From NCBI RefSeq assembly GCF_019649055.1, contig NW_026570301.1, forward strand, positions 496,001 through 560,000: a stretch of DNA of 64,000 nt, written 5' to 3'. Every line of letters begins with the position of its first letter. Positions within the stretch are counted from its first letter, which is position 1. Shown here in pieces: positions 1-64,000 of the stretch. The notes beneath the pieces were generated by a model. That model searched no databases, was not told the origin of the DNA, and saw only the letters and a program-made list of their open reading frames with translations. This DNA is from Paramacrobiotus metropolitanus (lineage: Eukaryota; Tardigrada; Eutardigrada; Parachela; Macrobiotidae). The position numbers were made by a program, and so were the translations under genes.

Positions 1-2054
1 CCGGATGATGGGAAAAGTTTCTTCGAACGGACTACCGGGTTTTTGTTCAGGAAACATGTTATATCCTTTCCGCGAGCGCAGGAACTTCCGGACGTTGATT
101 TTATTCCGACGAATCCGGCCCGCACATGTCGATTTGCTTTGGGTAGCGCCGATAATGTTTGTGATGGCAACTGTCGCTTTAAACGCGATGCCTGGGTGGA
201 CGAGATGACGTACTTTTGTGATCACCACAAACTGCGCCATACTATCGCTGTGGGTTATCGAATGTTTGTACGAGTGCGATTTGAGACGGTCACGTTTGTC
301 TGTGCGGAAATGCAGAGTGACGGACATGGTTACAGCATCTACTGGGACGAACATGCCCTGCGGAAAGCGTGCGATGACTATCTAGCGGAGAACCTACCAT
401 CTCTGCCAATGCAAATGGACACGGTTCCTTGGGACGCGCTGCAGCATGGTCAGTGTGGCAGTGTTTCAAGGGCAGAGTAAAGCGAGGGTGTACCGTTTAT
501 TTTTAAAAAGGCGCCAATTTTTTCCTTTTGCTGATGCCTCTTAACTTCATATTTTTTACAGATGACGAAGAATCATCCATCTCTAAACTTCCGCCTCCGA
601 TCATGGCTTCTGTGCTGCAGTATTTGGATGTGGATTCCCTGTTTCAAACGAGCAGGCAAGTCGGTTCAGTGCAGTTTCAATTTGTAAAATAAATCCCTCA
701 TATAATATTCAAAACAAATTAGACTAGCGAAAGTGCATTGTGCTCCCGCTCTTTGCTGGCACTGCATCACCGAACCGGGGCCGGAAATATGATTGATTTT
801 TTCACTTTTTTTGGGTGTTTCTGGTATGCATTGACAGTACTGTACGCTTGTTCGTTGAAAGCGCCCAATTGCTTTCCCGCAACCAATTCAGGAAAACTGT
901 TTTGTTTCCAGAAATTGAAAATCTTGTATTAACTAAGGTGACTTTTACTGAAGTGACGTGACTTTGATTTTGCAGGGTCTGTGCATTGTGGAGAATACTG
1001 TATCTCCAGTACAAAAGCCCGCGACATATTCTCTTCCACCTTTGCACAGCATGCAAAAGAAAAACGCATGATTTCGTGGCAAACGATCTGCCTTATGATG
1101 AATGTCAGTTTTTCAATCGGACAGAAGAATATACCAAGTATCTCGCGCATAAATGGGTAACCATGCTGCATCGCATCGTACCCGGACGTACGCACCTGTT
1201 GGCACTGACGGAGAACGTAGATCACTTTCACAACTGCTGCGATCTGGCCACAAGAATGACAATGACCAGAATCGTACTGGCCAACAACGGCTTTCGCCTG
1301 CCTGTGATCATTATCAAGAACGGCCGGGTTGGCCCTCTGGGAACGTGTCACGATTTCCTGGCCATATGCCGTTATAATTACAATGGAGGATGGGAATGCA
1401 ATGGATTGTCGGAATTGATGACGGTGTGCGAGCAGTTGGTGTTGATCAACTTTACTACGTTGCACTTGATAACCGGAGCAGCGTGCAGGATCCTGGGCTT
1501 CGGTGCTGCGCCGCCTTTGCCAGAATCCGAGAGAGTGTTGATGCGCAAGGATGTGGGCGTTGTGCGATGTCCGCTAACTATTCCGTACATACGTATTCGC
1601 TCCGAAGAAACAGCCGCTGAACAGACACGCATTGTCCTCGCCGCTGCCAACGAACAGTGTCCGGCCGTCAGTCGGCGGGTGTTGGAAAAGGTTGCCACGA
1701 TGCATGCGCGCTGGGTGCAAACGTTGGCTTATCCGGAACAGTGGACCGGTATTCGCAGTTTTCTGAAACTGTAAGTAATATGTAGCACTTCCATAATACC
1801 TTTTCGTAAATACTGTAAATAAGCTGAAGCTGAAATATTTATTTTAGTTACTGTACAGCGTTGTTAAATAATTATTTTCAGTAAGAGGCTGGTTGATTCG
1901 GCTGTAGGCGAAATAACTCTCGTTTTTCAGCTTTAATTCGATTCGCCCCGAAGATACGCCTCAGCGATGGGATACGCTGGATCTCCTCCGACTGGACATT
2001 CCTGCCTTGACCAGTATCACATTCGCGGCACTGGATGGACTGTTCGAAGACTAA
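1..2054 (+). CDS. Gene A: Tudor-like/F-box family member, 5' end cut by window
   Basis: Exons: <1-448, 562-655, 976-1770, 1931-2054, with phases 1, 2, 2 and one open frame throughout, ending at TAA 2052-2054. Exon 1 lacks its start and the two Tudor-like barrels; what remains is the Cys-rich part seen in all paralogs. Exon 2 together with the start of exon 3 forms an F-box (Leu-Pro, then Tyr-Leu-Asp, then Val-Cys-Ala-Leu-Trp-Arg). F-box proteins are substrate receptors of SCF ubiquitin ligases, so that role is inferred by family. Intron 2 has a GC donor (AG then GCAAGT at 656) and introns 1 and 3 have GT donors. Exon 3 (265 codons) and exon 4 (41 residues) match paralogs B and E closely. No frameshift is seen, so the copy may be functional. 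Confidence 0.75.
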
Positions 2055-2616
2055 ATTGACGCACTGGAGGCATGGTTTTGGTGTTGCTTCCGCTCACACA
2101 GTATTTCATTGGTTTATTTGTTTACGGTGCGCCGTGGCTGGCCAGATATTGATCGCCTCAGTTCGATTAAGGTACCCGTACCACTGGCTTTCTAATTCTT
2201 AGAATTTTGTGTAGCTTGTAAGCACAAGCGTTTCTGTATTTCGTTGAACGAGGTGAGGACATTTGAAATGGAACGTTGTTCTATTATCTATACAAGTACT
2301 GTGTTGAATACTGTAGTTGCATCGTGCAGCAGATATGTTGATGCAATGATGCTTATTATTGCGTAAGTACTGGTTTTCTTTGGACTTTCTTGCATTAACA
2401 GGTCAGTGTGGAAGGCATTAGAAATTGGCAAACATAAGTACAGCACGCTTTCCGATTTCTTCTCATCCGATGTTTTGAACCCTGTTTCTAGTGCTACAAG
2501 TAATGATAATGAATGAGCGTGCATGACGAGAACCTAAACCAACTACTACGAATTCTCACAGTTTACGTGCCCCATGTCCCTCGAAAAATTTAAATCCACC
2601 ATTGTGGCTAGCAGAG

Positions 2617-2679
2617 ATTCAGATCCATGACCAAGCAAATTCAGATCCATAACTTAATTCAGATCCATGACCAAGCAAA
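2617..2679 (+). repeat. Short tandem repeat, about 40-base period
   Basis: The word ATTCAGATCCAT occurs three times, at 2617, 2639 and 2657. The first and third copies share 23 bases, through CCAAGCAAA. Confidence 0.7.
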
Positions 2680-2988
2680 AATTTTATATCAGACATCAAC
2701 AATTGAATACGGCAGTATCTGCAGTAACTTTTTACAGGAGTTACTTTTTACACGATTTCGCTTAAATGCTTCGGACAACTGTATCAAATCGCGCGCTTTA
2801 CGGGGCCTGCCGCCCTTGTTCCCATCAAATCATATGAAATTCTCTCGGCTTCACATCCCCTTAGTCCGCAGACACCGAAGAAGAAACTCAACAACGATTC
2901 TTTTGCGAATCGCGCGAAAAGTTATAAATATAAACAAAACGCGGCGCGGGAAAGAACCTGTAATGGGTTGATTGTGTAATTTTGGCTA

Positions 2989-2998
2989 CCGCCTGCAG
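2989..2998 (+). promoter_or_regulatory. Shared upstream motif CCGCCTGCAG (gene B)
   Basis: The ten-base word CCGCCTGCAG lies 210 bases before the ATG of gene B. It recurs upstream of C (7006-7015) and E (16002-16011), and without its last base upstream of H (31942-31950). It could be a promoter element, or just ancestry left by the gene duplications. Confidence 0.35.
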
Positions 2999-3207
2999 GT
3001 GATGCTAGCGTGTGCGTGTAGTGCGACGCGGTACGTCACACGTGCCGTTCCATCTGAACTGGAGCAGCTGGATTAATATTGTTGAGTTTCCAAGTTTTTT
3101 CTTTTGGTATGATAGCGACAAGCCAGATTACCTGTTGTTTCTTTTCGTTTTCTCTCGATACTGTGCTCTAAAGTGAAACATTTCAATTTTTTTGACTGTT
3201 TTGCGCA

Positions 3208-6200
3208 ATGAACGCAACGTGTCTGTACTTTCGTAAGTTGTTTTCGGGTTCGCGCGAGCTGAACTACGGGAACACACTGCTGGTGCAGCGCGATAATGGG
3301 CAATGGTGGTTAGGATACGTTCAGGACATTGATGGCCCTTCTTTCTACGTTGACTTCGATGCCGGCAGCACCAGTCCGCGGTGGATTCATTCCAGCCGTC
3401 TCTGGCCGCACCGTTTCCTCACTCATGAACCCCTGCCTGAGGGGTCCTCGGTGCAGGTAGCGCTGCGGCGTACCCATGCAGATCCGATGGTTTTCTGGTC
3501 AGGTGCCATCGTGGACGATGTGAAAACCGATCCGTTCTGCGTTGTTCGTGTGAACGGTGACAAAGCGGACGGAATACAACGCCAGCATATTATTCATCGG
3601 AATTACTGCGCCGAAAAGCTGCCAACCCCAGAGGAAGGGGGAAGCTTCTTCGAACGCGTTACGGGGTTTCTGTATCGGAAACACATCATTACGTTTTCCA
3701 GCGCCTCCATGTTGCCAGACGTGGATTTCATCGCGACGTTTTTAATCCGTACATGTCGATTGGTTTTGGGCAAGGGTGGTAATGTCTGCGATGCGAGTTG
3801 CCATTTTAATCGATTTGTAAGGGTGGACGAGATGTATTTCGCGTGCAACGAACACGAGGAGGTGGGTGGATCTTATCCGGTCGACGCAGGGTGTAGAATG
3901 TTCGTGAGAGTCGGACTGGATACCGTCACGTTTATCTGTGCCGAAATGCATGGTGACAATGACGGCTACAGCATGTTGTGGGATGAAGCCTGCCTGAGGA
4001 AAGCTTGCGAAGACTATCTGAAGGAGAATCTGACAGTGGCGCCAAGGGCTGTTGGCGCGATCCCGTGGGGCACGCTGCAGCAAGGTCAGTTGTACAATTG
4101 TTCTCTTTAACGAACTTCAATAGTCTCCCGGGTTTGATATCATTTTGTCAGCCTTCAAAAATAGAAATCATACTCTTTCTTTAAAGAAGAAACACCTTTG
4201 AGTGGGGCGGGTTATTCACAGGAGAGGCACTAACTGATGCAAAAAATAGTAACTCATTGAAAACGTGATTTTCTTCCGTTTTTGGGTGTGTAGATTCTTA
4301 TGCACATTTTGCAGACGCAAAGGAAATGTCCATAAGTGATCTTTTGCATCCGATCGTGGCTTCGATAATGGGTTACCTGGATGTGGATTCGCAACTGCGG
4401 ACCAGTAGGTAAGTTAGGTATTACGAATTTACTATAAATGTTTGTATTATCGAATGCACGACTATTATCGCGCAATGAAAGACAGTATCATCAGCGTTTG
4501 TGCTTAAGGAAAATCGACCGGTACATAGTGTCTAAAATGGTGTACATACACTGAAAATTTCGCTTTCGCACTCCGAATCGCCTATTCGCACTACTTCATT
4601 TCATTCTTACACTAAATGATTTGCATAGATCATTCTAGAATTCGTTTGCGCGCGCAACAAAGTGGTGCGAAGTGCGTGAAAGCGAAAGTTTTAATTTACG
4701 TATCCCATTTTCGACATAATTATACCGGGCCGTTTTCCTTAAGGCTCAAAACATTACCGCAGAAATATTTGCGTCAGTGGTTGCTGAAAACAGCGTATTA
4801 TCTGTAACTGCGTGCGTTTGATTGGCTGTGGGCTTTCCGTATGAGTTGTTACGATTTCACTGATCTTTACTAGGGTTTGCGCGCTATGGAGATCACTTTT
4901 CCTGCAGCATGTAAAGGGTCGGCACATCCAGTTGGATCTCTGCCCAGCGTGCGAAAAAACCCCGCGTGAATTGTCCGGACAGTATGCTGAATGGGTCGAT
5001 CTTGGTCCCAAAGAAGAGTATTTCATCTATCTCAAATACAAACTGATAACCACGCTGAATCGCGTAGTTCCTGCGCGAACGCAGATGCTGGCGCTGACGG
5101 AAGACAGAAATCATGCTCATGCTGGGTTCTCGGCCCGACTGACATGGATCAGCAACGTATTAGCTGCGATGGGCGTCCGTCTGCCAGTAATTATGGTGAA
5201 GAACGGCCGAGAATCCGCTTTCTGGGGATCATGTTTCCTGTGCATTGACTGTAACTTTCACAGTGGAACCTGGGAATGCAAGGGGTTAGCGAAGCTGATG
5301 ACGGTGTGTGAGCAGTTGGTGCTGGTTAACATCGCTACGGATACATTAGTCACCGGAACAGCATACAAGATGTTGACGATATCGGATTTGCCGGTTGAGA
5401 AGGCATTGATGCGCCAGTACGGATCGCTCAGTAACAACGCTCTATGTCCAGTAACCATACCTCGGCTACGCTTTCGCTCGGTGGACACATCCGCTGAACA
5501 GATACGCATTCTTCTGGCCGCGGCCAACGATCAGTGCCCGGCCGTCAGTCAGCGGGTGTATGACAAGGTCGCAGCAGTGCATGCGCGTTGGGTGAGATCG
5601 CTGGCGTATCCGGGTCAGTGGAATGGTATTCGCGTTTTTCTGCAACTGTAAGTCTTTATGTGGTTGTTTGTACAACGGATGAACTGAATGCATTTCCTAC
5701 GGGATTGGTAGTTCTTAGTCTAGTGTCATCCTTAAAGAAATCGTCAATCTAAAAATCCGATTTTTATATGAGCACAAAAACATTGTATCATTACCAATCA
5801 AGTGAATTGTAGTGTCCTGGCTACAAAAGTCGCACTGCATTTATAGTTAATCGATGCACAGTGCACACCTTACCACCGAAAACTAGGTGCTGATTTCCCT
5901 CGTATTAAATTTATTTTGTCATAATGGGGTAAATCACCCTCGTATGGTATGGGATTTAAGCCAAGCGTCTTTCTTAGTTCGTTTCTATAGTGTTCACCGG
6001 ATTTTGAGATGGCTCGTATTTCCGGCCCACATTTGTCGGGCTTATGTTTTGCTAGCAAAGTGGGTTCATGCTGTTGAGGAGAATGGCTTTCCTTATGCAG
6101 CCTACAAATGGTACGAAAATGCAGTAAAACCGTTTTTATTAGGTTTAATTCTCTGCGCCCGGATGACACTCCACAGCGATGGGATACGATGGATCTTCGC

Positions 6201-6266
6201 CTACTCGATGTTGCTGCTTTGACCCCTATCACTTTCGCAGCGCTGAATGGATTGTACAGAGATTAA
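3208..6266 (+). CDS. Gene B: intact Tudor-like/F-box protein, 622 aa
   Basis: Exons: 3208-4084, 4315-4408, 4874-5647, 6143-6266. Phases 1, 2, 2 keep one frame from ATG to TAA. Exon 1 (292 codons) begins with a beta-rich module of Tudor/Agenet type at residues ~18-75 (pattern Val-Leu-Val-Gln-Arg-Asp, Trp-Trp-Leu-Gly, Val-Asp-Phe-Asp, Trp-Ile-His). A second related module follows at ~80-130, then a Cys-containing region to ~290. Exons 2 and 3 form the F-box; exon 3 adds a long conserved body with the recurring phrase Ala-Ala-Ala-Asn-Asp-Gln-Cys-Pro-Ala-Val. This is the only clear family member whose intron 2 donor is GT (AG then GTAAGT at 4409); the others use GC. By analogy it may recognise a methylated or peptide ligand through the barrels and recruit SCF through the F-box. 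The closest paralog is E. Confidence 0.82.
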
Positions 6267-7005
6267 AATACTATACTGGAAATACGGTTTCGGGATTGCT
6301 TACGTTCAACTGCATCCTCCATTCCAAGTTTTTTCGGTTTGTTTACCTTGCGCCGCGGCGGGCTCGACTGGCGGGCACTAGTACGACAATCGTGTGAGAC
6401 TGTCAGCGGATTTTCTGGAATGATTTGAGAACTGAGTATAAGCTGTTTTATGTTTATAGAGAAAGGAGATCATTCACACAGTATAGTACGTATCCATAAT
6501 ATTCCCTTTTTTTCTGATGCCGCTTTACATTTTGGGTGAAGTTGCGGGTGCCTGAGCCTCCGTTATCGTTAGTAGAAAGATATCAATGTTATAATTATAT
6601 GACGGAGTAATGGTCTGCATTTCCTGCTAATTCAGTTGTACTCATTTTAAGTACTTAACAGTAAATTCTAAGCTTTTCCACGAACAATTAATTAATTGAT
6701 CTCCTTTCGCTGTTGTAATTTCTGTACAGAGTACTGTGACAACTGACGGTACAAAGAAATCTAGTGTCTTAAGCAGTGCTAGTAACTATTATGCTCCATT
6801 GGATTCCAGGATGATTATGATTTGTTCGAATCACGTAAAACAGCCCTTCCAGAGTCCAGACTTTGCGACAGCAAGATTCCATTTTGGCTATTCAATCATA
6901 AAGCAATGCACTTTGATATTGCCGATTTGACGGCAGACTTATGTTGAAAATTCTAAATTACGTACGTAATAAAACCTGTTAAATTTGATCTGGTGCCAGC
7001 GCTTA

Positions 7006-7015
7006 CCGCCTGCAG
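7006..7015 (+). promoter_or_regulatory. Shared upstream motif CCGCCTGCAG (gene C)
   Basis: Same ten-base word as upstream of B and E, here about 690 bases before the ATG of C. Confidence 0.3.
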
Positions 7016-7161
7016 AGTGCAGACGGGCGCACCTGATGCCACTCTATCGTTACTTATTTAGTATTACCAATTGGCAATTTACCGTGCTCGTGATACCTAC
7101 GTGTGCAGCTGTCTCGACTCTCGAGCAACAGCAAAAATAGTTTTTGCCTAGCAACCAAATA

Positions 7162-7190
7162 AATAGCAGATACAAATTGTATCTGCTATT
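7162..7190. repeat. Perfect palindrome, 14-bp arms
   Basis: AATAGCAGATACAA and its exact reverse complement are separated by one base. The sequence would form a long hairpin or cruciform. It lies about 520 bases upstream of the start of gene C. Confidence 0.85.
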
Positions 7191-10052
7191 GTCCGACTTA
7201 TACAATGAAGGACAAAAAGAAGATTCAATTGTCCAGTCGGTCCGCTGCTCAAAAATAACCTCGCAACGACACGCCACCAGTAAAACATTCGCGCTACTCT
7301 CCTAGCACCATACTTTCAAACGCCCGCGCTTCGTGAATTTTGGGGCATAACTATACTATCAAAAATCTCCTATTTTTTTCTGAATCTTTTGAAATATTAG
7401 TTGGGTGATTCTGTTTCGTAACTGACGGGGAATGCGTGTTACTGAGAATACGACACAAGCATCAACGGAAAACAGTTTGCGACAAAAAAACAGCCAGTTC
7501 GCGCCACATGGCCAGCACTGGGCCCTAACAGAGAAACGCCTGTCTGCGCATTTTCAACATAGGCCAAAATCGAGTCAGGACTCAGAACTTCACTTTGTCG
7601 GATTTGTGCATTCAGCCTCTTTGCTGGACCACAGTTGTTTCTTTTCTGGCAAACTTTCTTTTCCTGTTGATTGTTTCGGCTCCTCTTAGTACTCCATCAA
7701 TCCACATCATGAACGCGACACCGTTGTACTTTCGCAGACTGTTCTCGGGTTCGCGCGAGTTGAACTACGGGAACACGGTGCTGGTGCAGCGCGATAACAG
7801 CGAATGGTGGCCACTGGCTAGGATACGTTCATGACATTGATGGTCCTGACTTCTTGGTGAACTTCGATGCCAGCAGCATCAGTGCCCAATGGATTCACTC
7901 CCGCCGCCTGTGGCCGCATCATTTTATCTCCCCTGAGCTTCTGCCTGAAGGCACATCAGTCACGTAGCGCTGCAGCGGACCCATGCTGATCCGATGATTT
8001 TCCGGCCGGGTACCTTGGTGCAAGATGATAGCAGTGATCCATTTTACTTTGTCTGTCTGAATAGTGCCAGTCACAACGGGACAGAACGGGAGCTCATTGT
8101 ACATCGGAATCAGTGCGTTAAAGAACTGCCGTTGCCAGATGATGGAAAGAGTTTCTTCGAACGCACTACAGGATTTCTGTTCAGGAAACGCGTCATCCCC
8201 TTTCCCCAAGCGCAGCTATTGCCTGATGTTGATTTCATTCCGACGTTACTGGTCGGCACACATCGATTAGTGCGGGGCAGCGACGATGCTGTATGTGATG
8301 CCAACTGTATCGTTAGGCGTGACGTTTGGGTGGACGAGATAGAGTACGGTTGCTATTCCCACCATAAATATTGTTCTGTCGATATGGGTGTTCGAATGTT
8401 CGTGCGAGTTGGAACTGATGCGGTCACTTTCATCTGTGCGGAGATGCAGGGTGCCGAAGGGGGTTGCAGTATGTTTTGGGAGGAATGTAGCCTGAAGAAA
8501 GCTTGCGATGACTATCTTCTGGATAAACTAACAGCATGGCCAATGGTTATCGACTCGGCAGAATGCGATACGCTCCCGAATGGTCAGTGTTTGTGTAACG
8601 GTGTTCAAAAAGAACCGTCGGTATACTCCCGTCCCTAGTTGTCTCTAAACTTTATATCCTGCAGATCTGGAGGAAATGTCCATTATCGAAGTTTTGCATC
8701 CGATTTTGGCTTCTGTACTGTCTTATTTGGATGTGGATTCCCAGTTGCGAATGGGCAGGCAAGTCATTGTGGTTATTTCACTTCAGTTCTTTGTACGGCT
8801 GTTTTTTACTCGATCTGTCTATGGACAAATTGATAGATAGCGAAACCATCAGCAATAACATTGCTGTCAGTCTCCATCATTGTGGTCAGTACTACATCAC
8901 GTGTTACGCGGTCCTGCAAATTTGAACATTAGACATACGTTACAACGATTATATACCCGTTTTTCTAGACGTTTTTTCTGCCTACTTCTGATTACAAGGA
9001 ATGATATGCTTACTTGCATGATTAAACAGGAACCCGATCGGCCCCACAGGACGTATGCGCTAGAAACCCGAATTAGAATTCTCAATGCATTTTTGTGGTA
9101 GGGGACGTTGACACAAATTTTGTATTTCAGGGTTTGTGCGCTGTGGAGATCGATATCCTGCCGGCACGCGAACCACCGGAACATCTTGTTTGATCTCTGT
9201 ACAGCGTGCAAGCAAAGGCAGTATGATTTGTCCCAAGAGTATGATGATTGTGCCGTTCGGACAGAAGGATATTCAGACTACCTCAATTATAAACTAATGA
9301 CCACCCTGGACCGCGTAGTTCCTGGGCGTACGCGGATGCTGGCGCTGTCGGAGGATGGGGATCATTTTCACGCCGGCTTTGATCTGGCGGCAAGAATGAG
9401 AACGATCAGAACCGTACTAACCAGCAATGGGGTCCGTCTGTAGCGGGCAGAAAGGTTGACTGGCTCACGGCTCACGGAACAAACCTTTTTGCCGGCAAAA
9501 GGGTTCGTTAACTTTTTTTACGGGCGAAATGGCTCACGATCATGGATCACCGCAGCATGACCGCGATTGTGAAGACTCTATGCGAATGAGATAACGAATT
9601 TAAATAAATCGGGTTGTGTTCTGCTTACATAGGTATGTGTTAGTGCAGTACAACATGTACAGAAGCTACATACGGTAACATATGTACTTTATATGCCAAC
9701 TGCGTAGACCAAAAAGGGGTTTTCCATGGTGTTATAATTTGTTGTTCTGTTATCAAAATATTGAAGGTGTCAGTCAACATTAGCACTTATCAACAAAGCG
9801 TTAGACTTATGCACAATGCCGCCAAGCAAGTTGTGAAATTTGGGACCCGTGAGCCATCCTGCCTGGCAAAATGGCTCACGGTTAAAGTGTACATATGTGC
9901 ATTACAAAGTTTGCAATAGTTTCAAGTCTCACATGTTATTCTAATTGTTGCAAAGATCACGTAAAGGCAACTGTCGCATACCTTATTTTTACCGTACAGG
10001 TGCCAAATTCTTATACTCTAGAGCCATCCCGTTTGTCAAACATGCTCACAGG

Positions 10053-10120
10053 CGTGAGCCATTCTGCGCGGCACGCAGGCTCACGTTCGTGAGCCTGTGT
10101 GCCGGGCAGGATGGCTCACG
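10053..10120. repeat. Long near-perfect palindrome inside the transposon
   Basis: Arms of about 32 bases around a GTTC centre, differing at only three positions. Both arms begin and end with the GTGAGCC/GGCTCAC word of the element termini, so it looks like two facing copies of a subterminal motif. Confidence 0.75.
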
Positions 10121-10497
10121 AACGTTTGCACTCGAAAACTGGAAAGTTTTTGCTCTGCTCTTTTTTTTAGCTATATCATGATGATTTTGCTGCACGATGA
10201 AGCGAAATAAGTTAGTAACGTTACTTTTGGAACCTAGTGAGAAGGCCGACACAATTTTAACTGTGTTATTCTTCGAACTTTCGTTCCTTTTCGCGCGCAA
10301 TTCATGCGCGATGAGCGCACTTAAAATGCGCCCTCTTATAGTGCACTTATAATCTTAATTGTTCCCCTAAATAAGAGTAACACTTGTTATGCGAAGCTAC
10401 TGTACCTTCTGTTTTTAACGAAATAGACCGTCTGGTAACCATCCCGATATTTTGTTCCATAATTGTTTCGCTCAAAAAAATTGTAATTTTTTGACAA

Positions 10498-10695
10498 ATT
10501 AAATTCCCTTCTTTTTTAGCTCAAGGAAAATCCCTTCCTTTAATTTTGCCTTCCTTTTTTAGATCGAAGAAAATCCCTTCCTTTAACTTTCCCTCCCTCT
10601 TTTTGACCATTCGAAATCCCTTCCTTTAGTTGTCCCTTCCTCGTTTCGACCAAAGAAAATCCCTTCCTTTCATTTTCCCTCCCTATTTTTGACCC
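10498..10695. repeat. Tandem repeat, ~43-base pyrimidine-rich unit, about four copies
   Basis: Units share AAAATCCCTTCCTTT, followed by CCCTCCCT-like and TTTTTGACC-like stretches. The period is 42-44 bases. The array lies within the transposon that splits gene C. Confidence 0.8.
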
Positions 10696-13600
10696 TGGCC
10701 GTTTTGTTGTCTTAGCTTAATGTTCGTGTACAGATAACACAAACTTCACATGTAATTGTGAGCCATTTTGCGTTCGTGAGCCATCTTGCCCGGCACCCAG
10801 GCTCACCAACGTGAGCCATTCTGCCCGGCACGCAGTCTCACAAAGTTAACACTTATCGTACGGGGGCGGTCGGCGCGGCCGTCCGACTACTTAAGAAATT
10901 GGCCAGAAATTCCACTTTAGAGATGTAGGTCTCTGCCACCCCTGAATTCCTCGAGGATTTTTGGTTCTTCAGACCTGCTCTTACAGTTTTTCAGAGGAAG
11001 CTTTAAGAAAATAGAAATCGACCCGGCCTTCAAGACCCATTTTGCCGGAAGTGGTTACAATTTCGTCTATAGCCCTTCAATGAATTTTAGTTTATCAAAA
11101 CTTTCACAGTATAAGTTATGCAGAAATGTTTTCTCTACTATATTAAACAGAAATCAAGTTCATAAAAAAATCTGACAGAAACTGTACCGGTTTTAACACA
11201 AACACGCTTTTAGTCAAAATTCGACGAAAAAAGTGTCCATATTTATCGCGCCCGCCCGGTTGGCAGTTTAAACCGAATTCTGTGTTGGCTGCGCGAAATT
11301 AAATTCTACTTCGTTTGTCCTTACAACTGTATCTTCTTATGCTTGCGATCTCATTCGCAAAGCTTCGTTTGGAAACGGTAAAGGATTTCTGTAACATGTT
11401 TTCAAATTTTAAAAATTCATTTCCGAGGTCGACCTCTGGTTTCATTGGAATAACAGGCAGCTATACTGCTGCATACAGCGATATCTCAAACGCAGCAGTG
11501 CAGCAGTTGAGGTCTTCGAGCCTTGAATGTGGTGGATGTGAATAAAACAGGTATCCTGAAGTTTTTTTAGCTTTTTTATTTTATTGTAAATACTGTTTTA
11601 GTTTGGGTCGAGCAAAAACAAGAAATAAGGTTTTGTTTTGGCAAGGTGATACTGGGATTAGCTGAATCATAGCTGTTTGAGTAACTGCTGCACAGTTAAT
11701 TAGGGCGCGAACGATCTTCGAACCTGTACAAACGACTTTGTGAGGCGTGTCTGCCACATTCGATTGGTTGGCCTGACAAGCCTACAGGAATATTCTACGC
11801 AATTTAAAATCAAAATACGAGAAGTGTTAATGTCAAACAACATATAAACAACAACTGTGTTTTGCCATTTTATGTCAAACAACATTTCTGACCACCTTGT
11901 GACCGTACTGGACTGACAAAACACAGGCAGACAGTAATAGCGGCTTCTGATCTACAGATGTTTAAAGGCGATTCTGATCTAAATATCCAATTTCTGATAA
12001 AAAAACATTTATCCCCGTAAGCGAGTTCAGTAGTGCAGTCGACGTTTATGATTATAGACTTACATTGGTAGAGGCCAATTGCATTTGGGTAATCGATGCG
12101 CGTCGGGTAATGGAGAGCCCTTAAAAGATTAGCCATGGCTTAGCAAAAAAAAACAAACGTCCAATCATAAGTCGAGTACGCTTCCGTGCCAAGAAAGGAA
12201 TTGAACACCAAAGTGGAACTGAAAAACTCATTTTTGATGCTATAATGTGGTAAATGTGGTATTACTGTACGTCAAAAACGTTAACTATGAGATTTGGAGT
12301 GTGAGTCTGGGTCGCTGGATGCACTCTTAGTTCCAACAGATAAAAAAATTTTGTTGATCTCTGCTGGAGAGTTGCGAGTTACTCGTAGTTAGGGTAACGG
12401 TTGCGCTTCAACGTCGAAGCGCATCGGTTACACGGACGGGTAAGCTGAAAATCCATCCCAGAACTATGGTTTACCAATCCATAAATGGGTATTTTGTCTT
12501 GCATTAAAAAATTATTTTTGGATACTTGCTGTGTTGTGTATAATGCCTTGAGCGGTCTCTCTTACCTGACTTCTACTCCGATTTCAAATTGACAGCTAAT
12601 AATCGTTTAGACGTTTACATAAATCTGCGTGTGATATATGGTTCCCAGATTCTCGTGCTTTCTCTATCTTTCCTGTTTCCTATCTTCTTAGCAACTACAT
12701 TTTCCTATCTACGCTTCTGGTCTTTCCCTACATATTCAGTTGCCTCTCAGTCCGCTACGATACAGTACAATAAAGGTTACGATACGCCATCCAGTACTTT
12801 TACATACGATTCCTACATACACTACACTGCGTTATCAATAATTTTTGCAAAAACTGAGTTCGCACTACTGCAAGAACTGGAGGACGGACTGCTTCTATAT
12901 TTGAAAGACTATCCTAAAAATAAGTCGAAATCATCGGTTAATAGTTATCAGTAGTTATTTGCAATAGACCTAGGCACCCGACGTCGTAACACGTATATTT
13001 ACCAACCGTGAGCCATTTTGCCCGCCAAAAAAGTTAACAAACCTTTTTGCCGGCAAAAAAGTTTGGTTCGTGAGCCGTGAGCCTGTCAACCTTTCTGCCG
13101 GCTACATCCGTCTGCCTACAATTATCATCAAGAACGGCCGGGTTGGCGCTTTGGGGCCGTGTCGTGATTTCCTGGCCATTTGCCGTGATTTTCAGTCTCA
13201 GAGTGGAGTGTGGGAATGTACCGGATTGTCGGAAATCATGACGGTGTGCGAAGAACTGGTGCTTATCAATTTCACCACTCTGCACTTCATTACCGGGACA
13301 GGGTTTAGGATCCTGTGTATCCGTCCAGCGTCAGCTTTGCCGGAGTCCGAGATATCGTTGATGCGCCGAAACAGAGAAGTTTTTCGATACCCGCTAACGA
13401 TCCCGCTTATACGTATTCGCTCCGATGAATCCCCCGCCGAACAAACCCGCATTGTTCTCGCCGCCGCCAACGACCAATGCCCAGCCGTCAGTCAGCGGGT
13501 ATACGATAAGGTCGCAGCGACACATGCGCGCTGGGTGCGAACGTTGGTTTATCCGGATCAGTGGACCGGCATTCGCGGTTTTCTGCAACTGTAAGTAGTC

Positions 13601-14021
13601 TCCTCATGGGACACTCGGCAAATGAATCTAGTACGAATTAACACCGAGGGCAGCGAAATGGTGCAATAAGACATATCGATTTGGTGGTTTTTGTCGGCAG
13701 AAATAAAATGTATAATGTAATACTTTTCCGATTCCAAAAAAACCTAGTGTTTCATTGCCATTGGTACTGGAGCTCGCTAATGTGGATAGTTTCGTTAGCA
13801 TGCAACCGCCGGCAGTTGATGCTTACCTTAATGAGGCAATTAATCCGACTGTTTCTGGCGAATTTGGCTGTAGGTGATAGAACTCTTATTTTATCAGGTT
13901 AAACTCTTTGCGTCCCGATGACACCCCAGAGCGTTGGAATGCAATAGATCTTCGCCAACTGGACATTGCTGCTTTGACCCGTATCACCTTCGCAGTACTG
14001 GATGCATCCTTCGAAGACTAA

Positions 14022-14625
14022 AGTGTTGAGCTGAACTGTTCGGAATACCATAAACTTGTACGGGAATTACAGAAGATTGTTTTATACATATATTGGTTTA
14101 GAATGCTTCCGTTCTTGCAGTAATTTTCTGCCTTATTTCGGCCGCGGCCGGGTTAAAAATGACTGCATTTGCGGGGCCACCGCATCGCTGGCATTCTGTT
14201 TGATGGAATGACGAATGGCCGAAATAATTGTGTTTGTACGAGCACAGTACTTTGTAAATTGTTGCGTTGATAGTTTAAATAATAATGCAAGCCACTGTTA
14301 AAAATTAACGAGCACAGTACTGGGAATTCTAGTGTCGCATGTGCTCCATGTCGTGTCATTCCAGCTTCCATAAGTACCATAACAGCCAACAGACTGGTAC
14401 AGACATGACAAAATGCTCAACCACGATCCACTACCAAATAGACAATCAAAAAAATGAAAAGCCGAAGAGTATTCGTGAAAATTGTGAAAATTGAACAATT
14501 TGCAAAGTGCAGCATTGCTATCACATCGAAAAGTTGTTGATTTAATGCGCTGTTGTACGAGTAATTAACTGCTTATGCAGGGTTTGTACCTTTGTACAAA
14601 CGTACATAATAATTATACGTCAATT
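14022..14625. other. Downstream flank of C ending at a duplication junction
   Basis: This stretch resembles the flank after gene F (25502-26104 and 26954-26990), including GGGTTAAAAATGACT and the block ending ATAATTATACGTCAAT. The similarity stops near 14625, where gene D exon 3 begins abruptly. Confidence 0.6.
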
Positions 14626-15466
14626 AAGCTGAACCGCATAACACTTGCGCGTACGCACACCCTGGCGCTCACGGAGAACGGAGATCACTTTCACGATTAC
14701 TGTGATCTTGCCACAAGAATGGGAATGACCAGAGCCGTCCTAGCCAGCAAGGCGTTCGTCTTCCTGTAATGATTCTCAAGAACGGCCGAGATGGCGCTTG
14801 GGGACCGGGTCACAATTTCCTGGCCTTCTACCGTTATCGTTACAATGGAGAATGGGAATGCAGCGGACTGTCAGAAATCATGAGGGTGTGCGAGCAGTTG
14901 GTGCTGCTAAAGTTCACTACGCTGCACTTCACCGGAGCAGTATGCAGGATCTTGGGCTTCGGTGCCTTGCCGCCTTTACCAGAGTCTGCTAATGCGCAGA
15001 GAGGGTACCCGCTAACCACCCCGTACATACATACGTATTCGCTCCGAGGATACAGCCATAGGAAACACCCGCATCGTTCTTGCCGCCAACGACCGATGTC
15101 CGCCCGTCAGTCAGCGGGTGTTCGAAAAGGTCACCGCGATACATGCGCGCTGGGTGCGAGCCTTGGCCTATCCGGATCAGTGGACGGGTATGCGCAGTTT
15201 CGAGCAGCAGTAAGTATTATGTAGCGCCATCATAACGCGTTTTCATGAATGAAAAACTAAAGCTAACCCAGTTCACTTAGCGCAAAGGCAACAGCGAGCG
15301 CCGCGAATGTGATGCAGGTCAAGGCAGTATTGTCCAGTTGGCGAAGATCCATCGCAGCCCATCAGGACGAATAGAATTAAACCTCGAAAACTAGAACTTA
15401 CCGCCTACACCTGAATCATTGGACGGATGAACTGATTTAATATAGGATGGGTTGTTCGAAGATTAA
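14626..15466 (+). pseudogene. Gene D: truncated and rearranged family pseudogene
   Basis: Only the last two thirds of exon 3 (14626-15209, then a GTAAGT donor) and pieces of exon 4 remain. Exons 1 and 2 and the F-box half of exon 3 are missing. Exon 3 has frameshifts near 14755 and 15055 and a deletion around 14985. Most of exon 4 is inverted: the reverse strand of about 15300-15383 carries the Phe-Asn-Ser-Ile-Arg-Pro start and the following region. The last codons (Asp-Gly-Leu-Phe-Glu-Asp-stop, 15445-15466) remain in forward orientation. The 3' flank resembles that of A, so D is the duplicated copy of A. Confidence 0.8.
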
Positions 15467-16344
15467 AACAGCTTATGGGAGGCACGGTTTTGGATGTAGA
15501 GGTTTATTTGACCATTGTGTGCCGGGCGGGGCATATAATATCGCATTACGGCAGCGGTATCGCTGGCTTTCTTATTGCTGCCCGTAGAATTAGGTCTAGT
15601 TTTTAAGCATAAACGTTTCCGTATTCCGTTGTACGAGGTGAAGACATTTGAAACTGAGACAATGTTATACATTGTGTTACGTGCCGTAGTTGAATCGTAC
15701 TCTGCAGTTCTTTTATTCTTACAGACGGTACAGTTGCTAGCTTGTTGATTGCTTATTACTGCTGCCCATTGAGTAAATATCTATACTTGTTTGTACGCCG
15801 CTGCATTAACAATATTTCTCAAATATTAGGTAATCCCCTCAAAACTAATTAATTCCAATAAAGCAGCAAAAATTGGAAGCTGTTCCCTGAGCTGTATCTG
15901 CTTCGCATTACCCCAGACTTCGAAGAAAAAATTTCGGCGTATGGCTTTTTGGCTCATTTCGGGCTTTCATGTGCACTGTGCAGAGTGTGCAGGCGTGACT
16001 GCCGCCTGCAGAAGATCGCAATGTGTGCGTGTCGCGTGGATTAGTTTATGGTAAGCTGTGTTCGACATGGATGTTTTTCGATCTTGTGTGGTTTACCGAA
16101 GGCTACCGACACTGATTCAGTTGTTCTGCACAGCTCGCCACACGGCACGCGGCCAACGCCAATGCTGAAAGGGCCTTGCTAAACAAATGTCAGAAATGCG
16201 TTACAGCGTTACCATCTGAATTCTAAAATCTTGCCGTACTCCGAGACTATTTGTGAGCCTTTTTTTGCTGCATATCCAAGTGGCAATCTTTTCGTATCCT
16301 CTCAGTACTGTCCTGTGCACTGAAAGGTTCGACAGTTCTACGCC
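15467..16344. other. Intergenic region D to E
   Basis: No supportable gene. The first part resembles the 3' flank of gene A, sharing GAGGTGAAGACATTTGAAA-like sequence. Motif CCGCCTGCAG at 16002-16011. Confidence 0.6.
16002..16011 (+). promoter_or_regulatory. Shared upstream motif CCGCCTGCAG (gene E)
   Basis: Same word as upstream of B and C, 334 bases before the ATG of E. Confidence 0.35.
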
Positions 16345-19201
16345 ATGAACGCAACAACACTGTATTTTCGAAAGCTGTTCTCGGGTTCGCGTGAGTTGAA
16401 CTATGGGAACACGGTACTGGTGCAGCGGGATAACGGGCAGTGGTGGCTAGGATACGTTCAGGACATCGATGGTCCTAACTTCTTCGTGGACTTTGATGCC
16501 AGCAGCATCAATGCCCAATGGATTCATTCCAGACATCTCTGGCCGCACCGTTTCCTGATGCATGAGCCATTGCCTGAGGGGTCGTCAGTGCAGGTAGCGC
16601 TGCGGCGGACCTATGTGGATCCGATGGTTTTCTGGTCTGGTGCCATCGTAGACGATGAGAAAACCGATCCGTATGTACTTGTCCGTGTAGACGCTGACAA
16701 ATCTGACGGAATAGAACGACAGCATATCCTTCATCGGAATTACTGCACCGAGAAGCTGCCAGCACCGGAGGAGGGGGGAAGTTTCTTCGAAACCACTACA
16801 GGGTTTCTGTACAGGAAACACAGCATTAGCTTTTCCAGTTCCCAAATGCTGCCAGACGTGGACTTCATCCCGACGTTCTTGGTCCGCACCTGTCGATTGG
16901 TGTTGGGCAAAGACGATAACGTATGCGATGCGAACTGTCGCTTTCATCGATTCGTAAGAGTGGACGAGGTTCATTTCGTGTGCAGTGCACACGAGGAGTC
17001 GGGTGGATCGTATCCGCTTCACGTCGGTTGTCGAATGTGCGTGCGAGCGGGAGTGGATACGATCACTTTTATCTGTGCCGAAATGCATGGTGACAATGAC
17101 GGCTACAGCATGCTGTGGGATGAAAGTTCCCTGAGAAATGCTTGTGAAGATTATTTGAAGGAGAATCTGACAGTGGACCTAAGGGATATGGAGGCCATTC
17201 CATGGGGCGCGTTGCAGCGAGGTTAGTTTGACAGTGCATTTGCTTTAACTTTTAAAGTACTTCAGGGTTTTATATCATTATCAGCCGTCAAAAAAGAGGA
17301 TGTATAAATATAAACTTGTGTAAACCATCCGCAAAAACACCTATGTAAGATACGGGCGGTTTTTTCCACAGTAGTGGCTGTGGCTCTAAGCCTCTAACTG
17401 CAGTATTTACTAAGAGAATTTAAACGAATTGTTTGCGTTATTAGCTGTGCATATTCGTATGTTTTGCAGACACAACGGAAATGTCCATAAGTGAACTTGT
17501 GCATCCCATCGTGGCATTGATAATGTGCTACCTGGATGTGGATTCCCAATTGCGGACCAGCAGGCAAGTTATTGCGGTTATCGCCAAATCAAGACATTTT
17601 AATAGCGTTTTCGCTTCTGGTTAATTAAGTACTGTATATGTATAAAACATTTGCGGCAGTAGTTGATACAAACATATCATCCGAAGTTGGTCGCAACTCG
17701 CATGGGATCCCTGTGGGGCTCTGCTCTGTAACGCTTTTACTGATATTTACCAGGGTTTGTGCGCTGTGGATGTCAGTTTTCCGTCTGCACGTGAAGGATC
17801 GACACATCCAGTTTGATCTCTGCACAATGTGCAAAAGAACGCCTCACGAGTTGTCCGGACAGTACGCGGATTTCGTCGATCTCGATCCCAGAGAAGAGTA
17901 CTCCAGCTACCTGAAGTACAAACTGGTAACCACACTGCACCGCGTAGTTCCTACGCGTACGCATGTGTTGGCGCTGACGGAGGACGGGAATCATGCTCAT
18001 GCTGGACTGGGACTCACCACCCGCCTGACATTGACCGGCAACGTTTTAGCCGCCCGAGGCGTCCGTCTGCCACTGATTATGGTAAAGAACGGGCGTGACG
18101 CCGCTTTCGGGGCATCGTGTTTCCTGGGTATTGACCGTAATCCTCGCAGTGGAGCATGGGAATGTAGCGGATTGGCGAAGCTGACGATGGTATGCGAGCA
18201 GCTGGTGCTGGTCAACATGGCTACGGAGACACTAATCACCGGTGCAGCATACAAGATCTTGGCATTATCGGATCTGCCGGATCAAGAGAGAGCGTTGATG
18301 CGCAAATACGGTTCGGTCGATGATAATATCCGATATCCGGTAACCATTCCCCGTCTACATTTTCGCTCGGAGGACACATCCGCTGAACGGATCCGCATTC
18401 TTCTGGCCGCGGCCAACGACCAGTTTCCGGCCGTCAGTCAGCGGGTGTACGACAAGGTCTCAGCCTTGCATGGGCGCTGGGTGCGAACGTTGGCTTATCC
18501 GGATCAGTGGAATGGTATTCGCGTTTTTCTCCAACTGTAAGTCTTTATGTAGAAGTTTCATATATTGTAAGCCCTGTAAATCATACGTTGATGATTTGAT
18601 CAATTGAACGCATGATATTGTTTGTTATTTTATATTGGTACCCTTAGCTCTTTACGATTTCATTGTTTCTGATATAAGCCCATCTTGAATGCCAGTGAAC
18701 ACATGAGCAAGAAGAAGAAAGTCTCGTATACAGGAACATCCAGTATCCAGTTGATTATAGTGCCCTGACGACAGAGTACTGCACTACAGTGAGAAATTAC
18801 GCCTTGCCACAGGAAACTGATGTGCTCCCCTCGTATTAAATTTATTTTATCATAGTTTTTTTCGCCGTCGTACTATCATAATATGTGACTCGAGTCACAT
18901 TTTTCTTTAATTCGCTGCTGCAGGGTTGACCGATTGTTTGAGATGGCTTGTATTTCCGGTCCAAGTTTGTCTGGTTTAGCTTTTGCTGGCAAAGTGGATT
19001 CATGTTTTTGAGGAGAATAGTTTTCCGTGAGGAAGAATACCAGTCGTAGACAAATGCGATAAACCTCCTTTTATTAGGTTTAATTCTCTGCGCCCTGATG
19101 ACACTCCACAGCGATGGGATACGATGGATCTTCGCCAAGTCGATGTTGCTGCTCTGACCCCTGTCACTTTCGCGGCACTGAATGGATTGTATAGAGACTG
19201 A
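16345..19201 (+). CDS. Gene E: intact Tudor-like/F-box protein, 625 aa
   Basis: Exons: 16345-17221, 17470-17563, 17754-18536, 19078-19201, with one open frame ending in TGA. The architecture equals gene B: two Tudor/Agenet-like modules at residues ~18-75 and ~80-130, a Cys-containing region, an F-box across exons 2 and 3, the conserved exon 3 body, and a 41-residue C-terminal exon. Intron 2 has a GC donor (CAG then GCAAGT at 17564). Introns 1 and 3 and the 3' flank are alignable with those of B, showing a recent duplication. Function is inferred only from the domains: ligand recognition by the barrels and SCF docking by the F-box, in nucleus or cytoplasm (no signal peptide or membrane segment seen). 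Confidence 0.83.
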
Positions 19202-20540
19202 AATAGTGGACTGGAAGTACGGTTTCCGGATTGCTTACATTCATTATTTTGCTTCCTCAGTTTCTAGTTTTTTCGGTTGCTCACCTTGGGCTTGCGCCGC
19301 GGCGAGCTCGATTGGCAAACACTAGTACGGCAATCGTGTGATACTGTCTGCGGTTTTTCGGGTTTTTTGGAATGATATTTCAGAATAGCTTGTCTTATGT
19401 TTTTATTGGAAGGAGATCAGGAAAAACAGCATAGTACATAATACGTATCCATAATATATGGCCATATTCTCTGTTTTCTGATGTCGCTTTACATTCTGGG
19501 TAAATCTGCAGGGTCCTATTAGTAAAATCACTGAAATGGTACTTCGATTTTACTCGCGTTCCGACCGCTTACAGATTACACTTTAACGTTACGTCCACCC
19601 GATTGCATTCGTGGCCCCTGCAGTGCGCGGCTACGTGGTTATTAACAGCTGACTGCACAGTGCAGTTTGTTTTTTTGTTTGAATATCCAGTCTTATTATG
19701 ATGGGAATGATCGCGAACTTATTACATTGATTAATTTACGGTGATTAATTCTAGTAAATTGAAACCAAGTAAGAAATCGGTTATTATTAACTAAATTGGT
19801 GATTTTAATTGGTGATAATTCCTCGTTTTTATTAAGCAATTTTGATGGATTCGTTGATCTCTAGATTTTTGTAACTTTGTTTTCTGTTAAATTTATTTGT
19901 TGTTCCTTGTTGCATTCGGTTCGGAAATAAACGTTTTTACTGGTTAAAAATTACCTGTATAATGTTATAAACTAATTTTTATATGGCCCCATGCGGGCAA
20001 ACTGAAATCATGGGTGGTCGGAACGTGAAGGTGTAATCTATAAGCGGTCGGAACGCGAGTAAAGTCGAAGTATAGATGTTGTTATTTTTATAACAGAATA
20101 CTGGTATGCGTTTCATGGTAGTACAGCTGTAGTCATTTCGTTTCAAGTAATACTAAATTCGAATTAGACATTCACCTACGTTCGATTCTGTACTTAATTT
20201 ATGTGGCGACTAAACCTGCGCAAAGAATATTTACTGTCGTAAGCAGCAGTAGCATGATTCACCGGATTCCAGTTAATTTTGATTTGTTCGCAATAACACA
20301 ACACTTGTAGGCCTAGCGAAAGCAAGACTCCATTTTGGTTGTTCAATCAAAAGGAATGTCTTTGATATTGCTGATTTGCGGACCATAATGTACATAATTT
20401 GTGCCGATGCAGATGAATGATTTTACAGTGGACTGCGAAAAGGTGTTACAACGAGCGCAACCAGGCACTTTTCTGTACTCAAAGGGCCATATTCGTGATT
20501 GGCCATCGGCCTGCTGGTATTAACACTTGCACCTTCCAAC
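19202..20540. other. Intergenic region after gene E
   Basis: No supportable gene. It is a diverged duplicate of 6267 to ~7000 after gene B up to about 20,400. It is AT-rich, with no repeat array. Confidence 0.6.
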
Positions 20541-20838
20541 AAAAACAATCAACCGATATCTTAAACGAAAGAGGAAAAATTTCAAGAATTTTGATACCAA
20601 ACAAGTTGTTCTTTATGGGATTTAAGAGAAAATCGACGCACATAAAGTTTCTCGTAGACATAGCATAGGATTTAAATCCACGGTTTGGATTCAGTTTTCA
20701 CACAGAAATTGTATGCTTTGCCTACGACAATCTAAAATGGCTTGATTTTCTCTCAGATGTCGTAAAGGATCACTTGTTTGGTACCAAAATTCTTGAAATT
20801 GTTTTCTCTTTCGTTTGAGATATCGGTTGATGGTTTTC
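20541..20838. repeat. Fold-back inverted repeat, arms ~98 bases
   Basis: Left arm 20541-20640 and right arm about 20740-20838 are inverted copies with roughly 85% identity, sharing for example ATCAACCGATATCT and TTTCAAGAATTTTG. About 100 bases separate them. The form fits a fold-back or small transposon remnant; no target duplication was identified. Confidence 0.7.
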
Positions 20839-20982
20839 ATTGGGAAATGCGCAAAGTGCAAGTGTTCAAATTCTTGCGCGTTTCCTAATTATTGGTGTGT
20901 TGGTCTTGGCCATTCATTTGGATGTCAACCTTTAATAAATATCGTTGTACAAGTACAAACTTAGTACCAAAACAGAACGTAA

Positions 20983-21480
20983 TTATAACAGAAAAACTTC
21001 CTCTATGCTATCCTGATAGGGGAGCGTACCCATTACACAAATCGCGTTTCCCCGTTGTATTTGCATAGATATTCGCTGCTTAAAAAACTCTTTCGCTCGC
21101 TTCTGGCCAGTGGAAGTCGCTATACCGTTTCCAACCTTCTCCACTAGCTTTTTTGTTCCGTCTCCCAAAGGTCCGTAGATTTCGAAGGCAGCGGCAACAG
21201 AATTGTATCTTGGTTGCAGCCAAGCGTGTTTCGAAAGTTTCTTCCTTTCCGCGAGTTCGGCTGCTGCGCCGGCGTTCACGGAGGTGCGGTCGATATACGA
21301 GGCCGCCAGCGTGTCCACGCAGGTAACATCCACGGCCGGCGGCTTTCCGCGTGTCCACGGTATAAGTGTGATCATATCCGGCCTTTTCTTGTCTTTCACG
21401 GACAGACCTTTTGGTTCCATTCTAGAAGGAAAGCCTGCTGACTTCAGACCTCGGGCAAATTCTGCGCTTCATTTGGATTG
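20983..21480 (-). pseudogene. 3' remnant of a non-LTR retrotransposon protein (C-terminal endonuclease-like domain)
   Basis: On the minus strand an open stretch encodes a C-terminal domain common at the ends of non-LTR reverse transcriptases. It has Arg-Pro-Asp, 13 residues, then Asp-Val-Thr, matching the PD...D core of restriction-like endonucleases. Next come Asp-Thr-Leu-Ala and Ser-Tyr, an Ala-rich Ala-Glu-Arg-Lys-Lys segment, and a final Gln-Arg-Ile-Ser-x-Gln-Ile-Gln-Arg-Gly-Asn-Ala block. The frame stays similar to the family upstream of the first ATG (to about 21480), but no reverse transcriptase is present. This is therefore a 5'-truncated dead copy. Assignment to the RLE class is from motif memory only. 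Confidence 0.55.
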
Positions 21481-21930
21481 GTCATTCGGTCCCGGACCGA
21501 ATGTAACAGGTTTTCACAGTCCACTGTACTTATTTCTCGAATATGTCTCCATAAGAATAACTCCATGATAATTCCAAAAGTCGTAGTAGTTAGTAACGAA
21601 TTGTAATAATAACGAATTTTATCAAGGTAGAAGAAAATGTGCAAAACAAATCTCCGGGTAAATCGTGAAAAACCTATGGCACACTGCCGCTGCTGGATAT
21701 GTACTATCTTTCACGGATCTATTAGCCATTCTGCGAAGACTGGAAAACAGCGACATAACTCCAAAAAGAACGAAATGCTGTACGTACATGAAATACTGTA
21801 CTTACTTTTTACAACCTGCGCTTCAAAGTACCGAGGCAACCCGTCAAAGTGTACAAAACCTTTATTACATAATACTCGTAGACATTTAAAAGAGGGCAAC
21901 GCAGTTATAAACGCTAATATTTAGCAGTTA

Positions 21931-21999
21931 TGGTTTTATCTTTGACCCGGAACTAAAATGGACCTTGTCCAATTCTGGTTCCGGGTCACGGATAAAATC
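21931..21999. repeat. Inverted repeat, ~23-base arms
   Basis: GGTTTTATCTTTGACCCGGA (21931 onward) and the reverse complement of 21976-21999 agree at about 20 of 23 positions, with a 22-base spacer. It lies ~450 bases upstream of gene F. Confidence 0.65.
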
Positions 22000-22448
22000 A
22001 ACTGGCAGTATTCCCTGACAGATCGCATTCGATTTTTCAATTCAGACGAAAAATTATCTGTCAGTGGCGCGGCGTGGGGCGTTGATGCGAACAGACAAAC
22101 CCGTGTTGAAAATTTTGAAGTACGTAATCAAATTTGTAATTGATCTAATGGTAGCGCTTACTGCAGAGGGGCGCACCCGTTGGTTTGTGTTTGCCACTCT
22201 GGTAATGACCGCAAGGCGCAATGTAATGTTTAATACTTTTAACCGTGCTCGTGATCCATAAGAAATATTTGACAAGTTGTACTTCTATATCGTGTTACAC
22301 AAAAAACTTTCTTTTGCTTATTTCCTTAATGCAAGAAGCTAACTATCACAGACCTCTCTGTTAGTCGACGCTTGTTTCCGTTTCTAGCAAACTCTTTTCT
22401 TGTTGATTTTTTCGGCTCATCTTTGTACTCCTTAGTCCACACCTGACC

Positions 22449-25400
22449 ATGAACGCGACACCGTTGTACTTTCGCAAACTGTTCACTGGTTCGCGCGAGC
22501 TGAATTACGGGAACACCGTGTTGGTGCTGCGCGATCATGGCCAATGGTGGTTAGGACACGTTCAGGATATCGATGGTCCTAACTTCTTCGTGGACTTCGA
22601 TGCCAGCAACACCAGTACCCAGTGGATTCACACCAGCCGTCTCTGGCCGCATCATTTCGTCGCCGCTGAGTTTTTGCAAGATGGCGCAGCGGTTCACGCA
22701 GCGCTGCGGCGGACCCATGCTGATCCGATGGTTTTCTGGATGGGAACCATGCAAGATGGTTGGAATGATCCATTCTACTTGGTGCGTCTGAATAGTGCCA
22801 ATTCCAACGGGGCAGAACGAGAGCTTATGGTGCATCGAAATCACTGCGAGAGAACTGCCGATGCCAGATGATGGAAAAAGTTTCTTCGAACGGACTACAG
22901 GATTTCTCTTCAGGAAATATGTCATCCCCTTTCCTCAAGCGCATCTGCTGCCGGATGTGGATTTCATTCCTACATTATTGGAGCGTACTTACCGATTAGT
23001 GATGGGTGGTGACGCATGTGATGCCGACTGTATCATTAGACGCGAGCCGCGCTACGTTTGGGTGGACGAGATAGAGTACAATTGTAATTGTTTCCCGAAT
23101 CATTGGTCCACCGTTGTCGGTGGTCGGATGTTCGTGCGAGTTGGAACGAATACGGTCATTTTTGTCTGTGCGGAAAAAAGCTTGCAATGCCCGGAAAAAG
23201 CTTGCAGTGACTATCTTCTGGAGAAACTAACCGCACGGCCAATGGCTATCGACTCGACTGTATGCGACACGTTCCAGAAAGGTCAGCGTTTGTGTGGCAG
23301 TGTGAAAACAGAAGCATCGATATTTCAATTTCAATATCGAAGTATTACGTAAAAATATCAGAGTTTGCCGTCCCCAGTTGTCTCTAAACTTTACATTCTG
23401 CAGATATATATGAAAGAAATGTCCGTTACGGAAGTTTCGTATCCCATTTTGGCTTCCTTAGTGTCTTATTTGGATGTGGATTCCCAGTTGCGAATGAGCA
23501 GGCAAGTCATTGTGGTCACATCACTTAAACTCTTTTTATGCCTAATTTTTGCATGTGGAAATATGGATACCAAGTAGTTAGAGAAACCATCAACAATGTT
23601 ATTGCTGTCAAAGTCCAATACTGTACTGTGGCCACTACTGTGTGAGTCTATATCACCCGGTATGCTGTGATGCAGATTGTAGACAGTGGGCAGTATGTTC
23701 CAGTTATGACTTAACTCCTTAACTTAACGCGAGTTATTTGAGAGTTATCGAGTTTTAACTTAACTGTGAAGCGTAACTCGCTACTAACAAAACTTAAATC
23801 TATCGTAACTCATAAAAATTTTATATACAAAAAGCAATATATATGTATATATTTCTCATAAAATTTGGTATATTATTGCCGATGGTAGCGCAACTCGCGG
23901 TATAACTCGAAGCTCGGCTTTGTTTGCATGAATGGTATTATACCGCAACTCTGTATATCATGAATGGTATTATCGTAACTCGTAGCGCGGTGGGGGCATT
24001 TCCCATAACTGCCCAGGTCTGGTGCGTTCCGTTTAAATCCGTATCCGTCCTTTTAGCGTCTTATCCTTGCCTACCTTTGAAGAAGGATCGATATGCTCAC
24101 TTACTTGATTACCTAAGTGAGCTCATTGACAAAAATCTTGATCGGTCCCATTGCACGTATGCGGCTAAAACAGAAAACCCGACTTTTCTATGCTTTTTTG
24201 TGTACGTTCACACTAATTTTTTTACTCCAGGGTGTGTGCGCTGTGGAGAATAATTTGCTGCCAGTACGTGAATTTTCGGAACATCCTGTTCGATCTCTGT
24301 ACTGTCACTACTGTGTGCAAGCAATTGAAGCAAAGGCCATATGATTTGTCCTATGAGTATAGTGATTGGGCCGATCGGACACAAGGATATACAGAGTTAA
24401 CAGACTACCTTAATTACAAACTGGTAACCACACTGGACCGCGTAGTTCCCGCACGTACGCGGATGCTAGCGCTGACGGAGGATGGGGATCATTTTCACGC
24501 CCGCTTCGATCTAGCTACAAGAATGACAACAACCAGAACCGTACTAGCCAGCAAAGGCGTTCGTCTGCCTTTAATTCTAATCAAGAACGGCTATGTTGAT
24601 GCTTTAAGGCCGTGGCGTGATTTCTTGGCCATCTACAGTGATTTGCAGTCTCACAGTAGAGTTTGGAAATGTACCGGATTGCCGGAAATCATGACGGTGT
24701 GCGAGCACTTGGTGTTGGTCAACTTCACCTCACTGCACTTCATTACCGATATGGAGTACAGAATCTTGAATTTCGATGCGGCGTCTCCTTTGCCACAGTC
24801 TGAGATTTCGTTGCTACGTCGGGACGTTGTTCGATATCCGCTAACGATCCCGTATCTACGCATCCGCTCCGAGGAAACAGCCGATGAACAGACCCGCATT
24901 GTTCTCGCCGCCGTCAACGACCAGTGCCCGGCCGTTAGTCGGCGGGTGTTGGAAAATGTCGCACCGATACATGCGCGTTGGGTGCGAACGTTGGCCTATC
25001 CGGATCGATGGACCGGCATTCGTAGTTTTTTGAAACGGTAAGTAAGTGCTCTCCTCATGAGACACTACAGGATGTAGATACATGAACTACTCTGAATCCA
25101 GTATGATGTGACATCAAGTGGAGCGAGATGGTGCAGTAAGATGATGTCGGTTTGTTGGTTGTTATCGGCTGAAGTATAATATCTAGTTTATAGTTTTCTA
25201 ATTGCCCAAGCGAGTGTTTCCATTGCCAAGGGCACTGGAGCTCGCTCAATGCAGTAATTTGGCTAACAACCAACTGTCAATTTAATTATTGCGTAGCCTA
25301 ATTCATCTGACTGTTTCAGACTAATTTGGATGTACCATATACAGTACTCTGTAGGTAATAAAACTCTTGTTTGTCAGGTTCAATTCTCTGCGCCCGGACG

Positions 25401-25501
25401 ACAGTCCAGAGCGTTGGAATACAATGGATCTTCGCCAACTGGACATTGCTGCTTTGACCCGTATCACCTTGGCAGTACTGGATGAATCTTTCGAAGGCTA
25501 A
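22449..25501 (+). pseudogene. Gene F: family copy with one frameshift in exon 1
   Basis: Exons: 22449-23281, 23417-23501 (or 23404-23501), 24231-25037, 25378-25501. Relative to C, exon 1 lacks two bases near 22850, which puts the second half in another frame. The exon length (833) confirms a net shift. There is also an in-frame loss in the Cys region near 23175. Exon 2 carries four extra bases after the usual acceptor; using the next AG (23415-23416) restores the phase. Intron 2 has a GC donor. Exons 3 and 4 are open and typical. A sequencing error in exon 1 could make this a real gene, but relaxed selection is more likely. It is the duplicate of C and shows the empty site for the transposon. 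Confidence 0.65.
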
Positions 25502-26104
25502 AGTGTTCGGTTTGAACTATGCAGAATACCTTATATCTATACTTGTACGGGGATTATGCAGATTCTTGTATACGTATGGGATGCATGGTCTGGAATATTG
25601 CCGTTCTTGCTTCATTAACTTGCGGTCTAATTTCAGTCACAACCGGGTTAAAAATGACTACATTTTTGGGGCAACCGCATCTCTGGCATTGATGGCGGCT
25701 ATAATTATGTTATAACGAATGATGACTGGCCGTTATAATGGCCGTTATTGACGAACGGCCGTAATAATTATATTTGTTCAAACAATACTGTGCAAATTAT
25801 AAATTAGTTATTGAAGCACTGTTAATAATTAACGAGTACGTTACGGGGAAACCTAGTGACGCCGTGCTCCATGTCTTGTCATTCAAGCCGTCATAACAAC
25901 CAGCACGGATGAAATATCGAACCACAATTCACCACCAAACAGCTAATCAAGTTGAATAAAAAAAACTGAAAAGCGCGAAAAGAGTATTCGTGAAAGTTAT
26001 GAGAGTGAACAATCTGTAAAATGCCGGTATGGTGATCACATCGAAAAGTAGTTGATTCATGTGCTGTTGTAATTTAACTGCTCATACAGAGTTTGCACAA
26101 ATTC
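25502..26104. other. Downstream flank of gene F
   Basis: No gene. It is alignable with 14022-14625 after gene C and ends with the first copy of GCACAAATTC, the target duplication of the next element. Confidence 0.6.
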
Positions 26105-26953
26105 AAGGCCTAAAATAGTGTCCATTAATGGACAAAGTGTCCATCATTGAAAACAGTTTGTCCATCATTGCCGGAAAAAGTGTCCATTATTATAAAATTC
26201 AAATAAAATAAGAAAATTAAATGGGGGTCTATGAATATTAAATTAATTTTTTTAGATTGTTGTCTCCCCTTTTTTCGAGCTGTTTAAAAAGTTAAAACAC
26301 TTCCCTTTATGCCTATTTAAGCGTTTTCAAAGTAATCAAGGTCAAGGCAGTCAGTCAGCTATGCCTACAGTCAGCTGTCTATCTCCTTGTCAAACGCACG
26401 AATACTGTACTTACCATAAGATTCACAACTGATACTCTCTGCTGCCTTCTTGTGTGTATGAGTACTGCATTTATTTACAGTATATATAACTGGTTTTAAT
26501 GGCTTTGCTAGCAGAAGATGATTCCCGCAGCAAATGAAATAACCAATAACTGTTTTATTACTGCTTAAATTAGGCTGTTGATTTCTATAGGTATTTACCG
26601 GTCGTCTGCTTACTGGCCACTAAGTAGTGAAATAACCCATGGAGGTTCATGTTACAAAGAGGAAAACTAATATATTCAGTATTTTTATTTGAATTTCTAA
26701 CCATTTCTTCAGCCCACCTATTCGTTGACTTCGCGCTTCGCGCGAAGAGATTTTACTCGAACAAATCTTTCACACACTTATGCCAATTTCTTACAATATT
26801 TGAAACACTACCCCGTATATCAGCAAGATTTGTCGTAGTGCGCAAAGGTCACGGAATCGCCTAAGATTTTTCCCGCCCCCCTGGGGGGGGGGGGGGTTAA
26901 AACGTCCCCCCTCCAGGGGTGTCCATCATTGACTCTGCACTATTTTAGGCCCT
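26105..26953. mobile_element. 0.85-kb MITE-like transposon with terminal inverted repeats
   Basis: Ends AAGGCCTAAAATAGTG and, inverted, AGGGCCTAAAATAGTG. Flanked on both sides by GCACAAATTC (26095-26104 and 26954-26963), a 10-base target duplication. Subterminal words GTGTCCAT and ATGGACA recur in both orientations. No transposase ORF. A run of about 15 G and a nearby C run lie at 26880-26920. The length of the duplication is in the range of Mutator-like elements, which is only suggestive. Confidence 0.8.
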
Positions 26954-27359
26954 GCACAAATTCACATAATTATGCGTCAATATGCTCATACCGTACTGCC
27001 ACCGCGCAGTATGATCATGTGATGCATCATTTTTAAATACTGCTACTAGTATCAGTTTGGTGGTTTACGTTCCGCTCCTCCATTTTGGCAATAGCCTTTT
27101 GACTTATCGACATCCAAAGCGAGGTCATTCAAGTGTAATTTAATTTGCCCTTTCACTTTTGTGAAATCTATTTTCACGGTAGATGATGCTAGGCGCAGTC
27201 TGTTAAGAGGGACTCACAGCTTGTAGTTGTGATTTTGCGGTAAGAAATAAGACATTTTCGTGTACTTGTACCTCTTGATAATTTCGCTTTCTGTCATTAC
27301 GCTTTCTGTGTTCTTCGAAAAATTCAAGTCCGGCGTGCTCGTGTCCGCTGCTCTAGGCC

Positions 27360-30300
27360 ATGAACGCGACATCATTGTACTTTCGCAAATTGTTCTCGGG
27401 TTCGCGCCAGTTGAACCACGGGAACACGGTGCTGGTGCAGCGTGACAACGGCCAATGGTGGCTAGGATACGTTCAGGATATCGATGGTCCTTCCTTTTTC
27501 GTGGACTTCGATGCCAGCAGCATTAGTGCCCAATGGATTCATTCCAGCCGTCTGTGGCCCCACCATTTCGTGGTCATTCAGCCCGAGAACGGCCCAGTTC
27601 ACGTAGCGCTTCGGCATGCTCATGCTGATCCAATGATTTTCTTCGCGGGTAACCTGGTGGACGATAAGAGCAGTTGCGATCCATTCTGTGTTGTACGTCT
27701 GAACTGTGGCACGTCCAACTGGTCCATACAGAAGGAGTTTATGGTGCACCGTAATTATTGCGTTGAAGCGCTGCCTCTACCGGATGACGGGGGAAATTTC
27801 TTCGAACGAACGACGGGGTTGCTGTTCACAAAATACGTCGTACCGTTTCCCCGCGCTGATATTCTGCCAGACATGGATTTTATCCAAATGGCGTTGACAA
27901 GGGCATACCGTATAGTTTTGCAGAGCGGCGATACTGTTTGCGATACCAAATGTCTTGTAGAACGAAAGATTTGGGTAGACCAGATGGATTGTGCTTGCCG
28001 TACCCACCCGGTCCCACCGCATTTATTATTCCATCGGTGTCGGCAATCGAATGTTCGTGCGAGTCGGAATTGATACCGTGAATATTGTCTGTGCTGAAAT
28101 ACAGGGTGCTAAAGACTACTGCAGTATGTTCTGGGACGAAAACTTATTGAGGCAGGCTTGCGAAGACTACCTCACCCATACATTAACGGCCCACGCTATG
28201 GATATGGACGTAATTCCTTGGGACGCATTGCAGAAGGGTTAGTGTGGTGGTGAAGGCGCACAATTTAGGCTAACGCTGGTTTTGAGACAAGTTTTGTTTT
28301 CTTTGTTGCCTCGAATATTGCAATGCTTACATGGTTACATTGTACAGATGAGGAAGAAATGTGGATCACCGAACTTCCCCATCCGATCGTGGCTTCTGTG
28401 CTCTCATATCTGGATACGTATTCCCAGTTGCAATCGAGCAGGCAGGTCACTCTAATTCCAGTTTTTTAATTGAATTACATTTCATAAATCCCATAAGGTT
28501 CGTAGGTTCGGTTCATTCATAAATGCGTAGTTCTTCCCTACTCGCGTCGGCACTACAGAAACCTCTTCAACATGGTTTCGCACAACAGGCTGCTGTAAGG
28601 ATGTCTGAAAGTGAAAACTGGTCGAAAACATTATGGGTCGAGTGGCACTTTGATAAAGTTTTCTCATAAATTAATATTTTCCAATTTCATGCTTCGAAAT
28701 TCATGAGCGGAGGTTTTACTATGAAGGCTATTCATTTCAAAAGTTCTTTAAAATGTTACGCGAGAGTGTACTCTGTATACAGTATATCTGCATGAGAAAG
28801 CAATGCTTGAAAACGTAAACGGAGTGTAGGAGTGTTAAGTATTATGCCGAACGAGTGTACCTGGATTTGTGTCGTATTTCGGCCACTTCACGTATAAGGT
28901 TTCATATTTTGTCACCGGTCACTTACACCACCTCCCATGTGGCGTACTCCATGAATAGCTTTTTGAATGCGATTTGATTTGTTTTTCAGTGATCTGTAGC
29001 CATAAAAACAAAAGTGAAAACGTTGGTACTTGAAATTTTTTAACTTTGCAAACGTACATAGAAGAGCGGCTTTTTTTGTATTGTCCCCGGTCCAATTCCC
29101 GTCTCATATTTTGAGTATACGATTACATATTTTGGTCACCTGGTGCTAGAATTTCATGAGAAGCACAAATACCTCCCAGGCCGCCCATGTCGCCTGCTAC
29201 CAAATCGGTTGCTCTTCACACTAGCCGTAACCTGTACCGGTACAACGGAAGTCAGATTCAAGTTTGCATTTAAGCCACTTCCGCGTATATATATTTCCGG
29301 CTGTGCATGTTTTGATTTTTCAAAGGTAAATGATTCCGTACAGTTTCATTTTTCTACGCTGTATCACGACGCTGTGATGAGTCTGTTTGTGAGGTGACGT
29401 TTACACTGATTAATGATCTTCACTTTTAGTAGGGTTTGTGCGCTGTGGAGATTACTTTGCAATAAGCCCGCAAACCACCGGGACATCTTATTCGATCTTT
29501 GCTCAATGCGCAAAAAGAAACCGCATATTTTGAAACTGTTAAAGGCAGAGCAATATGATAATTGTGAGGACTGCGATCGGCCGCAAGCATACACGCACTA
29601 TCTCATGTATAAACTGCTAACCACGCTGGACCGCATAACGCCTAAACGTACGCTGACGTTGACGCTGATGGAGAGCGGGAATCACTCTCATCGTGCCTTC
29701 GGTCTGGACAAGAGATTGGCAATGATTAAAACCGCCTTAGCCTGCAAAGGTGTTCGTCTCCCCACAGTCATTATCAAGAACGGTCAGGCTGATGAGCATT
29801 GCCACTTCCTAAGGATCGATACAGATGTTAGTGGAGCATGGGAATGTACCGGATTGTCGGAGATGATGGCGGTTTGTGATCAGTTGGTGTTGATCAATGT
29901 CACTTCGCTGCACTGGATCACCGCCGTAAGAGCATTCTGGATAATATGCTACAGTACTACAACGAGTTTGCCGGAGTCCGAGATAGGGTTGACGCGCCAG
30001 GATTTAGGCCGGCATCGATATCCAATAACCATTCCTTATCTGCGCTTTAGCTCCACTGAGACGACCGCTGAACAGATTCGCATTGTTTTAGCCGCTGTCA
30101 ACGACCAGTGCTCAGTTGTTATTCCGCAGGTGTACGAAAAGGTCACAGAGATACACGCGCGCTGGGTTCAGACTCTTGTTTATCCGGATCAGTGGACCGG
30201 TATTCGCAATTTCTTGCAACTGTACGTATATTCTCTACGTAATGTATTAATTTTTATCAAAAAATAAAACAAATCCAGTAAAATAATATAAGGTAGTCGA

Positions 30301-31142
30301 ATTTCACCAATAGTAAAACTCAGCCAGCCAGCGGTAGTTGGTATCAAATTCGTATACAAGTAACTACTACGAGCACAGCCTATCCGTTTTCGCGCTCTCT
30401 AAAACAATTTTTTCATTGTTTCATGAATGGCATCGTTTAGCATTATTCTATGGCTTGTGTAAACTGGAATGGAAACCGCTTATGCGCGCTACATTAGGTT
30501 GGGGAGTTGCGGGTGAACTGGGATTCCACAAAGGTTAACAGCAAACAGGTCATCTGTCACAGGGGTACCAAATGGCTAGTTATAGACCGATCTTACAGTT
30601 TCGCTAAAAAACATTTACCGGTAGAAGTATACAGATCGTTTCGTCGCGGAATTAAGCCTCCATTATGGATTTTTAATTTTAGCTGAAATTCGAAAGTTTA
30701 AATTTTTTTATTACATTAATTCATTCACTGAAATTCCTTGGCTACTGAGTAAGTTCGATTCCGTTTAAAACAGTTGAATCTGAAGAAGATCGGTCCACCA
30801 GTGACTCCTAGTTCACCGGTTACTCCCCAGCTGGAGTCCGGCTCAGATAAACAGTTTTCACGCCAATGTACAGAAATAAGCTGGCTACAAAATGTTGTAA
30901 AACCAGTGTAAAAGAAGTGTAAAGCGAAATTTCCCTCGTATGTATACGAATTCTGTACCGTATACCCTGGTCAGTAACCTTGAATGTGTGGGATAACGGC
31001 CGAATTCTTGTTTATCAGGTTTAATTCTTTTCGCCCTGATGACACCGGGGAAAGCTGGGATACAAGGGATCTCCGTCAACTAAACATTGCTGCTTTGACT
31101 CCTGCCACCTTCGCAGCTCTGGATGTACTGTTCGAGGACTGA
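27360..31142 (+). pseudogene. Gene G: family copy with one frameshift in exon 1
   Basis: Exons: 27360-28237, 28348-28441, 29433-30221, 31019-31142. Exon 1 is open to about 28000 and then continues in the +1 frame. Its length (878) indicates a net one-base gain near the stretch coding for His-Pro-Val. Both Tudor-like modules and the Cys-rich tail are recognisable. Intron 2 has a GC donor (CAG then GCAGGT), intron 3 a GTACGT donor. Exon 2 retains the F-box start and exons 3 and 4 are fully open. A single indel could be an error, so functional status is uncertain. It is more diverged from A to F than those are from each other. Confidence 0.65.
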
Positions 31143-32324
31143 TCGAGGCCTTGAAGCGATGGTCCGGCTTTTTTTCATTACAGTGCCTTACCGGCCCATT
31201 CGGCTTCAGTGTTTTAAGTGCTTGCGGTATACCACGTTTAAGTATTTTTGAAGAATGTCAGCAATAACAATGCTTATTGCACCAGTTTGCGTTAAAACTC
31301 TTTGAAAGCCTTTTTTAACTACCTAAATCTTCCATGCCGCTGATGTTGTTTGTACAAAGTGAGGACCGAGGATTGAATTGCTGTCAAAGCGCTGAGAATC
31401 CATTACAGATCGCGAAAACTAATCGGAGAGTCGTTGCAGCGTGTTGCATTATTCTATCACTCGTTTGTGTGGATGCATTAAAACGGAAACCAAAAAAAGG
31501 AACTGAAAGATGAGGTTACAGTGCGGCTCTGGCAAATGAACTCTATTTTGCAAATTTTATAATTTTCGAATGCATCAAGACTATTCTCACCAAACAAAAG
31601 CTGCAGAAAGCAATTCGCGCTAAACAGAGTACTTACATGGCCGTTCGTACAAGAGCTATAGAAGTAGCCGAATGCACACGCACAAGCACAGTGCGAATAC
31701 GCTGACAAATACTGCGCGGCAAAGTGTATCAGTGAAGTTTATTGTCGTTATTAAAGGGTTGGTGCAGTACAAGATCGTCGACAGTTCATAGTATCATGAA
31801 AACAATCTCAACAAAATTTTCACGTAATTGACAATAAGGCAACATAATACGAATATAAATGATATGCGACTGTACGAATATGAACATAATTCGAATATAA
31901 AATTAATGTAATGGTGTCATGGGGCGTTCTCGAAGCGCTTGCCGCCTGCATACGAGCTCCCTGAGCACGCATTCACGGATACAACGCGCTTTAAAGCAAA
32001 AATTTCTGCAAAGTGTCTTATGTCCGGCTTTTTTGTGTCCCGTTCGTAAGCGGATTTGTGTGGTGTGCCAAAGACAACTGAAACGGCCTCTGGTGGCCTA
32101 CATTCCTCCGCATCGTCGCTGTTTTTACGACGACAGCTGCCCTATTTCAAGCCATGAAAATGTCGATCGCGTTTTTTAGTGACTGCACATGCGTATATAG
32201 CTTTTTCCTTTGCTATATCGCCTATATGACATCAAATCATTAAGGGAAAAGATCATCATAAATATTTTTCTTTCGTTTTTTTCAGAATTTTGGTATGGAC
32301 AGGTAGTTTCGGCTGCAGTGAACC
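31143..32324. other. Intergenic region G to H
   Basis: No supportable gene. CCGCCTGCA, the shorter form of the shared upstream motif, is at 31942-31950, about 375 bases before the ATG of H. Confidence 0.55.
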
Positions 32325-35233
32325 ATGAATGCGACATCTCTGTACTTTCGTAAATTGCTCTCGGATTCGCGCGAGCTGAACTACGGGAAACACCGTGCTG
32401 GTGCAGCGTGACAACGGCCAGTGGTGGCTAGGATACGTTCAGGATATTAGTGGTCCTTACTTCTACGTAGACTTCGATGCCAGCAGCATAAATGCCCAAT
32501 GGATTCATTCCTGCAATCTCTGGCCACACTATTTCTTTGCCTTTCAGCCAGTGCTTGAAGGATCCCCCGTTCAGGTCGCGCTGCGGTACACCGATGCTGA
32601 TCCGATGGTTTTTCAGCCGGGCACGATCGTGGACGATAATAACAGCGATGCGTTCTACGTTGTACGTTTGAACAGTGCCAATCCTGACGGGACACAGCGG
32701 AAACATATCGTTTACAGGAATCAGTGCGCCAGAAAGTTGCCGAAGGCGGATAATGGAAGGAATTTCTTCGAACGATCTGGAGGGTTCCTATACAGGAAAC
32801 ACGTCATTAGCTATCCCAACGCCCAACTGCTGCCAGACATAGATTTCATCCCAACGTTTTTGGCCCGCACATGCCGACTAATGTTGGGCAGCGATGAATT
32901 GGTATGCAATGCTAATTGCCGCTTTAATAGAGTTATTATGCGTAACCGGATGAACTTCACGTGTCAATCCCACCACCAGGCGGCTGACGGTTTCTTTATC
33001 GGTTTCGGTTGTCGTATGTTTGTCCGAGTGGGACTGGATGCGATCACATCCGTCTGTGCCGAACTGCAGGGTAGTGAAACCAAAGACAGCGTGTTCTGGG
33101 ACGGGGAATCACAAAGAAAAGCCTGCGATGACTTTCTTACCGAAAAACTGGATGCTACTGGACAGCTAATGGATACGGATATGCCGCCACAAGATTCGTT
33201 TCATCGCGGTTAGCGTGCGAACCTGAAAATAAGCATAATAAATCGAATTCGAACTACGTACTCATCATCTGGAGAGTATACTCTCAAGTTTTCCTTTTGT
33301 TGTCTATATACTATAAACAAATCGTATATGTTGCAGATATGGAACAAACGTCCATCACTGAACTTCCGCATCCGATAATGGCTTTGATGTTACTTTATTT
33401 GGATTCCCAGTTGGTGGCTAGCCGGCAAGTTCTTACTGCTTTAATTACCACAGCAAAGTATTATTCAAGTTTTAACATCTACCTAATGGTAAGCAGCGCG
33501 TAGACATTATATTGAGGATACCACTCCGTCCACAATATTTCATAGTATTAGCGGTATATAAGGTCCCGGCATATAAGGTCATGTATAAATAATCACATTT
33601 CGGATCAAACATTTATTCTTCAGCGAAACCCTTACACGTACAAGTCGTACATACAATTTAGGACAAAATTAATGGTCGTGCACTTCCGCTCCAGTCCCGG
33701 ACCCACTATTCTGTGTGTAAGCTAGCGATTCTGTTCAAAGCCGGCTATATAGTCTGCTTACAAAGCGTACATTTGTGACGCACTGTTCTTTATGCCTTGT
33801 GCATTGTGCAGTGCGACTGAAGCTGCACGTCGACCCAAACCCAGAGAAAACCGGTTCTTAGTTGCTTGCTTTAGCGTGCTATTTAATTTAACAGAATTTA
33901 GTCGTGTACAAAGCGCTTTTCAAGTGTACAGAGTGCGTCAGCCCAAAGCCCCCATAGCACTTGGTTGTTGCCCCATAGCAGCCAAGTGCTATGGGGCAAG
34001 TCAGCGGAGCGTGCGACCGTTTTCATCCTAAACTGTAAATACTTGCGCAGGTATACAGTAAACTTAACCTCGGATTCGGCAGCGTTTGCCCGCTCATCGT
34101 GTACGCTGTAATCGCACTGTTTATGACCTTTATGTTAATTAGGGTTTGTTGGCTTTGGCGATCAATTTTCCATCAATGCGTAAACCAGCACATCCTGTTC
34201 AATCTCTGCACACCGTGCCAACTATCATTACACGGCCTGCCACGAGGATTTTATGCTGATCATGTTGATTATGGCGTAGCAATGGAATACGAAAGATATC
34301 TGGAGTACAAACTTGTAATAACGCTAAGCCGCATAATTTCAACGCGGACGCTGTCGCTGGCGCTTTCTCAGGAGGAAGGGCACCGTCACGATTTCCTCAG
34401 TCTGGGCACAAGAATGGCAACGATCAAGATTATATTATCCGATAAAGGCCTGCGACTGCGCGTTATTATTATCAAGGACGGGTGTGCTTCCCTGTAGGAA
34501 AGCGTGCCGATTTCCTGACCATTCGCCGTAATGATCAGAGTGGAACATGGGAATGCAGCGGGTTGTCGGAGGTGATGGCGGTGTCTGAACAGTTGGTGCT
34601 GATCAACTTTACCACGATGCAATTACCTGCATGCGCAGCGCTGGGCATATTGCATGATGTGCCGGGTTTGCCTGGTACAGAGATAGCCTTGATGCGCCGG
34701 GATGCCTTGGCTATTCCACGATTCCCGCTAACCATACCGTGTCTTCGCTTTCACACCCTGCAAACAGCCACCGATCAGCTCCGCATTCTACTAGCCGCGG
34801 CCAACGACCAGTGTCCTGCCGTCAGTCAGCGAGTGTATGAAAAGGTCACTACGATACATACGCGCTGGGTACAAACGTTGGAGTATCCGGGCCAGTGGAA
34901 CGGCATTCGCGTTTTCCTTGAGCTGTAAGCATACCGTGTAGCATTCCCAAATAACGATTTAACACTAGTGACTAGATGTATATAATTGTAATAAATAAAC
35001 CCAATCAAAACATGTTTAATATTGACGTACGCAGTCTTAATAATCAAATAATTTATGCCATTTTGAGTACTGGCTTATGCAGATAATGTTCTAATGTATG
35101 TTTCATTAGATTTAATAACCTTCACCCGAAGAACACTGAGCAGCACTGGGATACGACGGACCTTCGCCAGCTGGACATTGCTACTTTGACCCGTATCACC
35201 TTCGCAGCTATGGATGGTTTGTTCGAGGGCTAA
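32325..35233 (+). pseudogene. Gene H: family copy with two frameshifts
   Basis: Exons: 32325-33208, 33337-33424, 34143-34924, 35110-35233. Exon 1 gains one A near 32389 (GGGAAACACC against GGGAACACC in paralogs). Exon 3 loses one base near 34490, after the Lys-Asp-Gly codons. Exon lengths confirm both shifts. Exon 2 lacks two codons inside the F-box (Val-Asp of the usual Leu-Asp-Val-Asp-Ser) but keeps phase. Intron 2 has a GC donor (CCG then GCAAGT). Exon 4 is intact. Two independent indels make a pseudogene likely. Confidence 0.7.
33950..33996. repeat. Perfect 15-bp hairpin in intron 2 of gene H
   Basis: CCCCATAGCACTTGG and its exact reverse complement flank a 17-base loop that itself contains another CCCCATAGCA. 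The sequence therefore holds three related copies, two direct and one inverted. Confidence 0.85.
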
Positions 35234-35733
35234 GTATGACACGTGGAGTATTTGTAGACATGGGTTGGTCTCAAACTTTAAGCGAACTTTGGTTTGGGAT
35301 GACTGTTTAACCGCTCGACGTGACCGTGTGCAATAACAACGCCCCAAATACGGTTCGCGAAGCCATCTTGACGGTTGGAATTGCTGTATCGAGATGAGCC
35401 TGTAATCTCCGTTCAAGAGTGCCTTTATTTGCATGTTTTCTCTGTTTATTGCCGCCGTTGTGGGGAAGACTATAAATTTATGTTATATGGTGGAATCAGT
35501 TGGCCAGTTGTGCCGATTGTCTTCGGTTTGTGCAGTGGGTTTGAGCGCAGTGTACGTACTTTTTTGTCCGAGCAATATTACGTTTAATAAAGCCGGACAA
35601 TACTATTGCAACGAGGATGCGCGCAGTCGAACCGACAGTAAATTTATTTAGCGGGACCAACCGACAACCACGCACAGAAGCAGATTGTTTCTTCACATAA
35701 CAGCCACCCGTGGAAAGAAAGTATTATCTGCAA
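35234..35733. other. Intergenic region before the giant retroelement
   Basis: No supportable gene; short ORFs only. The left boundary of the retroelement lies somewhere from here to about 36.0 kb. Confidence 0.5.
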
Positions 35734-36370
35734 TGTATGCGTGGTACAGCTGACAGTCATCCGTGGATGGTTGGCAGTCGCTTGCACTATGTGCATCCTC
35801 GTACGCGTGTCGGCGCGCATCCTCGTACTGCTATGCTGGATTCATACTTATCTGTTTCCCTCAAAACAGTCGAAAAAGTCGAAACAGAGATCAATGTGGG
35901 CAATGATATAGTGTAAATTAAAACCATAGGATTGTCAGAGGCGTACGACTGCGCCTGGTGCGTACGGTCCACATTGGACGTACTTGCACTCATGCTTGCC
36001 GTTATCGCCTCTCTCGCTGTACGTACGTGTGCTGCTGCACTGCACTCATCCGCTGAAGCGGATATACGCAGCGCATACACTGAGCCACACTTGCTCTCTC
36101 GTTCCTCTATCGCAGTATGACTCAGCGTTCATACGCTCGCGTTGGATAGAGTCCAGTCTGCGCATCATCACACAGCTGATGGCTCACAGCACGTGCTTGC
36201 CGCCAGTTGCTTCTTTCACGCCATCAGACGCTCAAGAACCCACTTAGCATTCACTTGCTATTTAGCCATCAGTGCTTTGTTCTTGCTTTCCTGCTATTAC
36301 GCAGCTTTGTTCCCCACTTTATTTGTACAATAAAGCATCACTCGTTATCCCCTCGTGCTTGTCTGTTACA
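35734..36370 (+). repeat. Candidate 5' LTR of the giant retroelement
   Basis: The right end is supported by TTACA at 36366-36370, directly followed by TGG as in primer-binding sites, with a polyadenylation signal AATAAA at 36329-36334 and a TATTTA box near 36259. The left end is a guess: TGTA at 35734 would make TGTA...TACA termini. The second LTR lies outside the window, so the borders cannot be verified by self-comparison. Confidence 0.35.
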
Positions 36371-36388
36371 TGGTAAGCAGAATCGTTT
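36371..36388 (+). promoter_or_regulatory. Candidate primer-binding site
   Basis: TGGTAAGCAGAATCG follows the CA end of the proposed LTR and begins with TGG, the complement of the tRNA CCA tail. I could not match the rest to a particular tRNA. Confidence 0.3.
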
Positions 36389-37674
36389 GGTTTTCTTTCA
36401 ACGGACCCTTTGAGGAGACGGTGTAGGCTCAAATTACGGAGAACTCGTGAGGAACCTGAAAGTCACTGTCAGATTGATTGCTGAAGCAATCTCTGCCCTT
36501 GACTTTGATCAGAACGGTCGCATCGTCTTACAGCTGAGGAAAACGGGGATCACTGAAGTGATTCCTACCCAGCTGGTGAGCACAGTTTCTTGGTCTCTTC
36601 CACATTGAAGAGCGTCCCAACAGCACGAACATTTTCCTCCCAACTGACGGATCAGACTCGAACGAGAGTCTGCAGCGCGAACGGATTAATCCTATAATAC
36701 GGGGACCTTCGGTTTGAACACCGACCCGCAACTCTACTCGCGGAATTTTTCACGGAAACGACGGATTTCCGACCTCGGACGGAGGAAATCGAGCGGAACC
36801 GACACCGACACCGACACCGGTAAAGTAACGGTTCTAGGTCGATTTTAGCCGAAACTAGGTCGGCATTTCACTCTCTAACGGTAGAAAACGATTTCTATCC
36901 GTAAATTTTAACTTTCCAACGGTTAAAAAGTAATATCTGACGGAGAAACCGACTCGGAATTTTGCTTTTGGTCGAGAACTGACCTGCTAGGTCAACGAAC
37001 CAGTCTAGACAGTTAGACAAAGGCTAACCGGCAACAGGTCGGAAATTTTCTTCATTTCAATTTCTAACGGTGTTTCGACCACCAAAAAAAAATTTTTTAA
37101 TTAATAAAAATAATTTCTAACGGTAAAAAAACTTAAAAATCCGAGCTAGATAGACTTTCTAGCCGAGCAAAAATAATTTGTTATTTTAACAGAAAATAGC
37201 GCTAAAATTCTCGAACTTCCTTGTGACGTCATAACGACCGATTATCAGTACTTAAGGAGCAGCCAATCAGAGTGCAGGGGAAAGTTCCCATAGCTTAACA
37301 TAGGCGTGATTCATCGTTTTTTTTAAATTTTGCACACGGCTCGCATTCCGTGACGTAGGCAGAAGTGCAAGACCACTTAACCTGTTACGTCACACTGGTC
37401 AGCACAGTAACATTGGACGTACTACACCGTACTACTATTACGTACCGTACTGTACCATTGTACTGTATATTAATACCCTGTGTACTGAGTCACCAACAGA
37501 CACATCAACAACAAAAACAACATTTCACCGGACGTTCCCGACCCTCGGAAGTTCCTGAACAAAAAGACGTTCCTGTTCTAACCGAACAACCTTCACACAG
37601 AAGATTGTTCGACTTTCTCTTTCTAATCAACCAAACCTTTAAGGCTCCATCAGAGCCGACTTGACTCGACAACG
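36389..37674 (+). other. Retroelement leader
   Basis: About 1.3 kb without a supportable ORF. It contains two hairpins with TGAA loops (36476-36491 and 36546-36565) and a microsatellite of CCGACA units around 36797-36822. There is also a stem TGACCT with loop GCT at 36980-36994, and a bulged stem around 36877-36903. It is likely the untranslated region before Gag, where packaging signals usually lie. Confidence 0.55.
36476..36565 (+). other. Two consecutive hairpins with identical TGAA loops
   Basis: First: stem GATTGC with loop TGAA at 36476-36491, six perfect pairs. Second: stem GGGATCAC against GTGATTCC with loop TGAA at 36546-36565, eight pairs including one G-U. Same loop with different stems implies structure; position after the primer site fits a packaging or dimerisation element. 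Confidence 0.6.
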
Positions 37675-40600
37675 ATGTCGAATCCCCGAGAAAACGAATA
37701 CGCGAGAAAGTTCAACACGGACTATTCTCGGCGTGCGAACACGACCGGAAAGTACTCACTCCGGTACGCCGGTCAGGATAAGAGTCAGCCGTCCTCAACC
37801 GACTCGACTAAGTCGGCCGAAGCAAGGGAGAAACGCAATGAACGGATCCTCCTTGCCGACTCGAATCCGACCTCGGACGACAGTTTCGAGGATGCCAGGG
37901 ATAAAACATTCCTGGACACCCAAGCTGACGTAGCAGCCCCGTCCCACCCGACCGGGGGGGATGTGGAACAGCTGCAAGCCGAGACCACATCGTCTCATGC
38001 CGACCAGGAGTCGAGCTCACACAGAGCTCAAGACTCGGTACCGGCCATCAAAGTTACTGAGCTCGGACGGCAATCACCCAACAGGACGGAAGAAATGCCG
38101 AAGCCGACCTCGCCTAACACGGACGCACCGACTAACCAAGTCGGAAGGCAATCGCCGACCACACAGGCCGAGCGAAAATCGCCAACCAGGCAAGTCGGTG
38201 AACAACAACCGACTAGCCAGGCCGACCAACAGAAGGTCGACCTGCCACCAGCTCAGGAGGTCGAACAGCCGACCTCGATCGGAAGGGAAAAGCTGACAAC
38301 AGATGTTGGCAAAGCCCAACCGACCACACAGGTCGGAAGGATTTCGCCGACCTCGAAGGACGGTCAACAGATACCGACCTCAGACGTCGGAGAAAAGGAA
38401 GTCGGCAACAAGCAACCGACTAGCCAGGAACGGCAACCAACCGACAAAAAGTTGGATGCGGCCGTCCAATCGACGAAAATACCGACAGGAACGGAAGATT
38501 CCGAGGTACCGCCACGAAGCGGCCCTCACCCAGCCGGATCGCCGACTAGCATACCGGCACCCAATGAACGGGCTATTGCGCCATTGAGCCGACCTTCGCC
38601 AACCGGAAGCGAGTCGACTCGAGCAACTGAAGCTCAACAAACGGTGAAGTCGATAAAGGCGACACAAAGTCGACCTGCCGACCTGAAGACCAAACCGTCA
38701 CCACCAATGTTCGAAACTAGCGAACTAGGTAGCACTCCGACACCGACAGATGACGTCTTTGGCACAACAGATATGTCGAGACCGAGCAGTGCAGACGGAT
38801 TCTTCACAACACCACCGAAGTCCAACAAGGACAGCCTTGGCTATCAAGCCAGTGCGCTCGAATATACGGCCAAGAAGTGGATCGCGGCCACACCGCCCGA
38901 AAAGATCAATGATCTCGACCTACTCCGAGCAAGATGCCATAAATTGATCACACAGATCGTTTTGGCAGACCGAATCGTCGACTCGGCCGAAGGGTCACTC
39001 CGGAACTCGGAAGACACCCATAAACTCGAACGCAGGAGATGGGAACGTGACATGGCAGATGCTAACAAAGGCATCGCACTCCAACAAAGGGAGATTGATC
39101 GGCTTACCGCCATATTGAAGCGAGCCGACCTACCGTGTCGATACGAAGATGACCAAATTGCCATGCTTAATGGTAAGCTGGATCGGTCAACTGCGGCAGT
39201 TTTTGAAATTAAACACGAACTCGACGAGGCGAACAAAGCCCTCGAAGAGACAAAGCGAGAACTGGCCGAGGTACAAACAGCATTGGTTGAGTCAGAAACG
39301 GCAGCGGGAGCGTTCCACCAGCAACTCAACCAGGCCAACGAAGAGGCCGAAGTATACCGAAACGAAGTCGATCGGTATGCGGTGGAACTGAAGAAGGCCG
39401 ATAACGAGATCGACCGACTAACGCAACGAACCGATGAACTGGAGTCGGAGATGGAACTCCTCTTCACCAGAATGGGACGTTGGTTCATCGATGCGAACGC
39501 TCGAGACATGGGCTTTCCTAACCAAAGGACAGCCAATGTCGACCTGGTGGAAGCAAACGCTCAGCTAGCCGACCAGGTCCACGGACTGAACCAATTCCTC
39601 AAGGAGGAACAGAAACTCCGAACTCAACTGGAGTATAACTTGAACGAGGCTCAGAAGGTGAACGAGGCGCAACACAGCCGCATCCTTTACCTTGAGGCTC
39701 GCGAAGCCGAGCTATATGAATTCGGCGAACAAGCCGCCCGCAACCTCACGGAAATGATGAGGCAAATGGACGAAATGGACACGGAAACACGGTGTCTGCG
39801 GGAAGAGAAGAAACACCTGGAACAAAGCCAGGTCGAACTTCCCTCATACCGGGAACAAAGCCGGGTCGAACCTCCATCATATCGGACGTCCATAGCACAG
39901 GATCAACAGCAGTCGCGAACAATAAGCGACATCCTGTGGGGAAACAATCCGGCCCAGGAGTTAGCGAAGAAGGAGAACAACGCCTCCTACTTCGTCGGAG
40001 TCTTAACTACCGACCCAAGTGTGGGAACAATCCCACAACCACCAACAGTACCGAGTGCTCCGGAACCGGAACACAATACGTCGACCGCGGCACCACGAGT
40101 ACCGACGTCGAACGTGGCGACAACGACGTCTGCCGGTGCATACACCAACACCTCGTACGCGACGCGAACAACAACGTACGCGCCGGCACCTAATGGGAAC
40201 GGAGATCGGATACAAAACGCCGAACGTCCTCCGATCCCACTGCTGAGACCTAGCATGGAGGCATATCGCCCACCAAGGACGAACTCCAATCCGAATTTTC
40301 TCCGCCAGAATCTGCAGTTCGACTTTGAACGCGGACGAGCTCGGTCATTCAACATGGATGACCAACAGCAAGCCGGACGGAACGAGGATAGCTCCGACCA
40401 ACAAGGCCGGAGGCCTCTAAACCGACCTGTACAAGGTCGGATGCCGGATCTAGGAACACAGCCTAACCGGTACGGAAGAGTCTACGACCAACCAAGTGGA
40501 TTCTATCCGCAGGCGCCGAGACAAAATCGAGCGCCCCCTCCACAACAGCATGGAGGACAACCACAACAGCCTCGTTACGAAGACCAGGCCCAAGCGCTGC

Positions 40601-42266
40601 ATCCGCAACAGGACGGATACGAGGATCAGTACGAACCGGCCCACCATCAGCAGGTATATGGGGACCAACAAGGTCACATGCCATATGCCAACCTGCCAAC
40701 CGCCCCAGCCGCACAACAAGCGGAGCTGTTGGCACAACTGATTCCTCCGGCACAAGACCCGAAACACGTTGCCATAGTACGTGCTATCGCCCATGGACGT
40801 CGGCAACCTATGCCGTCGTTCGACGGCGACCACACCAAACTACAAGGGTGGCTTAAACAAATCCGAAGCCTGCATCGTCAAGCCCAACAATGGTACGAGG
40901 ACGACCAGACTTTTATGGCCGACCTGGTGGCCCAACTAGATGGCCAGGCGGAACATTGGCACACCCTCGAAGCCGCCGGAGAACCACTCGGCGGATGGCC
41001 AGTCAACGTATGGCTGACCAAATTCGAGCAACGATTTGCGGACAAAAATAAGGAAGTGAACATGATATCCCGAATTAACAAACGGATATTCCGTTTCGGC
41101 GAAGAAACGCCGGAACAATATTACGACGCGATGATGTTCATGAAGTCCCAAGTCCCTACAATGACTGACCAGATGATACTATATCATCTTAAGGAGAACA
41201 TCCATGAACCCAAACTACGGGAAGCCCTGGAAATAAAGATGCCGGCGACGCCAATCGAACTCCGGGACTATTTACGGAGTTTCGTCAATGGCAAAGAAAT
41301 GTACGAGGTGCGCAAACAACGCGATGGCGACTATGCCAGAGTTCGGGCAGCAACACCCACTCCTGTCCCGGCTCCACCTCCGGCGATACCGCAACAGACC
41401 GGATATCAACCACATATGATGCCAGGATACCAAACTCCGACGGCACAATACGGACAACTGAGTCCGGCGCCGACGCCACCGGTGCAACAAGCACCAGTCC
41501 AGCAACAGACCTGGGCAGGCGCGGCAGCAGCAAATCTGAATTCCCCGACACCCGGACTTGGAGCCCCCGTTAACAACTACGGAGGCCCAGGTTATAGCCC
41601 GGGCGGTAACCAGAACAACACAGGTTTTGGTTACGGACAGAACTTTAACCAGGGATACTCCGCATACGGACAGTATCTCCACAAGGATACGGTGGCGGAG
41701 GCTATGGTCGCGGAAAAGGACGCGGCGGCGGAAATCGCGGCCGTGGAAACTTTCCTAACCGCGGCGGAGGCGGCGGCCCACAAGGCAACCGACCTCCCCA
41801 AGCACAACAAAGTGCTCGGCAAGGGACAACCTATGTCGACAAGATGGAGGCAGCCTTCTTCCAGTGGACGAAGGACAAGACCTTCAGGTGCAGGCACTGC
41901 ATGTTTAACAATCATGACGAGTCGCGCTGCATATACGGGTCGGATAACAATCCGAACCTCCGGTGGTACGATGATTGGTACCGCCGATACTCGACGAATG
42001 GCCCGGTTGGCTCGGCTAACCCCTTTTGGAAGGATATCGTGCCACCGCCGCGCCAACGCCAACAGGCAGGAGGCTCGGGTAGCCCCGGTATCGGAAACCG
42101 GTCACCCGGCCAGGGGAGGGGTGGAAACCGCAACAACAGCGGTGGGAACCAACAAGGTTCCCCGGCATACAGAGAACCGTTGCCGCCCCGCCAGTCATTG
42201 AACTCGACGCCACCCAACAATGGGCCGGCTCGGAGTAACTCCCCGGGAAACGTCCAAGGTCGATGA
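37675..42266 (+). CDS. gag: ORF1: giant Gag (frame 1, then -1 to the zinc knuckle)
   Basis: ATG at 37675. The frame-1 ORF runs to 42201 (1508 codons), but true Gag sequence leaves it near 41690. N-terminal Pro/Thr/Gln repeats span residues ~60-330. A long coiled coil spans ~430-600. A Pro/Gln-rich linker follows, then a Ty3-type capsid region at ~1045-1205 (Phe-Asp-Gly-Asp, then Trp-Leu). A Gly/Tyr/Gln/Asn-rich stretch comes next. From about 41682 the sense moves to frame 3: an Arg-Gly-Gly-rich segment and a CX2CX4HX4C zinc knuckle (Cys-Arg-His-Cys, Asn-His, Arg-Cys, near 41900). That frame ends at TGA 42264-42266, overlapping the ATG of ORF2. Gag would bind and package the element RNA. The shift window is 41649-41700, with no canonical slippery heptamer, so programmed shift or indel are both possible. 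Confidence 0.8.
38060..38480 (+). repeat. Degenerate tandem repeats encoding Pro-Thr-x-Gln-Val-Gly units
   Basis: Units of about 30-36 bases built on CCGAC and GTCGG words encode repeated Pro-Thr-Thr-Gln-Val or Pro-Thr-Ser-Gln peptides. The same words form hairpins at 38128-38144 (loop AACCA), 38193-38214, 38257-38276 (loop AACAGC) and 38320-38336 (loop ACACA). Confidence 0.7.
39815..39890 (+). repeat. Direct repeat of ~36 bases in Gag
   Basis: Two adjacent copies of a unit containing GGAACAAAGCC encode Glu-Gln-Ser-(Gln/Arg)-Val-Glu. The first copy forms a perfect hairpin: stem ACCTGG, loop AACAAAG, 39815-39833. Confidence 0.7.
42144..42162 (+). other. 7-bp perfect hairpin, loop AACAA
   Basis: Stem GGGAACC (42144-42150) pairs with GGTTCCC (42156-42162). 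Same A/C-rich five-base loop class as elsewhere in the element. Confidence 0.8.
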
Positions 42267-45200
42267 GCTCCGGTGACTCATTCGACCTCCAACATCCGAC
42301 TGAACCACCGGACAAGGATAACCGCATTAACCAGCCGACTAACTCCCGGAACGAACCGAACTTCACTCCGTTACAACAACGGATAGCAACAGTCTTAGAC
42401 ACACTAGGACTGGATTGGATAAACTGCACGGAGGTAGAACTCCTCACGGCACTGTCCGCCCCCACAAAGGAGGCGACGGTCGCCCGAAAGATGGCAGCCG
42501 AACTCGGAATCTTCATCAACAACGGTGAAATCGAGATCCGGACCGAAACGCCTGGTCAAAGCGACCTAGCGCACCGACAAGAGGCCGGAACGACGAAAGC
42601 CAAGGAAGGCCAGCAACAAATAGACACCATACTTCAGCTACTTGGACTGAATGAAAACAGTTCCGAGGAGGACTTCGCAAAAGCAATGTCGACCTCCACA
42701 AAGGAGGTAGAGACGGCTCGGAAGTTAGCCGCCCAGCTAGGCGTGTACGTCAACAATGGCACCGTCGAAGCTTGGCCCGGGATGCAACAAGCACTCGAGG
42801 CAACCGACCCAGCGCCTCGACTTGGCACTGGAAAGTCGGAGGTCGGAACGCGAGAAACGCCCGACCTAAGCAGCGCAAACATTGCGATTGCGCCGTCCGC
42901 CACACAAAGTGACGTAGCACGGCCCGGCCACGGAAGTTGGACCGGATTGCCGGTGAGAATAAACTCAACCGAGCAACCCAGACGAGGCCCAAGACGTGGA
43001 GGACCGGGACGCCGATCCACGCACCGGGGTAACAGAAACTTCCCCAATGTATCATCCGGACGCGCAACGGATAGATACGCTGCGACAATGGCAGCCATCG
43101 ACCTCACCGAAGAATCGGAAATAGAAGTCGAAGAATGGGAAACAGTCCCATTGGAAGTACAGGTACCCGTTTACTCTCGGCCGGGAGAAGCGGACCTCTT
43201 CCAGCCAAAGGAACAACCAGCCAGAACGATAACTGGTTCACGAACGTTCCAGAACATCAAATACGCGTTCTCGACATTGAGACCGACAGACGTCCTTACG
43301 GAGGAACGGATATTGGAACAAGCACGACGGCTTACAACCGCCGACGCGCCGAAGGACGGAGTAGCTAACCGACCTGGAGCACAGGACGTGGTTGAAGCCG
43401 GAGTTGAACCTACACAAGGTTCAACCCAACAGTCGGTCGACAACGGACCGGTGTCGTTAATCCCCATCAAACCAACGATGCGGGAAGTGACCTTTGAAAA
43501 AGGCACACACAAGAGACCGAAGACAGTTCGAGCTTGGACACACGAAATTCAAGTCGGATCCACGCCCACACTGGCGATGCTGGATACCGGAGCGGAGACT
43601 TCGCTCATCGAACAGCGGTTTTGTGAGAGGAACGGTTTAACGATGCAACCCCTCGGACACTACACCAAAATACTCGGTGTAGGCGGACAAGTCGCCTTCA
43701 CAGTGTCTCATTGCTGTACGGCACCTGTAACAATGCAGGGCTTTACCAGCCATCACACATTTCACGTACTGAAGTCTATCCCGATACCAGAGGCACCCGC
43801 TGACGCGGATGCCCAGAGCCGAGAGGAAGTACGACAGAAGTACCGAACTTGGTTCTCGGGAGTACGACACTTTCTCGACCAACGGACGTCGGAAATGGCG
43901 ACCACTCTGCAACAAAGCGGAGCGATAACCCCAGATCAGATACTGGAAGCACAACAAATGTGTGAACCAGTAATCGCCCTCATGAACGACATAGAGGACG
44001 AGGCATGGGAATGGGAAGATGAACGAATTCCGATCCATCGACAGTACATGGAATACGGACTCCCTGTCCCACGGCCTTTGGAAATGCCGTGCCAGGAATT
44101 AGGCTCTCAACTATTCGCCTACATGCAGCGAGTACGATTACACGGAGAATCATCGACGACTGCATTTTGGCAACGGTACGGCGAGGACACCGCTATAACG
44201 CGACAAATCCCCAAACCGTTACCAGCACTTATGCCGCACACTCCAACCAATGTGACGTTCGCGAGTAGCCCGGCGAGATCCCAGAAAAAAGTAATCCTGG
44301 AAGAAACTGATAAATCTTATCGGTGTGCTATCTGTCAAGATAATATTGACGAGGTAGTACGAGCAATAAAAGCTCATCACGACCTAACTTGGTCGGACGA
44401 CAGACCGTCGTCACCGTCGCCTCCGCAACAGGAACGGAAGGGTGATCGTTTTCGGAAGCCCCAACAGTCGAGTATCCGATGGCTGAGCAACATAAGCTCC
44501 CAGCCGACCGATCTTGAGAATCAGGACGGAGCGAGCCGACCAACCCAACCGACGGATAAGGTCGACCAAGCCGAACCGACCACACAGGTCGAGGTTGGCA
44601 ACACGCCAGAAGTCGAACCCGAAAACGGATTGGAAGTCGAATTCGAGGATTATCAGTCGGACGACTCGGACATACAAAGTACGAGTGATTCGGCGGACAC
44701 AGACTCCGATAACCGACCTTCGGAAGAATCCGAGGAAGAAGATGACGAGGAATTCGACTTATCAGTCCGACATTGCAAAACGAATAAACCGAGCATAAAC
44801 GACTCGGATGATTCGTCATCGGAGGACGAAGAACCGACCTACGATGTCCGGCTAACTACAGCATTGCGGTCTATAGTCCACACAGAACTTATAAACGAGC
44901 AACCGGAACAAACCGAACAAGAGAAGCCGGTCGACTCCGGACCAAAGGAAGAACTCGACCAACTTAAGGCTTTACGGGAATTCGGAGGAGGCAAACGGGA
45001 GGAAGACGATCCCCGACCTCCGACTATCGTCATCCAGCAGTTGTCAACAGGACAACCGACCTTGGCTAACTTAACCGACCAACAGAAGTCGGAGCATTTC
45101 AACACATGGAAGGCACGAGTTGCCAAAGTCACGACGATCGAAGAGTTGGACCTGGACAACAAATGCCCAGAAGTCCACCACCTAAAGCTGGATCCTTACG

Positions 45201-45994
45201 TAGAGACGAAAGCATTAGACCGACAAGTCGTCTTTAACAGCGAACGAGTCTCTCTCCCACCATGGTCAACATGTTCGATCAAGGTACGGACGGCCAAACC
45301 AATGGATCCGAGAAGACGAATCTACTTCACTACCCTACAACGGGTAGTCCGACCTATACGGCCAATTGAAGCCAAGATCGACATTCGACCGACAAACGAC
45401 ACGGCCTGGATAAACATCCAGAATACGACTCACCAAACAAAGGTGCTGAAGAAGGGCGTACGACTTGGCCATATGCAATATGCCGATGTCTACGAACCAG
45501 AAATCAACAATGAATTCGTCGAATGGGAACTCCCACACAAAGTGGCGAAGACATGGCCCCCGACCCGGAAAGCGAAGCCAAAACCCCAATTCGAAGTTTT
45601 CGAGGCAACAGGAGTTCGAGCCCAACGGAAGGTCAAACTCATTCCTCGAGCCGTAACCATGGTAGAAGTTGTCCTGGACGTACCGGTATCCACGGACCAG
45701 AAACTCATGTACCTAGGTGAATCCGACCCCAAACGAGACGGAGTCGAATTCATGGACGGCGTAACTAAGCATGACGGGAAACGATTCACCGTCATGGTGG
45801 CAAACCACACCCACCGGGAAGTCACCTTACGTAAAGGTGCACCGATGGGTCGAGCCGAAGCATTTACGATGATGACGGACGACCAGAAGGTCGAAGAAGC
45901 ACGAGTCAACCAGGCTGAAGTCGAACAAGAAGACGCAGAATCCCAGGAGGAGCGACGGAGAATCATCGACTCCATGAACTTCGGTAAAACTTAA
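42263..45994 (+). CDS. ORF2: protease polyprotein with duplicated N-terminal domain, 1243 aa
   Basis: Start ATG overlaps the stop of the Gag frame (ATGA at 42263-42266), a classic reinitiation arrangement. Residues ~33-92 and ~115-174 are two copies of a domain with Thr-Lys-Glu...Ala-Arg-Lys and Asn-Asn-Gly. A retropepsin follows near residue 441 (Asp-Thr-Gly-Ala-Glu-Thr-Ser-Leu-Ile). A CX2C...HH putative zinc finger lies near 687 and an acidic Ser/Asp/Glu stretch at ~795-835. Two beta-rich modules lie at ~973-1079 and ~1110-1203, a place where some retroelements keep dUTPase-like folds; I see no dUTPase motif. The ORF ends at TAA 45992-45994, and pol continues in the -1 frame. The protease would process the element's polyproteins. 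Confidence 0.8.
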   Translation: MSSGDSFDLQHPTEPPDKDNRINQPTNSRNEPNFTPLQQRIATVLDTLGLDWINCTEVELLTALSAPTKEATVARKMAAELGIFINNGEIEIRTETPGQSDLAHRQEAGTTKAKEGQQQIDTILQLLGLNENSSEEDFAKAMSTSTKEVETARKLAAQLGVYVNNGTVEAWPGMQQALEATDPAPRLGTGKSEVGTRETPDLSSANIAIAPSATQSDVARPGHGSWTGLPVRINSTEQPRRGPRRGGPGRRSTHRGNRNFPNVSSGRATDRYAATMAAIDLTEESEIEVEEWETVPLEVQVPVYSRPGEADLFQPKEQPARTITGSRTFQNIKYAFSTLRPTDVLTEERILEQARRLTTADAPKDGVANRPGAQDVVEAGVEPTQGSTQQSVDNGPVSLIPIKPTMREVTFEKGTHKRPKTVRAWTHEIQVGSTPTLAMLDTGAETSLIEQRFCERNGLTMQPLGHYTKILGVGGQVAFTVSHCCTAPVTMQGFTSHHTFHVLKSIPIPEAPADADAQSREEVRQKYRTWFSGVRHFLDQRTSEMATTLQQSGAITPDQILEAQQMCEPVIALMNDIEDEAWEWEDERIPIHRQYMEYGLPVPRPLEMPCQELGSQLFAYMQRVRLHGESSTTAFWQRYGEDTAITRQIPKPLPALMPHTPTNVTFASSPARSQKKVILEETDKSYRCAICQDNIDEVVRAIKAHHDLTWSDDRPSSPSPPQQERKGDRFRKPQQSSIRWLSNISSQPTDLENQDGASRPTQPTDKVDQAEPTTQVEVGNTPEVEPENGLEVEFEDYQSDDSDIQSTSDSADTDSDNRPSEESEEEDDEEFDLSVRHCKTNKPSINDSDDSSSEDEEPTYDVRLTTALRSIVHTELINEQPEQTEQEKPVDSGPKEELDQLKALREFGGGKREEDDPRPPTIVIQQLSTGQPTLANLTDQQKSEHFNTWKARVAKVTTIEELDLDNKCPEVHHLKLDPYVETKALDRQVVFNSERVSLPPWSTCSIKVRTAKPMDPRRRIYFTTLQRVVRPIRPIEAKIDIRPTNDTAWINIQNTTHQTKVLKKGVRLGHMQYADVYEPEINNEFVEWELPHKVAKTWPPTRKAKPKPQFEVFEATGVRAQRKVKLIPRAVTMVEVVLDVPVSTDQKLMYLGESDPKRDGVEFMDGVTKHDGKRFTVMVANHTHREVTLRKGAPMGRAEAFTMMTDDQKVEEARVNQAEVEQEDAESQEERRRIIDSMNFGKT
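43403..43425 (+). other. 9-bp perfect hairpin, loop ACACA
   Basis: Stem GTTGAACCT (43403-43411) pairs fully with 43417-43425; loop ACACA. The stem sequence is unrelated to the CCGACC stems elsewhere but keeps the same loop. Confidence 0.85.
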
Positions 45995-48900
45995 CCGACG
46001 AGCAGCTGGCCAAACTGAAGGCAGTTGCATGGGATTACCGGACCGTATTTCCGACCTCGAAGAAACCCTATGGAGACGTCAAAGGGGTAACACATACCAT
46101 TGATGTCCAAGGGGCACAGCCGATTAAGATGAACCCCACCAGGACAAGCTGGAAGGGACGCGAATTCATCCAGAAACACGTGCAGGAGATGCTCGACCAA
46201 GGAGTCATCGAACCGTCATCGGCCGCATGGAGCTTCCCCGTCGTCTTAGCCGCGAAACGGAACGGAGACGGCACGGTAGGAACACGCTTCTGCATCAACT
46301 ATATCAAGTTGAATGCCGTTACGAAGAAAAATAATTACCCACTACCGAACCCGGACGAGCTACTGGACCGATGCGCCGGAATGGAATATTACGGCAAGGT
46401 AGACTGTCAGTCCGGCTTTTGGCAAATTCCAATGGACGAACAATCCAAGGACTACACGACCTTCGTAACACCCGAAGGCATGTGGCGATTTAACCGTATG
46501 CCGTTTGGAGTCTGCAACGGACCAGCAACTTTCCAAATGCATATGGACAAGATCACAGCATCAGCTCGGAAGAAGGGTGTGTTCGCCTACATTGACGACA
46601 TCATCTTCTTCGGAAAGACATTCGAGGACTTCCTTGAGGCTTTCCGAGCGACTCTCGAATGCCTCCGCGATGCTGGATTTACGGTCAAACCCTCCAAATG
46701 TGAGGTCGGAACGGACAGACTGCTGTTCTTGGGACATGTCCTCAATAAGGACGGAGTCCAGACCGACGACGAGAAAGTGGCCTGTATCGCAGAACAAAGC
46801 TGCCCGAGAACTGAACGACAACTTAGGTCGTTCCTCGGACTGGCCAACTACTATCGAAAATTTATCCGAGGATACGCTCAGAAGACGTCAAAAATGTATG
46901 AGCTCCTCCGGAAGGATAAAAATATCAAGCTCGATTGGACGGAAGCCCACACGGCTGAGTTCAACGACATCAAGAAGGCGCTAACAGAAGCACCCGTACT
47001 GGCAAAGTTCGATCCGACTAAAAAGACCGTCATCGAATGTGACGCAAGCGGAGTCGGACTTGGCGCGGTGATCTCACAAGACGATCATCCAATCGCTTAC
47101 GCCAGTCGAGTCCTACGTCGACCGGAACTCAACTATGGAGTTACCGAATGGGAATGCTTGGCCGTGGTATGGGCGGTGCAGAAATTTAAGCACTTCATCG
47201 ACCATGGACCATTTACCGTAAGGACGGATCATCGAGCACTGCAGAATCTGCTCCGATGCGAGTCAAACCGACCTGGTATCAACCCTCGACTAACGAGATG
47301 GGCACTGGCTTTACAAGGACGGGACATAACCATCGAGTATAAGCCAGGTGTTTTCTGCGACAATGCGGACGCCCTGTCGAGATGGCCACTCGAACGTAGT
47401 GACGACAAAGATCCACACGAAGAGTTGGACCAAGTCCCCAACTTTGAGGACTTCAAGGACGAAATCAAGGTCTGTACAATACGGACTCTTAGACGTCTGA
47501 AGGCAAACGCCTCGAAGAAACGGAAGAAGGAAAAGGAAAACCCACCGGAAATCCCCTTTCCACCGGTTCTCCCCGGATGCAACGTCATAACCGACTGGGA
47601 TGACTTGAGTACCACAGAGGTCCGAGTCATTAATATCCCAGCACCGGAGATACCGGAACCGACTATCCGGACCGTCAATACGGCGGAGGATGACGAGTTG
47701 GAAGTCGAAAAGACACTCCCACCTCCACCCGAACCGAACATGGAACTTCGGAAAGCGCAGCTGCGAGACCCGCAGCTACGCAAAATCATCGACGAACTGG
47801 AAAATCCAGAGAAACTCGACCACAAGTCGAAACATCTGGAACACTACCAGATGGCGCAAGGAGTACTGTACAGACTGAAGACTATCAAAACAAAGTTGGA
47901 ACGCTGCTTCGTCGTACCAATCTTCATGCGCAATCAGATCATTCGATCGCTCCACGACGGAAAAACCGGAAACCACTTCGGTAGGGAGAAAACGATCGAG
48001 GCGTTGAAGTTGCGCTATTTCTGGACAAGAATGAATACCGACGCCATCGCCTACATTGAGAAGTGCCGACAGTGCATCATGGCGAATAAACAACGATGTC
48101 CACCACCGGGTAAACTCCAAAAGACGGAAGTCGGTGAAGCCTGGTATCGCATTTATGCGGACTTCAAAGGTCCTCTTCCTCGGACGGAGACGAAGGGATA
48201 CCAGTACATCGCAGTGGTAACCGACCAGCTGACGAAATTCACCGTGGCCCGAGCAACAAAGACGAACACTGCGAGGGAATTCGAACGGTTCTTCGTCAAA
48301 GACGTCCTACTGAAGTACGGAAAGCCGACCTTCATCCACTCACACAGAGGGACACACTTCACAGCGAAGACGTTCGCTAAGGTCGCACGGATTTTTAGCA
48401 TCCAACATACACTCGGAACTGCCCATCATCCGGAAGGACAAGGACAAGTCGAACGGCAAATGCAAACGATATGGGACGGAATAAGGAAGTTCTGCGATGT
48501 GAAAGACGGACACCGATGGCACAGAGCCTCGGATTACGTCGTCTGCGGAATGAACCGAGCCGTCCATGCCGCGACTAAATTCTCACCGTTCTATATGTTG
48601 TATGGTCGAGAAATGACCATGCCACAGGACGTAGTGGCCGGAACGAATACACCGGAAACCTTCACGGATAAAGAACACTACATTCGACGAATCAAGGAAC
48701 GACTTCAGCGCTCGCACGAGATTGCTCGCATCAACATTGATGAAGCATTCGAACGGAATGCCGAGCACTACAATAAGAAGAAGTCGAATCCGACCTTCAA
48801 ACCGAGGGATAAGGTAACGGTGGAATTTCCGACCAAGGACCCAACGCGGAAGGAACGCTGCGATGGAGTTTGGACGGTCATCAACTGTGTCGGCCCAAAT

Positions 48901-49218
48901 AACTTACTCCTTCGATGCGAAGACGGACGTGAAGATACAGTAGCCGTCGACCGAGTAAAACATTGCCGAGTCGAGACAAGTCGACCAGCAACTCGGTCAA
49001 CAGGCCCAGTAGCCGACCCGACAGAAGGGAAAGCTACTCGGAAGCCAAAGCAGAAGCCGGAAGAAACCGTGGAAAAACCTTCGGATCCGACCAACGAAGC
49101 GGATAAAACCGAACCGACAGCGAAGAAGAAACGAGTTCGACCTCGGAAAAAAACCTCCGACCGAATTCGAGACACCTGCACTGAAGGAACTTCAGAAGCA
49201 AGACGTGATAGCTGCTGA
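45988..49218 (+). CDS. pol: ORF3: Pol (reverse transcriptase, RNase H, integrase)
   Basis: Frame 1 is open from 45988; the first ATG is 46129, but homology to the Ty3/gypsy pre-RT region already starts near 45998, so translation probably enters by -1 frameshift from ORF2. RT: Val-Asp-Cys-Gln-Ser-Gly (motif A), Tyr-Ile-Asp-Asp (near 46590) and Phe-Leu-Gly-His. RNase H: Asp-Ala-Ser near 47041 and Thr-Asp-His-Arg-Ala-Leu. Integrase: HHCC zinc finger at 47960-48090, first catalytic Asp near 48160, and Glu in Gln-Val-Glu-Arg near 48450. The second catalytic Asp (usual Ser-Asp-Arg-Gly) is His here (codon 48343-48345), so integration is probably impaired. A GPY-like region follows, then a basic Pro/Lys tail. 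The frame ends at TGA 49216-49218. Confidence 0.9.
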   Translation, partial: NLTDEQLAKLKAVAWDYRTVFPTSKKPYGDVKGVTHTIDVQGAQPIKMNPTRTSWKGREFIQKHVQEMLDQGVIEPSSAAWSFPVVLAAKRNGDGTVGTRFCINYIKLNAVTKKNNYPLPNPDELLDRCAGMEYYGKVDCQSGFWQIPMDEQSKDYTTFVTPEGMWRFNRMPFGVCNGPATFQMHMDKITASARKKGVFAYIDDIIFFGKTFEDFLEAFRATLECLRDAGFTVKPSKCEVGTDRLLFLGHVLNKDGVQTDDEKVACIAEQSCPRTERQLRSFLGLANYYRKFIRGYAQKTSKMYELLRKDKNIKLDWTEAHTAEFNDIKKALTEAPVLAKFDPTKKTVIECDASGVGLGAVISQDDHPIAYASRVLRRPELNYGVTEWECLAVVWAVQKFKHFIDHGPFTVRTDHRALQNLLRCESNRPGINPRLTRWALALQGRDITIEYKPGVFCDNADALSRWPLERSDDKDPHEELDQVPNFEDFKDEIKVCTIRTLRRLKANASKKRKKEKENPPEIPFPPVLPGCNVITDWDDLSTTEVRVINIPAPEIPEPTIRTVNTAEDDELEVEKTLPPPPEPNMELRKAQLRDPQLRKIIDELENPEKLDHKSKHLEHYQMAQGVLYRLKTIKTKLERCFVVPIFMRNQIIRSLHDGKTGNHFGREKTIEALKLRYFWTRMNTDAIAYIEKCRQCIMANKQRCPPPGKLQKTEVGEAWYRIYADFKGPLPRTETKGYQYIAVVTDQLTKFTVARATKTNTAREFERFFVKDVLLKYGKPTFIHSHRGTHFTAKTFAKVARIFSIQHTLGTAHHPEGQGQVERQMQTIWDGIRKFCDVKDGHRWHRASDYVVCGMNRAVHAATKFSPFYMLYGREMTMPQDVVAGTNTPETFTDKEHYIRRIKERLQRSHEIARINIDEAFERNAEHYNKKKSNPTFKPRDKVTVEFPTKDPTRKERCDGVWTVINCVGPNNLLLRCEDGREDTVAVDRVKHCRVETSRPATRSTGPVADPTEGKATRKPKQKPEETVEKPSDPTNEADKTEPTAKKKRVRPRKKTSDRIRDTCTEGTSEARRDSC

Positions 49219-49750
49219 CCCAGCACCGACCTCGGAAGAAGTCGCTAACGATAAAGTTCAGCCGACCACCGAGCAACCGAAGAAGTCGGAAGACAAGTCG
49301 GAAACGCCGGCCCACCTAACCAAACCGATAGAAGAACCGAAGTCGGCGACAAAGCCAGCTCGGAAAAAGAGGACGGTTAAGCAAACCGTCTCGTCGGCAC
49401 CGACCACAGAGTCCGTTGTAGCCGACTCGGCAGTCCAACCGACTAAGCCCAAACGGAAGTACACAAAGCGGAAGGTCGACTTGCCCAACACATCGGCACC
49501 GACCACAGAGGTCGTAACAGCCGAGCAGGCAGTCGAACCGACCAAGCCGAAACGGAAGTATGGGACAGCTAAGAAACCGAAGCTGACGGCAAAACAGATG
49601 CTGGAGGAAACTGAAGTCGCTGAAGACGAAGCCCATAAGGAAATCCTTGCACGGATTACCGAGGGACGGGCAGACTCGGAGAAACCAGTCAAAACAGCAA
49701 AACCCAAGACACCCAAAACAGCAGTCACAACAGAACAGACTCAGTCATAG
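49142..49750 (+). CDS. ORF4: Lys/Pro-rich tail, probably the C-terminus of Pol after a frame slip
   Basis: Frame 2 is open from before 49142 to TAG 49748-49750. It has no ATG at its head: the listed start at 49205 is GTG. Its style (Pro-Thr-Thr-Glu, Lys-Pro-Lys-Arg-Lys-Tyr repeats) continues the C-terminus of Pol more naturally than the last residues of frame 1. The crossover fits a run of seven A at 49147-49153, a classic place for a one-base indel or slippage. The two Lys-Pro-Lys-Arg-Lys-Tyr units resemble basic nucleic-acid-binding or nuclear-localisation segments. Confidence 0.55.
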   Translation, partial: LGKKPPTEFETPALKELQKQDVIAADPAPTSEEVANDKVQPTTEQPKKSEDKSETPAHLTKPIEEPKSATKPARKKRTVKQTVSSAPTTESVVADSAVQPTKPKRKYTKRKVDLPNTSAPTTEVVTAEQAVEPTKPKRKYGTAKKPKLTAKQMLEETEVAEDEAHKEILARITEGRADSEKPVKTAKPKTPKTAVTTEQTQS

Positions 49751-49926
49751 GGCCATAGGTGTAAAACTTAGAATAAGTTTTAGGTAGCTTAACAATAGCT
49801 AGGTATAGATGGACCTTTGGTGTCGAAATGGAATCTCTTCAGTTGACCGGAAAATCTTCAGTTGAATGTACGGGAGTTGGTAGAATTCTAACGCGCCGTA
49901 TTTCCTTTCCTTGACAGCAAGCAACA
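49751..49926 (+). promoter_or_regulatory. Inter-ORF region with junction motif and strong 3' splice acceptor
   Basis: Contains CATAGGTGTAAAACTTA (49754-49770), repeated before the last ORF at 59381-59398. Part of it forms a perfect stem AAAACTTA with loop GAA. A polypyrimidine tract TTTCCTTTCCTTGACAG ends at 49917, ten bases before the ATG of ORF5, and looks like a splice acceptor. Together they suggest ORF5 is expressed from a spliced or separate RNA, as retroviral env genes are. Confidence 0.5.
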
Positions 49927-52635
49927 ATGTCAGGTCGCCACCGACACGACCCACCTTCCAGCGGATCGAACAGTGGACGTAGTGGCAGCGGATCGAACCG
50001 ATCACAGCCCTACCCAACTTCTTACTCGACTCATCGCTCGACATCGCGATCGGATAACTCGCGGTCGGCCACGCAGACGCCTTTACCGCAGGTAGATAAC
50101 CCTAGCGCTTACTTAACAGCTAATGTGTTAGCAGGTCTTACGGTCGGGCCCCAACGTGGAGCGATACCGCCGCAGGTTTTGCCGCCGAACACAGCAGTCG
50201 ATAACACAGGCTGCCTGTGGAATCTCGGCACTGGAACGAGTCAGACGACTCCGGTAACGGCAGCAGACCCACATGGTCAAATGCCACCATATCAGTGGTC
50301 GGCACCGACAACAATAGTCGGATCAACCAGCTCGGCATCAACAATGATGACCGGTGCAGCTCACTCGTCACCAACAATGGTGCCGGGGATGGCGAACACG
50401 CCAGCAACGATTTATATGGTGCCCACAATGGCGCCAGGAATGGCTAACACGGTTAGTCCGATCTACACGACGCCCACATTGGCGCCGAGTAGTTTCCCAT
50501 ATAGCCCACCGGCGATGCGATTCGCATCAATCCCGCCAACGTCAGGAATGCCACCCCCACAAATGGCAACGATCAGTATGATCAACCCGGATGGCACAAT
50601 TTCGCCACCAAGGCCGATATTGCTCACGCCACCGACCTCGCCGATTCACCTTAGACCACCCGGACAACAGAACTGGATGGATCCGAATGCGACGGCCCAT
50701 TTGCTGAACCGATTGAACCAGCATAGAAGTCAGGTCGGAGGACAGAGCCAACAAGTGCCTGTCTCGACGACGACCACACAGGTCGTAACGTCGATGCCTC
50801 CACCTTATGCGCTCGTCCAGCAGATTAATACCAACGGTCGAACTGAACCAGAGTTGCGTCAACAAATACAACTGGCCCGTGCTCACATAGACACGATCAG
50901 CCAAGCACTGGCGCAGACATCACAAATGGATCCAAGCCACACTCCGTACAGAGCGAAGTTGTTGGCCGAACTGGCGTATCACGAGAATCGTTTTAATGAA
51001 GCTAATAAAATGCTTCACGTTAAAGAGCAAAACACCCTACGAATCTGCCAGCAAGCAGTGGCTCGACACGTAGCGCAGAGACTAGGAGACCCGGACCCTG
51101 GTCCTCCAAGCCTGGTCGACGAACCGATCTCCCCAGCGACTCAGCCAACTCCGTCGACTTCGACGGGCCAACAAGTGCCCGGCCGACTACCTTCACTGGA
51201 AATCGGAAAACTCCGCGTCAGGAAGGAAGAAGCCATGAAGGAGGCAGTGAAACTCAGAATGAGTTACTCTAGGGTCCCCCACACAGCAGAGAACTATACT
51301 GCCGAGATGAGACGGATAGATCGGGAAAAGCACCGATGGACCGACACGGCTGCCGACATGGAAAGGAAAATACGAGCCCAAGAACAAAACTTGCGCTCGT
51401 CCGGAATTTCAGCACCGACCACACAGGCGGTGATTGACGAAGAAATTCGATTGGCACGGTTGGATACCTTGGGACAGAAACGTAATGAATACCTCCGCGA
51501 GATAAACCAGGTGAAGGAACGCCTGGCCACACTCGACCCGACTGAGCCACATTACCCAGAAACTGTTCTAAGTAATACCAGACTGATCGAACACTGGACG
51601 GAAAAACTGACAGAGAAGGAGAACGAAATCCGAGCTCTTCAGCCGACGACAACCCAACCAGTAGTCGTCCCAACAAGCGGACCGCAACCAATGATACCGG
51701 TAAATATAGGCCCAGACATGCCACCGGTAATGGTGCCATTTCCCCAGTGGAACCCGATACAACAAGTCCCACAAGGACCACCTGTATTACCGCTCCCAAC
51801 ACTGCAGGAGCTACGGGATTTCTTACGAACGGCTGGTATAGTGGTAGAGCGGATGGGCGCAGTCCTTGAAGACACGCCAAGATCAGAAGAGTCGATGAAC
51901 ATCGAAAGCGACAGCAGGGCCATTACCGACTACATGGCTAAACTCCAGTCGTACCTGGTTACAGGAATGCCGACGAACATAGGATTACTGGAAGCGATCC
52001 GAACAAGGATGCGGAATGCGCAAAACCGAATGAATCGGTATCCCCAGCTTCTCCAGAACTTGGATGCAGCTGAACGCCGGTCATCAGCCGTACCGATGCC
52101 CACATTGGCAGATGTACGGTCCGCCATCCAAACAGGAGACCGAATCCTCGACGGATTAAGGATGACACAAGGCGGGGATATAGTGGCTATTACGAACAGA
52201 GCTCGGACGGTGAACGACCTACACCGGAGCTTAAGAGTCGCCCGCCAACTGGCAGATCAACATGACGGCATAACCACAGATGATCAGGCCATTAGACTGG
52301 ACATGCATTACCGAAGGATTCAACAGATAATCCAGAGCTATACAGGAGGAGCCGAACAACAGGTCCCCCAGCTCAGGTACCATGCTATGGCACTGCAGAT
52401 AGGACAGGATGACCAGACGACAGAAGTCTGGAAAACTATCCTCGACGGCAAACAAGCCCTCCAAGGAATCTACGGACGCATAGCTGACGGAATCCGAGAT
52501 CCCACCGACTTAGATCCAGTTCGGAAAATCAACGATCTCATAGCCCACATAGGGCTAACTGAAGATCTTACTCGGTACGGCTTGCCAACCACATGTTGGA
52601 CAAGCACCGACTCCGAACAGCTATGGATCAGGTGA
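49927..52635 (+). CDS. ORF5: low-complexity head plus helical repeat protein, 902 aa
   Basis: ATG in good context (CAACA before it). Residues 1-300 are Ser/Pro/Thr/Gln-rich with Met-Ala-Pro-Gly-Met repeats. From ~305 come helix-turn-helix units of about 55-60 residues with a central Asp-Pro (units near nt 50850, 51205, 51450). From nt 51800 come larger helical units of ~80-85 residues (near 51800, 52100, 52420). No signal peptide or membrane segment is seen, so an envelope is unlikely. I recognise no family; a structural or scaffolding role is inferred from form only. The last unit is cut by the stop at 52633-52635 and resumes in the -1 frame as ORF6. Confidence 0.75.
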   Translation: MSGRHRHDPPSSGSNSGRSGSGSNRSQPYPTSYSTHRSTSRSDNSRSATQTPLPQVDNPSAYLTANVLAGLTVGPQRGAIPPQVLPPNTAVDNTGCLWNLGTGTSQTTPVTAADPHGQMPPYQWSAPTTIVGSTSSASTMMTGAAHSSPTMVPGMANTPATIYMVPTMAPGMANTVSPIYTTPTLAPSSFPYSPPAMRFASIPPTSGMPPPQMATISMINPDGTISPPRPILLTPPTSPIHLRPPGQQNWMDPNATAHLLNRLNQHRSQVGGQSQQVPVSTTTTQVVTSMPPPYALVQQINTNGRTEPELRQQIQLARAHIDTISQALAQTSQMDPSHTPYRAKLLAELAYHENRFNEANKMLHVKEQNTLRICQQAVARHVAQRLGDPDPGPPSLVDEPISPATQPTPSTSTGQQVPGRLPSLEIGKLRVRKEEAMKEAVKLRMSYSRVPHTAENYTAEMRRIDREKHRWTDTAADMERKIRAQEQNLRSSGISAPTTQAVIDEEIRLARLDTLGQKRNEYLREINQVKERLATLDPTEPHYPETVLSNTRLIEHWTEKLTEKENEIRALQPTTTQPVVVPTSGPQPMIPVNIGPDMPPVMVPFPQWNPIQQVPQGPPVLPLPTLQELRDFLRTAGIVVERMGAVLEDTPRSEESMNIESDSRAITDYMAKLQSYLVTGMPTNIGLLEAIRTRMRNAQNRMNRYPQLLQNLDAAERRSSAVPMPTLADVRSAIQTGDRILDGLRMTQGGDIVAITNRARTVNDLHRSLRVARQLADQHDGITTDDQAIRLDMHYRRIQQIIQSYTGGAEQQVPQLRYHAMALQIGQDDQTTEVWKTILDGKQALQGIYGRIADGIRDPTDLDPVRKINDLIAHIGLTEDLTRYGLPTTCWTSTDSEQLWIR

Positions 52636-55600
52636 AGACGGCCATCGTGGCGGAGAAACTTCCGACCCAACAGACGGATAACGCCCGACTGCCGACGTTA
52701 CCACTCGGAGCCGTCGTGACTTCACCGATATCGTCACCTCCGCCACCGACCACACAGGTCGACAACGGAGCACAACCGCCGAATTCCCAAGTATTCGACC
52801 CGGCACGACTCCGGACGCTCGAAAGCTTGAAACGGAGGCGGGATGACGCAATCAATCAGTCCAACGCTATTAAGGAACAGATGCAGAACCTCCCAACAAG
52901 TGGAGCCGACCATCCTCGGAAATTCCAAGTCTTGGTGGACCAGTACAAAGAGACGTCCAACCGACATATGGAACTCGACAAACTGATTCAGGTCGAGCAA
53001 CAGATGATTCAGCTAACCGCGACACCACGGTCGCCGAGGACCACACAGGCCCTAGCGACACCAGCAGTGGACGGCGAGAAAACATTCGCCGACGCGAAAG
53101 CCGCCCCACAAGAGGCGAAGAAAATCTTGGAACAGATACGTGAACGGTCGCGACAAGGCCTCGAACGGTTCGCCCTCCAGAAGATAAATGATTTCACAAC
53201 TCACATAGAGTTGGTAGAAACTTTAGTCCAGTCAGGACTGCCACAGACGGAGGCACATCAACGGCTAGTACAGCCAGGAGTTGAGTTACTGACGAGGCTC
53301 AACGAAGAGCATCGTGAGATCTTAACTTTACCGTCGACGACGACCACACAGGCCGCAACGTCGAAACCCCCATCACCCGACAGGACAATTCTTTACGCCG
53401 AAAGCGCCATAAAAGAGGCGGAGAGCACCCTAAGGAGGATTCAACAACGCGCCGAGAAAGGGCTAGAGTCGAACGTCCAGGGGATCGTCTCCGAGTTCAA
53501 CACTCACATACAACTTGTGAGGAACCTGATACAATCAGGCAAAGTCGAGGCGGGAATACAGTTTCGACTCGTAATGAACAGTATAAGTCAGCTGCAGGAA
53601 TATGAACGAAGCCAACGCCGGCCAGCGTCACGGAGTCAACAACGACCAGAGGATTCTGAGGCGGAAGTTTCGGATGCACTACCGTCGACCTCATCGGCGG
53701 CGGAAATGCACTCGGCGATGCGGAAAAGCCGCAGAGAAAGGATGTCCTCCATAATCAGCGATGGATGGGACCTACTGGAAGACCTCCAGCGAACTTTCGT
53801 GCAGAACACACCAACTGATGCGGAAACTTTAAGAGTGGCACGGCAGAAGATGAGCGATCTGACGGCTTATCTGAAAAAGGCGGACGACCTCATCCGCAAA
53901 GAAGAACCGACTGATGTCGACGAACGACAACTCAGGTCGGTAGTTGAACGAATCACAGAGATTCTCAACGCAGAACCCGAATACATTCGGATAGCCACAC
54001 CGTCGCCACCCCGCCGAGCAGCACCGACTACGACAGCGGTGATGACTCTAGTCGGCACAACGCCTATGGATAACCTACCGGCCAACTTGGACATAATTAC
54101 CCAAGCCGGACAGGACCTAGCCGACATTTACTTCCACCGACTTAGTGGAACTCTAACGGAACAAGAGGAAACCGACCTCACTCGAGTCGATCGAGCCTTA
54201 CGACTCGAACTCGACTGGGCCGATACTCTAGGCTCATGGGGAACTCCTCCACCAGGTCCGAACCGAGACCGACTCGTCGAAGCGCTTCAGTCGGTAATCG
54301 ACCACGTTAAACAGTACTTGGCAAACCCGAACAAAGCGGGAGCACCAGTACCAGCTCGGGAGGAAATACCTTCCCCAGTCCCATCACCCGGACTCGATGT
54401 CGAACTCCCATATGCCGACAACGCGGTCGACCAGAAGGAAGTCGACGTCGAGGAAGTCGAAAATCAATACCGAGAAGCGGTTGGCGTCATGGAGAAGCTC
54501 GGAAAACAACTCCGGGAGCTCGACCCTAACAACGCCATGGAAAAACAGATGCGCGATGCCCTGGATCAGCAGTACAGTATCTGCTCCAGACGGGTCGAGG
54601 ATTTGTGGAAAATCTTAGAGGCTAACCCACAAAGGGCTCAGCCGACGATCACTCAGTCGATCCCTCCGCAACAACCACCAGAGCCCACATTGGCACAACA
54701 GCGCGAAGCCCTCAACGAGAAGCTGGCTCGCACACGGAGGATTGCGGATAGCTTGCAACGCCAAGTCGACTATATGGACGGAACAGATCCGACCATCCGT
54801 AACATTCGGACGGCAATCGAAGATCAGATCCGAGTCTGCCAAATGCACATTCAAGACGTGCAGGTCGATCTTGAAATCTTACGGCGGAAGGAACTCGAAG
54901 GATACCGGAAAGCGGAACAACACGCACCCAGTATGCAACAGCCGACCACTTCGAGTCAGCCGACTTCGACAACAGCTCGGATTCAACTTCAGCCGACTTC
55001 AACGACGAGCTCGGCCCAATCGAAACCGATGGAAATGGCCGACCGGCCCATGTCTCCGGCCACGGAAGCTCGGATCATGGAAGCCATACCGGACACGGAC
55101 GAACTGCCGAGCACGGTCGCGCCACACATAGTCAAACTACTGGCTAGAGTAGCGGAACTCATCACAGAGATGAGGGCCCGCAGAAATTTCTGCGAGGAAA
55201 ACAGCCAAGAAGCCAATGACTTGGACCGAGACATCTTGGCGTGGGGAAACAACGCCCGGTTTATACGACGACTCTGTCATCCGGACGCCCCACAGACAAC
55301 CCGGACTCGGCAACACCTAATTCGAACGACCTCATGGCTGGAAACAAGGGTAAACGAGTATGAGGAAGAGAAGGAACGGGACAAGGAACGGGAATCGACC
55401 AACCTGGCAACAAGCGCCATTGCCGAAGGTCGGCCGTCTCGGAGCACAAAGATCCAGTCGGCTCGGAAACCGAATTTTGATTCTGTCCGACTTCCACCTC
55501 CAGCCCCACCAGCCAAACCTGACCTTGAATGGGTAAAAGCAGTTAACACACAGTTACTGCGAGCGGACGCCGTCATCATCGAACTTCGAAAGATGATGGA

Positions 55601-56255
55601 CGAAACCGACCAACGGAGTCCGCAATATTGCCAAATCGACATCAATCTCGGACACTTGGAAAACAACACCAAGGAAGCCCGATTTATCCTACGACCAACA
55701 ACAGTGTGGTCGGCAAAGAATCAGGAGCGGCTGCAAACCTTGGCAGCCATGATTCAATCCTTCGTAGACGACTTCTACAAGCGGAAGGAAGCGGAAGAGC
55801 AACGTAAGCTGAAGAGGCCGCCCTCTGCTAAGAAGCCTAAGGTACAACCTGTCAAACCGACGCAGAAAGTCTCACCGGTCAGTCACCAAGACGACCCGAT
55901 GGGCGATGCACCAGTACCAGGGCTCGAAGGAGAAGACGAACCCATGGATACGTTGGAGGAAGTCGGAACGACGGAAGTTAACCGACCTCGAACTGAACCT
56001 AAGCCCCTCGAACGACCTACTACTTTGCCTGGGCTCTCACAAAGGGAACCTCAGAGCGAACGGATTGAGGAGCACGGACCACGTAGGCGCCTCTTTCCAA
56101 CGAAGTCGCCGTCACCGGTCAGAACCAAGGAACGACTCTTGGAAATTTTAAAGGCGACTCCTCCCAACCTACCACCGGCTGAAGAGAAGCCGAGTCCGAC
56201 ACGGAAAGTAATGGGAGCAAAGCCCTGTTCACCCTGGCCGTATATAAGAAGTTAG
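52593..56255 (+). CDS. ORF6: giant coiled-coil repeat protein, 1220 aa
   Basis: First ATG 52593, but the frame is open from 52563 and the sequence completes the repeat unit cut at the end of ORF5. ORF5 and ORF6 are therefore probably one protein of about 2100 residues joined by a -1 shift in 52563-52635. It contains more ~80-residue units near 53085, 53390, 53715 and 54070 (shared pattern: long helix, Phe-x-x-His-x-x-Leu, Gly, Arg-Leu, helix). Shorter ~55-residue units lie near 52800, 54450, 54690, 55130 and 55540. Pro/Ser/Thr linkers carrying Pro-Thr-Thr-Gln separate the units. A basic, Pro-rich tail ends at TAG 56253. Function unknown. Confidence 0.75.
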   Translation: MLDKHRLRTAMDQVKTAIVAEKLPTQQTDNARLPTLPLGAVVTSPISSPPPPTTQVDNGAQPPNSQVFDPARLRTLESLKRRRDDAINQSNAIKEQMQNLPTSGADHPRKFQVLVDQYKETSNRHMELDKLIQVEQQMIQLTATPRSPRTTQALATPAVDGEKTFADAKAAPQEAKKILEQIRERSRQGLERFALQKINDFTTHIELVETLVQSGLPQTEAHQRLVQPGVELLTRLNEEHREILTLPSTTTTQAATSKPPSPDRTILYAESAIKEAESTLRRIQQRAEKGLESNVQGIVSEFNTHIQLVRNLIQSGKVEAGIQFRLVMNSISQLQEYERSQRRPASRSQQRPEDSEAEVSDALPSTSSAAEMHSAMRKSRRERMSSIISDGWDLLEDLQRTFVQNTPTDAETLRVARQKMSDLTAYLKKADDLIRKEEPTDVDERQLRSVVERITEILNAEPEYIRIATPSPPRRAAPTTTAVMTLVGTTPMDNLPANLDIITQAGQDLADIYFHRLSGTLTEQEETDLTRVDRALRLELDWADTLGSWGTPPPGPNRDRLVEALQSVIDHVKQYLANPNKAGAPVPAREEIPSPVPSPGLDVELPYADNAVDQKEVDVEEVENQYREAVGVMEKLGKQLRELDPNNAMEKQMRDALDQQYSICSRRVEDLWKILEANPQRAQPTITQSIPPQQPPEPTLAQQREALNEKLARTRRIADSLQRQVDYMDGTDPTIRNIRTAIEDQIRVCQMHIQDVQVDLEILRRKELEGYRKAEQHAPSMQQPTTSSQPTSTTARIQLQPTSTTSSAQSKPMEMADRPMSPATEARIMEAIPDTDELPSTVAPHIVKLLARVAELITEMRARRNFCEENSQEANDLDRDILAWGNNARFIRRLCHPDAPQTTRTRQHLIRTTSWLETRVNEYEEEKERDKERESTNLATSAIAEGRPSRSTKIQSARKPNFDSVRLPPPAPPAKPDLEWVKAVNTQLLRADAVIIELRKMMDETDQRSPQYCQIDINLGHLENNTKEARFILRPTTVWSAKNQERLQTLAAMIQSFVDDFYKRKEAEEQRKLKRPPSAKKPKVQPVKPTQKVSPVSHQDDPMGDAPVPGLEGEDEPMDTLEEVGTTEVNRPRTEPKPLERPTTLPGLSQREPQSERIEEHGPRRRLFPTKSPSPVRTKERLLEILKATPPNLPPAEEKPSPTRKVMGAKPCSPWPYIRS

Positions 56256-56332
56256 TCGGCCAAGCCAAAACATTAGATCTTCAACGGATCCTTTACGAAG
56301 CACAACTTCAAGGAGGAATCCGAGATCGGACC

Positions 56333-58537
56333 ATGACTGATGAGCAACAGACTCAAATGGCCCAGAAGATCCATGCTACGATCCAGGATAGGGACAAAGT
56401 CCTTAGACGGTTGGTGACTTTAAGATGCGGAAAGCAGGAGTTACGACAACTCCCGCTGGATTCGAACATGATTCAGACAATCCAACGGCTCCGCAACCCG
56501 AGCATCAACCCGGGCGCCTATACACTGGAGATTCAACCTCGGCCTGGAGAAGAGGTCACCGAGAAGATTCCGATAACAATGTCGGATAGTAGTGAAGAAG
56601 AGGAGAATGCAGACAACAATGACTCCGATGACTCCACTAAACAAAAGGTAGCGGGACCAGCGAAGGGATCTACACCGAAACGCGGTAGATCGCCGGTTAA
56701 ACAAATTTCGCCGACCCGATCAGCATCCCAGCCGACTAAGCTGCCAAGTCAACCGATGACCGAGAAACCACTTAGGTTTTCACCTCGGAACACCCCGACG
56801 AAACCGAAGAAAACTGAGGAAAAGATGGACATAACATCCCCCTCGGAAGCGCAAGTTGGGATTACGGTCGAAACGTTACCACAAAAGGACGAACCGACCT
56901 CCATTCACTCCGGTCCACGTCTAACAATAGACGAGTCTCGAACGAACGAGTCGGCAAACGAGTCGGTTAACATACCGACTAAACGGAGTACGGTCAAGGA
57001 AAAACCACCTCAAGACTCGTCGCGCGAATTCCATGACGACCCGGCCTTACAACATGTAAAGGACCTGACGAGGTCGGAACAGGATGCCTGCATCGACATG
57101 GCATACCCAGAAGATAGGGAACTCTGGCATTCGTTAAGAATCCGACGTGCCAGTATAACCGGAAACACCACGGAAGCTCGGCGCGACCACGACCGACTTA
57201 CCGAGAAGATGGCCGACGTTATGAAACGTATGGGAGAACATTACCGGGCGGAAAAGAGCCGACCTAAAGCCCTACAAGCGGCTACCCCGACTCAACATAA
57301 AGCCACCGCTCCGGAACCCAAGTCGACCAAGAAGACGGTACAACAACCCGTCAAGATGAAGGTTCCCCCTCCGACCAGGCAACCTTCCGTCCAGATCGAC
57401 GAAGATCTTGAGGCGAGGGTCATCAACTCGGCTAACTCCGCGAAATCCCATAAAGATAGACGGAAGGCCAGGAAAGAAGCAGCGAAACAGCCTGCCAAGC
57501 CCCAACCGACGGAAACTCAAAAGAAACCGGTAAAGTCGAATGCCAAGGAACCGGCCAAACCGAAGTCGGATTCTACGGTGAAGACACCGAAGCCTAACCC
57601 GGCCAAACGGCATAAGTCATCGGACAACTTGGATATCTCGGATGCCGGCCCACAGAGGACCGAGCAGAAGGACAAGGCTCAACAACCGCACGATAAGGAA
57701 GCGGTGGAGCGTAAATTTAAAGAAGTCATGGAACGAACCGGCACAAAGCCGGCTAAGACTTCAGGAGGTCGGTTACGGAACCCACCAAAACCACCGACTC
57801 CGAGTGAACAAACTCAGCCTTCCACATCCAAGCAACAGTCTGATGTGGAATCCGATCATATCTCGGACATCGAGGAACAGGACTCAATCTCCGACCATGG
57901 AGAAGGAGACCCATATGAAGGATTTAAGGGCGACCTGAAAGAAATGTTTGACCACGGAGCGGATACTGATGAATCACAGTGGCCGGCCCCAGACGACGTA
58001 CGTGAGCGTCTTCCGGACGAACAACCGGACGACCCGGTCGAGACATTAATCCGCACCGTCCGAGTACACGTCGAAGTCGTACGGAGCATCGAAAACGCCA
58101 GGAAAAACGATCTGATCTCGTCGTCGGAAGAGGAAACCGACGACGACGACGACGACGAAGATTTCCAAACACCTGGGAACGGGTCACCAAAGGATGATGA
58201 TGACGACGACGAGAACGGTAAACCTCCACCACCGTCGAACTCGGCACCTCAACAGCAGGGCGAACCGGAGATACCGGACAAACAACTCGAAGAAAAGGAC
58301 AGCGGCGACAAAGCCGATGACTCCAAGAGTAACGAGGACAACGGTGGGGTATACATCCCTCGTAAGTACGGCCAACGGATATCACTGACGCCCGACTCCG
58401 ACAACCAGCCACTCCGCTTCGACTTCCATGAAGACATGATCGAAGTCTTGCCGGACGATATTCCCCCACTGGTCAACGTAAGGCTTAAGTACACCGGCAT
58501 CAAATCAGCTTCAAAACCGAAGCCAAGCGCCTCGTAA
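56333..58537 (+). CDS. ORF7: charged, disordered protein, 734 aa
   Basis: ATG 56333, but frame 2 is open from 56183 and overlaps the end of ORF6 in the -1 direction. The upstream codons read like ordinary protein, so a third fused segment is possible. After a short helical head the protein is mostly Lys/Pro/Thr/Ser-rich, with an Asp/Glu-rich C-terminal third (runs of Asp near nt 58140 and 58200). No catalytic motif. The alternation of basic and acidic tracts suggests nucleic-acid or histone-like interaction, which is inference. It ends with TAA 58535-58537; the same frame then continues as ORF8. Confidence 0.65.
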   Translation: MTDEQQTQMAQKIHATIQDRDKVLRRLVTLRCGKQELRQLPLDSNMIQTIQRLRNPSINPGAYTLEIQPRPGEEVTEKIPITMSDSSEEEENADNNDSDDSTKQKVAGPAKGSTPKRGRSPVKQISPTRSASQPTKLPSQPMTEKPLRFSPRNTPTKPKKTEEKMDITSPSEAQVGITVETLPQKDEPTSIHSGPRLTIDESRTNESANESVNIPTKRSTVKEKPPQDSSREFHDDPALQHVKDLTRSEQDACIDMAYPEDRELWHSLRIRRASITGNTTEARRDHDRLTEKMADVMKRMGEHYRAEKSRPKALQAATPTQHKATAPEPKSTKKTVQQPVKMKVPPPTRQPSVQIDEDLEARVINSANSAKSHKDRRKARKEAAKQPAKPQPTETQKKPVKSNAKEPAKPKSDSTVKTPKPNPAKRHKSSDNLDISDAGPQRTEQKDKAQQPHDKEAVERKFKEVMERTGTKPAKTSGGRLRNPPKPPTPSEQTQPSTSKQQSDVESDHISDIEEQDSISDHGEGDPYEGFKGDLKEMFDHGADTDESQWPAPDDVRERLPDEQPDDPVETLIRTVRVHVEVVRSIENARKNDLISSSEEETDDDDDDEDFQTPGNGSPKDDDDDDENGKPPPPSNSAPQQQGEPEIPDKQLEEKDSGDKADDSKSNEDNGGVYIPRKYGQRISLTPDSDNQPLRFDFHEDMIEVLPDDIPPLVNVRLKYTGIKSASKPKPSAS

Positions 58538-58552
58538 TACGACGCGGGATGG

Positions 58553-58918
58553 ATGTACACATTCGCTGCTCTGAGGGCTCTTGCAACAAAAGGACCGAAG
58601 TTTGCTACACCGAAGATCGCCTTTAAACTCCTCCAACATTGGAAGGTGGATGAAACGGGCGACTGGAGACAGCTAAGCCAGAACAACGTACGCCATTATT
58701 GTGACCTGGGATACCACGCAGGGAAGATAATACGTACGTACACCAGCGGAAAACGGATGTACTACGAGTTCCCACCGGCCCAGAGAGACCCGGCACCTTC
58801 AACATATGAAGGATGGATGCACGCCATTGAAGCGTGTATGGGAATGTATTGGCATCCGGAAGGATTAACTCGTAGAGAAATCCTCCACCAACTTACAGCA
58901 CGGTTCGAGTTTGAATAG
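58553..58918 (+). CDS. ORF8: small winged-helix-like protein, 121 aa
   Basis: Lies 15 bases after the stop of ORF7 in the same frame. About residues 8-75 have a helix-helix-helix-wing pattern (Lys-x-Ala-Phe-Lys-Leu-Leu-Gln-His-Trp, Asn-Asn-Val-Arg, Gly-Lys-Arg-Met-Tyr-Tyr). A second similar start (Gly-Leu-Thr-Arg-Arg-Glu-Ile) leads to TAG at 58916-58918. Sense-like sequence continues in frame beyond it to 59224. DNA-binding is a guess from the pattern. Confidence 0.5.
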   Translation: MYTFAALRALATKGPKFATPKIAFKLLQHWKVDETGDWRQLSQNNVRHYCDLGYHAGKIIRTYTSGKRMYYEFPPAQRDPAPSTYEGWMHAIEACMGMYWHPEGLTRREILHQLTARFEFE

Positions 58919-59224
58919 AAAACGGCGGAACCGCAACTAGTCGACCCCAAGTACAAGGCTAAACCAGACCCGACCGCCGGACGGAACAAATACTCCCTGG
59001 AAGACGACTTGGAGTTCGTCTTGGAAAAAGGGCTCGCCCAACAACGGTTTGCCACAAACACCGATAAAATCCAGGGTGGTCAACGGTTTATTGCCTTAAA
59101 TCCATCAACTCACCGTTATGGACATCTACCGAAGGAACGATCGACCTCGGTACAATCGACCGAGCTGGCTGACTCGCACCAAGCAAGTCGGTCGGAGTCA
59201 ACGGAAGCACCTACTCGGGAGTGA
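58919..59224 (+). CDS. In-frame continuation of ORF8 after a TAG stop
   Basis: Frame 2 directly after the TAG is open to TGA 59222-59224. It completes what looks like a second winged-helix unit, with Phe-Val-Leu-Glu-Lys-Gly-Leu and Gly-Gly-Gln-Arg-Phe. Either stop-codon readthrough or a point mutation would explain the arrangement. Confidence 0.4.
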   Translation, partial: KTAEPQLVDPKYKAKPDPTAGRNKYSLEDDLEFVLEKGLAQQRFATNTDKIQGGQRFIALNPSTHRYGHLPKERSTSVQSTELADSHQASRSESTEAPTRE

Positions 59225-59463
59225 GGTAACGCAGAATGCGTTGGAGGAGTGGCATAACCGACCTTCCCCCATTGACGACCACACAGGCGTCATCGACCAA
59301 CAGAAGTCGACCTACCTCATAGACGACCACAAAGGCGTCTTGGACCAGCTCGAGAACCGACCTGGCCCGACCGTAGTAATCATAGGGTGTAAAACTTATA
59401 GGATGCAACCGAGAAACGGTTTGTTTACTTTTGTTTTGACTGAATCGAACGGAAGCTTACACG
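59225..59463 (+). promoter_or_regulatory. Inter-ORF region with second junction motif
   Basis: CATAGGGTGTAAAACTTA at 59381-59398 repeats the 49754 motif with one extra G. Hairpins with loop ACACA (59275-59292) and ACAAA (59329-59347) each carry a bulged A in a GACG-CC stem. A frame-3 ORF across this region seems to be translated hairpin sequence rather than a gene. Confidence 0.45.
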
Positions 59464-61632
59464 GTGGACTGCCAACAGTGCACGGATAATGCGACGCGAG
59501 ACAACAACAGATTGCCCTGCGCATTATGCATCGTATCTTTTACGAACGAACGAGTTACCGGCACCGGAGCGCAACACCGAGCTCAGGCGGCGGCACTTTA
59601 CCTAAATGTTGTCGCTGGCAACCTGAGCGCATACCGGTATCTGGCCGGCCGAGAATACTTAATCTACCAATTGGAGTCCCATGAACAGGATAACTTGGCC
59701 ACAATCCAGCGGCAACGAACCCGCGATCCTAGATGGAAAGAAACTCGACCACCAGTCTTAACGAATAGACTGTTCGAGTATCGTCAGATGCTGGACCTGC
59801 AGCGTCAACTGGACGACCAGAAGAAAATTAAGGAGGTCGATAGACAGATCGCCACAATGCGAGTCCATCCACCACCGACCGATTACGAACCGGAAATAAA
59901 GATCCGCGTACAGACACCCAACCAGGGCCTCCCAACAGCCGGAGAGTTGATCCCCACAATACGCGATGTCTTCGTCGGAGACCCGAATAGACCGATGACG
60001 GGCGCATCCATAACGATGATGATGAACATGCCGGATGGAACTCAACAGCCAGTTACTTTTACACCGGCAACTCAGGAACAGTTGATGGCAGTCCCACACA
60101 GGGCAACGCCAGTAGTCACACAGGCTCGTCCAACTGTTTCTCAGCAGATTCCTCAACCTGGAACTAATGGAAACCGCAATCAACCGGCGGCTCAACAACA
60201 ACAGCGCCGGCCGAGTAAAAACCTCGCGGGACATGACCTGCGACATAGGATCGGTCCGGTCGATCTTCGAGACAGAATCGAAGAGCAACGAGCCGTAATC
60301 CGACAAGCGGGAAAAGAGCCAACCAGGGCTCCACCAGGAAAACGGACTGGATCTGGAGAAACGGGAATCGGACTTACGGTCGACTTAACAAATAAGTCGA
60401 AACGTAATTTCGTCCCACCCGAACAGCAGTCGGAAACTCAACAAGTGGAACCGGCAGCTGAAGTCCAAGCCGAACCAACAGCTCAACAAGAGCAAACGGA
60501 CGTCGACGTAGCCGACCAGATGGCACAACTGCCACAAGTGGAAGTGCCGATCCGAGAAGACCCTCGCTACGATCGAGCTCGACAACAAGGAATCGAGGTC
60601 GTCATGCCGCACCCCACTGAACGGACGAACCACATTATGAATGTTATGAATTACGAGGAACGGAACCGACCACAGATTTGGCGGATGGTAGAAAACCTTC
60701 GTCAATTCCTCGTCCGATCCGGATATCAAACGCTGTTCGAGCAGCATCAGTGGCGATCCGACTTCAACATGAACGCGCACACAGCGCCGAATGTTGAACA
60801 CCCATACACCAGATCGAATGCGTTACCATCGATGACCGACCCGGTCTTGCTGAATGTACCACTTTACAGTCCGGACGGAACGCGTGCGAGCCAACTAGGA
60901 GCTCGGGAATACTCCCATGACGAGTTGGAGAGCATTGCCCAGTTCGTCATAACGGACGCCCATCCAGCCTTCGTAATCACCGCAGCTCGGGCAGCACTGG
61001 ACTTAAACCAGCATCTCCCGGAAGGGGAGATCGACATGGCCCAGGACGGAGTCGCGGCATTCCTGCGATTCATTTTCGCAGCACGGCTTGGCAATTACTT
61101 CTGCCATTACACCTTGTACGGACTGTACCAAAACGAAATGATACCAGCGGCCTTGGAAACCATCGTAGCCCAACTCGGCACGCCAATGAGAAGTGTTATC
61201 CTCGCCGTCTGGATGCGCGACTTGCTGTACACCCACGAACGGTATGCGACAAAGTATGCCTTTCGTGAGGATCACGTAGATCCCAGCGACGACGCAACTC
61301 GATTCATCAGCTGGTACCGCGAGAAGAAGACTTTGCCCAGCGGATTCAATTCGTCGCCTTACGAACCTTGGATGTCGGACGACATAGCACCCGGCGCACG
61401 ACCATACGCGCTGAGGCTCCGTAAACAAGCGGCCAGGGAATCGAGGAAGGGCAGAACGGATCGTTCCGGTCAAGAAACGGACGAGACCGACGAGACGTCT
61501 CAACGGAGTGGCCCGGCAACTTGCAGACCCAAGGACCCAAACATCCGGCCACATGACCGACCTCGCCCGGACGACGAAGAGGATGAAGATTACTTCGGCG
61601 GCGATAAGCCCGTCGAAGTCCCACTCAGCTAA
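59464..61632 (+). CDS. ORF9: 722-residue protein with N-terminal zinc ribbon-like cysteines
   Basis: Frame 1 is open from 59440; the listed start at 59464 is GTG and the first in-frame ATG is only near 59788, so the true start may be spliced or shifted in. The N-terminus has CX2C and a second CX2C about 14 residues later. A Pro/Gln/Thr-rich middle follows, then Asp-Leu-Arg-His-Arg-Ile and Asp-Leu-Arg-Asp-Arg-Ile. A mostly helical, ordered C-terminal half (residues ~370-640) precedes an acidic end. No envelope features. Family not recognised. Confidence 0.6.
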   Translation: MDCQQCTDNATRDNNRLPCALCIVSFTNERVTGTGAQHRAQAAALYLNVVAGNLSAYRYLAGREYLIYQLESHEQDNLATIQRQRTRDPRWKETRPPVLTNRLFEYRQMLDLQRQLDDQKKIKEVDRQIATMRVHPPPTDYEPEIKIRVQTPNQGLPTAGELIPTIRDVFVGDPNRPMTGASITMMMNMPDGTQQPVTFTPATQEQLMAVPHRATPVVTQARPTVSQQIPQPGTNGNRNQPAAQQQQRRPSKNLAGHDLRHRIGPVDLRDRIEEQRAVIRQAGKEPTRAPPGKRTGSGETGIGLTVDLTNKSKRNFVPPEQQSETQQVEPAAEVQAEPTAQQEQTDVDVADQMAQLPQVEVPIREDPRYDRARQQGIEVVMPHPTERTNHIMNVMNYEERNRPQIWRMVENLRQFLVRSGYQTLFEQHQWRSDFNMNAHTAPNVEHPYTRSNALPSMTDPVLLNVPLYSPDGTRASQLGAREYSHDELESIAQFVITDAHPAFVITAARAALDLNQHLPEGEIDMAQDGVAAFLRFIFAARLGNYFCHYTLYGLYQNEMIPAALETIVAQLGTPMRSVILAVWMRDLLYTHERYATKYAFREDHVDPSDDATRFISWYREKKTLPSGFNSSPYEPWMSDDIAPGARPYALRLRKQAARESRKGRTDRSGQETDETDETSQRSGPATCRPKDPNIRPHDRPRPDDEEDEDYFGGDKPVEVPLS
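60380..60400 (+). other. 8-bp perfect hairpin, loop ACAAA
   Basis: Stem TCGACTTA (60380-60387) pairs fully with 60393-60400; loop ACAAA. Located inside ORF9. Confidence 0.85.
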
Positions 61633-61636
61633 GATT

Positions 61637-61656
61637 GAGTTCCCACATTGGAACTC
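61637..61656 (+). other. 7-bp perfect hairpin, loop CACATT
   Basis: Stem GAGTTCC pairs with 61650-61656. The same CACATT loop caps shorter stems at 50471-50484 and 63310-63323. Confidence 0.8.
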
Positions 61657-61690
61657 GATCCCCCACTTGGAACAACTAAGGGGACTCAAC

Positions 61691-61767
61691 GCCGAGAAAC
61701 GGCACGGTCGAGAACCGACCTGACTGAGAAACAGTCTAGCTGAGAAACGGCACCGTCGAGAAACGAC
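61691..61767 (+). repeat. Array of five consecutive hairpins with AGAAA/AGAAC loops
   Basis: Stems GCCG (61691), GGTCG (61706), GACTG (61722), GCTG (61739, one G-U) and GTCG (61755) each pair with the bases after a five-base loop AGAAA, AGAAC, AGAAA, AGAAA and AGAAA. The stems differ, the loop stays. Spacing between loops is 12-16 bases. Non-coding. Confidence 0.85.
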
Positions 61768-62387
61768 TTTGGAATGGATACTTTTCTTTTGTTTTTCACA
61801 GGAACCGATTAAACATGTATGCCGCGGACGTCGACAATGACTTTGCCAGAGAGCCGACTACACAAGTTGGCCGGATTCTTCGGTTTGACCCGGACACGAG
61901 TGGTTAGACCTGACAAGCCGGCTTTTTCCACCGTTCCGGTACGTCTTCCGAGGAATCCCCTGGATTGAACTGAGCAAACCGACCTCAGTTCCCCAGCATG
62001 GCATGCACGGATCGTGAACCACGTCTGCTAACATAGCAGATCGCAACCACGTTCTGCGACCATCGGAGCCAACAGAAGCTCCAACCCGCGCTACATGGAA
62101 TGAAGATACTCCGGCCAACCGACTTCGGAGCATGAACCGAGAGGATTACGCTAACATGGCGCTGAATACGTCGCTGCGTGTTCACCGCCATGTTTGCCGA
62201 GCACCCGTGGCCAACTTCGGAACCGGGTAGCCGAGCAGCCTTCACCAGTGTAAACAGCGGACATCCCTCGGCCGAGTCGCCAACAGTGCAGGAAAACTCG
62301 GATCTGACTATATGTACTCGAGCCGACCACAAAGGCCGACTTTGTACTTTGCCCATAACTTGGAGACATCACGAACATAGCTGCAGG

Positions 62388-62430
62388 CTGACCACACAGG
62401 TCGGTTGTGCAAACCGACCACACAGGTCGG
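62388..62430 (+). other. Two ACACA-loop hairpins that can also refold into one 8-bp stem
   Basis: CTGACC/GGTCGG (62388-62404, one G-U) and CCGACC/GGTCGG (62414-62430), both with loop ACACA. Alternatively GGTCGGTT (62399-62406) pairs perfectly with 62412-62419 around loop GTGCA. The two forms exclude each other, a switch-like geometry. Confidence 0.75.
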
Positions 62431-63530
62431 CTTTGGAAATCGAAACGGCCAAAACAGTAGCCGACCAAGAAGAATGGACGGAAGCTGGCCGTAGTCATGT
62501 GGTAACTTCACCGGATTCTCCGTTTGAACCCAGATCTACAGGAACTCAACTAGGAACCTGTACCCGGAGTCCAACCGCAGTCTCCCCCGGACGATATCGG
62601 GTAAACCAGCCGATTCACCGGTGACCACGACTACGCGCGTCTTGAACGTGCAGCCATTCCCTGAAGAGGAACAGCGACGGTGATTTGGCCGCCACTCCAA
62701 TGACTCCGCCGCAACCTGCTTCCCCATGTCTTCTATGGAACATCCTAGGCAGATCGGATTAGAATATCCGACCTGCACCCCTTCACCAACACCCGCTGGC
62801 GACGACCGCCTGTCCGCAACAGTAACAGTCAGTCGGCCTTCGTCAGCGGCAAAGATAGTCGAGACACAATTTCCCCGTGGACGTGAGGTGTCTACCCCAA
62901 CAGAACGGCTAGGCGTCTCAGGTTCGCGGCAAAAAGATATGGAAGAATCGGATCTGACGACCTCAGGGAATTGCATGTGCATGAAGTTTAAACAGCTCGT
63001 CAACCGGGGCCACAAAGACCCCATGTTCTAAGCGAGCACATTTGCATGATGGAGTCACTCGGCCAACAGATGCCGGAAGAAATTGTGACCGCGCGGGACT
63101 CGGCCGCCCAGAGGCATGACCAGCTAACAGTAGCTCGGATCCGGCCCAGAGTTCTTGTCAGGAATCACAGAAGGAACGGAGTTGTGCTGCCGAACATCCT
63201 TCTGCCAGTCAAACGATGACCGAAGGATGTCCGAACAACGGAGACCCGGTCAACTGTAGCCGGACGCACAGAACTCCTAGGAGTAGCTCGACTTGATGAA
63301 CGCCGACTAGCCCCACATTGGGCGTGACGGTACAAGTCTTCCCAACCGACCTCAAATTGAAGATCGGATGACCCAACGGAGGTCGGAAGCACACGGTAAC
63401 CAGTCGGAAGGAGCGATCAGAAGTTGGAAATCGACCTCCCGGCGGAACAATTCAGTTTTTGACGGGTGAACACAAAGTTCATCTGACCTCGAGGAAGTCG
63501 GACATAACCGACCTTAGATGAAGTAATAAC

Positions 63531-63553
63531 CGACCTCGAACGGAGGTCGGTAG
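63531..63553 (+). other. 9-bp perfect hairpin, loop GAACG
   Basis: Stem ACCGACCTC (63531-63539) pairs fully with 63545-63553. Confidence 0.85.
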
Positions 63554-63648
63554 TGACCGAACAGAAGTCGGAAGGATGCGACAACAAGTCGGCAAAGGTA
63601 TTTGGAAGTCGAGAACCGACTTTCTAACGGAAGAACCCACCTTTCGGA

Positions 63649-63671
63649 CGGATGAACACACAGTTCATCCG
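63649..63671 (+). other. 9-bp perfect hairpin, loop ACACA
   Basis: Stem CGGATGAAC (63649-63657) pairs fully with 63663-63671. A related hairpin at 63467-63485 has loop ACAAA and one G-U pair. Confidence 0.85.
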
Positions 63672-64000
63672 ACCTTCCGAAGCCAACATGACGGGAAAGA
63701 CTGATAGCTATCCGCGATGGACGAATTCGACTTGAAGGAACTTGTTTAGCCCTACATGGGCATGTTATTGCAGGTTAACCCTAGTCGACCACCGGCGGAT
63801 AGGCTGACCGACCTTGACTACAGGTCGGATGGGATAGCCGACCTCGAATAGAAGTCGACTTGACACTCCCATTGAAGGAACTCATTGTTTCCGACCGGAC
63901 CTTCGAGCCAGTTCGACTCGGATAACTTCAAACCAGGCTCGTGGTAGCAGATTGAACGGTTGTAACCGACCACTTTTCGAACGGAACCGCTGTACATGAC

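Follow-up and report, generated by a model that had tools for sequence, protein, structure and literature searches.

The internal region of a giant Ty3/Gypsy LTR retrotransposon (about 29.4 kb) in the tardigrade Paramacrobiotus metropolitanus is studded with sense-strand hairpins that present one common loop, ACNNA, on variable stems, and selection at the RNA level on this loop is well supported. Our preferred reading, to which we assign a probability of roughly 55%, is that these dispersed hairpins are signals read by one trans-acting protein, most likely the nucleocapsid (NC) part of Gag, for the packaging or assembly of the 28.5-kb genomic RNA.

From LTR to LTR the element spans 35933 to C81:561293 and thus ends 1293 bases beyond the window (the whole stretch of 64,000 nucleotides analysed here); the interval 37799..63828 given in the preliminary description was too short. 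The insertion is recent, because the LTRs are identical across the 437 bp compared and the target-site duplication GGAT is present on both sides. The genome contains at least 45 copies, and the 14 that were sampled represent three lineages. The sense strand of the internal region is A-rich (AT skew about +0.2 to +0.4).

35933..36370, + strand: 5' LTR (TG...CA), 438 bp, with a GGAT target-site copy just upstream
36371..64000 and on to C81:560855, + strand: internal region, about 28.5 kb
37675..42201, + strand: ORF1, Gag by position (alignment of copies)
41889..41930, + strand: Gag CCHC zinc knuckle (CRHCMFNNHDESRC), preceded by an RG-rich tract
42263..45994, + strand: ORF2 with aspartic protease (residues 429-497; Pfam PF13650, DTG at 441)
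46129..49218, + strand: pol with reverse transcriptase, RNase H and integrase (Pfam matches above cutoffs)
49927..61632, + strand: accessory ORFs 5-8 (902, 1220, 734 and 722 aa), without assigned function
C81:560856-561293, outside the window: 3' LTR

The domain order protease, reverse transcriptase (RT), RNase H and integrase is that of Ty3/Gypsy elements, with the ORF2 protease lying 0.1 bit under the cutoff of PF13650 (E=5.5e-05, 24.2 bits, cutoff 24.3). The homologue search with ORF2 returned one protein only, from the same species, and a simple hydropathy scan detected no transmembrane segment in accessory ORFs 5-8. The proteins P0001-P0003, with 58-67% pol identity, represent an outgroup to the element. 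ORF1 comprises a variable N-terminus, a coiled-coil-like part and a conserved capsid-like block near 40756-41322; in the window copy it diverges from the other copies past about residue 1333, and the CCHC knuckle lies in a frame different from that of ORF1. The capsid family DUF4939 gave a weak, sub-threshold match to Gag in three of five copies and none in the window copy. A structure model of the capsid block from a single sequence was uninformative (pLDDT 50), and the PDB sequence search with Gag retrieved weak coiled-coil matches only.

Our census of perfect inverted repeats (stem of at least 6, loop of 3-8) in the region 37675-63828 revealed 75 hairpins versus 29.0 (sd 5.0) in 40 dinucleotide shuffles and 36 loops with ACA versus 3.0 (sd 1.6, max 7), which confirms the excess noticed initially. 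All 15 perfect hairpins of the preliminary description were retrieved letter for letter; its three hairpins with a G-U pair (61853, 62388, 63467) were checked by eye, and the last has a perfect 5-bp core. For stems of at least 6 and loops of exactly 5 bases (36371-64846; loops with further-pairable end bases kept in), 36 hairpins including 19 with ACA compare with 7.2 and 0.4 expected, and third- and fifth-order Markov controls are concordant. The original estimate of fewer than one ACA-loop stem by chance is right for this class, because 0.4 are expected. Synonymous-codon shuffling (7 ORFs, 200 shuffles) gave 27.3 hairpins (max 40) against 59 observed, and 2.9 ACA loops (max 8) against 30, and ACNNA hairpins with stems of at least 4 begin in all three reading frames (13/8/9). 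Codon or peptide repeats as the cause of the hairpins are ruled out by the synonymous shuffle and the three-frame use, and word bias is ruled out by the failure of Markov orders 3 and 5 to reproduce the signal.

The strong sites of the window copy amount to 28, namely 23 with a pentaloop and five with a heptaloop. They are listed together with one G-U hairpin; all lie on the + strand.

38013..38029, +: pentaloop ACACA, stem 6; heptaloop in the sister lineage
38223..38239, +: heptaloop AACAGAA, stem 5
38320..38336, +: pentaloop ACACA, stem 6; heptaloop in the sister lineage
39815..39833, +: heptaloop AACAAAG, stem 6
40801..40815, +: pentaloop ACCTA, stem 5
42692..42708, +: pentaloop ACAAA, stem 6; outer pair A-T or G-C among copies
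43403..43425, +: pentaloop ACACA, stem 9; C-G/T-A pair change among copies
44577..44591, +: pentaloop ACACA, stem 5; heptaloop in the sister lineage
45823..45839, +: pentaloop ACGTA, stem 6; likewise a pentaloop in the sister lineage
46813..46833, +: heptaloop AACTTAG, stem 7
49500..49514, +: pentaloop ACAGA, stem 5
50770..50786, +: pentaloop ACACA, stem 6
52413..52431, +: heptaloop GACAGAA, stem 6
52541..52557, +: pentaloop ACATA, stem 6
52747..52761, +: pentaloop ACACA, stem 5
53197..53213, +: pentaloop ACATA, stem 6
53915..53929, +: pentaloop ACGAA, stem 5
53950..53964, +: pentaloop ACAGA, stem 5
55158..55174, +: pentaloop ACAGA, stem 6
56765..56779, +: pentaloop ACTTA, stem 5
57738..57752, +: pentaloop ACAAA, stem 5
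58796..58812, +: pentaloop ACATA, stem 6
60264..60284, +: heptaloop GACAGAA, stem 7
60380..60400, +: pentaloop ACAAA, stem 8
61269..61283, +: pentaloop ACGTA, stem 5
61853..61871, +: loop ACACA, one G-U pair, outside the count of 28; heptaloop CACATAA in the L043 homologue
62414..62430, +: pentaloop ACACA, stem 6, beyond the long ORFs; stem in three compensated versions among copies
63467..63481, +: pentaloop ACAAA, stem 5, beyond the long ORFs
63649..63671, +: pentaloop ACACA, stem 9, beyond the long ORFs; z -6.0

The loop signature is a pentaloop ACNNA, mainly ACANA (by position A-C-A-N-A), in which positions 3 and 4 are variable. The initial rule of "ACA in the loop" captured a real excess, since ACA-containing loops number 38 versus 2.7 expected (about 14-fold) and other loops 50 versus about 27 (about 1.8-fold), but ACNNA with a lineage-specific cap describes the sites better. 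In the element, 12 of the 210 ACANA pentamers (5.7%) are closed by stems of at least 6, compared with 0.13% for all pentamers and 0/184 for ACANA in host DNA. The 23 pentaloop sites use 17 distinct loop-proximal 5-bp stems, so that many stem-loops with variable stems share one loop motif, which is one of the traits of dispersed packaging signals. The trinucleotides AAC, GAA and CAA are likewise enriched in loops.

The bias is confined to the sense strand, as had been proposed. Loops with TGT are absent from 37675-63828 (0.45 in dinucleotide shuffles), none of the 20 antisense TNTGT has even a 3-bp stem, the reverse strand of the element carries no ACNNA hairpin of either class (0/159), and among 28 copies of the 3' region none has a TNNGT hairpin with a stem of at least 5. 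The folding z of the element is -1.71 (+) and -1.28 (-), that of the host -0.31 and -0.41. The original interpretation as sense-strand RNA structure is thus supported by the strand, composition and codon controls, the folding z and some compensatory changes. Its statement that coding and non-coding parts are both occupied also stands: when 43 sites are counted by a laxer criterion, none of the 14 2-kb bins of 36371-64000 is empty, and the sites fall both in and outside ORFs. Pol harbors a single strong site, a point against the packaging reading. Rfam gave no match at the gathering cutoff within the window.

A comparison with other DNA shows that the loop, rather than the hairpin excess, sets the element apart. 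The excess per se also occurs in a flank (L002, 47 versus 13.5) and in another RT-bearing locus (L041, 36 versus 12.2). Two 9-kb pieces of the element contain 17 and 10 ACA loops on stems of at least 6, compared with 0-3 per 9-10 kb in pieces of host DNA, flanks and other elements; locus L044 is flank and was excluded from element counts. The two strands of 35.5 kb of host DNA have ACNNA hairpins at 0/522 and 1/658 cores, and the sense strands of three other RT-bearing loci, each covered over 9 kb, have 0, 3 and 0. Neither by eye nor by trinucleotide table did the RT-bearing loci L040-L042 reveal a loop code of their own.

The claim that stems vary under constant pairing and loop is true between sites and, for some of them, between copies. 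Turnover is nevertheless frequent, with 18 of the 50 homologous sites private to one of nine copies. Duplicate loci (L015 and L017, which are the same copies as L026 and L025) were removed before copy comparisons. One example of compensation is the hairpin at 62414, whose homologues were placed by anchoring and found in 22 of 28 copies. The 22 anchored rows correspond to 12 distinct 17-nt rows, after dropping a row with a one-base deletion, and their covariation score is 0.354 versus 0.216 (0/500 shuffles), with two of five measures not above shuffles (384/500 for doubly changed pairs and 500/500 for pair types). Another example is the hairpin at 62754 with three compensated pairs. In the 3' region, doubly changed cells are still paired in 22/24 cases for ACA stems, 80/99 for other stems and 35/40 for 5-bp stems against a null of 0.50, the cells not being independent. 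This null is high because random complementary pairs often remain paired after both sides change, and the 3' compensation is therefore supportive, not decisive. Compensation in the 5' half is weak: doubly changed ACA-stem cells are still paired in 20/36 cases in the pentaloop group (controls 0.40, 0.48) and 7/16 for the window copy versus lineage B (0.37, 0.47); with L034 as reference the figure is 23/28 (0.39).

In a sister lineage the closing pair is C.A or A.A, which results in heptaloops such as CACAGAA and AACGGAA. After ACNNA, one lineage has a G that mostly pairs with C, and the other has an unpaired A. Pentaloops and heptaloops number 23 and 5 in the window copy versus 4 and 29 in the sister-lineage copy C42 (Fisher 2.7e-8), and five of ten homologous sites, plus the 61853 site, differ in this way between window and sister lineage. 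Some copies depart from this split: L051, with an A-type knuckle, has 2 pentaloops and 7 heptaloops and keeps the 3' G at 5/8 strong sites, L047 has one of each and L036, at stems of at least 4, 11 of each. The mosaic L046, with a B-like NC on a different backbone, has mixed loops and fits neither side decisively. The sequence of the Gag knuckle also differs between lineages with different loops, an association expected by descent because both knuckle and loop type are lineage markers. We propose tentatively that the loop cap works as an identity code of the lineage, in that each giant-element lineage may have rewritten dozens of hairpins in step with its Gag knuckle, thereby preventing cross-packaging of sister RNAs in one genome.

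According to the preferred reading, the genomic RNA would present dispersed cis-acting hairpins with one loop signature on interchangeable stems, and a single trans-acting protein would recognise the loops. The leading candidate is the NC part of the Gag that the element itself encodes, with its single CCHC knuckle and the RG-rich tract. A large number of weak and equivalent contacts over the 28.5-kb RNA could then serve RNA selection, compaction and nucleation of virus-like particles, by analogy with the dispersed packaging signals of small RNA viruses. The early suggestion of a Gag-like reader has gained circumstantial backing from the knuckle, the RG tract and the knuckle differences between loop lineages, but the last correlation is confounded by lineage. 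A point against Gag as reader is that the ACNNA loop needs no G, unlike most targets of retroviral knuckles. An exposed G is what retroviral knuckles mostly read, although the second knuckle of RSV contacts two A (PMC7599994).

A host RNA-binding protein could instead bind the hairpins and act in export, localisation, translation or silencing evasion of the element RNA; it is an unlikely reader, if a serious one. The sequence evidence fits any loop-reading protein equally, and the SAM domain of Smaug is a precedent for a single domain that recognises loops whatever the stem. However, the different caps in two lineages of one genome are easier to understand with a co-evolving, element-encoded reader, and the motif is nearly absent from the 35.5 kb of host DNA and the three other RT-bearing loci. 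We regard as improbable that the hairpins are sites of RNA processing or modification by an RNase III-like or METTL16-like enzyme. The ACAGA loops resemble METTL16 targets, in which ACAGA stands in a structured loop, and the yeast enzyme Rnt1 recognises a constant tetraloop whose stem may vary; the variation at loop positions 3 and 4, the stems of 5-9 bp, which are short for RNase III substrates, and the location of sites inside ORFs throughout argue against it. General genome-wide RNA structure with no specific reader, its A-rich loops stemming from the A-rich strand, would account for a folding z below that of the host on both strands, the mild excess of non-ACA hairpins and the enrichment of AAC, GAA and CAA, but is disfavoured and similarly improbable, as the dinucleotide, Markov and codon controls fail to give a position-specific loop and a lineage cap. 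A mutational origin by reverse-transcriptase template switching, which converts quasi-palindromes to palindromes, would match the mixed-loop hairpin excess elsewhere in the genome but is disfavoured as highly improbable, since it predicts neither a loop preference (about 14-fold for ACA versus about 1.8-fold for other loops) nor a concerted cap change at homologous sites.

The proposed packaging by dispersed signals would resemble the assembly described for satellite tobacco necrosis virus (STNV), and also MS2 and HBV, with its dispersed stem-loops and common loop. As reported in two papers, STNV has many such stem-loops, potentially up to 30 per 1239-nt genome, with the B3 tetraloop ACAA and the motif AXXA, and its assembly yield is insensitive to stem sequence (PMC3593212, PMC3662417). 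The tardigrade element differs in having a pentaloop or capped heptaloop ACNNA within a 28.5-kb retroelement RNA and in a loop cap that changes by lineage. The retroviral Psi is a compact element in the 5' leader, and the tardigrade hairpins do not form such an element, as they occupy every 2-kb bin of 36371-64000 and their loop is A/C. The CCHC knuckle and RG tract of the Gag are nevertheless reminiscent of the Psi/nucleocapsid system. Zinc knuckles that contact loop bases, mostly guanosines, have a retroviral precedent (PMC7599994).

A further counterpart is Burro of planarians, a giant Gypsy-like element with extra coding capacity and an internal region of up to 25 kb (more than 30 kb with LTRs), for which the accessible text mentions no hairpin code (PMC6431247). 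The tardigrade element differs from Burro in its internal region of 28.5 kb, in its short LTRs and in the large number of separate ORFs. Among the matches listed in the open-access literature, we found no report of a dispersed loop code in retroelements or of a comparable giant element in P. metropolitanus. The packaging capacity of the particle is named as one limit on retroelement length in a giant-transposon review (PMC6431247), and equivalent loop signals arrayed along the entire genome would offer one possible answer to it. Since at least 45 copies share one genome, the 14 sampled fall into three lineages and the loop changes at homologous sites, this tardigrade allows dispersed packaging signals to be tested directly.

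The right 28 kb of the window belong to a single Ty3/Gypsy-type LTR retrotransposon. Two LTRs of 438 bp, which agree at all 437 bp compared, enclose an internal region of about 28.5 kb, and the target-site duplication is GGAT.

Features of the window copy of the element
35933 to C81:561293, the element as a whole
37675-42201, ORF1 (probable Gag)
41889, CX2CX4HX4C knuckle, in a different frame from the rest of ORF1
49366-49560, direct repeat of 96 nt (75% identical) within the basic ORF4, containing GACCACAGAG segments
49927-61632, four long accessory ORFs
62414 and 62754, two hairpins followed through the 3' ends of other copies

Pfam profiles clearly identify RT, RNase H and integrase in pol, and the protease match in ORF2 lies 0.1 bit under the cutoff. 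ORF1 probably encodes Gag, as judged by its position, a conserved W/F-rich block and an RG-rich tract with the single knuckle; the DUF4939 match in the W/F-rich block is weak and sub-threshold, and occurs in three of five copies, the window copy not among them. The displaced knuckle shows that the Gag frame is disrupted in the window copy, despite its matching LTRs, whereas the knuckle is in the ORF1 frame in the copies L036, L038 and L046. The four accessory ORFs have no family match above the cutoff (residues 770-811 of ORF5 show a weak HTH_23 match below it), and hydropathy reveals no membrane-spanning segment in them, thus there is no obvious env. A search with pol located 44 further places in the 169.8-Mb genome (86-98% amino-acid identity, some partial), which is a lower bound, so that the family comprises at least 45 copies. 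Among the best 120 of 2238 matches, the top-scoring protein from outside the species (P0004) has 41% identity over 37% of the query, and others have about 33% over 88% (P0012). Seven of the 150 RT matches listed sit in reading frames of 3200-3610 aa (e.g., G000:C52:901114, C13:640823, C78:477360).

All 15 perfect hairpins named in the preliminary description are present exactly as written, and the excess that it claimed holds against the dinucleotide, Markov and codon controls. The region 37675-63828 contains 75 perfect hairpins (stem at least 6, loop 3-8) with ACA in 36 loops and TGT in none, compared with means of 29.0 hairpins, 3.0 ACA loops (maximum 7) and 0.45 TGT loops in 40 dinucleotide shuffles. 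Loops of exactly five bases close 36 hairpins, 19 of them with ACA, versus about 7 and 0.4-0.6 in dinucleotide, third-order and fifth-order controls. Codon content does not account for the loops, since 200 synonymous-codon permutations of seven ORFs gave at most 8 ACA loops versus 30 observed, and hairpins with the core ACNNA (stem at least 4) occur in all three reading frames. The proposed bias to the sense strand is strong: none of 20 TNTGT motifs has a stem, and none of 159 ACNNA cores on the reverse strand forms a hairpin.

The 62 pentaloops with a stem of at least 5 define the signature by position: A (44), C (30), A (34), N, A (41); in loops of six and seven bases ACA tends to sit at positions 2-4. 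A stem of at least 6 encloses 12 of the 210 ACANA pentamers of the element (5.7%, versus 0.13% for all pentamers) and none of 184 in host DNA. The window copy has 28 strong sites (stem at least 5), namely 23 pentaloops ACNNA, with 17 different loop-proximal stems, and five heptaloops in which a mismatched cap surrounds the core. A laxer count yields 43 sites and leaves none of 14 2-kb bins empty. Folding predictions for seven sites, of which four are in the window and three in L034, all reproduce the drawn hairpin (z -2.1 to -6.0), and the mean z of 150-nt segments is -1.71 (+) and -1.28 (-) in the element versus -0.31 and -0.41 in the host.

The excess of hairpins as such recurs elsewhere in the genome: 29 versus 13.6 expected at host 9-18 kb, 27 versus 12.4 at 18-27 kb, 47 versus 13.5 in the flank L002 3' of the element (C81:569001-579000; loops short and mixed), and 32 versus 11.3 and 36 versus 12.2 in the RT-bearing loci L040 and L041. 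Neither the RT-bearing locus L042 (10 versus 12.9) nor host 27-35.5 kb (11 versus 12.1) shows it. ACNNA hairpins number 0, 3 and 0 in L040-L042 (9 kb each), and 0, 0 and 2 in the flanks L002, L003 and L044, while 35.5 kb of host DNA contain none on one strand and 1 on the other; L042, which is among the RT matches in frames of 3200-3610 aa, lacks the hairpin code. Among the pieces examined, only the loop signature, not the hairpin excess, is thus peculiar to the element family.

From the family of at least 45 copies, we compared the 3' ends of 28, the 3' half of a single lineage-B copy, and fragments that lie upstream of pol in 14. These 14 copies form three lineages.

Lineages and knuckles of the sampled copies
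Lineage A: window copy, L038, L039, L047, L051; knuckle CRHCMFNNHDESRC
Lineage B: L034, L049; knuckle CHFCKFGNHPQARC
Lineage B: L035; knuckle CHYCKFGNHDQTRC
Lineage B: L045; knuckle CNFCKFNNHAQARC
Lineage B: L050; knuckle not seen in the fetched piece
Lineage B: L043, 3' half of the L034 copy on C42
Lineage C: L036, L037; knuckle CRHCMFNNHDGARC
Lineage C: L046; knuckle CHLCKFGNHDQARC
Lineage C: L048; knuckle not seen in the fetched piece

The claim that stems change while pairing persists is borne out at single sites, but the overall picture is mixed. The 62414 hairpin, which could be placed in 22 of 28 copies by the anchor on its left, mostly has the stems CCGACC/GGTCGG, CCGATC/GATCGG or CCGACT/AGTCGG and the loops ACACA, ACAGA, ACAAA or ATACA. 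In its 12 distinct rows (one deletion-bearing row dropped) 93.1% of the cells are paired and covariation scores 0.354, compared with 86.2% and 0.216 after shuffling, values that none of 500 shuffles reached; double-change pairs (2) and pair types (3) are not above the shuffles (384/500 and 500/500). The 62754 hairpin, which lacks ACA, has double changes at three pairs, with the outer pair open in 10 of 28 copies. Doubly changed ACA-stem cells are still Watson-Crick in 22 of 24 cases in the 3' alignment (control 0.50). In the 5' half they are still paired in 20 of 36 cases when copies of the penta group are compared with each other (controls 0.40, 0.48), in 7 of 16 between the window copy and lineage B (controls 0.37, 0.47) and in 23 of 28 with L034 as reference (control 0.39). 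Homologous sites in nine copies include 18 of 50 that are private to one copy. The hairpins are apparently a population of interchangeable sites that are gained and lost, not a fixed set.

Lineage-A copies share 63-66% identity with L034 over the N-terminal portion of ORF1, except that L047 reaches just 37% in a poor alignment; for ORF2 the identity is 75-76%. The pentaloop is the form of lineage A; lineage B nearly lacks it and has heptaloops M-ACNNA-A instead, such as CACAGAA, AACGGAA and AACACAA. The cleanest comparison takes a single copy per lineage, and thus counts no site more than once within a lineage: penta- and heptaloops number 23 and 5 in the window copy versus 4 and 29 in the C42 copy (odds ratio 33, p 2.7e-8, Fisher). 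Homologous columns of the 5' half contain ten sites common to both lineages, five of them penta in lineage A and hepta in lineage B, four hepta in both and one penta in both; a sixth difference lies near the 3' end (GCCGACT-ACACA-AGTTGGC versus GCCAAC-CACATAA-GTTGGC). In this comparison within one species and one element family, the heptaloops have C.A or A.A in place of the closing pair, and the stem beneath is still paired. The base 3' of ACNNA is G 34, A 19, T 4 in lineage A, A 69, T 7, G 3, C 2 in lineage B and G 19, A 14, C 5, T 1 in lineage C, sums that are not independent because sites are common to copies by descent. The C42 copy (L043:1-7164) ends 7.2 kb past pol, where its 3' LTR occupies 6788-7164. 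Nothing in it aligns with window 49.6-59.1 kb (ORFs 5-7), thus the giant size is not common to all lineages.

Retroviral nucleocapsid (NC) knuckles touch loop bases, according to PMC7599994. Copies with a CRHCMF knuckle have more penta- than heptaloops (stem at least 5) in five of seven cases, with a tie in L047 and the reverse in L051; heptaloops prevail in all four lineage-B copies with the knuckle in view and also in L046 (C60:836964-845963). The latter is a mosaic, its NC segment being 86% identical to L034 and the rest of its 5' half nearer to lineage C or A, which suggests recombination between element lineages; this B-like NC on a lineage-C backbone coincides with mixed loops (5 penta, 8 hepta; few sites). 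The association of knuckle and loop type would fit a Gag protein as reader, yet lineage alone would also yield it.

The closest precedent is the coat protein of STNV, which prefers an ACAA tetraloop whatever the stem, potentially at up to 30 sites in 1239 nt (PMC3593212). We see a likeness in the mode of working and claim no membership, the binding of the element's hairpins being a proposal. At the level of sequence, the RNA strand of the element carries dozens of short hairpins that have a loop in common, and a protein with affinity for this loop may bind many of them. The best candidate is the element-encoded NC, because sister lineages in one host differ in the cap. Such multivalent binding would select and condense the 28.5-kb RNA for particle assembly.
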